A DNA stretch of 64,000 nt from Climacium dendroides. Its lineage: Eukaryota > Streptophyta > Bryopsida > Hypnales > Climaciaceae. The notes under the pieces are model-generated. The model worked only from the letters and a program-made list of their open reading frames with translations. It was not told the origin of the DNA and searched no databases. The translations under genes and the position numbers were made by a program. The DNA lies in contig OX467087.1 in assembly GCA_950106755.1 (NCBI GenBank), positions 19,658,047 to 19,722,046 of the forward strand. Direction: 5' to 3'. Positions within the stretch are counted from its first letter, which is position 1, and every line of letters begins with the position of its first letter. Below are positions 1 to 64,000 of this stretch, piece after piece.

Positions 1-1383
1 TCACCATGTATTGGTGGAAATGCTCTGAGAATTGTCGTACCCTTTAAAGCATGAAGTTGAATAAGAATTCAAATGCAATTCAGAAAAAAGAATGGATGCA
101 TGTTCAATGTAGGTCAAAGAAGGGTTACAAGCGTACCCCTCAAAGTACAAAGTTGAACAAGAATTTAAATGCAATCCAAAAAAAGAATGGATACATGTTC
201 AATGTATGCCAAGGAAGGGTTACAAGTCAAAACACATCACAACTTTTCAAATAGTTACATGTGTTGAGGCAACACCATAGGTTGACCTTTCACTAAATGG
301 AGCAGTGCTTGGAGCTTCATAGTACTGTACAATAACATTATGGTCAAAGGTGGTTGCAAACAAAAGGGGATATTTGTGATTTTTTAAGAATTTTACTGTA
401 ACACATGGCCCTAGTACATGCTAAATCTTTAACTTAAAGCATGCCCATATTCAGAAGAAACTGCAATTTTGGTGGGCAAAGGAACTCTAGTATAGTACAG
501 TACAGTACTCTCACTTACAAGACCCTGCTGGGTCAGTAATCAGTGGTAAAAAAAGCCCGGACGGCAAGATTCCAATCCTTTTAATCTAAGAAAGGCTAAT
601 AGTACAACAGTGGTGCCCAGGTAGACAGAATTCAAAGGATTTCATCACATACGACGAACTGGAATTGGAATTTGTGCCCCAGCTGAAAAGCCTAAAATAA
701 CAGACCCTAGAATCCCTGCCTGATTTCAAGGAAACTCGGATACCACAGAATAGGGATAAGCTTATGGGATGTCTTCAGTTCTCGTCGAGCTACATAGATC
801 TCATAAAATATCATGATTGATGAGTTGAATGAGGAATTGGTGAATTCTAAACACACAACCTCCGTGCACACTCACTCTCAAATGTAAGTTTGAGTTTATA
901 ATATTTGCATTCAAAAAGTCAACACCAGCGTCTGTGCACAAACAAGTCCTACAAAAACACTTCGGCTATGGCGAACAAGGCAATACACTGATCTTCATTT
1001 AGATTGATACTAATCAATCCAGCTGGTGATAATCTACAATAAAGTACAACACAGTCCTCCAATTGGCAAGAAGGGATCGGTGACCATCTGCTAAGTCTAA
1101 TTTTCCTGCCAGAGAAAACTGCAGTCTGTTTCAAAGGCTGATCCAGAGTTAACACAACCTGTCAGCACGATCATGAATCGGTAGAGAAGGTTGACTAGTC
1201 GCTGCATAGCAACGTGATTTTCTTGTAGTGAATGATTGGCTTGAGACTGTCAGGTGGTGCACCTTGAAGGTCTCAAAAGAGCCCAATCGTCGCCTCGATT
1301 CACAAGCAAATAGAGAATAACGAAAGCTTCTGCAACAAGGCACCCTGTCGTGCAAATCGACCAACATGACTCGCCCTCTTAGG
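1..1383. other. Sequence downstream of CRIPT
   Basis: This is presumably the 3' untranslated region and flank of the minus-strand CRIPT gene. It holds a tandem duplication at about 36-228 and a short TACAGTAC-rich stretch near 492-512. I see no coding region with recognisable similarity. The small open frames here are short and look like chance. Confidence 0.5.
36..228. repeat. Two-copy tandem repeat, about 96 bp unit
   Basis: Unit one starts with CGTACCCTTTAAAGCATGAA at 36 and unit two with CGTACCCCTCAAAGTACAAA at 132, a period of 96 bp. Both units go on through a shared stretch ending in GGGTTACAAG. The copies differ at scattered bases, so the duplication is not recent. Confidence 0.75.
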
Positions 1384-3115
1384 TCAAACATTGCTTTGCT
1401 TGTATAATTTCGTGTCTAAGACTTGCTTCCCACACATGGCACATACACCTGCACTCAACCAGATTCAGGCACCTTAGGAGACATGATTGAACTACAGCGC
1501 AATTAGTGTCCAGACTAGATTAATTTAGAAAGCCACTTGCAAGTAAGATGGCGCAAGATGGAAAAGCTGATACCTTTCTTGTAGGAACACGATTGGCAGT
1601 ACTTTGCTTCTTGATGCAGCTGCTGCTTGCAGATTATGCACTTTGTTTTTCCATAAGGAGAAAACCTTCACACCACACACGATATTAAAACACCACCAAA
1701 CGCAATCCGGCTTGAAGAGATTCAAAATAGATGTACACAATTGAGTTAGACTCACCCTCCTTTTCCTGACCCACTCCCCTTTGCCCTACTTAAAGTATAA
1801 GGGAGACAATCTCGGCTTTCAAACCAAGGTAAGTACATCCAGAATCGCCACTTGAAATGAACGCGTGCTAGTGGCGATTCTGGGTTCCCATATTTTACAA
1901 GGAATAAAAAGAAAACTTTATTCACCGAGAGAATTTGATAAAAAGAAGCAGTACGAAGGTACATTCAAAAGCACACCTGTTCTTCTTAGAGAGCAGCTTG
2001 TTCTCGTTTATCTTCCGTCCACCCCCTTCAGTAGTATTACTAGCACCCTCCTTCCACTTGTCAGGTACTATCACTTTCGTCAGCTTCTTCTCACCTGCTC
2101 GATACCAAAACACACCTCAGTTAGAAAGAAAAAACAGGATTAAAGGAGCGTTATTAAAAATCACAACAAAGACTACACAACACTAACAACAAATTGCAAT
2201 CCAGGCAGGGGAGTGGGGAGTATAAATTGTTAAACTCCTTCTGAAAAAATGGGAGCTAGAGCCCCTCTGTCAGATGTCACAACGTATGTCCCTTGCCAAC
2301 TACTGCTAGAGTGGGATTGAATACACGGAGCATTGGCAACATTTATCAGTCATATCAACTAAGTAACGCAAAACCAAATCTGCAAATATGAGTCGCTGAT
2401 CTTTCCCTTACGTGAAATGCAACTTGGTAAAATTCTCGCAAAATAAAAATACCCACAACTGCTAGTTACCAGTAAGAACTTAAACGACTATTTCTTAGTT
2501 GGTGTTTATACTCCTATTGCACAATCACAAAATGAGTTTTCTATCAATGTACATCAGTTTTCTGGGTGCCGAACAAGCAGGCGAACCACGCCATGAGCAG
2601 CAGTGAAAACGAAATCACTGTCACGAATTGCACCGTGATCATTGTCCGAATGATCACCTGTAATCGCCTCACACTACCCCAGCGTTATCTGAAATTCATC
2701 CGCTATGTAAATAGTCGCAATTGATAGACAGAATAGGGCAATCAGGACAGGGAGAGACCATATGACCTAACCCTCTCCAATACAGAGCACTAAAGCTAAC
2801 GTATAACTTCGACAAATTCGGGATCAGGAATCAACCGAAAGAGTTTTATTTCACAAACCCTTCCCTAATCACGAACGGAGCCACCGCTACAAGTCATTTC
2901 CGCGATACAGAACACCGACTATATCACTCCAGGCGTGAAAATACAAGCTTAAAATACTTCAAATCCTATCCACCAACACCAAAAGCAAACTCGTTTCCCC
3001 ACTCGCACCAATCCATTCTCTCGCAACTCAAAAGCTTCGACAATAAATTCACGAAACCCTAAAACCCTCAGACTATAGCCACTAGCCACAGAAACTCACA
3101 TTTGTCGCACACCAT
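1384..3115 (-). CDS. CRIPT: CRIPT, cysteine-rich PDZ-binding protein homologue
   Basis: Four exons join to 291 nt and give 96 aa: 3100-3115, 1977-2094, 1574-1665 and 1384-1448. All introns are GT-AG and the frame is continuous. The protein starts MVCDKCEKKLTKVIVPDKWK and ends VCAMCGKQVLDTKLYKQSNV, which is clearly CRIPT, close to the usual length of about 100 aa. Four CxxC pairs (CDKC, CIIC, CQSC, CAMC) suggest zinc-binding knuckles. CRIPT was first described as a PDZ-domain partner in animals and is conserved across eukaryotes; its role in plants cannot be read from sequence. The start sits in the 16-nt first exon, 1 kb from exon 2, and would be missed by an ORF search. The gene is divergent from the COMMD2-like gene, with 408 bp between the start codons. 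Confidence 0.95.
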
Positions 3116-3523
3116 GGTCACCAGCGTCCGCTAACCGCAACCAAATTTTTTCTCAAGCTCCTCTCGCTGCTGCCGCAACAATCGAGTATGCTGTAATCTC
3201 AGAATCCAAAGTGCTGAACAACAGGAAGGTTAGAAGCTGCAGATGAAGAAGACAGACTTCGCGTTTGATACCATGCTTAATACCCTGGTTTGAACTTTAA
3301 TTCAGGCAAGGATGGGTATGTCCGGTTCTCACTGGTTCTCATCGTTAGAAGGCTCGAAGTCCGTGATCTTATTGATACCCTGGGACGACGGTGAGTAAAG
3401 TGTTGATGCCCTGGGACGACGGCAAGCTCTATTGGGTCCAGTTCTCAATTTTCGAAACCCTAATTTAAGCAAAATTAGGCTCTGTCCGAGTGATCGTCAT
3501 TGCGATGCACGGAATGCTTGACT
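3116..3523. promoter_or_regulatory. Shared divergent promoter of CRIPT and COMMD2-like
   Basis: The 408 bp between the two start codons must hold both 5' leaders and both promoters. A 20-bp direct repeat, TTGATACCCTGGGACGACGG, lies at 3372-3391 and again with one mismatch at 3403-3422. I see no clear TATA box placed for either gene. The arrangement suggests a bidirectional promoter; transcription start mapping would settle it. Confidence 0.55.
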
Positions 3524-4816
3524 ATGGCGAACCATGTGCAAGTGCCGCAGTTTCTTCTAGGCGCTGATGTTGCAGGTGATTTTTCCTTCCATTCTCTCTT
3601 CGCATTACATTTCAAAGGGCTAGTTTGGCAAATTTTTAGTACCCTGGTAGTAACGATGCTGGAATTGTTCAGAATTGTTTTCGATGTTAGGAATTTGCAG
3701 CAGATTTTAGGGTTGCCTGAAACTAATTGAAGCCAGTTTCACTCCATTCGTGCAGTGGCACAGGAATTTGCCAAAATCGCAGTGGATCGCATTGTGAAGA
3801 GTGAGGCCGGGACACGAGGGTTTGCAAAGGCAGCGAGGGTGTTGCAGGTCTCTATAGAAGATGTGGAACAGGCAGTGGCAGCTTTGACAGCATTGTTTGC
3901 CCGTGCGGTCCGATTACATCTGCAACATGCGGAGTTGCTCTCGCTTTTGAATGATGCAGGTAACACTCCTAATGTCAATTTGTTCAAACGATCACCACTC
4001 TTGGTTGGACTCAGCACAATGACTTTGCTTATGGTTTAATTCGTGGTTTATAGGTTTTGAGGAAGCAACCGGGGAGGTGCTAGCAGATACGTTTGCACAA
4101 AGACACCAAGAGCTCTTTGGTGTTGTTGCATTGAGTGGCACTTCGTATGGTCATCTTGATTGGCGTCTTGATATTCAGGTATTCATCATCTGGAACCTTT
4201 AGAGTACTGATCGAGCATTGAACGCTACTTATCCTCGTCCCGTTTCTATTTTGTTCGGCTGAAAATGCGGATCTTCATCTGCAATGGATCTTCAAAGCGT
4301 CCGGCTCGGAGGAAGAAACCCTGTAGAATGTTGAATGCCTCTTCTTGTTCTTCTAGTGCAAAAGATCCATATCGCAAACCCTAATTTCTCTACTCTACTG
4401 TTTTATTTATTTATGAAGTGTCCTCAAATTGCATCCTGAAGGTGGGATTGGGGGTCTCTGTCTACAGGAGGTCTTGAAAGCATTGGGCCTGGAGGAAGAA
4501 ACCCTATACTATGTTGGCTTTCTTCCTCTGGATCCTCTAGAGTACAAACTATCTGTAGTGGTGGCGTAAACCTATTTTCTCTAAGCTACCACAGCTTGCT
4601 CAAGAAATTCATCTGTTTTTGGAAACACAGGTTGCTAGTCGAAGTGTGCGACAACAAGCCAGCCCACGCTATTTACTGGCATTACAAACCTCTGATGGTA
4701 TGAAACACATCGAAGCCGATTACAGCGTGCTCAAGGATGTTTGTCTTCAATTGGAATCTGCTCTAGCCGAGTCTCGCAGTACTCGCAGTCGACGGTTTCT
4801 TCGGGTCTTCAGATAA
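3524..4816 (+). CDS. COMMD2: COMM domain-containing protein 2-like
   Basis: Four exons, 3524-3575, 3756-3959, 4054-4178 and 4631-4816, join to 567 nt and 188 aa; animal COMMD2 is about 199 aa. Residues of roughly 1-110 form the helical N-terminal part. The C-terminal COMM domain begins around GHLDWRLDIQVASRSVRQQ, which is very close to the COMMD2 signature. It ends in a basic tail, RSRRFLRVFR. COMMD proteins form hetero-oligomers in the Commander complex, which recycles membrane cargo from endosomes in animals. I chose the ATG at 3524; an in-frame TTG at 3500 lies upstream and is not a likely start. Intron 3 holds a degenerate internal duplication at about 4277-4350 and 4470-4545. The family is certain; COMMD2 rather than another paralogue is likely. 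Confidence 0.9.
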
Positions 4817-6464
4817 TGAATGCTACTGGGAGTTCAGCGACAAAGTTTGGGCCACTTTCTGGCATTGACTCGGCCTCTGTAATCGGCAAGTAAGGAACCC
4901 TGGTGTAACATACCCAGAGTTTAAGATTCTGAACTGTACAGTAGTACAATTGAGGTAGAAACATTCCCTGTTTGATAGAAGGTTCTTTCACATTGAGGCC
5001 TCTAAGACTGAGGCCATGAGTGTCATGTAGGTAGTCCGTTGATAGTGAGCTTTGTTGGTTCTGGACCAAGGCGAGGAGGCTTAATTTGCAGTCACAGAAG
5101 CTACACGTGACGAAATTGTCGTGGAATGATCCGCAACTACAGTTTTAATATGGTTTCCGTTATAGTTGTCCTACGAGCGTTCCACGATGGGAGAAGAATT
5201 TTTTCTTCCACACGGGGATAGATGTAAAACAATGTTTTACGCCACAAATGCCTGTAAAATTTGGGTACATAAAGCATTTTTTAATTTTGTGACCTTCTCC
5301 TGGTATGCTGTATATTCTTACCATTTCCCTTGGAATGCACGATGTGTATTGTTAATAAGGTCAAGTCTGATGACTCTGAAATTCGTGGTGCTTTACCAAT
5401 AAGGTTAAGCAAATGAAATGCTGTATTCAGACTTGGTAGAGGAGCAGGTTCTTTGGTGAAATTAGCAAGGCGAGAGCTACGTAACAAAGTCGAATGTATT
5501 TGCCAGGTGTTCCAGGAGTGCTCTTCAAGGTGTTCATACTCATAGCATTGTTAACCAACCTAAACCATTCCCCCTGGAGATTGGGATAAAATCTCCTGGG
5601 ATCCTTGGGAGTGAATTCAAATTTGACTCCCACTTTTTGGGAGAGCAAAAGGGTCCCTCTAATATTGTTTAATAATGTCATGTACATCAAGGATTGAACC
5701 CTAATTACTTATCTTAGCACCTCTTCTGTTGATGTGGTTTGTGGTTTGTTGGTGAAATCTAAACAATGATACCTCTGACGAGCGTACATATTGAAAGGCC
5801 TGGCAGGCTAACATCATAACAATGAAATATGCAAATGCTGCAATTCGAAGAGGTCACATGCCCGTACTAGGCGTGACGACAATACCGGTCCAAATGGTGT
5901 TGCTCATTCATTTATCCAATGCCTTATGGAATAATGTGTCAACGAGATTCGTTTAAATGCCAATGGTCTTTTGTGAAGGGATCATCGTTATATTGACAAT
6001 CCACGTCGGTTTTCCTTCGAATGTCATTCTCTTTCAGATTCTAAGCGTCCAAACTGCTTTCATCACATCACAGTGAATAACAGTCCGCAACAACTTAACT
6101 GTTCCCATCGGGAACCCTCTTGCCCGAAAGAAGCACCGTATGTATGAACATCTGGCTCCAGGAAAACTCTTCCGCACCGCAAGCGGGCAAATTGTTACAT
6201 TGCTGCCTTTGGCAGTATAAGGAAACAAACCGCATCATCTCTCCTCTACACCTTCATAACCATGCATGTCGCTCGACTTTCCTCATTTCCTAACTCTCGA
6301 ATGGAAATGTGAAAGAAAAAAACTAACCTTCAACAATACAGTACAGGTACATTCATACACGCTTCTAAAGCAGGGTTTGCTATTGTATCCTTTGATAACT
6401 TGATGAGAATCAGCATACACTCAAAACAAGTAACAGCAGCATTATCTCTTTCAGATGGAGTCGC
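4817..6464. other. Intergenic, no recognised gene
   Basis: This spacer separates the convergent COMMD2-like (plus) and HHL1-like (minus) genes. It should contain both 3' untranslated regions. Its open frames have no recognisable domain and weak codon structure, and I found no clear repeat. Confidence 0.5.
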
Positions 6465-8592
6465 CTACTTCTTGTTTTTAGATTCTCCTGCTTGATCTCC
6501 TGACGCAGCTGGGAGACTTCCTAGGCTGCCAAATGAGTCTCCAATTTTACCAAAGAAGCCCTTTACTTTGTCCACTACGGAATTCAGCTCTTCCTTGGGA
6601 GGAACCTGTAAACATCACAACATCGAGTGAATATCTTGTGTTTCAATCCCCAACCTCTGATCTCGCCACAAATCAGCTCAATCACTCAGTTGATAAACGA
6701 TCATCCAGGACAAAGGAAGTAGCAAAGCAAAGAGGTAAAAAGCTTTTATCTTACAGGAACGACATCTGAAGCAAATAGGGCTGACTGTGGTTTTGCTGGA
6801 TCCTGCAAGAGTCACTTGCCCAGTTAATACACTTCATAATTTTCAAGTCACAAGGTATGCGGTATGCCTCTTCCACCGTCATCTTGAATGATCAAGCGAT
6901 GTTTCGAAAAAGCGTACCATAACTTTGTAGCCATACTGAAATCCAGTGGCGGCCTTCAACACAGGATATTGCTTAATAGCGGTTTGTCGAATTGCTCGTT
7001 CGTCCTGAAATTCAAGTGCAGCCGCTTGAAGTAAATGACACAAATCGATCACGGAGCAATCAAGTGACTAACAAACCTCACTCAAAAGTTCGAGAGCTGC
7101 ACATTGCCGCCTTTGAGTTCATAATGTGCAGAACGCTACTAACGCCATCAATTCAAAAGCAAAGGGATACTACCAATACAAGCATCACTTTCCCAGAATG
7201 AAAAGCACTCAGCAATAATCCTTATATAGAGGGGGTGTCCAGAACTCGGGCTCCGTTTTTCAGTCAATAACATTGTTAATTACCTTGTAGATAACACCAG
7301 CTATATTCCGAGTCAATGTGCCTTCATAAAGCTTCTTTCCCCAGTCATTCTTCATAGCTCCCACCATCATTTTTGCTGTTGTTCCTCCCGTCACTACACT
7401 CAACGGATACCACCTTGGTACCTGCACATTACAAGCTAATTATATTCAGATATATTTCACCATGGGTTACTTTGCTCGCATCAAGGCCAGATAGGAATCC
7501 ATGACCCTAGCCCTAATAAGGGCTTACAAATGCCACAGTACCAAGATCCGGCAGATAGCCACCCTACACTAAAAATTTGCGGTCCACAGGCATAATCATA
7601 CGTCATAACAATTCAGGATCGTAGGCTCTGAATATGATATTGTATCAAACTCGAGCAATCAAATGGACTTAACAACCAGTTTCTTTAATTTAATGAAGAT
7701 GCTCATGCACCCTAGAGGAAACAGTAGGACTAAGGATTAGACTCCCCTACGTCTCAGATAATACACAGCCTTCGAGTCTGTTAGGAAAACCTAAAATTAG
7801 AAAAATATGTTCTGTATCGCTTCCAAGGTATTAATCTCCTCATCACTCAAGACACGGCTATATGCGACGATTTCAATCTAAACCAACGGGAATCAATCAA
7901 AGCAGCAAGCTACACTAAGATTTTGAACGCAATGCCCTATCCTACATAATAAGCCCCTCTTTACTCGCAGCCATTTCCAATTGCGATCTCTCTTGAAACT
8001 AATACAACCAAAATGACCTCGGAGTATAAAAATAGAACCATACGTACGCATATGCTAGGTTCCGATAAACAAAACAAAACTTCGGTTCACAGGCTCTCTC
8101 TCTATTTGACGATTTTAACCTCAATGTACGCGAATCAATTAAACCTAGACTAAGACCTTCAACTGAAAACACAATAAGCCCCTCATTACTCGCATTCATT
8201 CCCAATTGCAATCCCTCTTCAAACCAATACAACCAAAATTGACGCGCAGAGTATAGAAAGGAACCACGAACACGTACATTCAAGGTTCGGATAAACAAAA
8301 CGAACTTGGGATTATCGTCATCGTCCATCTTCGGCATCGCCGGCATCTGCTGCTTGTTCGGCTGCCTTCCAGGCATACCAGCCGTTCGCCTCCCCTTGGC
8401 TCGCACACTGAAGGAGGCTCCTCTCCTGTCGCTGCCGCTTGGATCCTCCGCTCTGCAACACGACTTTAACGCCACACCACCGCTTCCTAACATGAACGAC
8501 GTCTGATGCGAGCTCACCGACGCCGCGCGCTTCGTCGTCACCGCACACAAGCTGGACGGCCCGGGCGCAAGCGCCATCATTCTGGCCTCCAT
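6465..8592 (-). CDS. HHL1: HHL1-like chloroplast protein
   Basis: Five exons, 8278-8592, 7284-7421, 6918-7004, 6755-6802 and 6465-6605, join to 729 nt and 242 aa with all GT-AG introns. The first 60-70 residues are rich in Ser, Ala and Arg, as in a plastid transit peptide. A conserved core follows: MPAMPKMDDDDNPKFVLFIR, then WYPLSVVTGGTTAKMMVGA, then the Tyr- and Lys-rich TAIKQYPVLKAATGFQYGYK. The tail ends ESKNKK. I recognise this as the plant family of HHL1 (HYPERSENSITIVE TO HIGH LIGHT 1), a thylakoid protein tied to photosystem II protection and repair in Arabidopsis. That identification is from memory of the family, so family membership is firmer than function. Intron 1 carries a duplicated exon-1 end. 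Confidence 0.8.
7866..8308 (-). repeat. Tandem duplication spanning the end of HHL1 exon 1
   Basis: Two diverged copies of about 200-220 bp lie at 7866-8085 and 8108-8308, offset by 242 bp. The second includes the last 30 nt of HHL1 exon 1 with its splice donor. The first lies wholly within intron 1. Read on the minus strand, the intronic copy gives EPKFCFVYRNLAYAY, opposite the genuine NPKFVLFIRTLNVRV. The copies differ at many bases, so the event is old. Confidence 0.75.
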
Positions 8593-9439
8593 TTATCGCA
8601 AAAGAAAATCCAAAAATTCGGAAAATTTGTAGTCAGTCTCCAAGAAATCGCAAAACACCTAATTGAAAAATCTTCCACACAGAGATCCCCTTCCCAACAA
8701 AATCGCAATTGCATGAAATCTGCTCGATGCGCAGGCGCCGAGCAAAACCTGTCGAGGAGGGACGATGTTGAAGGGACTCCACAGCGACAGCATTCTAGCT
8801 TCGGTGTTATTAGCTTCGGAATGGATAGGGTCGGAATTAGGTTCGTCACTAGGCTTGGGAGGGTCCCCTATTCGTTGAGAAACTCCGTCCGGTTGCGAAC
8901 TTCCGTCTCAGCCTGTCGTTGGCACTCGGAATTGGAAGCACAATGCCGGCCACGTCGTTCTCTAAAATAGGTAGAATAAGAAAGAGTGCCTTGAATTTCC
9001 AAATTACCATTTAAAAAATACTAATAGCTCCTTCGGTCCTAAATTGATCTTCTTGTTGGCCATAATTTTTTTGTCCCGAAATGATCTTCTTGTTGTTGGA
9101 AGAAGGGGATTGGTAAGTAGTTTTTCACCCACTATAGCAAATACAATGGTCAAATTCCATTTCTATTGTGAATAATTCCTTGATTTGCAGTTTTTAATTG
9201 AAGAATTTCGATTCTATAGGCTCAATATGTTGATCACAGGAGTGGCTGATTATGTATGCTCCAATGGGAGCAAGTGAATGATGAAAGCAAATCATCATTA
9301 CACCTTTAGTTGATGGCCCCTCTTGTTTTGAATGGCACCTTGATTTAGTGCCTCTTGTCCACCAATGAGCTAGTGAGTGAATTGTGACATTGTGGAATTT
9401 TCAAGGAAATTCACTCCCATATCTTCCTATAGCCCACAA

Positions 9440-9805
9440 TTGAGGGGCCACTACACTAATGATGATAAATAGTGTTGGCAACACTAATCACGAAGCATAA
9501 TACTAATTGTCAACAATCCGGTTAATGTTACCAACACTAAATGTCAACATAGACACTATTTGTCAACTATTGGGTATAAATTTTTTACAAGTTTACATTT
9601 AGTGTTACCTAATTATTTCATCAAAATGCAAAGAAAAATGTATGAACTCAAGAAACCTATTACATACTCAAAAAAGTTACTACTCAGAAAAGTGAATACA
9701 ACACTAAATGCCAACTAATTGAAGTTTAGAGTGACCGGGGTAAAAGTCCAGGTAACCCTAATCACAACATAACGCTATTTATCATCATTAGTGTAGTGCT
9801 CCTCA
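9440..9805. mobile_element. MITE with long terminal inverted repeats
   Basis: The left end reads TTGAGGGGCCACTACACTAA and continues TGATGATAAATAGTGTT. The right end, read in reverse complement, is TTGAGGAGCACTACACTAAT and continues the same way. That gives inverted repeats of about 36 bp with few mismatches, around an AT-rich body of about 290 bp with no coding capacity. The ends contain CACTA, but no matching target duplication is seen at a CACTA boundary, so the superfamily is left open. Confidence 0.7.
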
Positions 9806-10049
9806 AAAATGGTTCAAAAATTCAATTTTCAAGCATTAAAAAACCACTCTTTAAAAAGAATTTGGAAACTCAAAATTTTGTGATAATAGGAGTGCAAAGA
9901 ACTTTACTAATTGCTCAAATTTTTTTGAAAAAAATGTTATTTTTAACCTTAATCCAGAACACTTTGTATAACAAGAAGATCCTTTTGGGATGGAAGAAGA
10001 TTCAAATTTCTATAATTGAAGGGTACCTAAAATTCAAAAAATAATACCT

Positions 10050-10052
<3 letters not shown>

Positions 10053-10098
<46 letters not shown>

Positions 10099-10099
10099 A
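10053..10099. repeat. AT/AC compound microsatellite
   Basis: An uninterrupted AT dinucleotide run of about 30 bp is followed directly by an AC run of about 15 bp. Confidence 0.95.
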
Positions 10100-10373
10100 C
10101 AATTATGAAAATAGTGAACTCTCTAGGCTTCACCTTGCGGGGGGTTGTAAATTCCATTTTCATCCAACACTTTCCTTCTTCAATATTCATAGGCTAATCT
10201 ATTCAATTCTTTTTGTTTGTTGAATTAATTGTTTCTTTAATGCCTTAAGAACCAAGCATTCAAAATTTGAACAATGGATGATTGCAAACACATTCCAAAC
10301 ACACAAAAATGTATTTTTTTCATCCATTTATATTTTTGAAGATTCTTGTGTTAGTTCTTTAATATTTGTATAG

Positions 10374-10690
10374 CATTACAAAAAAATTTAGGCCTCGGGA
10401 GGGCCGTTAGTGTCAACCCCCCGGGTGCAATTATAGAGGAAATAAACTGTTTTTTATTTATGTTTATTTTTTAATGACAGCAGCTAATGTGGCAAGCTAA
10501 TGTGGCACTATTTGTGCCACGTCAGCGCCACGTCAAGTTTTAGTATTTTTTTTAAAAAAAATTGAATTGAATTTTTTTTTTTAAATTTTAATTTTTTTTT
10601 TATATTTTATATTTTTCCTGTACTTGCGCTACGGCATGCCAAAAATCAAAACCTTAATAGCCCTCCGAAGGCCTGAAATTTTTTGTAATG
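10374..10690. mobile_element. MITE with 31-bp terminal inverted repeats
   Basis: The left terminus is CATTACAAAAAAATTTAGGC followed by CTCGGGAGGGC. The right terminus in reverse complement is CATTACAAAAAATTTCAGGC followed by CTTCGGAGGGC. The 317-bp body encodes nothing recognisable. The flanks TATAG and TATTG may be an imperfect 5-bp target duplication. The GC-rich inner ends stand out from the AT-rich surroundings. Confidence 0.8.
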
Positions 10691-12524
10691 TATTGATTTT
10701 GAAAACTTTACTTTGAAAAATTATGTAATTCAAAGGGTATTGGTAGGGCTATCCTCAAAAGGTGAATTTTTCAATTCAAAAAATGATTCTTCAAAAATGG
10801 TGTGAATAAAAGAATAAAATTTGTTTTCAAAAATCACTCTGATTAGAACTTGACATCCTTAATTCAAAGAAAAAAATATTCATTTTAAAATCACAAATAT
10901 TCAATTTACAATTGATTTTGGAAGGAATTTTTAATATTTGGCTTCTAATTTTATTGGAAAATATTGGCTTGTATGCTAGTTAATGTAATTGTATGGACAT
11001 GATCTGTGGATCTTATTTTATAACTATTAATTGAGAGTCATTGTTAATTTATTATTCTAAGATGTATTTTAGAATGCATCTTCACAATTTTGGAAATTTG
11101 GGCTACCAATAGTCCTTAAGGAGTTAAAAGGAGAAATCCAATTTTGCATTTGCTATTTCAATTACATCATACTATACTTCTCTTCACACCACATGCTTTG
11201 TGGCATGTAGTGACCTATGATGTAATAGTAGAAGGGGATTTGGTAATAGCTCAAATTTTAAGGTTACAGTTAGAAAAGTGATCATCTCATGGAAACAACA
11301 ATTTGTGCATTGTTGATAAATGCTCTTGAAAAAAATGCATTCCAACTATTATGTCCTTGATTGTTTGGCAAGATTCTAGTTTTTCTTTGTTTAGTTTCAT
11401 CATGAGTAAAGATCACAATATGACTAGTGTCGTAGAGGAGATCAAGAATATTTTTGTATCAAATTTGTATGAGTTGATGCATCTGATAAAGGCTGAGTGT
11501 TAGAGCTCAAGATGCCCAAGACTAAGTTTCAAATTGTTTTGTCACTTGAAGGAGTGAACAATGAGATCATGACAATTTGATAAGAAATTACTCAATTGTA
11601 AGTTTCAAGCAATAATTTTTATACATCTTATAGATATTCCTATAAGCACTATGAAAGAATTGTTCAAAGATTGGTATGCCGAAGAAGTTTGATGGAACAA
11701 TGTCCAAATTTAGTGGTTTTGTGATGCATGTGTAACTTTTTTTGGTACATGTATTAACCTCATTATCCTAATGGAGCTACTCAAGTTGGTTTTGTGGGCA
11801 CCATTAGAAGAAGTTTGAACCCTAAAGAGGACTATTACTTCCCCAATAGTGGGGAATGTTGGCCGAAATAATGGGAAAAAAAATTAGCGATTAGCAAGGC
11901 CTAGATGGTGCAAGAAGGTTTAACAAATACTTTAAAAAAACATTAAAAATAAATTTAAAATATAAATTTAAAATTAAATCCAAAATTATCAAACTCTAAT
12001 AGTTTGATGTGGTCGAATGTTGGTAGCATCAAATTGTGATTATTTTTTATTTTTTATTTATTTAAATAATAATAATTTTAAAAAAATATTAAAATATTAA
12101 AATATTTTATTATTAAATAATCTAACCAGCACTATGCTTGTTCACAACTTGGGGAACCTTTTCTTCATGGCCCTTTTGAGGTCTGAAATTTTCTTAATGA
12201 ATTCTATCCAAGAGTATTCTATTATAATTTTCTTCATTAAAGGAAAAAAATTCTCCTTTACTCCATACCATGGAAACATTTATGGAAGTATATTATATTG
12301 CATTTTATATCTACCTATGTTATTGATGTTTAACAATTCATCTATGATCTCAAATGGAATGACAAGGCCTTCATCAACCATTTCTAATTTGGCCTTGAAG
12401 ATGATATGAAGGACTTATTGATCACTATGCCAAGAGTGAATACTTTGGAGTTTATGACCTAAGCTATTACAATATGACAATTGTCTATTTGAGATGCGTC
12501 AAGCCAAAATAGTCTAATTAGAAT

Positions 12525-12819
12525 TAGTGGGGTTTTTTTTTTGCAATTTGGTGCAAAATTGCACCAAATTTTTTGGTCGGTACCACACCTATAGAAAAAA
12601 CATGAAAAAAATCCTATAAATCGCCATAATACTTCAAATTAAAAAAAATCTTGGATGAAGTAGCCAAATTGTGGATGAAAATAGAATTATAGATATGTGA
12701 TATGTGCTAATGTGATGTTTTCTATTCATTATTTTGATAAATGTTGAAATTTGGAGCACTACTATTATATTTAATATTGCCACTATGGCACTTCATAGAA
12801 AATGAAAAAAAGAACCTTG
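12525..12819. mobile_element. Degenerate hAT-type element (same family as 58306-58583)
   Basis: This 295-bp stretch shares its body with the intronic element at 58306-58583, in the opposite orientation, including a GTTGAAATTTGGAGCAC-like block and a poly-T terminus. The flanks ATTAGAAT and ATTGGAGT agree at six of eight positions, as expected for an aged 8-bp target duplication. Confidence 0.65.
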
Positions 12820-14188
12820 ATTGGAGTGGTGCAAAACAAAACATGATTACCACATGTTTAAAGATCTTAAGTAATTCTTCATCAACTGCCAAATTGATGC
12901 AATCAAGTTCAGAAAATTGATACAAATATCATCAAGTAATTGGTCAGTATCTTGAAAAAATAAGGAATACAATGCTAGAATCATCATGTTGGTGAGAAGT
13001 GAAAAACAAAAATGTCCAATCACAATAGAGGCCATTTGACTCAACACCAGCAAATTCAAGCAACTTTTGAAAGGTCTCTTTCTACATTGAGATCCTACAC
13101 CTTCATTTATATCCAATGTACATATTAAAGTATTGGATTGTAAGATTGTCATAGAAGCAATTTTAGCTATTGGAACTTGTATTTGTTTCATAGATAAGGA
13201 GTTTGCTAGAAAACACAACTTTACTCTGATTAGAAAGGTTCACCCTACATCTTGTTGAAATCATAGATGGATGACTTCTTACATTGGTAAATGTAATTGA
13301 ATATCATTCCATCTCCAACGAACCTTGTTGTTTAGGACCATCCATGGTTTGAGTTGCATAATCCAACCATTGATTTCTACATGTTGCCATTTTTTCAAGG
13401 ACTTTTGAATCAACGCAAGCTAAACTCTTTACAAAGATTCATTTAAGAGGCATTTATAGTCTTGTATGGATCAAAGGACACAAATAGAAGATGGTGTTTT
13501 ATACAAGGTTTGGACATTTTGAGTAAAATGCCATGCCTTTAGGGCCTTACAAATGTACTTATCATTGTCTACGAGGCTTTATATTGTTTTTAGAGGGAAC
13601 TATTGACTCTTTGAGCTATTTGGTCTCTACACTTCAAAAATTTGTAACAAACTCATTTGTATTTTGCTAAAAAATGAAAAATTCAAATGCTATTGTTTTT
13701 CCTTGTATTCATGTATAAATGAAAAAAAACAAAATAAAATAACAATCCTATGGAAGCAAGAAACTATTTTACCTTCAATAGACTTATCTACTTTACTTTC
13801 TTCTTAGCCCTAACCAAGTGTAGCCATAAAGAGTCCCACCCCTATCACATAAATTTGGCTTTATTAATGTTATTATTTAACCCTTTCATCACTATATAAG
13901 AATCTAAATTTTTGAAGGTGTGTTATAAATTGCAACTTAGAAAATGTAATGTTGACTTTCAAACAAATAGTGTAAATCCTAACCTCTAGATTTAACACAT
14001 GTGCTTTGATGTACCATTGTAGAAACCAACATGCATATCAATAGCATTTGAAATTCCTTCTAAACCTAGTTGTGGATTAAGAACTATTAATTTTAATAGA
14101 ATTTCTTTCCTTTGATTTAGAATTTTAATTTCTAATTATGGCATAAACTTTAAGATTTTCATCTTACTTTTTTAGGGTTATATCTTAA

Positions 14189-15391
14189 TCCCTAAAGGCT
14201 CATGCAACCATTTCATAATCATTGTCCAACATTGAAGGTTGCTTGAATCCCCTAAAAATACATTTTATAAAATTTTGTATTTTTTGCCAATGTAGTTTGT
14301 CACGTTGTATTCCATATCCAAAATAAACTTTTAATTTGGACAAAAATTCCACCTCGGGTGACTTTTCAAAGTCAAATATTCCAAGAAATGCTCATTGTAG
14401 CTTTCTTAGTATACCTTAATTTATTACAAGGCTTCGAAAGAAATATTTTTGTGCTTTACTTCTTGTAAAAATTGGAGCAGAAAATTGAACAATTCATTTA
14501 GTGTTCAATTCATGACACCAATCCTTCAAGGTTATGTTAGAAAAATGAGTATGCCATTTTAAATTTGTTCAAGAAATTGATGACCTTGATTAATTGCTCA
14601 ATGACTAATGTCCCTTCATGAAACAAAACAGTGGATTTTAGACAAACTTTTACAGTCTTAATTTTTGTCATGATATCTTACATTTTTTTAACATAGACTG
14701 AAATACATTAGCTTTCTAGGAATATAATTTTTATTTAAATTGGTGCTTGGGAGTAAAAGTTATACCATCCTAAGTATAGTTTTGACCTTATTGGGTTGTT
14801 TCTTATAGATTATATTTTTATTTATATGTAGAGCTATGATTCATTCCATTTGAATTAATGATGTGAAAGTTATAAAACATCTTGTTTTTCAAGTAATCAT
14901 AGCATTTCTTGAAAAATTAACAAATTATTATTTTTTTAAATTCAATTTTCATAATTTAAAAAGAATTTCCACAAAGTTTAATTTGCTTGCTAGAATGATC
15001 TTACCATTGGAATTAGTATATATCAATTCCATCTCAGGGGTATTAACAATTTAGTTTTTCTTCTATCTCATACCTCAACTTCTACTAATCAATTTTCTTA
15101 AGAGGGTTCAAAGTCAAATAATCCTTATGCAAGGAAATCATCTTATTTTTTTTCACTTTAAATGTAGATATCTTCCAATCTATGTGGCCAAAATTTCTGA
15201 AATTTCTTCTAAACATTCTTACACTACTCTATTGCAAGATCCTATGGTTAGATATACAAAAATATTAATTTTCATTGCTTTACCTTTTGGGGGGGACTAG
15301 GTTGAAGCCCCTAGATATGCAAAAAATATTCATTTTCATTGTTTTACTTTTTTTTTGTTGGGGGGGCTAGGTTGAAGCCCATATGAATTAA
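14189..15391. mobile_element. Truncated TTAA-flanked repeat family member
   Basis: The left end is TTAA followed by TCCCTAAAGGCTC at 14189. The stretch from about 14620 to 15300 aligns by eye with 52030-52700 in the same orientation. It runs directly into the inverted copy at 15392-16296, so its own right end is unclear. A 70-bp tandem duplication lies at about 15249-15380. Confidence 0.5.
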
Positions 15392-16296
15392 CTCCTGAAT
15401 GATTTTGACTATGTTTTCACCAAAAATGCTCCAAAACTACCATCTCTAGTAGAAGTACCAAATTTTTGATACATCTAACGGTAGGATCTTATATTACTTT
15501 GGTTTGAGAATATGTAAGAAAAAGTTTAGAAATTTTCACTGTGTAGATTGCAAGATATTAGCATTTGAAGTAACAAAAATCTTTTTTTTGTCCCTGCGAA
15601 AAATTGGGCAGCTGCACTTCTCAAGGTCAGATCATTATGAAAAAATGCCCAAAATTGTGGTTACTCTTTGGATTCATTCTTCAAGGCAAGTTGGCTACAT
15701 GCTTGAAAATTTTCAAATCATTTAGAATTGTACAACATATAGGAAAAAAAATAGAAAGTAGAAAGAAGTAGAAAATGATTCAAAATACAAAATTGTTAAC
15801 AATTTAATTATGAAATTGAAAAATGCCAATTCCAATGGTTGTAATGTTGTAATAAACAATCTATATCCAATTATTTTATTTTATTCCAAAAATATTGAAA
15901 ACTGAGTAAATAAAGGACTTCCAAGTTTATTTTAGAGTAGAGATTCCATAACTACCTTCAAACTAACGACAACTAAAACTCCTCATAACTTTCATCTCAT
16001 TAATCAAAATGGAATGATTCAAAGATATCCATGTATAAATAAATCTAGAAAACCAATTTCAAATTTTTATTTTTTAAAAAAGTGATTTTTAAAGAAGTTT
16101 TTTTCCTGCCCAAAATGCCTACTAAACAAAGAAAACTACATATCATACAATAACTTTTTAACCATGTAGTCAAAAGTTATGAAAAATGTTGAGCCTTAAA
16201 GCTACTCCTTGGGCACATGTTGTGTGAAAATTTCAATGAAAGAAAAAGAAAATTCCATTCATAGTGAGCTGCTCAAAATCGTTGGTCCTTTAGGGA
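15392..16296. mobile_element. TTAA-flanked inverted-repeat element
   Basis: The element is bounded by TTAA at 15388-15391 and 16297-16300. The right end reads GGTCCTTTAGGGA before TTAA. The left 100 bp is the reverse complement of the right end of the 22450-23087 copy, and the right end matches that copy's left end. No coding region is visible. Confidence 0.65.
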
Positions 16297-17727
16297 TTAA
16301 CCTGTACTAAGTAGCAAGAAATTTTGAGTAAATCGTTACTACTTCTGATTCTACTTAATAATCATTTCTGACCAACTGAACACATGCAGCACATCGTGAG
16401 TTAGTGTTCTCTTTTCTGATTATAATGATATAAATTTTGCCCCCATCTGCATCACGTTTTCTACAATATGATCAATCCAATTATACGGTTTAAAACCATG
16501 CATCTTTGATCTAGTAGGGGCTAGAGGAACTCCTTACTTGCAGAAATTTCTCACAGGTCTTGCACAAAATGAGAAGAGAGTCAGAAAAGAGCTTCTCCAG
16601 AGTTCCACTTGAAGTTATTCATGTCACGAAATGGGATTTACCTCGTTGTTATCCAAGGTTTTTTTAATGCAGAGTCAGTTCTGCTGCATACAAACTCTTG
16701 CAGGCTTTCTGTAGCACCGAAATCTGTGTAAAAGTTCAGAGGTCATAGTAAGGTTACAGGGAACACCAAACCAAATATGATGTTAAATAGACTCTTAAAT
16801 ACGTATGTTAATGGTATTCAAACTGTCCCAGCAGTTAAAATGATGACCTGTACACATTATATATAATATATCATAACAATAGATACTCGAGCTACATTTA
16901 GTAATCACAACGTAAAGTTAACTCAATGATCCCACAAACAAACGATTCTGTGAGTATGATAGTGCCTGCTTGTGCAGAATTCAATACAGCAAGCTTCACT
17001 GCACTGGTGACACCGATTCCCAGGTACCCTGCACTTTGGGAGCAATCCAGACAGACTTGTAAAATTGACTAGGCAATATTAATAAATCATACAATATATA
17101 ATATTCAATATATATCCAGGTATTCTTTAAAATCCATCACATGTAAGGTACTAAACCCTTCGTTGTGGGTGGACAGAGTTAATGTTTATGACAAGTAAAC
17201 CCCAAAAGAGTAAAAGCCTACCCAAAGTTTTCCTTTCCAGGGTGTACAGTACAAGCAAATCTACTGTACAAAACTTCACAACTTATTCACGCAACGTCCA
17301 AAAAATACGTATTGTAGTGCATTGAATCTTCTCCAAAATGGAGAGGAGGCCTACATGAAAAAGAATTCCACTCAATTAAGAGAAAAACACTCATAAGAGC
17401 TGGAAGCCACGGAAAAACCTTGGAATCTTGCAATACGCAATTATGAGATTAGAAGTGTTCAGTTCAAATTATCAGTCCCGGGAGAGCCAATGCTAAAACC
17501 ATTCCTTATCATGGTCGATGCTGCAATCTCAGAAGGAAACATCGGAAGATCCCACACACCTGGCTAAGACGACCTGACTAGGACCCTTATATAGAAAGAG
17601 AACTAAAGATCCTCCCTTACGAGAAAAAAAACCCCGGAGCCCAAGCCTAACACTATATTTCCATTCCTCTTGATGCAAACGTCTCTATACATGTTAACAG
17701 CACAAACAGGGAGTGATGAATTAATAT

Positions 17728-20700
17728 TCATGCTTTTCTAGTGCCATCAAGGGTTTTTTCGTACTCTTCAATAGATTTGAAGAGCTCTGAAAAGTTTCCC
17801 TTGCCAAAGCCACCGCAACCTCCCTTCTGAACCACTACGCCAGTTTCATCCTTCTCCATGCATCCAATCCTCTGGATGATCTCTATGAATATTGTTGGTC
17901 TGGACAAAGAACACTACTGTTAGTAATAAATTAGGACACCTGTGAGCAACTTCACATATGCCACAGTGAAACGAACCATGGTCGTCAGCAACAAATCTCT
18001 CAAGTAACCCTATAAAAATTACCCTCCCAACATCACAAGTTTACCACGGGTAAGGATGCACAAAAATTTAATCCCGAAACATCAAGAAAGCCGAAAATGG
18101 GTTCGAACGCATTTTGAGAAAATTTTCTACAAGAAGTTGAGGCTGATTTACAAATTTTTGAGATGTGACTCCTCTAAACATTTATTAAAACGTAAGAAAT
18201 CAAACTATAATTTTCAAGTAAAACTGATTTAAATCAAGAAAGATACCACTAGGCAACATCTGGAAAGTCAACAAACTTTGACTATTAATAAATCACTGAA
18301 TTTTTATTGAATTGTTTTCGTTTACGTTTTCGTCTTCAAATAAGTTTATTGAATAATTTTATTCAAGTTCATTTCAAATTTACCCTAATTTTAAATCCAT
18401 TAAGAATAAAAACAGAACAAAATGGGTACCATTCACGGTAGTAATGGTCTGCTTGAACCAATGGAAAAATTCACTAATCTAGTCAATTGATGAGAAGGGT
18501 ATTTTTTTAATTCATTCTGGTATTCACTGCAACATCCCAACACGAATTTGTAGAAAAAGATCAAAAAGGTGAAAATGATTGACACAAAGAAGAAAAACTC
18601 AAAATACCTTGCGACCACTCGAGGGTTAAATACAATTCGCTTGAAACGTGAACAAGAAAGAAAAGTAAAAATATACAGTGCAGTGAGCGAACCTGTCACC
18701 AATAGGCTTGGTGAAGATCTGCAACAAGACGCCCTGATCATCCTTATCCACCAGAATCCCAAGCTCGTCGCACTGTTTGATCTGTTCATCAGTGAGGATA
18801 GACCCAACCCGATTGGCCAAATTCTTGTAATAAGTAGGAGGGGGCTTGGGCATGAAGTCAAAGCCTCCAATATGAGTACGGGTCCTCATTTCCCTCAAAG
18901 TGGTAAAGATGTCATCGCAGATCAGCGCCAAATGCTGCAATCCCGGACCTTCGTTGTGCTCAAGATAAGTCTGGATCTGGGACTTCCGTTTCGTACCAAA
19001 AGTAGGCTCGTTGATAGGCAACAAAACCATTTCATTATTGCTAGCCACCACCATGCTATTCAACCCACTCTCAGTTGTGCCCACATCATCAGCTGTAAAC
19101 TCAGCAAATTCGTGGAACCCTGAAAATTTGGTGATGTACTCCACAGCTTCGACAAGCTTGTGCACATTCCCTACAGCATGGTCAAGTCGCACGAGGCCAT
19201 ACGTGAGAGGCAGTGATTCCACCTCCTCGTAGTTCGGTAGCATTGGCCCACTGTACCCTTGCTTACTCAAATAACGCAACACCACTTCCCCGTAGAGCTT
19301 CACCTCCGCTATCACCATTTTACCACCCTTTGCATCGTCACTCAAAACATGAGGCTCCAGCACGGACACCGCTCCATTCTCAACGCTCACGCGGTACGCT
19401 TCGTCCGCGTCGTCCACTAGGATACCCACTGCCCTTACGGCCAACCCGTGAGATTCAATGAAGCTCCGAGCCTCCTCGCTCTTGTAGCCCGGATGAGGCA
19501 TCTTCGTATTGCTCTGATCGATCTTGGAAGAATAAGGGGCAGTGAAAGTGAACATGAGTTCGTTGGACTGGATCGCGTAGCTGCAATACGTTTGGTTGCC
19601 GGTTGTCTGATCCGACTTCCCTACGAGATGCATGCCTAAACCCCATGAAAACCTTCGCCAGGTGTTTGATGCATCCCCACACCTGCAAATACAAACATGT
19701 TCTAGTTAAGGTAGAGGAAATTAAACCGTTAGGGACCTAATTCCGTGTTACCAACAGCAACTCATCTCTTGCAATACACTTGTTTGGACTTCAAATAGCA
19801 AGATGAGTGTAAGAATTACTTGGCTAATTCACTCATCTTTGAATGGACACGAGATTGTCTACTGTCACTTCAGTAGTGATCTACAACCTCCCACATCGAA
19901 AGAAATTCATACATATGCGATAGAGATTAGATCTCGAAGGATTTGGCTCTTGTACTAACGATATTGAGGTACTAGTCGAAACACCTCTTGGAGAAAGACA
20001 TCAATCTACATGGCACAGGGATGAACACTATAATGATGCTCGGAAAGAAGCAGAAATCACGCAGAGACTCACCAGGAGTCATACGCATTTCAAACCCAAT
20101 CAAGACCAAGGGAGACGTATACAATCCAGCACAATCGAAGCTCCAACATGCAACAACGCAAAATTCTACGACAATACCATCTTGTGCATCCAAGACATTA
20201 ACCCTGGATAAAGCACTTCCACTAATGTATTGCGCTCAACATTTGAAAGTAAACTCTTAAGTGCTAAATGGATAGCAGCCCATCCTCAGTGCCTCAGGGC
20301 TCAAGCTTTCAGTGTTACAGTTGAAAGGGTGGAACCCATTACTGCTCAAGAATGTTATGCAAGATGAAACCACTATCAGCGCCTGAATATTTGCTTGAAC
20401 ACACCAGAAATAAACAAATTAAATAAAAAAAACTCCAGCACAACTCCCTGATTCTAATTCTCTCGCGAAGCAGAAAAACGATACTCTCTAGAATCGATGC
20501 AAGTGGGGAATAATATCAATAATGATAGCAGAAAAGCTAAAGGAGCACGATATATGCTGAAACCTTCATAAGCATCACACGCGCCAATCCTAAATCAGAC
20601 CGCATCTCAAACCCTACATTGCGACAAACGAAGATCGAAAGCTTCCACCAGAACGGAAACAATAAATTCCACTCAAAGCATCGACAAATACCGTTCCTGC

Positions 20701-21176
20701 ATCCCGGGAACACCGCACCGGTGCCCGGAAAGCAAAAGAAACAAAACTCGCACAAGGGCCACACCAGGCGTCAAACGCACCTACATCGCATCTCAACCCT
20801 AGATTGCGATGGGGGGAAATCGAAAAACTACAGTACAATGAGAACACAAAATTCCACTCAAAACGCAAACAATTACCGTTCCTACATCCGGGGACCGGAA
20901 AGCAAAAGAAACGAAACTCACACGAGAGCCACATCTGGCCTGCAACACACCTACACCGCATCTCAAACCCTAAATTGATCCCAAAACTTCCAGGACAAAA
21001 TGAAAGTCTAAAATTCAAAACATTTCCCACATCCCATACCAAAATTCGATGTGATGAAATCGCTGCACGCCGAACCGATCTGTCTTGGGATTATTCCTTA
21101 CGAACCGCTCGCATCCCACGAGCCGCAAAGCACCGATCCCGCTGCCCTCATGGTCGCCCCCCTTGTCGAGCCCCAT
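17728..21176 (-). CDS. HPD: 4-hydroxyphenylpyruvate dioxygenase
   Basis: Three exons, 21040-21176, 18693-19682 and 17728-17899, join to 1299 nt and 432 aa, close to the 445 aa of Arabidopsis HPPD. The enzyme converts 4-hydroxyphenylpyruvate to homogentisate, the precursor of tocopherols and plastoquinone and a step of tyrosine breakdown. The iron ligands are visible as His214 (RLDHAVGN), His296 (GLQHLALI) and Glu382 (FIEIIQR). Their spacing of 82 and 86 residues is that of plant HPPD. FHHIEFWCGDASN near the start and GGCGGFGKGNFSELF near the C terminus are family hallmarks. The chosen ATG gives MGLDKGG. The frame stays open for a further 67 codons upstream to 21377, which could be leader or a plastid-targeting extension. 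Confidence 0.97.
19747..19965. repeat. Dispersed intronic repeat, copy in HPPD intron 1
   Basis: One end has ACCAACAGCAACTCATCTCT. The other has CCTCCCACATCGAAAG followed by AGATCTCGAAGGATTTGGCT. The same two end blocks recur in two introns of the receptor kinase gene near 56114-56742 and 58614-58905. No coding sequence is present. The style recalls a solo LTR or TRIM, but no direct terminal repeat or target duplication was established. Confidence 0.55.
20597..20982. repeat. Tandem repeat in HPPD intron 1, two and a part copies
   Basis: Copies at about 20597-20784 and 20785-20954 share CGCATCTCAAACCCTA, AATTCCACTCAAA, TACCGTTCCT and GGAAAGCAAAAGAAAC in the same order. A third, partial copy at 20955-20982 repeats only the first block. 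A more distant copy of the CAT-CGCATTTCAAACCC block is at about 20065-20098. Confidence 0.8.
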
Positions 21177-22449
21177 CGCTCCAAAGCGGCTAGCGTACCC
21201 TGTCGTCCGCCTCCCGTCCCCGTCCTCGTCGTCGCTGTCGGTCACACTGAGTGCCACGCACGAGTAGCGTTCCAGGGAGTTGAAGAAGGCGTTGGCGATC
21301 CCCCCGCCCACCGTCCACGCCACCCTCTCCAGCCTGCTTACCCACAGAAAACCCACCACCAATATCCCGAATCCCAACTCCTCCCAATCCTTCGAATTCC
21401 CAGCCCCTCATATGCAACTGCTCTTCTCCTCCCTCACGAGAACAACGCTGATGATGCAATTCCAGAAGAAGCTCGCCACAGGCAAGCGTGCTACGAAAAC
21501 TTAGTTGATGAAAAAGCTTGCTGCGAGTTCCGTCTGTTCAGGATTTTGTTACTCCACCGTTTAGGCACCAAATCGGCGGATGTCAAGTTCGGCGTGTGGC
21601 CCTGAGACGTGGCGTTGCGGATTGGCCATGCGCAAGTGGTGGACAGGGATTTCGTAGCAGTGACGAGCGAGCGTTGATGATGACGAGGGCCGAGGGTGCT
21701 TGATGGTGACGAGAAGGTGCGTTTGTGTGGGAGACAGACTGACTGGGCCACTGGGGAAGGTGAGGAGGACCATCTGACGTGGACGGACACCTACGACCCC
21801 CTCTTTTCCACGTCAGATGTCCCCGGGTGTGAAGTGGCCATCATGGAAAGTAATTGTATTCTACAAGTTTCAAAAGGTTTGTATTGTTTTTATGTGGAAA
21901 AATATACATAAATTGTGTAAAAAAAAACTAGTAGTCTAGTAGGTTTCAATGGTAATCATTAAAAAAAAAATTCTCCAAAAGTAGATAGAAATGAATTATT
22001 TGGAAATATAGTCATGCTCATTAAAATCATTGTTAGTAGCATTTGAAAGAACATATATTGTTTAATGATTGTTTGATGATTTTCAATGCCTAATTTATAT
22101 GATTTTTATGTACTCTTCAAAATTAAAAACATCACATAGACACAAGTTCTCTCCATGTAAAACATTGGAAATGCAATTTCCACTACATTGATGGCTTTTC
22201 AAATTTAAAATGTTGAAAATGAATTAACAAGAATGTTCAAAAGCAACATCTTTTGTGGCAAGGTGCAAAACTAGTATCACGTTACGTAGTATATGTATAG
22301 AACATATCAGTATTTACAATATATATTAGAAATTAATATAATATAAAATAATAATCCATTTTTTTCTAATTAAAAATGGTGTGGCTTTGATAAATTAGTC
22401 TTACATTCACTATAAAGATAAATTAGAATAGTAGAGACAAGTGAATTAA

Positions 22450-23087
22450 CCCCTAAAGCCCTAAACGTTTTTTGGCAACATAGCAATTACGGGCAGCTCA
22501 CTATATATGAAATTTTTTTATTCTTTAAATTTTTCACACAACATATGCTAGAAGAATAGTTTTAAGGCCTGATAAATTTTTAAAAATTGGTACTTTAGAT
22601 TTATTCATACATGAAAAGCTTTGAACCATTCTATTTTGATTAACGACATGAAAGTTATGAGGATTTAACAATTTAGTATTTTGAATCATTTTCTACATCT
22701 TTCAACTTACTATTTTTTCCATATGTTGTACAATTCCAAATGATCTAAAAATTTTCAAGTATATATCCAATTTGCCTTGAAGAATGAATCTAAAGACATA
22801 CCACCATTTGAGACATTTTTTCATACAAATGTGACCTTGTGAAATGCAATTGCCTATTTTTTTTTGTAGGGCCTCCTAAAGGATTTTTGTCACTTCAAAC
22901 GTTAATATCTTGGAATTTACATGGTAGAAAGTTCTGAATTTTTTTCTACATCTTATCACATCATAGTGCAACAAGATCCTACAATTACATTTGTCCAAAA
23001 ATGTTTTTTTCTAAAGTTTGGTACTTATACTAGAAATGACAATTTTGGAGCGCTTTTGGTGAAAACATAGTCAAAATCCTTTAGGGA
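22450..23087. mobile_element. TTAA-flanked inverted-repeat element
   Basis: TTAA sites at 22446-22449 and 23088-23091 bound a 638-bp element. Its left end is CCCCTAAAGCCC and its right end in reverse complement is TCCCTAAAGGA. The body has no coding capacity. It matches the 15392-16296 copy in inverse orientation. Confidence 0.7.
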
Positions 23088-24014
23088 TTAATGTATGATG
23101 TAACTCTTGCTCTTTGATAGTATATACTTTAATCTTCAAGTGCTCAATTATTCATTGAGTGAATGATGAATGTTGTGAAAAGTGCACTTCATTTAATTAA
23201 CATACATTAAGAAAGATTAAAAGAAAATCATATTATATATTGGAAATAAGAAAGAATATTTTATATGAATTAATGCATGATAGTCATATCTAGAGTCATA
23301 CTTGAGGACTTTCAATTGTTTATTAGAAAATTTCAAAAGTGATTTTACTATTTATAATTCACGCACTTAGGGATGTTAGGAATTTATTCATTCTCTTTCC
23401 TACACTAGAGTTCACATATAACAATGAGAGTGACTCAAAAAAAGAATATGTCCTTAAAATATGCTTTATATGTAAAGGTCGAATAAATGATAGGTGGATA
23501 CTATCTGAGACATTTTAACTTTAATTGCTATAAAATAGATAAATACATCCAATTTATTAGCTTTAAGATATTTACTTAAATCTATTTTTTTAATTGAAGC
23601 CTAAAACTAGTATCTTTTTTTAGCAATAGTTAAATTTGTATTTTACTATTAGAAACTCCAACATGCACTTTCTTAAATACTAAATAAATCAAAATCTTTC
23701 ATGAGTCTTGTAAGGAATATTCAAGATACTTTAAATCCCTCTAAAATGTATTTATGATGCTACTAACCCTTCATGACCCAAGTGACCATTTTTTAGTTGC
23801 TAACCTTCTTTTTGAGCTAAATATTTTCAAAATTTGAGGTTTTTTTTAATTAAAATTATTTTTACTATGTTATGAATCTAATGGTAGTGGTTTCTTCAAA
23901 TTCTAAGTTAAAATTTGCCTTGTGAATTTTTTTAAAGCTCAGTGGAAATCATATCCGTGACGAGATCACCCCCGCGAGGTTCTTGCACGGCCACACATAC
24001 CTGACAGTGCATAT

Positions 24015-24128
24015 ACCCGGAGATGCATCATAATCCGATACGATACCCGGAAATGAATCTATACCCGGATTCGATGGATATCCGGGTATAGATTCGATAC
24101 CCGCTCCATCGAATCCAGGTATAGATTC
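24015..24128. promoter_or_regulatory. Palindrome and ATACCCGG repeat cluster upstream of VHA-H
   Basis: A perfect 15-bp inverted repeat, GAATCTATACCCGGA at 24055-24069 and TCCGGGTATAGATTC at 24081-24095, encloses an 11-bp loop. Further ATACCCGG or related motifs occur at about 24013, 24043, 24098 and 24116. The cluster ends about 280 bp before the subunit H start codon. A regulatory role is inference. Confidence 0.5.
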
Positions 24129-24407
24129 AGAAAGCCAACTCGTGTTCACACAGAACGAATATCTTTTTCCCCACTGTTGCGGGGCTCCGAAGCTCGGAAA
24201 GCCTTCGATCTGGGTTTGTTTCCAGTGCTACCCTAGCCCCGTTGCTGCTCTGTTTCCACCATCCCCGTTTCAATTTGCATCGTCGTCGTCGTCATCGTCG
24301 TCGGTGTATGCTACAACATTTTCATCAACAGGCGCAAGAGCAGCGTCACTTTCATAGATTGTCTCTTGAGAATCAACAAGAGGAATTCGAGGGAGGGAGG
24401 GGGAGCC

Positions 24408-27400
24408 ATGACGCCAGACTCTGAGCTCACCCGAGAGGAGGTCCGCGAATGATGCCGCATCTATTTTGTTGAAAGAATTCTTGCTGCGATGTTGTGTTTC
24501 TTTCGTTTCGAATTTTTCTGCTTGGAAATTTGGATTTGATCGATGGGAGAGTTGGATCGCGGGGGGTTTAGGGTGAGGAAGGATTTTGGTGGATTTTGGT
24601 GGATTTTGGGTGTGTGTTTTGGGAGATTTGTGGGACGATCTGGGATAGGTTTTGGGTGGGGAGTGATGGGAGAGATGATCTGGTTTCTTTTTTGTTGTAG
24701 GTTTTGAAACGGGACATTCCATGGGAAACTTACATGACCGCCAAGCTGATCAATGGAACGGGATTGCAACTGCTCCGGCGGTACGACCACCGTCCTGACA
24801 ACGTGCAAGCTGCATTGCTGGAAGAGGTACGCATGCTGCTCTTTTGGAGAATTTGCAAGTGGGGCTAGAAATAACGGGGCACACCAGCTGAGCGAGGGTT
24901 AGAGGGAGTGGATCCCGGTGAGGGGAAGTGATGTTCAGTGCATAATGTATGTAGAGAATGTATCAGAGGTGTACATTTCAAGGGGACGTGTCCCCTGAGC
25001 AGCACTCGTCACTACCGGTGCAGCAAACCTAATCGAACTGTTACAATTTGCGAGGAAGACTTGTCGAAATAGAATACACTCGACTGGCCCATTTTTTTGG
25101 AGGAGTGATCTCCTTTAATTGAACAAAATAATATGGAATTTGTATTGTCTTTTCATAGCTTTTTTTGACATCAGCTTAGGCCCTTCTGCTGTTCAACCGA
25201 GAATCGCGGTATTCACGAAGATTTAGTGATTCTCCCACGTTTACTTTCTTTACCACAATTTTGAAGTCAACATTTGAAAGCCAATTTTCTGACTCATAAG
25301 TTGTAAGTCATCATGGTTCTAAAGTTACGTAGTGTTGGGTGCCACATTTCTGTTAACATTCAGTAGTTCTCACATTATGCCAGTTAGCTATTGTCTTAAG
25401 TGCTACAGTGGAAGAGTGCAAGCCCAACGCTGCGCAAGAATGTTATGTGAGATCGGTCCAAGATTGAATATTGTTTGATGATATTCTAAGGAGTTCTGAT
25501 TTTTGAGTATCTGAACGGGACGCGCAGAACGGAGTAGCCTACATCAAAGTGTTTGTGGGCATTCTACGGGACATCTCCAAGCAGGAGACTGTGGAGTATA
25601 TGCTTGCTGTGGTGGATGAGATGCTCACTGGTACATTGCTTGCAAAAAACTCATTCCATGTCAATGTAATATAGTCAATTGAAAAGGTTTTTGGATGGCC
25701 GGGGTGTGACATGATTGTGTGCACCTTTTGACAGCTAACCCAAAGCGTGCTCGCTTGTTCCACGATAAGTCTCTCCAAGAGAATGACGATGTTTACAAAC
25801 CGTTTGTAAGGTAAGCATATTCTCATTTCCCGTTCACGATATTCTTGCGGGTCCTAGTGTATTTCTGAGAGGGTTGTTTTTCGAGCCTCGTAAACATTTA
25901 CTCTGACATGGGACCTTGTACTCGTTCAAAGTGTACATCAAGCTTCATGTGATGATCTTCTTATTGTTGCCTGCGTTGCCTGGGTGTAGGTTGCTGTCCA
26001 AGAAGAACTGGTTTATTCAGGAGAAGAGCTGCAAGATTCTGACCTTAATTATCAGGTATGTACTTTCTAGTCTTCAGCTCACATGTGAAGAGCCTGGATT
26101 TTGCATGTTGGGCACCAGGTGTTTCAGTCTCTTCTGATGATTTATTTTTGAATGTATGACTGAAAGTTACATGGATCAATTATCATTTTTCTACGAGGTG
26201 CTTGACGGTGAAGGCTTGTGGCTAGGGTGCTGCAGTGCTCGACAGTACGAAGGGACAGAAATCGATGACCCTTCCGCTCCACAGAAGAAAGTTGATAAAT
26301 TCGACGAGGCTCTCCGAAGTGTTGTGGATTGGCTCATCTCTCAGGTAGAGCCTCCTCCTGCTATGTCCACGATTTAGGACACCTTATGTGTGAGTGTTTT
26401 TTTTCTGCTACAGAAATTGGTTTGTAAAGTGCTGGGTATCTCTGTGCAGCTAAGAAGTCCGACTCATCCAACCCGAGGAATTCCAACGGCTGTGGGTTCT
26501 TTGGCAACAGTTTTACGCTACCCGAAAGTGCGGTCTATGTTTATTGCGGCTGATGGAACCAAACTTCTGGTCCCATTGATTACCCCGGCCTCCAATCAGC
26601 AATATATTCAGGTCATTATGATCCACATTGTATTGTGGTTCATCATGTTTGGACTCGTGGTTTGATCTTATTAAAGTTTTATGTTTTTCTCATGGGTTTC
26701 ATGCTGAGCTAGAGCAGATTTGAGCGTGTTTTCAGCTGCAAAATTGCAGTTCTGTTTTGTGAACCGTGAGTGTTAGTGTCATGAACTTGGTTCTATTGTT
26801 ATTGCAGCTGCTGTATGAGGCCACGCTATGCCTGTGGCTTCTATCGTTTCAAGATGATGCTGTTGAAGCATTTTCTACAGGGAGAGTCCTACCCCGCCTT
26901 GTGGAAGTGGTGAAGAGTTCCACTAAAGAAAAGGTGTGAATCGCTTAAATATTCTAGACTTATAGATAGCATTATATTGCTAGGCTGAGAAGGAACCCGT
27001 GGCAGCCGGCCTTACACCTGAGTGATGACAACCCTTCTATTCGGTTCAACAGATCTGATGATGATGACTTTATCACAAATGTAGCTTCTTACTCATGTCT
27101 CTGTACCTTTAGGGATTGGCAAGATAATGGCTACTGAAGAAGAAGAAGTACTCTTTTTAGTAACTCTCTGTAAATGAAGGCTGACTGAACAAATTTCTGG
27201 ACATTACAGGTGGTAAGAGTTGCTGTGATGACATTTCGCAATCTTTCAAACAAGGGAAACTTTGCTGCTGAGATGGTAGATTTGGGCATGCCCAAAGTGG
27301 TGCAGAGTTTGAAGCTGCAAGCCTGGGGTGACGAGGTAAGATTTTAATCAACTGCTGCATTAACTTCTGACTATTGACTATTGACGATTGACGTTTATAA

Positions 27401-29416
27401 ACCTCACTCTTCTAGAAAAAATTGGTCTTTAGAATGCGTCTTCAGTCAACGCCTGCAAATAATACTGCCTCCGATGGGTGAGAAGAATTTTAAATGCGCT
27501 TTCACGTGCTTTTCCCAATTTGACACGTAGAAGATATGTCCACAACATGAGAGATTTTGAGAATATACAGGGAATCTGCAATTACAGAGTGCGTCATTAG
27601 AAAGGTTTGAGTGTACACTGACTGCAACAACCGTTTCCTTAGCCCCTAAGCGTCGAAGATAAAAGATACAAAGTCCACTTTGGAGCTAACTGTCGATTTT
27701 TGTAATTTTGAAAAACATATTTCTATCGTTCAGGAGTGTAGGGTATGGTTTCTTCTTTCCATTGGTACGTTTTGTTACCTTTCGTAAAGCTCCCTGTATG
27801 ATTTAGTGCAGCTCCTATTGCTATGTAGAAATGGAAGCAAGACACTTTTAGCCATTTGGACCCTCCAGGGTTACTGGTCGAGAAAGGAAATTACCCAAGA
27901 AGAGCATTAGCGTTGGTGATGTGTTTTTTTTAAAATTTTGGAACGGTGTTGGTTGCTGCAGGATTTGTCCCAAGCATTGGTGGTAGTAGAGGCAGCTTTG
28001 AAGGACAGTATACGCAAGTTGAGCTCCTTCGACAAGTACAAAGCTGAAGCATTTTCTGGCCATCTGGACTGGTCTCCAATGCACAAAGATCCCGTTTTTT
28101 GGCGTGAGAACATCTCCAAGTTCGAAGAAAACGATTACCAGGTTTGATACTGCCCTTTTGACCTAATGCCATTCCGCATTAACCTGGCCCCAAGTACAAA
28201 AACTGAAGCGAATAATCGAATATAGTAACTTTCAAAACATATTCTATCGATCAAAATTGTAGGGTACGATTTCTTCTCTGTGGATGTTTTTATCAATATT
28301 CTTGCAAGCTGCCTAAAAGGTTTATTTTTAACTCCTAGACAGCGACCTTATTACGTGCTAATTTAGCTTCTTGGAAATATTGACTGGAATAATCGCAAGC
28401 CTACCTGGAAATAATTCTCACATTTGCGTTTCAACATTACTGGCTATTACTGACCTCAAATATCCAAATATCTTCCAAGTATCACGTAATTATTACCCAA
28501 GCATTACCGAATTATCACCCATGTATCCCGTAATTATTTCCCGAGTATCATCTGCACTACACAGGTGTCAAAGAACGAAAAATATGAAATAAAATATGAA
28601 AATAAAATTTCTTAGCTACTTTGGGCTATTTGGGCACTTAGAGGTCAACTTATGCTGTCTTTTTAAGGTAACTACACCTAAAATCGCACAAATAAGCAAT
28701 TCAGCATGGTTGCCATTATTATATTGAAAAGCTTTTGGTGGGATCTTATTGGAGGCCTAAAGGGATTCTAGATTCTTTAAGAATGCATTTTTTGGACAAG
28801 CTTTTGGCGGGATCTTATTGGAAGCCTAAAGAGATTCTAGATTCTCTAAGAATGCATTTTTTGGACATCATATGAATAAACTATGAATTTTCAAAGTGCT
28901 GAAAATAGGGTTAGGTGACCAACCATCAACTCTCGTACTCTCGTGAGTACTTTCACGTGAATACTCTCATGAATAGTGAAAGTACGTTTTAGGTGAGAAT
29001 CTAGCCTGTGCGGTTTATAGTCTGTGGTTTTAGAAAGCATGCAATTTAACGTGTAGTTACCTTAGCATGTGATGTTTTCTGATATAGTCATTTGTACAGC
29101 CTTTTATGATACTCCCAACTCATTTTGTTTCCTAATTCATGTTAGTATCTGCCGTCTCGGCCATGTGCAGGTACTCCGTGTTTTGATTACATTATTGGAC
29201 AACTCCGGGGACTCTAAAACGCTTGCAGTGGCCTGCCACGATCTAGCCCAGTTCATTCAGATTCATCCAGCGGGTCGGGGCATCGTCCTGGACTTGAAGG
29301 CCAAGGAGCGGGTTATGAAACACATGTCCAGCTCTGATCCTGAGGTTGCCAAGCAAGCTCTCCTGTGTGTGCAGAAAATTCTGCTTAGTGCCAAGTATGC
29401 GAGCTACATGCAATAG
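24408..29416 (+). CDS. VHA-H: V-type proton ATPase subunit H
   Basis: Eleven exons: 24408-24440, 24701-24826, 25528-25630, 25735-25810, 25990-26055, 26236-26344, 26450-26611, 26808-26933, 27210-27335, 27962-28141 and 29171-29416. They join to 1353 nt and 450 aa; Arabidopsis VHA-H is 441 aa. Subunit H is a peripheral ARM/HEAT-repeat protein that bridges the V1 and Vo sectors and controls the vacuolar proton pump. Family hallmarks read directly are [12 protein letters not shown] in exon 2, [14 protein letters not shown] in exon 5, the SHP-like THPTRGIP in exon 7, [19 protein letters not shown] in exon 10, and AKERVM near the C terminus. There is no membrane segment, as expected. Intron 1 uses GTCCGC, a weak donor that keeps G at +5. 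Exon 6 was fixed by frame at the TGCAG before 26236. Confidence 0.96.
28731..28867. repeat. 69-bp tandem duplication in the last VHA-H intron
   Basis: Two copies of a unit beginning GCTTTTGGTGGGATCTTATT lie 69 bp apart and differ at only a few bases. They sit in the intron before the last coding exon. Confidence 0.9.
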
Positions 29417-30890
29417 AGTGATGAGTGTAGCTATTTTTTTTTGTCTTTTCAAAGTCAGCAGATTATATTTAATCATGTACCTGGGTACTCGCGTAAAGTG
29501 CCCTTGAGCTGTCCAACTCTCTGTATGTGCGTCGATGATGTACTGCCACCTGCAATTCTGCAAATAATGTATCATTCCTGTTTCTGAGCTTTTTCGCAAT
29601 AGTTGCAATTTTCTGGAACGACATGTGGTTTTGATCGGTGAACATGAATGGAGACTCACCTGGAATGTGAAGTTTTAGCCGAGGCTTGAATGCTTCTTGG
29701 ATAGATACTACGACTTATTCCTGTTAGTGTCACTAGGCTTGCATACGCTTGCGTCTCTACAAACTCCAAGTACTATAGTGAAGGCACCCATAACTGATCA
29801 AATAAGGAATTTGGGACATGATGAAAAGCAGTGGAAGGTGAAGTAAATATTGCATGAGGTGCAGTGATATGAATGATGGGGATTGCAAACTTGTTAATTT
29901 TTGCACTGAAAGTGAAATTACTATGATTTTTTAAAGTCCAAAGTTCCTGTGGACCCATGGCCAATGCTTAGAGTCATCCAAAACTGCTCACTAACATGGC
30001 CAATGCTTAGAGTCATCCAAAATTGCTCACTAACAGACTGGAGGCTATTTACAACGGCATAGAAAATAAGGCATGCTGAAATTCTTGTGATAGCCAATCA
30101 AACAAGGAAGCTTCTTGTAACCTTTAAAATATTAATAAAACAGAAATGAATCCCAACCTCTCCAAATTTAACACAGCCTATTCATTGCTCATGGGGTCTG
30201 GTTAGGAATGGGTACCTCTACCTAGTTTTAGCTCCTTTGATCAAGGGGTTGACAGAATTGTTAATTCATGGCTCAGGGTCTGAACGTCTAAACTTTAATG
30301 AGCGGGCCCACAACTGTGTGTCACACCCTGCAAGGGAATCGATGACTCCAAAAAAGTGCAGAATCCAGCTTCTTAAAGTTATATCCTGAATCAAGCACTA
30401 GCGTTATAGAGGTATATGGAGATTGAAAGTTGAAAACAGTTACAATGATCGATGTGATTGAAGATTTCAATTGGAATAGGTGCTATTGATCTTTTAAGGA
30501 TAGTGGTAGCAATATTTCATCAAATTTTCAAAACTTACATGGACGTAAAAAAACTCTGCAATCAGCTTTGCAACATCTCTATTGCTGACTTGGTACTCGC
30601 ACACTTCACCAAAACGAATAGATCTTTTACTGAACATTCAATTTAGATCAAGAAGATTTCCCATCTTTTGATTCCTGCTTCTGACTATACAAGTCAAATA
30701 GGCACTAAGGTGCTTGATACCAAGATGAAAAAAACTTAGAACAGAATACATTATAATTAATACAATGATTGTCTATTCGTCACATTTACCTATGCACATG
30801 GTTTACACCGACTAATGTCGAAATTCGCCTTGATGAAATGACTGCCAGTATCATACTAAGTTGATTTTACATCACTCGTTACTAACAAAA
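29417..30890. other. Spacer between convergent genes
   Basis: This holds the 3' flanks of VHA-H and of the coiled-coil gene. The only structure I see is a 39-bp direct duplication at 29956-30034, with the shared core CCAATGCTTAGAGTCATCCA. Confidence 0.5.
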
Positions 30891-32834
30891 TTATGCGAGG
30901 ATTGTAGGAGCTTCCGCAAACTCATCCTCTCCGTCCTTCAGGTTCTGTGTTTCCGTGTCCACAACTTCCTCTTGCAAGCGGCGTGCTTTCTCCGCTTTGT
31001 GCGCTGCATCCTCCTCACGACCCTTGATTGCTGATTCATGCTTCTCAATTTTCACTCCAACCTCCTGCAGCTGATTTTCCAGGTTTACAATATGTTGTTC
31101 TCTGTCACCCAAGTCACTTTCCAAACTTCCAACTTTGGCGTTCAAATCATCAACCTTGTCAGCGGAGGCCACAGCTTCATCTCTTTCTTTCCGCAAGGTG
31201 GTCAACTTCTCTCCTAGACCGGCCAATCGTTCGCCAGAAGACTGCAAGCCCTGATCCATTTCTCCTAACTTTGATTCTTTCTGTTTCAACTCCTCGGTGG
31301 CAGCACTGTCTGCTTTATCCGCGTTGTCTTCGACAGCATCCAAGGTTTCCTTCGTTTCCTCAGCTTCTTCGCTCTTCGCTTTCGCTTCCGCGTCTTTCTC
31401 TTCGACCTTGGAAGCTGCTCCAAACATTCTGGATCTCAAGTCTACGATTGTGGACAGCAAGCCACCCGTATGTGTTTTGAGACCGTTGGCTTCAGTTTCG
31501 GCTATGCTTCGTTGTTCAGCTTCCGAACTAACTTCCTCACCTTCTTGTTTCACTTTCCCTTCCAGTGTCTTTTTGGTTTCCATACTGTGATCCTCGGCTG
31601 CAGTGATCATACTCTCGAGAGCACCGATCCTCTCCGCCAACACACGTGCGTGGGCAGCATCTTCGTCGGATTTCTTCCGTAAGTTTTCGACTTCCTCGTC
31701 CGCTGCAGTCGCGCTCTCTTCAAATTTCCTCCTCTGCTCTTCGGCGTCTGCCTTCAGATTGGCCGCCTTCTCCTCCTCAGTTCTCAAAGCAGCCCCCAAG
31801 CGATTCGCTCGCGCGACGGCGTTGCGAAGCTCTTCCTGGTATTCGGCGATGGAAGCTTCCTTGTGCTCGTTCACTTCGCGTTCGTGAGAAAGATCGGCTT
31901 CCACCCCACTCGCTTTCGCTGACAAGTCTCTGGCCTTTGAATCCAGGTGTGCGGCTTTCTTCTCCGCTGGAATTGCTCGCGACTCAAAATGCTCAGCCTG
32001 CAACCAAAAACAATATGAAACTCAGTATTTTCCAAAGCGATGCTCAAACAAGAAGTCATTCTATAACTCCAAAAGAGCTCGAAGGACTGATTACCTTAGA
32101 GGAAAGCTCTTCAACCGCAATGTTCTTCTCGACCAGCCTTCTTTTTAACGTTTCCTCTTTTTTGGCAATTTCCTCATCCAAACTCCGCAGCTTCACATCC
32201 CGATCATGTACAGTTGGCTTCAGACGATCGAGATCCGCTTTCAGATCCGCATTGCTCTGCTCAGCATTCTTCAGCTTCGTCTCCAACTCCTTGATGGCAC
32301 TCTTATACCTATCCTCGACATCCTTCAATTTCAACTCCAGCTCCGCGGCCTTCTCACCAGCCGCTTGAACATTTTTTTTCATCTCCACGTTTTCTTTCTC
32401 AAGGACGTCAATTTGCTGCTTTCGCTCTCTCGTCACTTTGTTCGCCTTCTCAGTCTCACGATTTGCTAAATGAAATGCTTCCTCGCAGTCTTTCAATTGC
32501 ACTCTAAGCTTGGAATTTTCATTTTTCAAGGTTCTAATTTCCTGCAGCAGCGCAAATTCCCGTTATAATCGAACAAAGAGAAGCTTAATCGGAGCTGTCT
32601 TAGATCGGATCTACATATATCTTTACCTTCACTAGCCCCTAGCAATTTCAGTGCAAGATGCCAGAGCACAGTCATTACCTCTTCCGCTTTCTCGCCAACT
32701 TTGGAAGGAACAACGGTCTGCGCGGTAATGACGGAGCTTTTATCATGTCCACCTCCAACGTAATCCTGCACTTCCTTAGCTCGACTCTCCAAGCTCTTCT
32801 TGACAGCAGTCTCCTGACTCTCCTGGCTCGCCAT
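30891..32834 (-). CDS. Long coiled-coil protein of unknown function
   Basis: Three exons, 32679-32834, 32095-32541 and 30891-31997, join to 1710 nt and 569 aa, with GT-AG introns that all fall between codons. The product is very rich in Glu, Lys, Ala, Asp and Leu. Heptad-like spacing runs from about residue 50 to about 550, so an extended coiled coil is predicted. The first 50 residues, starting MASQESQETAVKKS, are less regular. The C terminus reads DEFAEAPTILA. I see no transmembrane helix, signal peptide or enzyme motif. Tropomyosin- or filament-like scaffolds have this composition, so resemblance to any one family would be compositional only. The ATG context, AAAATGGCG, is good. The 1107-nt last exon is a single open frame, which supports a real gene. 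Confidence 0.85.
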
Positions 32835-35800
32835 TTTTCACAATAGGTCTGATGCTTCTCTTAGACGCTTGCCTTCACACAAAGATCGTTGAGCTCAGCG
32901 TATTACTTCTCCCCTGCTTCCAGTTCCCGAAAACAAACATTACATAGTGTCAATTCCCCGTGCGATGCCTCTTCTCATAAAGAATTTTCCATCAGTCTGT
33001 ATTCCTCAACAAGAACAACATTTACCGCGACATTACTCAACAAATCTGATGGTTGCTATCACTCAACGATTGCAATTCTTCTAATCTCTCGACTCGTCTT
33101 CACAATAACACATCACACGCTCATTCCTAACTCTTCTCTCCCTCTTCCACGCTCAGCAATTAAATCAAGAAACGTTTCCCTACACTGTATAACAAGCGCA
33201 CATTACAATTCATCGTCAAAAAGCACACAAGAAGCACCGAAAGTTGTAAACAATATTTTCTGCGCTCACTTCCACCACTAACCTTCCGCTAATTACTTGA
33301 TCAACAGAGTAGCTCGCAGAGAAGCGAAAGGCCGCATTCACATACCTTAATCGGAACAGATTGAACTCCGTCGTTCTCTCTTCCTTATGCAAAATGTGAA
33401 GGAAAGCGTGAATGACATTTGTACATTTCGTCAATCAACTTTCTAATTACCTTAAATAAGCTTACATCCACCTGACCAAAAGAGTAAGTTATGTTGAGGT
33501 CTTGTAATTGAGTGAGAGATGGTGAGGCAGCGTGGCTCCATTACCTTGCTTGCGATGCTGTCGTCTCCGGAGTCCCTTGAACCGTTCGCAGTGCCATGCA
33601 CGCAGGCTCCCCCATCCATGTGTTGCAAGACGTGGCGCCCCTGCCTCAGTCTGTCCGTCCCGTCTTCATTGGTGGCCGACTTCCTCCCGCCTCCACTAGT
33701 AAGGTCTGGCTAGGTGTGTGGTCCAAATGGTAAGTTTTTTTGGGGGGTAAGAATGATAACCTACTTTAACCCAAAAGTAGGTTATTAACATTTTTAGCCG
33801 TTGTACTTGGTATCAATTTATTTTATTTTAAATTGTAGTCGTACAAATTCAAACTACACATATTAGAAATCATATGGGAAAAGTGAATCTAATAATTTCA
33901 TTTGTAGCCTATAACCGTACAAATTCAAACTAAACATGTTAAAAATTGCATAGGAAAACAGTACAATAATATCACGTATGGATTGAAAGATTATAATGTT
34001 TGATTATGAGGGTGTTAAAATTGTGAAAGTGATTTGAAGTTTTTCAATCCTCTTCTCACATGTCAATCCTAAAAAAATGGTTACCAAAAAAGATGTGAGG
34101 TTGAAGGACATAACATGCATAGCCTCAATCAATCTACACTACAAAAAAAGAAACGAGGGTATAAATTACTTGTCAACAATGACTGTAGTAGTAAAACAAT
34201 CATTTTGTAGTCATTGTTGAATTATAGTCATTGTAGACAAGTCATTGTGGACACTTGTTTTTTTTGTAGTACTACAACCTACTCTATAATTTTTTTGAAT
34301 GAATTCCTGATGTGATTTATTCTTTAAGATTTAGTGTATTTGAGGCTCATTTCCAAGAGCCTTCAACACTCAAAAAATCAAAATGGCCCCCCTTACACAA
34401 AATCTTAAATAGAAAAATTGTAATAATCCATTCTCAAAATCAGACTTCTAATGCTAAAATTAGACTTCAAAAAAATTCAAAATTATAAACCAATAAAAAT
34501 AGTAAGTTGTTTAGGTTTTATTTGACTTCAAAGTATTGTCAACACCAAAATTTGGTGCCTTGGACATTTAGGGGTTAAGGTGGCGTTTTCTATTTCCCAC
34601 CCTCCATTTTGTGGCTCAATAAGTTGTACTATATTTATAGTTTATATAAATTGTTTATCTACTTTCACAAATATATTTAGTGATTTTTTCTTTAAATGTG
34701 CCTTGAAAATGAAACTTTGAAGGTGATAAGCAATAAAATTTTAATTCTAAGATTAATATAGTATTCTTCTACAATCAAATTTTGTAGCAAATTTGATAAA
34801 TCTAGTATTAAAATGGGAGTTTTGAAATTCAAAACCTATGAAATAGATTGATTTTAAGAAATCAAAACTCGTCTTTAAAATTAATTTATAATTTTATTTT
34901 TCAATGTGTTGGTGTTATGTATTTTTTTAAATGGTTTTAAAACTAGTATTTTTAACAATGTGTACAATGTGCACACAACACACTAATCTTTGAAGAATCT
35001 CTTGCGCATAAGACATAGACCATATTATGCATCAATCTATTGTCTTTATTGATTTTTTATGAATCAATTATAATGGTATTGATTTTTTATGAATAAGTTA
35101 TTTTGGTATTGATTTTTTATTTTATTTTTTATGTTTTTTAATTTATAAGATATTAAAAATATGATGGATATTTTATATAAGAATCTTATTTGCATATTTT
35201 TTATTTTTTCCTTTGTTATTTTTGCATGAAAAGATATTAATTAAGTGTGCAAGTTCAAATAGCTAGCTACCTATTGAGCTGTGGCCCATAGGTGAAAGGG
35301 TACCCAAAAGCACAAAAATACCAAAAGCATGGTACACTTTTACCATAAAAAGACCCTAAATCTTAAGACTCCAACGTATGGCCATTTAAGATTTGTTAAA
35401 TGGATTTAATATAGATTTCAATTAGTTATTGTTAATAGAAACTATACTCAAATGATTTGAAATTTTTTGAAGGTAGGTCTTTTATTTACAATCACATTAA
35501 ATAACAAGTAATGCAAGTAAAAGTATTGTTTCATTGAAATTCATCAACCGTGTCTAATTCTTCCAATACATCAACATACAAAGCCATTATTTTCTTCATA
35601 GCACCACAATACTACCATGAGAAGCATCCATTGATTCAAATGCATCAACTTTGTTTAATTCCACCAATGCATAGCTTTATTGAAGTTCATCAACCTTTAT
35701 TTAAACTTAGGCCTTCACAAGAGTTTGCCCTTTTGAGTGATAGTACTGTACATGGTTGTCAAGGTTGGAAAAAATTAAATTAAAAAAATTTGATATTTTA

Positions 35801-37890
35801 AAAATTACTTTGAGAGAGAGGCAAAAATTAAATAAATTAATGTTGCAAATGTCAAACTATAAAGAAATGAGTCACATTACAAATTTTAGAATGGGCCACA
35901 TGCAAATCTCAAAGTAATAAATTTCCCCCTTTTAATGTTCTTATAATTAAAGTGTCATATTCTTAAAAAATAAAAAAATAAAAAATTGAAAATTTCATTA
36001 AATTCTAAAAGCAATTGCCAAACCATTTTTTCAACTTTAATTAATTATTTGTCACTAAATGTCCTAGGAAGTAGTGATGTAAGGAATTTTCCTTGGAATT
36101 GACAAAAGATAGTCCAAGCCATTGGCATGTTGTAATTGATATCAAAAACAGTTTGGTCTAAAAAAATGCAATTGGTGCAATTGCAATTCTAACAAACTAA
36201 CATCTTTCCATCACTTGTTTTTTACTTAGTCTAATAATTGTGTAAGATTGTAAAATCATAATCTCTAAAACAAAGAGAATGTTGTATGAAATGAATAATG
36301 TTCTAAAATCTGGTGTAAGATTGTTTGTAAACTCTTAAATGCCTTATCAACCATTTTATGGTTACTACCCAACTTCATAGACTTCCCCCATCTCAAAAAT
36401 ATACTTTTGTTCAAAATTTCATACCTTTATCATGTTGTTTGTCAAGTTATCTTTCAACAATAAAAAAAAAATTTGATTTGGATAAAAACTCTGCAATGGG
36501 TGATTTTTCAAAATAAAAAATTCTAAGAAAAGTTCACTATGGATTGTCTTGGGTAGCCAATATAAAACTAGCCCAAGTGAAAAATTCCATGGATGTGCAC
36601 ATGGGCAAGGGTCTAATTGGTTGGAGCATATATTGGATGGACATGGTCAAGTGAAATTTCCAGCCTCAAGCCAGAACTCAAGCTTGGAATGGGTTTTTTT
36701 TGTCCTTTTCAAAGTTAGGACTAATAAAGTCATGATACATGTTGTGAAGTAGTGAGCAAGAAAGTAGTTCTTCAATGATCAGAATTAGAGTACTCTAAAC
36801 ATTGACTATAGGTCAACAATACTTTTTGGCTCCTAAAATTCATAGTAACTTCAATTTCAAGAATAAAATTCTGAAAATTTTGCTATCTCCATATTTCCTA
36901 TCTTCCTACATGGTAAAAATTTCCACCATCCCATACTCCTCACCATCTGCTCCAAAATCGCTTAAGTGATCCACTGCTGCTGCTTCTACCTTATTGTGAA
37001 AATGTGAGATATGGAACTCTACCCAAAATCGTTTTGCCTGGGAAAAAGATTATTGTTTTTTCAAGAACTGAACTTTGATTGAAGATATCTCAAAATCTGT
37101 CAACAATCAAAGTCTTTGGAATTGGAGTGTCTGAAGATATCTCAAAATCCATCAATAGTCAAAGTCTTTGGAAATTGGAGTGTAGACTAAGTTGATAGTC
37201 ATGAACAAGATCAAAATTGAGGTGTAGACTAACTTAAAGCTGGCAGGGATGAAAAAGATCCTGCTGTTAGATTTTTCAAAAAATGATTCTAAGAAAAATT
37301 ATCCTTCCATTTCAAAAATGTCAGTTTGGAGGTGATTTTGGAGGGAGCCTTGGCGGGCATTTCGTGGTTAACTCTAAAGAGGCCTGTCAATTTAGCATGC
37401 ATCACCGAACCTTGCAGATCAAGGAGGAAGCATGGCACAGAGAATAATTGCGTCACCTGATCAGTGATCACGCCTGCTCTGAGAATCATAGCAATGAAAC
37501 TCCCAATTCGTGAAGGACTCGTGCTGCTTTCAACAGGCAACCTTTGAATAATAACTTAAATCATGTTCACAACGAACTCTCTAATTTTCAAGTCTCGCTC
37601 TATGATACAGATATTTGAAGACTAGCATATGTTTATCACCTACAGGACTACTCTATGAAATGATCCAAACTATGAATGGGCAAGTACTATTGAGATGGAG
37701 CCCCCTTTTAAAACTATTTGACACCCGAAGAAGAAGAAGAATCTCTACCTGTTGACAACGAGCCTTCATTGAATTCTGCTTCCAAAGATACCAACATCGC
37801 ATTTTCCCTCAAGCATTCGTTGGCTCTGCAGAGTGACTCACAGACAATGCTCCCCTAAACCCTAAAACCCCTACTTCCAACACCGGGAAC
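32835..37890. other. Intergenic, AT-rich, no recognised gene
   Basis: The first 700 bp are the likely leader and promoter of the coiled-coil gene. From about 33.7 to 37.2 kb the sequence is very AT-rich, with a MITE at 34137-34270 and two small tandem repeats: a GTATTGATTTTTTATGAAT unit near 35035-35130, and a 60-bp unit near 37080-37185. A minus-strand frame at 37289-37540 has no recognisable domain. Confidence 0.55.
34137..34270. mobile_element. Short MITE with ACTACAAAAAAA ends
   Basis: The left end, CACTACAAAAAAAG, and the right end, CTTGTTTTTTTTGTAGT, are inverted. Inside, TTGTCAACAATGAC and GTCATTGTAGACAAG form further inverted segments, so the 134-bp unit can fold almost along its length. 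It is non-coding. Confidence 0.65.
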
Positions 37891-40800
37891 TCAATTCACT
37901 GGTACTGATACAGGCCCTGTTCGTTTGGGTGGGCGTTCCACAAGCAGCGGTGGATCCAAACTATCGTCTTCCCACCATTGCAAGGTCGATAGATCCGGAG
38001 AGGATTGCGCGGAAGAGACTCGTGAGTGATCACCTCGTGTTCCGAAGTCTTGTAAAAGCTCCTCAGGAATGGGTTGGCTGCCTTCCAGCATGGGAATCAG
38101 TTGTGAGATGGGTGGCCGGATTGAAGGACTATCTGTCGTGCACAGGAGAGCCACCTTGAAGACCCGCGCCACTTCGGCTCTTTCGAAGTTGCCAGACAAT
38201 CTGGAGTCCACATGACGCATCAGGAGCTCTTCGTCGCTTGATTCGCAGGATCGAAGGTAGGCACTCCTGATCTGCACACGTGAGAAGCGCGCGCTTACGT
38301 CAGAACGTAAACTTGCAAGTTCCACCAGTTTGGGGTAATGCCTCAAAAACAGATCACTGCCTTCAAAGTACTGAGCACAACCATTACAACTGTAAGAACC
38401 TGGATCTTCAAAATGTAAGCTCACCTCATCCAGGAGAAAGCACATAGTTCCGGAGAGACTGCGAGTTGTGGTTATCTTTCCCGTCACAATTTCCATCAAA
38501 AGTATGCCGTAGCTGAAAACGTCCACCTTTTCGGATAACTCACCACACATGATGTACTCTGGTGCCATGTAACCCCTGCAATCAGGAACAGCGCAAAAAT
38601 GAATATGAATACATCTTAACAGCCAACGGACACCGAGCGAACTAGAGGCATTGCATGTGAAAACATTTGTATCAGTCTACAATAAACTTCAAAGTTGCAC
38701 CGACAATTTACGCTTCATATTGTAACCCAGGTGCATACTAACTCTCCAACACAAAACACACCAGCATGTGCAACAAGAATTCCAGTCTTTAGTACAGTTT
38801 CAGTTTCACATGTGGTTGTCAGCACTTACATAGTGCCAACGAGATTTGTAGTAAAGTTCGTGTTATCATCAGGACACAGCTTCACCAGTCCAAAATCCGC
38901 AATTTTGGCATCGAACTTGGAATTGAGCAGAACGTTGCTGGCTTTGATATCCCCATGTATAATCTGAGAGTGAAGATCATTGTGCAGATATTGCAAACCT
39001 CGAGCAGTTTGAGTGGCAATTTTGTAGCGTGTGGGCCAATCAATACGTTCAGCTTCGATTGAGCTACCTGCATACAGTATTGCCCAAGTACATCAATTAG
39101 GTCTCGCTAAACCTTTGGGAGCGCACTATGGGCATTGTCTGAATACCATGTGCCAAGGAGACTAAATGTGATACATCTACTCGTAGAAATACACTCCCAT
39201 TGTAGACATGTTCTTCAAATGGACTAACAATATCCTATTTAATTCTAGATAGATAATAAATACGGAGTACTATTTTGAAAACCAAGGCAGACACTATATT
39301 TTATCAAGTTTCCAGTTTGGAATTGCAAATCCTGAGAACCAACTCTACAACGTGACAATGAAAACTTTTGTAGTCTTCCACAAGACCAAAGTCAAGAGAT
39401 GAAGCATAATTACCAAGAAGTGTTTGACGAAGGCTCCTCTTCTCCAGATACTCGTAGACCAGGAGTCTGTGCTTCCCCTCCACACAGAACCCACGTAACT
39501 TGACAAGGCTCTCGTGCTGCACCTTGCTAATGTTAATTACCTCTGCAAGAAACTCACGCTTCCCTTGCCTCGAACGATTCGTAAGCTTTTTCACTGCCAC
39601 TTGCGAACCATCCTTGTTTCGCCCCTGTCAAAATGTAACAATGTCTGTTAGGGGTTAATGGTTCGTGTGCGTGGAAATGAAGGAAATCAAGAAAAAAAAA
39701 CCACATCCACTATTCCAATTACAAGTGACATCGTCTGAAGTAAACCAACTTCAACATAAGTTAATAGTGTCAAAACCATGGTGTATTCTTGGTGAGCCTT
39801 ACCAGATACACTTCTCCAATTCCACCCTCCCCAAGTTTATTGTCTCTGTGAAAGTTGCGAGTCGCGACTTTGAGTTCTTTGTACGTGTACAAATAAGTCG
39901 ATAAGGATGCTTTCGCGAAATCTGTCCAAAAGCGAGCATTCCATATAAGAAGGGTGGAAGCATTAGCACATGATTCTTCAATTCCCAAAGTCGGAACGGC
40001 GTGAAAGGTGAACAAATTCATACAGGGTGTGTAAGTAGTGCCACTCTTCATTCTATTTCGTGTCCATCCGTCAAATACTGTGCCACTTATTTAGCAAGCC
40101 TTGCGCTGATTCAGAGCCATTTTCTTTTCAACTTCGCCATCTTCAATGCATATCACTTGGACCACATAAACTATTTGCGAAATGATGTTGCCCAGTCATA
40201 GCTACACTATTTGAAGGTGCTTGTATCAGCATCAAACCTAGAAAGTAGAATCATACACAAGATATAATAAGCAGAGTACCTTCTTTCATCCTGCGAACAG
40301 GTGATCGGGCTGCCACACACTGAAAAGCTAGACACGCCACCAAGAACAGAAGAAGGAGAAATATCCCAGCTCCTCCCAACCCCAGATATAAATGCAGCCG
40401 GCTTTCCTTTCCATCCTTGCTTCCACAAGAATTGCAGCAAAGGCTCTTCTTATACAACGACGCAGGAGACTGGCCAACAAATACGCTCTGTTCGCATAGA
40501 GGCCGTAACCCGGGTTCCACAAGCTTCGTGCACTGGCTGAGTTTGACCTGCGACATTGTTCAAAGTTTCATGCTTCAGGAATAGAGGCAAATTTGCAGTA
40601 CTTGGTCGATAATTAATACCGCTTCTGTAGCTTCTAAGTCAAAATTCTAACCGGTAGGGTGCATATCAAAACTTCCTGTTAAATAGCAAAACAAATAGGC
40701 TGCCAACACGCACACTTCGGAATATAATCTTGCCTGATGCAACTGGCAGGTCAAGGGAATTGCAGGTACGTTTGGATTCACGTATTTCTGCTTGATAATA

Positions 40801-43367
40801 TTCTCGTCAGTGTAGTTCACCGACACATCGATAGATGCAACGCCATACAAGGTTCCGTTCTCGAATACTGCACACGAACACCAGTCAAGATGAACAACTT
40901 TTGGTTGTACGAGTGACGACGAACTGATATACCAGAATTGCTCAGTGATCCATGTAGGACCAGGAAGACCAAATTGGGCGTCACGATTTTCTTCAGCACT
41001 TGAGAGTAGACCATATGTGGACTTCTTTTTGTTCAATTTTCAATTTCCCTTTTCGACCGACACACGCAATTTTCTTCACTGATTTTGGAGGATATAAATT
41101 TCGGTTGAGTCTGAATTTTACCGTTCACAATATTGTCAATGAAACTGGTCACTATAAACCACAAAACTCAGTCCTTTAGGGCTTGATGCACGTACCTGGA
41201 TAACTCACGGTAGACACGTTGCCCTGACCATTGACGCTCCCATAAACATCTGTCCAGAACGTAACATTTTCCTTGAACCGCATTGTGGCCTGGTAATCGA
41301 AGTAAGGGCGAATGGCCCACAGGGGATTTCGAACGGCATCCTGAGTATTCGTGTAAGTGACCGAGCTATTCAGTCGACAGGAGAATTTCCGCAAATCTGC
41401 AAGGGGATCAGGAATGGTCTCTCCATCACCTGGACCTAAACTGAAAAAGAAAACCACCACACCCTCCGAATTCAGAAGCGACACCGCTTTTTGAAATGCT
41501 GTACTAGAAAGGTTCCCAGCTTTGGAGAAGTAGCCGTCGGTCACCACCACTATCATCTGTCAAACCAAACAGACTAGGTCACAAACTAGACGAGGGAATG
41601 GATCACACATGATCTCCAATTGTGCACAGAAAATTGCAAACCCTAAAATCTTGATTGCCGCATACAGAGAGCACCATTAGGTGATCTAGGTTGTGTATAT
41701 CTCTCTGTACACAGGAATGTATGACGAAGTTTGAAGAGGTACTTTAAGTTTACTTGATGAGTTGAAGGTGGTCATCGCTCGCTCAAACCCCAGGCTAAGA
41801 TTCGAGAATCCTTCAGGGTTGTTCACCAAGGACGGAATGTCGAACGAAGAATGCACGTCTGCACTGCTTCTGGCAAGAACCTACGAAAGTCGAGGCGCCA
41901 GAAACGCATCATAAGCACTACTATCAACACTTTCCAATATAGATTGCCGAAAGAAACTGCGCACAATTTGAAGATCAAGCTGTGAACTATTTAGGGTTTC
42001 GCTGTTCTGATGAAGCGGAGAGAATAAGTACCGATGTTGGTTGCAACAGCGTTGCGCTTGTGGAGTCAAATGTAACCACATTGACAGAATCGGCGGCAGT
42101 AAATGTGTCGAAAAGCTCTGTGACAACGTTCGTCGCCGCATTAAACGTTGCATTCTGTTGCTGTCCCTTGTCGAGCAGCACCACTAGGTCTTTCACAACC
42201 GATGTCGACAACACGTACCTGCGTTGCAAGGAGAAACCTGTCACGATGACCAACATTCTTAATGCTAGGGTTACGAAATGCAAAAATTCGTTCCAACACT
42301 CACCAGGGTTGTTTCCGAGGGTCAAAATTGTAACAGTCCCCGTCTGGATTCGCTGCCTGCAAACACCGGTTTGGACATACCCAGCTTAGAAAATGAACCT
42401 TGACATTGTGCTCGTTTGGAAGAAAAAAATTGTGGATTGCGAGCAGTCTGAGATACTTACTCGACCTGGAAAGGCTCGATACACACCCTCGGCCGACGCA
42501 AACGCAACGCTGCGATCAGCAACAACACTACCGCCACTAGCAGCAAATTGAAGAGCCGTGTACGCGCAGATGGATCGCGTAATCTCTGAACTCAAATTCG
42601 AATTTGCAGCGTTTCTGAAATACGGCGGGAGCCTGCAGTCGAAGAACAATGAGCGCTCGTGGCAGAGAATTGAAAAGGCTATGGTGACAGAGAATTGAAA
42701 AGGCTATGGAGACAGAGACTGGCAGAACGCGTATCCTCTAGAGCACTGTGAAAGTGTTGATGGTAGTCCCCTTCCAATGACAGAAGAATTTACTCGCACG
42801 GTTGAAATTATGAGCGCGTACCTGACAAACCCATTCCCTCCGAAATCCAATTGAATTCCCTCGCACGATTCAGAGTTAAACTGGCAATCCGGAACTGGTC
42901 CTCGCGTCCCAGCGCAGGTGAAATTGTCTTTCGCAGTCGGCGTACACGCGTGCCGTGCGCAGGTTCGCACGCACTGCGACAGACCTGAAAACCAAGCAAG
43001 TCCCCAAATGATAAAAAAATCGATCCAAATTCACGCACAATGCAACAGAAAGGACTGTCTCGCCCGAAAGGAAATTCCGACGTGCTCCCGTGGTTACAGA
43101 ATCGATCGGAGAAAGAGAAAAATAAACACAAGAGATTTTGAACGCATTCTTTTCCCAGTATATAGATACAGTACCGCAGTCTTCTCTATCAAGAGCTAAC
43201 CGAAGGGCGTCACTGGCAAGAAGCCGCACTTTATTCTCCTCGGCCCCCAAATACGCCTCCAGGGAAGAATCTGCAGCCGCCGTCGCCGCCGCGTCGACGT
43301 CGTCGCCTATCCATGACATGAGCAGCAGAAACGATTGCAACACCAGCCCCCACTTGAGCTTGTCCAT
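37891..43367 (-). CDS. Receptor-like kinase with VWA and Cache-like ectodomain, copy A
   Basis: Fourteen exons: 43175-43367, 42822-42984, 42461-42632, 42304-42356, 42032-42218, 41743-41880, 41196-41556, 40734-40867, 40280-40547, 39803-39921, 39414-39624, 38830-39067, 38425-38575 and 37891-38271. They give 922 aa. The order is signal peptide (MDKLKWGLVLQSFLLLMSW), cysteine segment, VWA_N-like part, FDPRKQPWY, VWA (about 200-390), Cache-like region (VFENGTLYGVASIDV), cysteine stalk, transmembrane helix (about 520-545), and kinase (about 575-860). The glycine loop is GEGGIGEV and Lys608 is in VAVKK. The catalytic loop is HGD (704-706) rather than HRD, and DFG is 724-726. The MIDAS site reads LDKGQ. 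The intron at 40548-40733 has a GC donor. The kinase is plant-type; the ligand is unknown. Confidence 0.88.
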
Positions 43368-44706
43368 AATCACTCCCCCCAAGACCTCGCATTAATAATT
43401 CACACTCCGAACCCCCGGCCAAACACACACCAAAACTCCGATCATTCAACCCAGTAACCCTCACGGATCGACGGGGCTGCGCTCCCAACACACACCATCC
43501 GCAACCAAACTTGTTCACTTCGATCCTGTGCTCAAACACGTTCAAAAAAAAACTTCGATCTTTCAACACTGTAAACCTACGCAGCGTCTCCCCAAATCAT
43601 CCTGTGCTACTTCTGGCTAGTTCCGGTTGCACCCCGAAAGTGTGCCTCGCCGAAACCCAAGGACTTTTCTTGGTATTCCTCCGCCACCGACTTCCGCCGT
43701 TCATCCCGCAAACGCAGCATCCTCGTCGCAAAAACAAAATGTCCGAAATTGGCAACACCCGGCCAACCGAGTCGCGACTACAGTGCCAGTACTGTAGTGA
43801 TGGAACCTGGAATATGACGACAAGAAGGACTGCTAAAGAAAGTGAGTTGCCCCCCCAAGTTGAAGTTATTAACTGAACTTAACACAGTTACACCCGAACG
43901 AAACTGCAGGTTGCAAGGAGTTTCGTACTGAAGGAGTGGCGATCTAGCTGGAACCTCAGCTCAGTCGCGCACTGACAAGCTAGGCTCTGGACAGCTTTCT
44001 GGGAGCCTCAGTACTGCTCCTGTCAGTGAAGTGCTCACCTTCCCCACTCCCTCCCTCATCAGTCTCTCACTCACCCACTCACGCCATAACTTAGCTGGCT
44101 GCACAGCCAACAAGCTTTATTTGCCCAATTCTGCAACCTCATCAGTCCCAAAGTGCCAGCTTTGATGTGGCATACCTTACATTCCACCACTGTACAGTAC
44201 AGTACTGTGCGTAGCCGGCCCCCAAACTGGGCGAACTGATTGCTCGTGATTGCGGGGATCGATCTGCGCGCGCGCAGCGCAGTGCAGTGCCCCGTGCCTC
44301 GATCAACAAGACCGGGGCCCAGTGAAGGACGTGATTGCGTCGCAAGCGGGCACTAACTTCCTGTGCACGTCGAACGAACAGCCAGTTTCGATGGCCGATG
44401 GACTGGCAACGGGGTGATGGGCGCGAGGATCGAGACCGGAGAAGGCTCGATCAGGGAAGGACCACGGATGGCCTGGGGAAGCACGCCGGGTCAAGGAAAC
44501 AGCAGACCCGCCCGGGAGTGGGGCTTAATGAATGTGTTATAAGGGAGGATCCCAACTTATTTTGTGCAGGAGAATCGGCGGAGTCTAGATACGGGAATTC
44601 TTCGGCATTCATACGCTATGGGCCCTGGCTGACCGGGGTAGTGAGTACAGTACTGTACTGTACAGGGGGTGGGTGGGGTAATCTACAGTATAGTTGAGTT
44701 TCGTAA

Positions 44707-44966
44707 ATAATTAGGGAAAATTTGGAACATGTCTGAAATTTTAAAAATTGTACAACTAGGGATTTTCTTTTCAATTTCTTAAAATAATTATAATTAGGAA
44801 AAATTTGGAACATGTCTGAAATTTTAAAAATTGTAGAACTAGGGATTTTTTCAATTTCTTAAAATAATTAAGAAAAATTTGGAACGTGTCTGAAATTTTA
44901 AAAATTGTACAACTAGGGATTTTCTCTTCAATTTCTTAAAATAATTAGGAAAAATTTGGAACATGC
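44707..44966. repeat. Tandem array, units of about 74-83 bp
   Basis: Three full units and part of a fourth begin near 44709, 44792, 44866 and 44943. They share AAATTTGGAACATGTCTGAA, AAAAATTGTACAACTAGGGA and TTCAATTTCTTAAAATAATT in the same order. Confidence 0.9.
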
Positions 44967-47900
44967 ATAAATTTTTTTTTCAGATTTTCATTGGATAGGT
45001 GCCATTTCAAAATATCCAAAAAATATATTATTGAGGAAATCAATTTAGAAAAAGGGGACACATTTACACATGGATAGAAAAAATCAATCTAAGATTGAGT
45101 GTATTGAAAAAGTACAGTAGGAGGAGCAAAGTGGTGAAAAGTTTAGAAAAATCAAAGCGAGTTGCCGAACTGTCCAAATTCTAAAATTAAATTATTTTGG
45201 CGCCAAGATGGTGAATTTGACGTGAACGTATGGTATTGTGCCCTTTGCCATTGTTGCAACAAAAATGAAAGTGAAAAGTGATTTTAAAATTTTAAAATTC
45301 ATAAAAACTTTGAAATTCAATCATTTTTACACCATAGGTTCAAATGCCACAAAAACAAAGTTTGTGCACCCCTCCTTGCAAAGCACTTTTTAATGGTATT
45401 AAGAACAAGACTAGAGGATGCACAATCTAAGGGATCTTACTATAACAAACAAAACTAACTAATTTAAGGTATGGATTAACTTAAAGTAACTACACCTAAA
45501 ACGGAACACTCCTCAAAATCGACCCCTATTTTTGAAGGGAAGCTAAATAGGGAGGATACTCAAAATGGTGAGCATGACAAAGACGAGTGTAAAGTAAGTA
45601 GTGTGCAACTCTATCTATAATATTTTGGAAGTGGCACCCTTCCATATGGTCACTTTTGGATATATTTTCTAGTATTTTAACTTCTTCTCTAGTAGTATTT
45701 TTTCCATGTGCATCAAATGCATTTTGGCATCACCTACATAATAGTTTTAGTACCCCACACCTTACATCTTTGAAATTTTGTAATTATTCCACAATGCATC
45801 CAAAAATTATGGAACCACTTGCATTTTGATTGATAGTCTTTCAACATTGTGTAAAAATTGTTGTTCATTTTCTAAAGCATATTGATTATGCCACAAAGCT
45901 TATTCATGCAATTTTTGATGTATTTACTTCAAAGTTATTCAATACATCTAAAACCAACATGGCATCCTAAAGCAATACTATGTATAAATGTTTTAGAGTA
46001 AACCAGCCATTTACTGCACACATCTAAAAACCGCACAACAATTATTGCCAATCACCACACAATAAATGCACAATTCAAATACCAATTCAATTGTGATGGG
46101 AACAAAAATTTGCATCACCACTCAATGACCGCACACTATGCCATAAAGGGTTCAAAGGAATTTTTAACTAGATTTCAAGAACATTGCCTTTAAATTGCAA
46201 TAAAATTTATAAAAGGAAATCTATTGCATTTTGTCTTTTGAAGGTAAACCTTAACATAATCATTAGATGTTTTTTAGCTGCAGTGGAAGGTCGTTTTAGG
46301 CTTGTTCTCCATGCTAAGAACCAACCATTGCTAGCTAAATTAAAAATTATTAAAAATATATTAAAATTTTATTTAGATTAAAATATATTTAAAAATATTA
46401 AAAATAAAAGGTAAAAAGCAAAAAATATTAAGATTTTATTTATTATTATTATTTGACGTGACACTTGCTTGGCCACATTATATTGTTGCTACAACAGAGT
46501 TTCTACAATCAAGAAACTTGTAGGAACTTCAAGTCCTCTAAACATCCAAAATTTCATCTAATGATTTAATAATCACGCCAAATTTCAAAACATGTAAGTC
46601 TTTATATTTATATGGAGAAGGATTTGAATCTTATTTTCTGTGGTGATTGGCATATTTACTATACATTTGATGCAATGAAATGCGTGCCACTACTCCATTG
46701 ATAGTGTTACCATGAGCAAAAGTCCATTTGTAGCATAATTGACAAGTCCACCATAATATAATTTTACAAGTTAAAGGAGACAAATATATAAAAATTGGCT
46801 TTCTAAATTTTCTAAGTATATTGATTTTGGATGTACTTACCAATCAACTTGAAAAAAAGGGAAAAAAGGGAAAAAAGGGAAAAAAAAAGAAAAGAATCTT
46901 TAGTTTGCTCTTATATGTCAAATGGAGGTTTGGTGTTAAAGTGGAGGTTTGGTGTTAAACATGTTGTGAAAAATGTTGATGTAAATGTGAAGCATTCATT
47001 TGTTGATCAAATGGCTCTTAGAAGGAACTACATTGTCATTCATTGAAAACATTACAAGGGATTTGAGGGTATGGGAGGACTGTTTTAGGCATTTTCTTCA
47101 ATTAGAATATTTAAATAATAGTAAAATTTATTAATAAATAATATTATCTTACATGGCACGGTCACGCCCACGTCAGATGTTGATTTAACAGAGTTCCCAT
47201 AGTTCTTCACAATTTGGGAACTCCTAAGAACTCACGGTCTTGTTCGAGCTCCAAAAATCTTCTAATGGTACAATGGATATTTCATATGACACATAAGACA
47301 CCACCATCTTTTATCTTTGAATCAACATTCAATCATGTAGAAGGTACATATCAATTGGAAAATACAATAGTAAGAACAGAAAAAAAGAAGAATTAAAAGA
47401 AATGTATGATACTATTGTTTGGTGTTGAATGACAATAACAATTGACTATTACTATAGTTTGGTAGCAAATTGAGCAATCATTACCTTTGAATGCAGTACT
47501 TTATACAAAAATATAATTTAAAAAATGCCAAAGATTGAGCAATATTTGCTAACAAGCTTTTTCATTTAAAAACTTCTTTAATTTTGACATTTATTTTACC
47601 CAAAATCTATTACCATGCAACAATATATATCATTTTGAGCTGATGAGGTGTCAATGAAGATAAGCAATTTTTACCCCTAAAAGAACTTAAAAGAACTTGG
47701 TAGAAGGGGAATTATTTTTGAAATGGAGATTTTGAGGCAAAATAAAGCATAGCTTAAAAGACAACACAAAAGAATCTTTGCGTTTAATTAGTGTTTATTC
47801 TTCTACCCATCACTACATAAACTCAAATTAGAACCTTGTACAAAAAAACACAAAGCACCAAGTGACCAAACTAGTCACATAATTGAAGAAAAGACAACAC

Positions 47901-49012
47901 AAAATTGTTTTTTTAATGTACATGGATGTAATTCATTCATTTTGTCTAACTCCTATAAAGAAGGATATCCAAATGCGTCACTAACCCAAAACAACATGTT
48001 CTTTTTTGGCAATTTAGTGTCCATTTGCACCAATTTGAAGGTTTTTTTGCATTTTTTTGTACTTTCAATATCATTTTGTTTCAAGAGCATGGTGTTGGGC
48101 CCATTACTTTAAAAAAATTCTTGGATAAAATTGCTAGATTGTAGATGAAAATAGAATTATGGTCATGTGATATTTACTAATGTGATATTTTTCTATACAA
48201 TGTGTGGATCAATGTTGAAATTTGGAGCACCACTATAACATTTAATATCGCCACTTTGGCACTTCATAAAAAAATGAAAAAATTAATCTTGAAGTGTCAT
48301 CTTTACTATACAAAATAATGAAATTAAATTGTTCCACACTAATTTCTTGCCATTTGACACTATATAAAATATTTTCAATCATTGTAGAAGAATTCAATGT
48401 ATATTGTACACATGGAGATGAACCTCCATGTGTACAATGCAAATTTTTTTAGAAATATTTATTATTGACTTTGACAACTTCTACATTAACTTTCTTGATG
48501 CAAGGCAACCTAATTGTTAAGGCAACCTAATTTCACTATTTTGTGTAGAACTCTTCTTATCCTTTTAGTCTTTTTTAGTTACATGTAACGTGGGTACCCC
48601 CAAACCGCCACTTTTTGGTATTGTGCTTAATTACTATTTTTAAAGTGGTCAAATTTTCATATTTGCTTGTTGGCAAGTGAAAGGGGGTTCCAACGCACCA
48701 AAGAACGTGATGTTTGGATACAATATGCACAAAAGTTACCAAGGAATGAAGTTTGGTTCTAAAAACAGTTTCTTCAACTTAGGTACATAACTGATTTTGG
48801 AGATGTTCACATAATGAAGATGTCCGTTTAGGGTCAGTGGCGCATTTGGGTTGCCGACCTCAAGTCCACCCTAATGCTGCTACTGTATTGCAGTTCCCTT
48901 GAAAAGGAGGATGCTGACATAAACTGCAATTCTGGACTAGTAAGCAGCTTGATCGGAAGAAGGAAAACACTACCTCCGAATCTCATAACGAAGGTCAAGA
49001 CGGTGGGTAGAC

Positions 49013-49311
49013 TTTAAAAAACGCAAGAGTGCTGGGACTCCGAAACGCAAGAGTACTGGGACTTTAAAACGCAAGAGTACTGGGACTTTAAAACGCAAGA
49101 GTATTGAGGCTTCGAAACGCAAGAGTGCTGGGACTTTGCAAGAGTGCTGGGACTTGGAAACGCAAGAGTGCTGGGACTTGGAAACGCAAGAGTACTGGGA
49201 CTTTAAAACGCAAGAGTACTGGGACTTTAAAACGCAAGAGTATTGAGGCTTCGAAACGCAAGAGTTGCAAAAGTGCTGGGACTTCGGAACGCAAGAGTGC
49301 TGGGACAGACT
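49013..49311. repeat. 24-bp minisatellite, about 12 units
   Basis: The unit is close to AACGCAAGAGTACTGGGACT plus TTAA. Variants carry TATTGAGGCTTCGA or GTGCTGGGACTTGG. The order of variants suggests a block of three to five units was itself duplicated. The frames read repetitive Lys- and Arg-rich peptide and are not taken as coding. Confidence 0.92.
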
Positions 49312-49459
49312 TTGGTGAAATTCAGAACACTTAGTAACCCTGAAAATCTGGATGGAAATGCGGAAGCACTTTCTGATTCATAATCCATTCCTGAAACACG
49401 TTTCGACATGTCCGGAGAAGCCTCTCCTGCAGAGTCTGGCAGAGGGAGCTCTCCAGGTT

Positions 49460-49530
49460 GGTCCCGTAGTCTAGCGGTCAGGACATTGGACTCTGAATCC
49501 AGTAACGCGAGTTCAAATCTCGCCGGGACC
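49460..49530 (+). tRNA. tRNA-Gln, anticodon CUG
   Basis: The acceptor strands GGTCCCG and CGGGACC pair fully. The anticodon arm TTGGA-CTCTGAA-TCCAG places CTG at positions 34-36, reading the glutamine codon CAG. The T arm GCGAG-TTCAAAT-CTCGC is perfect. A-box (TAGTCTAGCGG) and B-box (AGTTCAAATC) promoters are inside the gene, and a TTTTT polymerase III stop follows at 49531. No intron is present and CCA is not encoded. Confidence 0.97.
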
Positions 49531-49857
49531 TTTTTGCTTGGGAATATCGACGTGGGATATCCGACCTGGTTTACCCCCAATTCTTTTGGCATTACTCCCT
49601 TCTTCCGTCCCGAAATAATTGTCCACTTTGGATGTCATAACCCCTCATCATCTAAGGCGTATTTGAGTTTATTTGAGTTTAAAAACATCGTTGCTTTTGA
49701 ATGGTTGTAGTTCAAAATGTCACTAAGTTATAGAGATCTCAACCGTACAATTTTATAGTGTACGTGTCGTAGATGATGTGAATCAAATTTGGAGTCATTT
49801 GACCACATAGATTGGAAGATTATAATGTTTTAGTGTTGAAAAAGGATGCTGAAATTT

Positions 49858-50102
49858 TCCTAACAATACATTTGGAGATGAAATTCGGTTTCTAAACCTA
49901 TTCATATGCAAAAAAAAACCCTTTAAACTATAAAGTGATTCCTAATAACACATTTGGAGGTGAAATTTGATTTCTAAACCTATTCATATGTAAAAAAATC
50001 CCTTTAAACTAAAAAGTGATTCCTAATAACACATTTGGAGGTGAAATTTGATTTCTAAACCTATTCATATGCAAAAAAAACCCTTTAAACTATAAAGTGA
50101 TT
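49858..50102. repeat. Three-copy tandem repeat, 81-83 bp unit
   Basis: Units begin at about 49858, 49941 and 50022, each with CCTAA-AA-ACATTTGGAG and then TTTCTAAACCTATTCATATG. The second and third are nearly identical, while the first differs more. Confidence 0.92.
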
Positions 50103-51978
50103 CAAAACTAGAATACAAATTCATTGGTGAAAGAAATTATCATTGAATTGACTCACTGTGTTTGCAAAATGGCTTTCAAATGTCAAAAAAATAACAAAAA
50201 AAGTTGCAAAAAACACATCTAAGGCTAAACCTCCTTCTATTAAAATGCTTCTTAGTCACTCATAACTTCATGAATTGATATGAAATTTTAGCCACGTGAA
50301 TTAGACTAGTATGTACAACTTTATTGGAAACGGATGGTGTATGAAGGAGAGACATGCCACCAAAGTTCACTGTAATCCAAAAATGTCGGACTTTTGAACT
50401 TCAAATTGCTCCCAAACATTCAAAACAACTTAAATTGATAAATTTTTTTATCACAATAACTAGACTTCAAGGGGAACATAATACAACAAATTTTATTGAA
50501 AAAAACATTGGATAAAGGAAATCAAGCGTCCAAAGTTGTAGCCTTCAAATGTAGTTTGGTGAACTCAAATTGAACCTGTGAACTTCAATTTGCTTTCGAG
50601 AAATCAATACATTTTGGATTGATCTAAATTTTTTACTAAATAAACTAGAAAAGAGAGCGCAAAATTTCCAACAAATTTTATTTAATTTGGACATTGGATG
50701 CAAAAATTACAACACTTTGAATTAGACTTGAAATTTTGTAAGGATACTTTTGGTCCCCTTCGGCGATGGGGGGGTAAGGTTGTTTTGAGTAGGTCATATG
50801 GAGATTCATTTGTGGGTTATTTTATTTAGATTGCAATGGACATATGCAATGTTTTTCATTGATTTTAGTGACATTAAATTTGGAACCTTTCTTAATTGTG
50901 TTTTTTATAATATGATTAATGAATTTTTCATTAAAAAATCTCAACAAAATTGTGGACAATCATTTCAGGACGGAGGGACTATTTAAATGGATTTCCACTT
51001 AATTTATTTTTAGATAAGTTATTTTAACTTAATTTGCCTATAATGACAGAGCTAATGCCTAAAGTGTAGTCAAACTTCAAAATCCTCTTCTAGATGTTTT
51101 TTTTAAAGAGAATTTTCACTAAAAGTGATGCAAATTTTCTTATAAGGAATATTGTATGAGATAAACAATCTTTTTTCTTTAGTGGATGAAATCATTAAAT
51201 TGCTACCAAATCTTGGAATAATATCACAATGTTTAGGATGAATGTACACTCCTTGGAATGATTAAAGAAAATTTCATCCAAATGTTGCAGATTTTCATTC
51301 ATGTCCATGGATGTAAATATCTTCATCACTATAGAGAAGATCATTTTCTTCATTGCCCCAAATAAATGAAAAAAAAAACCCAAAAAACCCTACCTTTGGT
51401 TTTGTATCCTCCATTTTGTTGTGATGTATGAGTGAAATATTTACATTTTTATATCTATTTCTATTTCATAGAAATGAAATCACATGTTTGTTTGGTGTAT
51501 GTTGCAAACTATTTCCAAATTGTTTTGGGGAAAAATTCCAAATCAGAATCATGAATTTGTGAAGAAAAAGTGAAAACAATTACATATCATATACATTGTA
51601 TAGTAGTTGACGCATTTCTAATCAACCCTCCATTTGGGCTACATAGATTGTTCATTTTCCATGTAGGAAGAGATGAATAGTGATTAACTATGGCGCAATT
51701 CCTAGTGCATTTGTAGCGCATTCTGATTGGCCACAAGATTCTCAATATTGCAACCAACTAACCCGTGGTGAATTTTTCAGCCAGCCTTTGGTAAAAAAAC
51801 AGGAAGGTTTGTATGATCAATATGGATTGAACATAATCTTTAACTAAAAAATTCATAGTAATTATATTTTGAAAAATAAAATTATGAAAAGTATGGAATC
51901 CTTTCAAACACAATTTTTGTACATAGAAAAATTTCTGCACTTAAAAAACCCGTGCTCTAGATATATATAATTGCTCAA

Positions 51979-53045
51979 CCCCTAAAGGATCATTATTGGC
52001 ACTTTAAAGAACAAATGGTGGGAATTCAGGTAGGTACCTATAGTCACAATTTTTGTCATGATTTTTTTAAATTGTTTTTAAAGATAGAAAAATTGATTAG
52101 CTTTGTGGGAATATTAATTTTTTTTCAATTAGTGCCCAAGAAATAAAAGTTATGTCCAAATAAGCTCGGAACAAGGAAGAAGGGGCAACAAAAAAAATTT
52201 CAAAAATTTGAATAATTTTTTTCTCATAGATTATATTTTTGTCTACATGGGAAGCTTTGATTCATTCCATTTAGATTCATTATGAGAAAATTCATGAACA
52301 ATCTTGTTTTTTGAGCAAACCAGAGCATCTTTTTCGAAAAACAACTTATGAGATTCATTTTTTAATGCAATTTTTGTAATTTATCAAGAAAAAAATTTCC
52401 ACATGGTTTAGTTTGCTTGCTAGAACAATCTCACCATTGAAATTAGTGCATTTTAATTCCATCTTAGAGATATTAATAACTTAGATTTTCCTTCTAAGTA
52501 TCTTGTACCTACTTCTACTTAATATTTTTTTAAAGAATAAAAATGAAGTTTTTTGTATTTTTTTTCTCTAGACCTTCAACTCAATTCTCTAGTCCCCCAA
52601 TGTGTTGAAACCTTTTTTTTTCTACTTTAAACATAAATATCTTGCAATTTGTGTAGTCAAGATTATTGAATTTTTTTTGACACATTCTCATACCAGTTAG
52701 GTGTAAGATCCTATGGTTAGGTGTGCAAAAAAACACATACAACAAGTTTAAAGTTTTTTTACTCTTTGCTATAGAAATGGCAATTTTCGAGTGTTTTTTG
52801 TAGAAAAAAAAGGCCTTGGTCCTTTAGACTGATGTTAAATGCAAATATCTTGCAATCTATGTGATTAAAGTTTCTGAAATTTTTTCCGCACACTCTCATA
52901 CTAGTTAGGTGTAAGATCCTACAATTAGATATGCAAAAACCCCCGAAAAACAATACTCAAGTTTTTATTTACTCTTTGCTATACAAATGATAGTTTTGAG
53001 TGTCTTTGTTTTTTTATTTATAAAAAAGCGTTGGTCCTTTAAGGG
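51979..53045. mobile_element. TTAA-type repeat element, long copy
   Basis: The left end follows TCAA as CCCCTAAAGGATC. The right end is GGTCCTTTAAGGG before TTAA at 53046-53049. The right part, about 210 bp, is tandemly duplicated (about 52623-52838 and 52839-53045), and both copies contain GTTAGGTGTAAGATCCTA. The middle aligns by eye with 14620-15300. Confidence 0.6.
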
Positions 53046-54999
53046 TTAAGTGGTTGAACTGAAATGGGTCTGCTACTTTACTCCAAAATTCATTCATGCT
53101 CCCCAAATTGATCTGAAAATTTCGGAATAGAAGTCTGTTATTATTATATTGTAGAAAAGTGTAGGTGATATAAATAACGGTTCAGTGAGTGACTCCAGTC
53201 GGTCCGTGCCACTCACTCCACTCTTCAGTTTGGATTTGCTTGCGCCATTATTTCCATGTTTGGCTCTTCTTTTGAGGCACGACGTGTTCTTCCCGCAGAT
53301 TTTGCACTTCGTCACCTTCCCTCCTCCTCCCTGAGTCCCTGTCCACGCTGCAGACTGATCGACTTCCTGCTCTGCTCTGCGCTGCACTGCGCTGCACAGG
53401 AAAAGACAAGACAGGACAGGACAGGGCGGCAATCAATATTCAATGTCAATTTGTCATTGTTGTTCCTGTCTGTCCTCCTGCACCCAAGCCAGGCGCAGAT
53501 GACAAATGCAGACGCCAGCCAGCTTCGTGACAACCTGCACAGCTTACCACCTGGACTACAGCAACTGGAGAATCAGACACAGGCACAGACACAGACAGAG
53601 ACACTTCAAGCGGTGTATATGGTGAACTTCGCTTCACATCTCTTCTCACCCTCTCACTTCAGTTATTAGTTGAGTCAGTGGCGGACTGGGTGGGTCAGTA
53701 TTAGTTTAGATCAATTTATGAGGATCTGAAAACATGCCTGAAATAATTGGAGAAATTGGAGGCACAGTATTCGGGTGTACAGTGATAGAGTTAAATGTTA
53801 TCGAAATGTAGTCGTCGTCTACGGACCTTAGCTGCGTTTTGGTCAAGATCTTTCATAAAAGCTGGTTAAGCTTTACCACTTACGGAAGATGACTAGATGT
53901 AACCAAGCCTTGGTCAGAACCCGCAGTGACGGAAACCAGGACTGGGTGCGACACGGACTTTCTGAAATGATGATATTCTGGCAATTTTTTTTTCTGAGTT
54001 GTACGAAGACTGAGTCCGCTTGAGATGAAATCATTGGAATGCTCTGCAACCAACATCCTCCTCTCAGGGCGGCACTCATTTTGCTGGGCACTTCAATAAC
54101 GTCATGGCAGGTCATGGAGTGGGTGGTAGTTTTTTTTTAGCGTTTTTAAATTTATATTTAGGATATTTTGCATTTTCTTGCAATTTTTGTTATTCTTGTA
54201 TCATACTTCAGGACAAGGGACACTTTTTCTCCCAGTGGATCAAGGCTGCTTTTGGTGTATGATAAGTTAGAAAATCTTGAATTCAAGATTGCCACAACAA
54301 TTTGTGAGCCATTTGTACAAGGAATTATTCTTAGAATAGTGACATTAGAATAGTGACATTGTTGGAAAAGGCTTCCCTGTTTTCCGTACTCGGAGTATAT
54401 TATGTTTGTTGGGGTGATTCCACGAATCTGGTTGCGTAACGTTATTCAGCAAGGCTCGAAGTCCCCCTCCTATTTACAAAATCAAGAGGTTGAATATTGT
54501 GTTGTTGTCAGGTGTTGAAAATTCAACAACCAAGTCAAGAGGTAAGCTAATCCGGAAAGTTACCAGTGAAAAACAACTACAGTAAGATGAATTCAAAGAG
54601 GGCAACGGCAAGAGGTTGGAGGAGTCGGAAGTGTGCAATCAGCATAAAAATGGATCTTTGCTAGTCTAAATCTTGGGCTACTTTAACAACTTTCGTGCAT
54701 AGACTCACAAAAACGCCCCAATTGCATTCCTGAGTGAAGTTATGTAACGCTACCAATTATACATAATGTTTCTATTAGTGTAGTCGATACAATACATTTC
54801 CTCACGATTTAGAACACGTTTTCAGCGAAATATCTCAAAACATCTGGCTAAATAATCACATTTTCTTCCGACAAGCTTGTAGCTACGTTAGAGCATATTT
54901 TTCTGATACTACTTGAAATCGAGCCACTGGATGTGAGGGTAAGCCTCGAAGCAGGCAGCCATGTGATCTGCTAAAGCTAAAGGTGAAGCAGGAAAACAT

Positions 55000-55575
55000 T
55001 CACACATCCCAACACTCGTTCATGCTGACACCCAAGGAAGTACAAGAGTTGGTAAACTACTGTTTCCTCTTCTCCTGCCACGACTGCCAGGTACGATCTT
55101 CAGTACTCCGGGGCTTGCCGACCTGTTTCTAGCAATGCAGCAGATAAAAATCATATTTAAGCCAACCTCATCCACATCCACATTCACATCCAATCCACAG
55201 GCGAGCATTTCGAGTGAGACTTCATAATTCTAATCCAATTAAGCCACTCGGGTAATGCACTGCACAAAAAAAGGGGGTTGGCAGCAAACTTCTATCTGCC
55301 CTCAGCAAGGGAAAGAGATCCTATCTACTCTTGTACTAGCACTGTTGGTGGCGGAGGTATTAGATAGAATAGGACCCGATTCTAGATTCGCACTAAGCAA
55401 GATCAACCTATTTCTTGCAATGCAGCAGATACAAATCATATTTAAGCCAACCTCATCCACATCCGCATCCACATCCAATCCACAAGCGAGCACTTCGAGT
55501 GAGAGTTCATAATACTAATCCGATTGAGCTTCTCAGGTAATGTACAGTAAAAGAAAAAAAAAAAAGAGGTTGGCA
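55000..55575 (-). pseudogene. Tandemly duplicated 3' end of receptor kinase copy B
   Basis: Two relics of a unit of about 288 bp lie downstream of the copy B stop codon. One keeps the coding tail: the minus-strand frame reads [17 protein letters not shown], against [17 protein letters not shown] in the real C terminus, and it carries the same TTGGCAGCAAAC and CCCTCAGCAAGGGAAAG downstream. The shared block GCAGCAGATA-AAATCATATT occurs at 55137 and 55423. The relics lack any kinase sequence and are not expected to be functional. Confidence 0.75.
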
Positions 55576-55588
55576 GCAAACTATCATA

Positions 55589-58500
55589 CTATCTGCCCTC
55601 AGCAAGGGAAAGCTTGACGGTGGGGAGGCTCGTGTCTTCTGTAATACTAGCACTGTTGGTGGCGGAGGTGTTAGATAAAATGGTTCCTGATTCTAGATTG
55701 GCCACACTAGGCAAGATCATAAAAGAATAATCATCGTTGGTAGAATCCCACAATTCTATGTCGTAGAGAGGCGAAGTCCGGAGGTTCTGATTGATGAGGT
55801 ACTTCAGCACATACTCCGGAATGGGCTGAGTACCTAAAAGCATGGCCAACACTTGAGAGATTGTAGGGCGAGAGGCGGGATTGTCATTCGCGCAGAGGAG
55901 AGAGATCTTCAGCACCCGGATCACCTCCTCTTTGTTGAACGCGCTGTGCAGGTTGGCGTCCGCCAGGCGCAGTAAGTGTTCCTCGTTGCCGGATTCGTGA
56001 GCCTTCCTGTACAGGTCCCTTATCTGCATAGCAACAAAGGAGCAATTGATATTCTTGGTAAGGTTGAGGACAACTGACTAGGGAGATAATCCTCTCTCCT
56101 ATTTCACTGACCCCCGATACCAACAGTGACTCATCTCTTGCAATCAGGAATAAAGACTTGCCACTTACTAGAATTAAGCAAAAACTGACTGGAACTCGGA
56201 TGTCTTAGGGAATATCGCGTATTTCTTTGTGAATATGAGAAAAACCTCATTGAAGAGGAAGTAGAGAACTTTGATGCCAAAATGGAGTGATATTCATTTC
56301 CAAAGTTTGCTCGACTAGAGCATTGGTAATTGATAGTAGGGTCAACCATGACTTAAGCACAACATGGTTGAAAGAATACAATGAGCACATGAAATAGTGG
56401 TTCACGTAATGACGCTTGTTAAAAGGCTTCTTCCATTGTGGCGGTTTTCAGAGCCTTGTTTCACCATTCATACCAATATTTTAGGTGGCCACATTTAGGT
56501 CGGTTGGTAATGGGTGCTGGTACCTTACACTTGGTTGACATGTATTCAATAAGTAAGTTGGGTGTAAGCATGACTTGGCTGATAATGTCTATGGTCACAA
56601 ATCTTTGAATGGAAATGGGTTGCCTTAAGTTCCTTCCAATACAGGTCTACAAACTCCCACTTTGAATGACGGCATTAGAAATCATCATACGTATGTGATG
56701 AAAATTTGATCTCAAGAGAGTTTGGCTCTCGTACCCAAAATGATCTTTCCATACAGATCTCCCAATGAAAGCACACTCCCCAATATTGGTTAGAATGCTT
56801 AAAAGGACGGAAATAGTATCCTCTACCTTACTAGGTGATGATTAAATAATAGACACGAAAAGCTATGTTGAAATGAAAAGATTATTTGGCAGTGGATATG
56901 ATGAGCGCACCTCGTCAATCAGACAGCTAGGAGTTCCATACTGCGTAACACTCATAGTAATTCTGCCAGTGACAATCTCCATGAGAAGGACGCCATAGCT
57001 GAACACGTCCACCTTCTCTGTAAGCTGACCTCGTGTAATTTCGGGTGCCATGTACCCTCTGAAACACATAGCGTTGCACGTTATTTTAGAAACCTGCAAA
57101 TGAACCCTGGATGCAGGATGTCACCAATTTGAAATACAAGGCTTCACCGAATAATTGCTACGAAGTGCACTGAAAACTCTTTATTAAGAACTTATCTCAA
57201 ACGACATTTTACAATATACTGCGCACTTGCCACACTATAATTGACTACAGCACACTTGTCATGCATTCAAACTACATCACAGTGAAAAAGTTGGAACCCC
57301 AATGTTAAGGAAGTTTGAGTGAAGCATGTCATCTCTGTAAGAAGAATTCACAGATATCAATCTGGAAATTGTCGCAGCCATTGCATCAAAAAGCAGTGGA
57401 TTTCATGTGTAGTGAAAGAGAATAGAATCAAGAGGCTGGGATGAGAATATACTTACAGAGTACCAGCAATGGCTGTGGTCAAATGGGTTTGTTCGTCAGG
57501 ACAGAGCTTGGCCAGCCCGAAGTCCGAAATTTTGGCTTCCAGATTGCTATCCAGAAGGATGTTACTCGCTTTAATGTCCCTGTGGATGATACGGGGATTT
57601 ATTTCGTCGTGTAAATAGGCGAGACCTCGAGCAGTTCCCACAATAATGTTAAACCGGGTTGGCCACTCGATAGAAATGATTTCCTCCGGGGTCCCTGAAG
57701 AGTTGCAAAAACATCTGATTATATTATTTACCCATGTGAACCCTAAAACCCAAAATCCAAGGAACAAAAGAGATCACCAGATTGGCTTCCAAGTAAGTAT
57801 GATCAGCTCACAGTAGAAATACCTCGAAATCATGAAATGTCGCCCTTCATTTGGCCCCTCTTTCAAATTTTATCCTAGATTGCATTTGAATTTGATTCAA
57901 TATTGGTTCCATTTGTAAGGAAGACATTTCGTGACTTATAGGATAACTCTAATTGGGTGGAAAATTTACCAAGTAAAGTTTCACGAAGACTTTTGCCCTC
58001 CAGATACTCGTACACGAGCAGTCGGTGACGGCCTTCAACGCAGCAACCCCGCAATTGGACGAGGTTTCTATGCTGCACTTTACTAATAATCGTCACCTCC
58101 GCCAAGAACTGGGGCTTCCCTTGCTTGGAGTCAAGAGCGAGCCTCTTCACTGCCACTTGCGTTCCATCCCTCATTTTTCCCTGAGGACAGTTCAGGCCAT
58201 AATCCAGTTGCGAAACCAACGATTAGAGCACGCATTATTTAATCCCTATAAATACAAATACGGTGACGCGCACTCAAAACAATAGCAGACCTGAGCAGGG
58301 CTTCTTTTTCATTTTCTCAGAAGTGCTAAAGTGGCGATTTAAAATTTGAGAGTGGTGCTCCAAATTTCAACATTCATATTGGATAGAAATATCACATTAG
58401 CACATATTACATGTCTATAATTTGATGTTCATTCACAATTTAATGATTTCATCCAAGTTTTTTTTTTAATTTGAAGTTTTTTTTCCGATTTCATCCAAGT

Positions 58501-61500
58501 TATTTCTGGTTTTTTTGGCCCTTCTTTAGCCAGATTATTTTTTCTGGTGCAATCTGGCACCAGAAAGCCAAAAAAAAGCCCTGGACCTGAGCCCCTGCCC
58601 AACACCGACCCCTGTCAGCAACAGCAACTCATCTGTACGTTCACCTTGGTTGACTTCTTAGCAAGTGATGGAATCATTTAGTGCAGGACTGGTTGAATGT
58701 CTACGGCCGCTGGCAATTGAATGAAAATGTCCGCTGTCACTACTAAGGACTACCTACTATCCATTTCAGACCTAAATATAGGGGCGATTTGAAGAGGCCG
58801 CTGGCTTTTAGAGCAGGGTCTCTCACATTGAAATTGCAGAAGACGTGCATACACAGTGATGAAAAGCTTGATCTCAAGAAAGTTGGCTATTACAGCCAAA
58901 GATCTCACTACTGCACACTACACACCTTCTGAAATCACGGAAGATGCTCTACCTTAACCTCCAAGCCTTGTGTCCCGGAGAATGACTACCGAAACACTCA
59001 ACGTTCACAGCACGCTGCAGGTAGTGTAGTGCAAATGGAATGAAAGATCGTGCGTAAGCTTACCAGAAAAACTTCCCCAAATCCACCCTCGCCCAACTTA
59101 TTGTCTTTGTGAAAATCACGAGTCGCCCTTTTGAGCTCCTTGTACGTGAACAAGTTGGTAGATATCGACGCCTTCGCAAAATCTGAACCGGAAGAAACAA
59201 ACCATCAAACCTTAATTGTTGTAGTCGGTTCCTCCATCCACTGTTACCAGAATCAACCACAGGTATTTGAAACGAGAATAGATTCCCAGAGTATTAAACC
59301 CCTGAAGGACCAAGGAGACCAAATTGGGACTCATGTTATTCTAGCAGTTTTCAGCAGGTAATCTGGGGACGCTTTTTCTGTCCGAATTCATATAGTTTGG
59401 GACCCAAAAATAAAAGACATTTCACGGATTTGGGTAACATAAACAATTTGGTCTCGTTTGAATTATATGATCCATACACGATCGATTGAATTGGTTGCGT
59501 AACAACCATGTCGATCGAGGCCTTGGTCCTTTGGGGTTAGGGGTCAGGGTTTAAGGAAGAAGGGTGCCAGCCCTACCTTCTTGAATCTCTCGAACGTACT
59601 TGCGGGCAGCTCGGTACTTGGTAGCCAGAACGACAATGATAATCATGAGAATGATAGCGAAAACACTGGTTCCCAACACGGCCAAATAAACCGGAAGCAA
59701 GTCTCTTTTCTTGTGATGCTGAACGGCGCATTCGTCACAACACAACAGCATCTTGTAGACGTCCTCAGGGTTTTCATTCAGATACACATCTTGCTCACAA
59801 AGCGGTTTTAGGCCAGGGTCCACCGCTTTTGTGCATTGACTCAAATTGACCTGCCAAATCACAACTCCCACAAACATGTCAAACCCACTTCCTTCTCAAC
59901 AATCTGACTAACGTAACAGCACCTTTCAAAAACCGACCTCTACAGATTCTCGCCTAATCCAGCCAAAAATTAGTCCATTTAATAATGGGAACAATGCTCA
60001 ATTGCATATTTGGATGCATTTAGGTGTAGTTACTTTACACTCAAATCTTACAGGCAGTGTTCCCAGAATTTTCACTATGACAGATAACTCCGGTTCAGTA
60101 AGAGGCTGTTTGTTCAAGGTCCACAGGACAATGACAAAGAGAACGATACACCTTTCTTCACTATTACATAGTAACGTCAACATTATTATATTAGCAGAAA
60201 TTCACAGCATTTGTGTGATTCCAGGCACCAGTTTGAAAACTTAAATCCATACTGGTCCTAGTTTTTAAGAGCTTCACTGTCACAATCGCAATTTTAATGC
60301 TCTGTGTCGCGTCATTGTAACAGCATTGACGCTTGATTTGACTGTGATAAGTGTGACATTGGTAACAGTCAAGACAGTGGCGAAAGCGCAGGGTATTGTG
60401 CTTGCTGTGATGAAGGTCAATTTGAGACTCACGTTTTGTAATTGGCATGGCAAGGGGATGGCCCTAACATTAGGATCAACAGCTTTCTGCCGAAGGATGA
60501 CATCGTCGCTGGTGTTCACAAACACGTCAATGCCTGCAACGCCATACAAGATTCCGTCCTCGAAAACTGCACGTGAACATCCAGCACTTGGTGTCAAGCT
60601 CTTCGACAAATGTTCCATTCCTAGTTATTTTCAAACGGAAGAAACAAGCAAACCCTCTTTGAAATGTTTCGCAACTTGCAAATTTCAACAAACACAGAAG
60701 CAAAATCACAAGCGATAAAGAATCCATCACTGGTACAAAGAACAAACAAGGCTACAGTATGGACTTTTTCCAAGAAGCTTCATTAAGCGTGAGAACTTCA
60801 CCGCCAACTACACAAATTTTGACCAATTCGAAGGACATAAACTACACAAGAATTACAAGGAGACGCAAAGGTCATGGGGATGAGCAATAGTGAGCCAAAA
60901 CGTAACTAGGAATATAAACACAGCAAATCAAAAGAGAGTGGAGGAACAGAGGAGACATGCAGAGCAACAAACCCTAAACCTCACTACCGGTATTCCATTT
61001 CGACATGAGATTTGCAACAAAAGATTTCGAAACATACAGAGAACTGTTTCATTGCAACTGTGCTGGCTAGTCTAGGCTGCACAATTACCTGGATACGTAA
61101 CAGTGGCGACCTCGCCCAAACCATCGAAGTCGAGATAGGGCTCCGTCCAGAACGTGACATTGGGCTTGAACCTCAAGGTTGCTTGGTAATCGAAGTAGGG
61201 ACGAATGGCCCAGAGTGGATTCCAAAGCGCATCGAGGTTACTGACATAAGTAACCGAGCTGTTCATCTGGCAGGAGAGCTTGCGCAGATTTGTAAGTGGA
61301 TCAGGAGGATTGTCCTCTTCACCCGGGCCGACGCTGAAGAAGAACACAACAACGTTATTCGCATTCAGATCCGCAATGGTGCGGTTGAGAGCCAGGTCAT
61401 CGATGTTAGAGAATTTGGTCCCATCCGTGAAGACGAGGATTATCTTCAGCTGGCTTCTAGGATTTAGGGTTGCCAATGCGGCGTCAAATCCGACAGTAAG

Positions 61501-63397
61501 GTTCGAGACACCGTTCGGGGCTTTGTTGATTATGTTGGAAAGGTTGAAGGTCGAGCTGAGCGATGCGCTGTTGTCCGATGCGCTTATCGGTATCTGAAAG
61601 ACAATTCCCATTCAATCCGTAAATAGAATAGTGAGGTTTAGGATTTTGTATGAATTGTACTAATCTTAATTAATAAATACCTGGAAATCGGAAAACTACC
61701 GATGTCATTGAAATTGCAGAAGAGAAAGTATGAGATTGTGTGCACAAGAGGTGCTTCGAGGGTTGAGACGATTTCAGTTACTTACGGAAGTCGGTTGCAT
61801 CAGAGATGCTGAAGTTGCGTCAAATGTAACCACATTGACAGTGTCGTTGGTTAGCATTGTGTCGAAAAGCTCTGAGATAACGTTTACCGCTGAGTTAAAC
61901 GTTTCAAGTGTTTCCTGTCCTGTGTCGAGAAGCACTACGAGGTCTTTTATCACCGCAGTTGCCAGGATGTACCACGGGCGTTTGCGAGGATCGTATGAGA
62001 TGCAGCTTTTATCAGGTTCCGCTACCTAAACAATAAGCCCAGTTTAGGATACAAATGAACCTCGCAAAACACATTTCGGACAATATATGATACTTGCAGA
62101 TGTAACCCAATTGTAACACCATTAAGGGTAGTTTCACGAAATTTCAAGTTTGAAACTGCTTTACATGGTGGAATTTACAATTGACGAAATTTAACGCAAC
62201 AAGATGTTCTGGGAGTGTTTCTTCCTCAAGGTGTGAATCTCTGTGGACTATGGTCTCTTTGGAGCTTACCCGTCCAGGGTAGCTTCGCCAGACACCTTCT
62301 GCAGAGCCGAAGTAGTTCCAGAACGTGAGATTGATGTGGCTGCTAGAGGTGAACTGAAGATTGGATTGCGAGCAGATGGCTCGTTTGATTTCCGGTCTCA
62401 GATTCTCATTCGAGTAGTTGCTGAATGTGGGCGGAACTCTACACAAATATTAGACTCCCATGAGTCAGTTGGAAACAATGCAACGCGAATCAACAAAGGG
62501 CCTCAATAGAAAGCCAGGAGCGAGAACAGAAATCAGCTTACTTGACGAAGCCGTTCTTGCCGAAGTTAAGCTGCAACTGCAAGCATGTTTTGTTAGGGTT
62601 CAATTCGTCGCAATCCGCCACGGATCTGAGCGTGTTGGCGCACAAGAAGATATCGTTGTGGGTTGCAGAGCAAGCATGCCGCGCGCAGTTGTCCACGCAC
62701 AGGGATAGCCCTGCAAAAACGATCCATTCCTGTCAGTCGAAATCCAACAACTTACTGCGTCCTCCCCTTGCAACCGACACCAATAACCTCGTCCGTGATT
62801 GTTGCGCCACAAGGAAGTATTTCACAATCCCTGTTATTTATTATTCAATAACCACATCCGGAAAATTTTGCAACATTATCTTGTACATAGAAAACTTCTT
62901 CCTCGGGGAGTTTGAGACGCCGCAGGGATTTTCTAGGCTTTTACTATGAGCATACGAGGTTATGACGCAGGGATTACAATCACAGAAAACACGCAAAACA
63001 TGACGAAGTCATAAAATATTTTGGTTCAACAAGGATCATACAAGGCATATGCATGCATTTCCCTGATCTCATAAAAACTCGCCTGACATTGCATATACCG
63101 GCACAGGAAAACAGACGATTCACTACTGCCTTGTCCTCATGAGGACTTCGTAATCTCATGCCTGGGCTTACCGCATTCATCCTTGTCCTCAGCCAAGCGA
63201 AGCGCATCATCGGCTAACCGCCGCACGTTCTTCTCCTTAATCTCAAAATCGTCCAGCGTCATGGACTGCGCACGCAACGCGGCCCATGACGTCACCAGTA
63301 GCAACCAAAGCACGCACGCCCACACTCCCATCCCTCCCAAACGTGGCCGCGAATTCCACGCAGTCGTCTTCCTGGAGCTCGTGATGCTATGTTCCAT
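55589..63397 (-). CDS. Receptor-like kinase with VWA and Cache-like ectodomain, copy B
   Basis: Twelve exons: 63172-63397, 62542-62710, 62270-62438, 61786-62025, 61089-61593, 60433-60566, 59577-59850, 59064-59182, 57970-58180, 57457-57694, 56911-57058 and 55589-56023. They give 955 aa. The N-terminal hydrophobic stretch is [18 protein letters not shown]. The VWA_N-like part is [17 protein letters not shown], then [10 protein letters not shown] (199-208). The VWA domain has LDTGQ (221-225), GVSN (296-299) and TDG (324-326). The Cache-like part includes [30 protein letters not shown] and [16 protein letters not shown] cysteine stalk and a transmembrane helix (about 532-557) follow. The kinase has GEGGFGEV, Lys624, HRD (720-722), DFG (740-742) and APE, so it should be active. 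It is the tandem paralogue of copy A, 12 kb away on the same strand. Confidence 0.9.
56114..56742. repeat. Dispersed intronic repeat, copy in the last intron of copy B
   Basis: One end reads TACCAACAGTGACTCATCTC and the other has CTCCCACTTTGAATG and ATCTCAAGAGAGTTTGGCTC, matching the ends of the HPPD intron 1 repeat. The interior is longer than in that copy. Confidence 0.5.
58306..58583. mobile_element. Non-autonomous hAT transposon with 8-bp target duplication
   Basis: The 278-bp element starts CAGGGCTTCTTTTTC and ends, in reverse complement, CAGGGCTTTTTTTTGG. Both flanks are GACCTGAG (58298-58305 and 58584-58591), a perfect 8-bp target duplication as made by hAT transposases. It lies in the intron between the exons at 58180 and 59064 of receptor kinase copy B and has no coding capacity. 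Confidence 0.9.
58614..58905. repeat. Dispersed intronic repeat, second copy in copy B
   Basis: This has the CAGCAACAGCAACTCATCT end and the CTCACATTGAAATTGCAGA and GATCTCAAGAAAGTTGGCT end found in the HPPD and last-intron copies. It begins 22 bp after the hAT target duplication. Confidence 0.5.
59298..59536. mobile_element. Short TTAA-flanked MITE in a copy B intron
   Basis: The left end ACCCCTGAAGGACCAAGG follows TTAA (59294-59297). The right end in reverse complement is CCCCAAAGGACCAAGG and precedes TTAG (59537-59540). The 239-bp body is non-coding. The ends resemble those of the larger TTAA family in this window. Confidence 0.7.
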
Positions 63398-64000
63398 AGC
63401 TTCAACCCAAACGTTTCAAGCTTTAGCCCCCCATGATCTGTGCAACCAGTGCTCCCCCTCCCCTGCTGCTCGCACGTCGAGCGTTCCACCAACAGACAGC
63501 GACATCTTCAAACTCGAACAGACCCCCCTCGTACCAATCCACAAGCTCCCAATGCAGGTACCACACGTCGCACGGGGGTTACTGGCAAGGTTCCCCCCAT
63601 GGGTTCAAATCCACATTCCCCCTAAAAACCTCACAAGCGCAATTCCAACATTCCCTGGAAAGCAGTTCTCGTAAACGGCAGATTTTCGACCCCAGTAGAT
63701 TATTATACCGTAGGCTTTTACTAAAAGATTACGGAGGAACACGGAGAATAAATAACAAGGAGACTTTGATCCCACAGGGAAACACACAGGGATTTGCAAG
63801 CTCTGTAAAGATTCTAACTAACCTGCTTGCGTATCTAGCTACCCAGAAAGACCTAATACGAATCTCAACCTGGACAGCATATGAATCTCTCGCAGACAGT
63901 CGTACTACTCGCATCGACTACCACGCCCCGCCTAAACGTACCCGAACGATATGTCCAATGCAACAAAAAAAAAACAGTCGTCTATCTCACTTAGTATCAC
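63398..64000. other. Upstream region of receptor kinase copy B
   Basis: This is the likely leader and promoter of copy B. The frames here are overlapping and short, with no recognisable product. I see no repeat or RNA gene. Confidence 0.5.

Follow-up and report, generated by a model that had tools for sequence, protein, structure and literature searches.

The calcium-channel subunit alpha2delta-1 carries a Cache sensor that is split by the insertion of a VWA domain (PMC9901441). The amino-acid-binding residues scored in this study are taken from the same source; the dCache_1AA motif comprises Y, R, W and Y in its first part, and Y and D in its second. According to the accessible part of each source, eukaryotic double Cache domains are confined to alpha2delta and Cachd1 (PMC12303104, 2025), and plant and fungal Cache domains are limited to histidine kinases (PMC4822843, 2016). 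Published work already gives a name to receptor kinases with a VWA domain, treating them as an RLK subfamily specific to mosses within RLK-Pelle_DLSV, in the portion of that text available to us.

We analyzed a window of 64,000 nucleotides from the moss Climacium dendroides. Two neighboring genes in this window, A and B, are complete single-pass plant receptor kinases arranged in tandem; each consists of an ectodomain, one membrane helix placed by hydropathy between ectodomain and kinase, and a plant RLK/Pelle kinase (Table 1). An earlier, sequence-only reading had described two tandem genes in which a single membrane helix links an alpha2delta-like ectodomain to a plant Ser/Thr kinase. This architecture is borne out by the gene models, by the introns that the two genes share, and by the match of the B ectodomain to alpha2delta-1 (E 5.3e-14, single-sequence phmmer against the PDB).

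Table 1. Genes A and B and their features (positions within the window)
Feature	Position	Strand	Evidence or remark
Gene B	63397..55589	-	12 exons, 955 aa, one spliced frame, phases close
B exons 1-6	63397-63172, 62710-62542, 62438-62270, 62025-61786, 61593-61089, 60566-60433	-	
B exons 7-12	59850-59577, 59182-59064, 58180-57970, 57694-57457, 57058-56911, 56023-55589	-	
First half of split Cache, with Trp182 (B exon 3)	62270..62438	-	phmmer to alpha2delta-1; VWA-excised, to PctB
YDPRKRPWY (Y199, R204, W206, Y207), then VWA start with degenerate MIDAS (DTGQ) (B exon 4)	61786..62025	-	
Remaining VWA, return to Cache (WTEPYLD, Y421) (B exon 5)	61089..61593	-	Pfam VWA_2, isolated VWA, E 2.2e-6
End of Cache half, GVAGID (D450) (B exon 6)	60433..60566	-	MCP-like_PDC_1 below cut-off; bacterial alignments
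Cys-rich juxtamembrane stretch and membrane helix, residues ~537-555 (B exon 7)	59577..59850	-	hydropathy
RLK/Pelle kinase with VAVK, HRD, DFG, APE (B exons 8-12)	55589..59182	-	Pkinase E 1.5e-49
Gene A	43367..37891	-	14 exons, 922 aa, spliced frame
A exons 1-7	43367-43175, 42984-42822, 42632-42461, 42356-42304, 42218-42032, 41880-41743, 41556-41196	-	
A exons 8-14	40867-40734, 40547-40280, 39921-39803, 39624-39414, 39067-38830, 38575-38425, 38271-37891	-	
FDPRKQPW/Y, motif Arg to Gln, intron within Trp codon, VWA start (DKGQ) (A exons 4-5)	42032..42356	-	
Remaining VWA and Cache (VYGS, GVASID) (A exons 7-8)	40734..41556	-	
Kinase, HGD replacing HRD (A exons 10-14)	37891..39921	-	Pkinase E 4.2e-46

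Both minus-strand genes were spliced by hand. Introns are GT-AG in 11/11 cases in B and in 12 of 13 in A, where the remaining one, after 40734, is GC-AG. All 11 introns of B recur in A in the same alignment column and phase, and A has 2 extra. Since the introns that link ectodomain, helix, and kinase are among those held in common, agreeing in column and phase, ectodomain and kinase belong to a single gene. The proteins are 55% identical and share all cysteines of the mature ectodomain (16/16); dN/dS between them is 0.14 (NG86), with dS saturated. The N-terminal hydropathy peak, used by itself as a proxy for a signal peptide, reaches 1.94 in B, and none exceeds 1.6 in A. The hallmark kinase motifs are all present in B, whose kinase has BAK1 as its best PDB match (253 bits) and presumably resembles LRR-VIII kinases. 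No ectodomain match indicating further tandem copies was found within 40 kb beyond the window on the upstream side of B or within 20 kb beyond the other end. The flanks beyond the window gave weak kinase matches only, in L064. An HPPD gene was also found; its best solved relatives, which we take to be Arabidopsis HPPD, score 437.7 bits.

The sequence-only reading had listed VWA_N, VWA, and Cache in that order. The alpha2delta-type layout stands, and the ectodomain is, as predicted from its sequence, better described as a single Cache sensor into which a VWA domain has been inserted, as in alpha2delta. Besides alpha2delta-1, the B ectodomain matches CACHD1 (E 1.1e-6, single-sequence phmmer); a profile of A and B recovers alpha2delta-1 at E 2.2e-13, and CACHD1 is absent from its list up to E 1. 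Pfam VWA_N has no match in whole A or B and reaches only E 0.078 in B with the VWA excised, and Pfam dCache_1 has none in the whole proteins or after excision. The Cache-type Pfam matches are to MCP-like_PDC_1, with E 0.0031 and 0.0042 in the whole proteins, and do not reach the family's cut-off. VWA_2 exceeds its own cut-off of 27 bits in A (28.3); for B it does so when the VWA is taken in isolation (28.7), and not in the whole protein (25.1). VWA-excised B gives weak matches to alpha2delta-1 (E 0.0039-0.0099), PctB (0.0077), and PctA (0.053); its best single stretch against alpha2delta-1 reaches only E ~0.2. A lack of significant VWA_N or Cache hits, which the earlier reading would have counted against itself, is thus what Pfam-A alone returns, but not what solved structures or bacterial relatives return. 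As to the motifs quoted for both ectodomains, the letters are exact for B; A reads AFASAEGVYRAFPG and FDPRKQPWY.

The likeness to alpha2delta is not complete. The membrane-proximal dCache half is not recognizable in the ectodomain sequence, and the gap from GVAGID to the helix is ~90 residues, against the 240 positions of Pfam dCache_1, with no Pfam match within it; a second dCache such as that of alpha2delta therefore does not fit. In addition, the MIDAS is degenerate, with DTGQ in B and DKGQ in A in place of DVSGS. The earlier proposal of small-molecule or ion sensors survives in its first half, in that the amino-acid motif of B is intact; ion sensing through the VWA is unsupported, the MIDAS serines being missing.

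B keeps all 6 motif residues (Y199, R204, W206, Y207, Y421, and D450), as do paralogues on C37, C1, and C40. A keeps 4/6, with R replaced by Q and Y by F, so that the sensor claim made for both genes holds at the motif level for B, and not for A, which has lost the motif Arg. Trp182 of B occupies the position of Ala217 in alpha2delta-1; because of this replacement, a glycine- or alanine-sized ligand would be likelier than a bulky one. Two points count against a sensing receptor kinase: alpha2delta itself retains the pocket and yet is no kinase, and its surface level shows no effect of Trp or Phe by themselves (PMC9901441).

The explanation that we favor, with a probability of roughly 0.55 as a whole, is that A and B are single-pass receptor kinases with an alpha2delta/CACHD1-type module, in which B would have a small free amino acid as its ligand and A has diverged. 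The module would correspond to that half of a bacterial-type dCache which binds the ligand, with a VWA lying between the two parts of the pocket motif. Given the intact pocket of B, the plant may sense a small extracellular amino acid. The B ectodomain would bind a free amino acid of the size of glycine or alanine, the ligand-bound form would alter the pairing of the single helices, and this altered pairing would lead the active-looking B kinase to phosphorylate its partners. A may serve as a partner or sense something else; since it has lost the motif Arg and carries an HGD kinase, it has probably given up this mode of amino-acid binding.

In the genome, searches point to 17 loci for the module, 11 of which were read: 6 carry a kinase (5 like that of B and 1 FERONIA-like), and 5 show none. 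A VWA_N probe of the whole genome gave 0 matches and is uninformative, because control genomes also gave 0. In a 12-row tree, the 5 kinase-less rows form one group (99/99) and the kinase-bearing rows require two changes; branches are long for alpha2delta-1 (3.5) and L098 (1.74). With alpha2delta-1 placed in this way, the module may be an old eukaryotic one or may have been transferred from animals. The suggestion of two kinase captures rests not on this tree but on the difference between the kinases, that of B being closest to BAK1 and that of L098 to FERONIA (191 bits).

The pocket is not kept throughout this family, and here a different reading has its footing: the module could be a protein-binding platform only, with a wall, peptide, or co-receptor ligand docking on the VWA or on the Cache surface and the pocket persisting as a structural relic. 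CACHD1 offers a precedent, as it binds LRP6 and FZD5 through its ectodomain, by the accessible text of PMC7615972, and LRP6 by way of its dCache surface. Motif residues are lost in A and in the kinase-less L099, L100, L101, and L106; the terminal Asp is gone in 4/5 kinase-less members (3 Thr, 1 Asn), with L107 keeping it. However, all six pocket residues are present in 4/6 kinase-bearing members and five in a further one, a retention that a relic would not need, and the degenerate MIDAS speaks against metal-dependent docking by the VWA. We consider this reading unlikely, though it deserves serious weight.

An amine, or some small metabolite other than an amino acid, is improbable as the ligand of the ectodomain. 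The dCache_1 amine sensors are said to derive from an amino-acid sensor, but the aromatic and positive starting positions of the amino-acid motif are unconserved in them (both from the accessible part of PMC10104139), and B has Y199 and R204. That A and B regulate an ion channel, as plant homologues of the auxiliary subunits of calcium channels, is very improbable: there is sequence kinship to alpha2delta-1, but a kinase is attached, and A and B are not channel subunits because the metal site of the VWA is degenerate and a second dCache has no room. Land plants are not known to possess a four-domain Cav alpha1. Channel-subunit identity was rejected on the MIDAS, the second dCache, and the membrane anchoring, all of which differ. 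Finally, that the ectodomain and kinase exons are separate genes is scarcely credible and was rejected: the models rest on genomic sequence, but exons for ectodomain, helix, and kinase follow one order on one strand in A, B, and the paralogues L095, L096, and L097, in addition to the shared linking introns.

Relatives in bacteria are consistent with a sensor origin of the receptor-kinase module. A GTDB scan found them encoded at 58 loci; at 3 of these (L007, L008, and L020), the tblastn match spans both flanks with no VWA between. The best pairwise alignment of VWA-excised B with a bacterial dCache has 41/85 identical positions and a score of 184; the top score among 300 shuffles of B on 20 of the 58 loci was 59. 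A broader proposal, held tentatively and at somewhat less than even odds, is that B and its full-motif paralogues act as receptor kinases that perceive free amino acids outside the cell, built on the gabapentin pocket of alpha2delta-1; on this view, eukaryotes would have taken over the module from a bacterial sensor in ancient times, after which it became a channel subunit in animals and was joined to kinases at least twice in this plant lineage.

Among known systems, alpha2delta-1 (PDB 6jp8, 8fd7, and others) resembles B in WxxFGSAxG...YDxRxRPWY, in a VWA within a Cache sensor, and in WTxxYLD...PVF, and its motif Y, R, W, Y, and Y aligns with that of B. B differs in lacking the MIDAS serines (an intact MIDAS is taken as a feature of alpha2delta-1 and -2) and a second dCache, and in having Trp for Ala217; A and B end in a transmembrane kinase, whereas alpha2delta has a GPI-anchored end. 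CACHD1 (PDB 8s7c) resembles B as a type I membrane protein that combines VWA with dCache; it differs by its two dCaches, its FZD-binding domain, and the absence of a kinase. Its layout, in which a cytoplasmic tail follows ectodomain and helix, is also that of the kinase-less paralogues, whose module matches alpha2delta-1 at only E 0.015. The bacterial dCache_1 amino-acid chemoreceptors (PctA, PctB, and the Thalassospira receptor L001) have the pocket motif and flanking sequence of B, at up to the identity given above, but a chemotaxis-type output and no VWA insertion in the aligned loci. Bacterial Ser/Thr kinases with dCache_1 (L004, L006, L007, L008, L010, L014, L017, L018, L020, L022, L023, L029, L055, and L057) also join a Cache sensor to a Ser/Thr kinase, and PY(I/L)D, GxG, and GVAG are common to L008, L014, and B; in them, however, the kinase is N-terminal of the helix and the Cache C-terminal, without a VWA, and theirs is an independent combination.

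The VWA RLK subfamily shares with A and B a VWA ectodomain on an RLK/Pelle kinase, so the earlier view of a plant receptor class not yet described has to be narrowed. The accessible part of that publication gives the name only, without mention of Cache, pocket, or relation to alpha2delta, and neither the Cache/alpha2delta relation nor the pocket of VWA receptor kinases was found described in the literature searched. A and B provide a counter-example to the statement on plants and fungi in PMC4822843 and, at least for the ligand-binding half, to that in PMC12303104. They offer a hypothesis, specified down to residues, of how a plant receptor kinase could perceive amino acids, a natural contrast between neighboring copies with the pocket lost (A) and kept (B), and a plant comparison point for the origin of alpha2delta from a bacterial sensor.

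Genes A and B, neighbours on the minus strand, encode receptor kinases in which an ectodomain is joined through one membrane helix to a kinase. Sequence comparison establishes the layout of B, its kinship and its pocket residues. Judged from its sequence, B is, at a probability of about 0.55, a receptor for small amino acids that switches its kinase, with A as a diverged partner. In this scheme, a small amino acid would bind the Cache half of B, the bound ligand would alter the pairing of ectodomains or single helices, and the altered pairing would switch the cytoplasmic kinase.

The two gene models are closely matched. All 11 introns of gene B are GT-AG, as are 12 of the 13 in gene A (the remaining one is GC-AG); each B intron is matched in A by one of equal phase in the same alignment column, and A carries two extra. 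The proteins are 55% identical and share all 16 cysteines of the mature ectodomain. Over 876 aligned codons, NG86 gives dN 0.37, dS 2.57 and a ratio of 0.14, which, as dS is saturated, shows only long-standing constraint on both copies. Among eight stretches tried, the VWA domain alone yields a YN00 value (ratio 0.41; NG86 there 0.25), and two short stretches have no NG86 dS. Pfam matches Pkinase strongly in both proteins. The B kinase keeps VAVK, HRD, DFG and APE, and HGD replaces HRD in A. Among solved structures, BAK1 comes closest to the B kinase (253 bits; IRAK4 160), which places this kinase in RLK/Pelle.

Genes, repeats and other features of the window
Feature	Position	Strand	Remarks
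Gene B	63397 to 55589	minus	12 exons, 955 residues; upstream one of the pair
Gene A	43367 to 37891	minus	14 exons, 922 residues
Short dispersed repeat, three places	58305-58471; 12636-12811; 48109-48282		82-84% alike; first copy in a gene B intron
Local duplication of gene B 3' end, including part of last exon	55121-55557; 55319-55391 / 55630-55702		just downstream of gene B
HPPD (4-hydroxyphenylpyruvate dioxygenase) gene	18626-19705	minus	long open stretch; E 2.9e-130 to solved HPPD
Inverted-repeat arms, three pairs	15387-16059 and 22584-23092		arms spaced 6.5-7.5 kb; suggests a mobile element whose ends are inverted
Two long coiled-coil-like reading frames	30891-32562	minus	no Pfam family above cut-off
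tRNA-Gln (CTG) gene	49460-49531	plus	near the tandem array
24-base tandem array	48995-49289		

The sequence-only reading described tandem receptor kinases with VWA_N, VWA and Cache domains, as in Cav alpha2-delta and CACHD1. Kinship to alpha2delta-1 holds: B 171-439 matches its residues 178-442 (chain 6jp8_F) at E 5.3e-14. The B ectodomain taken alone also matches CACHD1, at E 1.1e-6. Pfam gives less: it finds neither VWA_N nor dCache_1 in A or B, and reports VWA_2 near its cut-off and MCP-like_PDC_1 under its cut-off, and NCBIfam a single VWA model (E 1.6e-4), also under cut-off.

According to PMC9901441, the dCache_1 of alpha2delta-1 is interrupted by VWA, the amino-acid motif is likewise split, and Arg241 and Asp491, in that paper's numbering, are important for gabapentin action. 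B carries all six motif residues of dCache amino-acid sensors (Y199, R204, W206, Y207, Y421, D450). The first five align directly with alpha2delta-1; D450 lies past the end of the alpha2delta alignment, so its position is taken from the bacterial GVxGxD. The paper prints the motif as YxxxRxWY; alpha2delta-1 reads YDVRRRPWY, which is one residue longer if the Arg in question is the third, as the paper states, and B shares this longer spacing. A keeps four of six (F, Q, W, Y, Y, D), having lost the essential Arg. The paper also gives Ala217 of alpha2delta-1 as Phe in alpha2delta-3 and -4, with docking of small amino acids only; the aligned position is Trp182 in B, which likewise predicts a small ligand, and Tyr in A.

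That the ectodomain serves purely for protein docking is less likely than amino-acid sensing. The MIDAS form is DxSxS; alpha2delta-1 reads DVSGS, where B has D-TGQ and A has D-KGQ, and both retain the later TDG. This degeneracy makes metal-dependent docking by the A and B VWA domains, as in Cav channels, unlikely. An amine or other metabolite as ligand is quite improbable.

The module, a Cache sensor interrupted by VWA, belongs to a family in this genome. Searching the genome (412.6 Mb, 123 contigs; the window is C35:19658047-19722046) with the B ectodomain gave at least 36 matches at nine loci by position, and the module of L099 gave at least 24 matches and eight further loci; some of these at least 17 loci may be fragments, since several are known from a single exon match. 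Among the 11 loci read, six have a kinase: A, B, L095 (C37), L096 (C1), L097 (C40; its last exon falls in L105) and L098 (C38). The kinase is of the B kind in all except L098, where it best matches FERONIA (191 bits) and is assigned by position, about 0.8 kb past the helix on the same strand. For the other five, two kinase probes gave no credible match over more than 11 kb downstream of L099, L100 and L101 and about 3.5 kb downstream of L106 and L107. In these five the helix exon reads on through a short tail to a stop; splicing past the stop to a kinase farther off may occur.

Motif scoring of L096, L097, L098 and L106 assumes that an intron interrupts the Trp codon, as it does in A. The motif is complete in L095, L096 and L097, five of six in L098 (Y to F) and L106 (D to N), four of six in L099 and L100 (T in place of the last D, F in place of the second Y) and two of six in L101; the stretch read of L107 covers the second half, with Y and D both there. 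The whole motif is thus kept in 4/6 kinase-bearing members versus 0/4 fully scorable kinase-less members, and the last Asp is lost in four of the five kinase-less ones. The L099 module matches alpha2delta-1 only at E 0.015, and its Pfam matches all fall under cut-off. A 12-row tree built on the second half of the module unites the kinase-less rows in a single group (99/99); six of its nine inner branches lack support.

PMC4822843 confines Cache of plants and fungi to histidine kinases, and PMC12303104 places eukaryotic double Cache domains in alpha2delta and Cachd1 only. VWA receptor kinases are already on record as a name. By word search, "VWA" and "cache" are both absent from the main text of a large plant receptor survey (PMC10834447), an RLK review (PMC10868138) and a streptophyte genome and domain-combination paper (PMC11096116). 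No paper among the matches listed, from a mostly open-access literature, describes a plant VWA-Cache receptor kinase.

With its VWA excised, B matches alpha2delta-1 at E 0.0039 at best (best stretch alone about 0.2), PctB at 0.0077 and PctA at 0.053, with chance-level matches starting not far below. A GTDB scan with the pattern [YF]D[PV]R[KR][RQ]PWY confirmed at least 58 bacterial loci out of at least 588 candidate stretches; the pattern contains the first motif half, so that half is present by construction; the second half is not. Among the 58 loci listed, L007, L008 and L020 match both flanks with nothing between, and nearly all of the other 55 match one. All 58 score 90-184 pairwise against the excised B region, led by L001 (184, 41/85 identical) and L008 (183, 36/77); alpha2delta-1 scores 130 (34/66 identical), and 300 shuffled B sequences against 20 of the loci reach at most 59.

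The members L099, L100, L101, L106 and L107, VWA-Cache membrane proteins with no kinase in the stretches probed, resemble CACHD1 in layout. Among the 58 listed bacterial loci, 14 are Ser/Thr kinases by sequence patterns, all with Pfam Pkinase and dCache_1 (L004, L006, L007, L008, L010, L014, L017, L018, L020, L022, L023, L029, L055, L057); all come from records titled metagenome-assembled genomes. In these the kinase is N-terminal to the helix and the dCache_1 sensor C-terminal, the reverse of B; Cache and kinase came together here independently.
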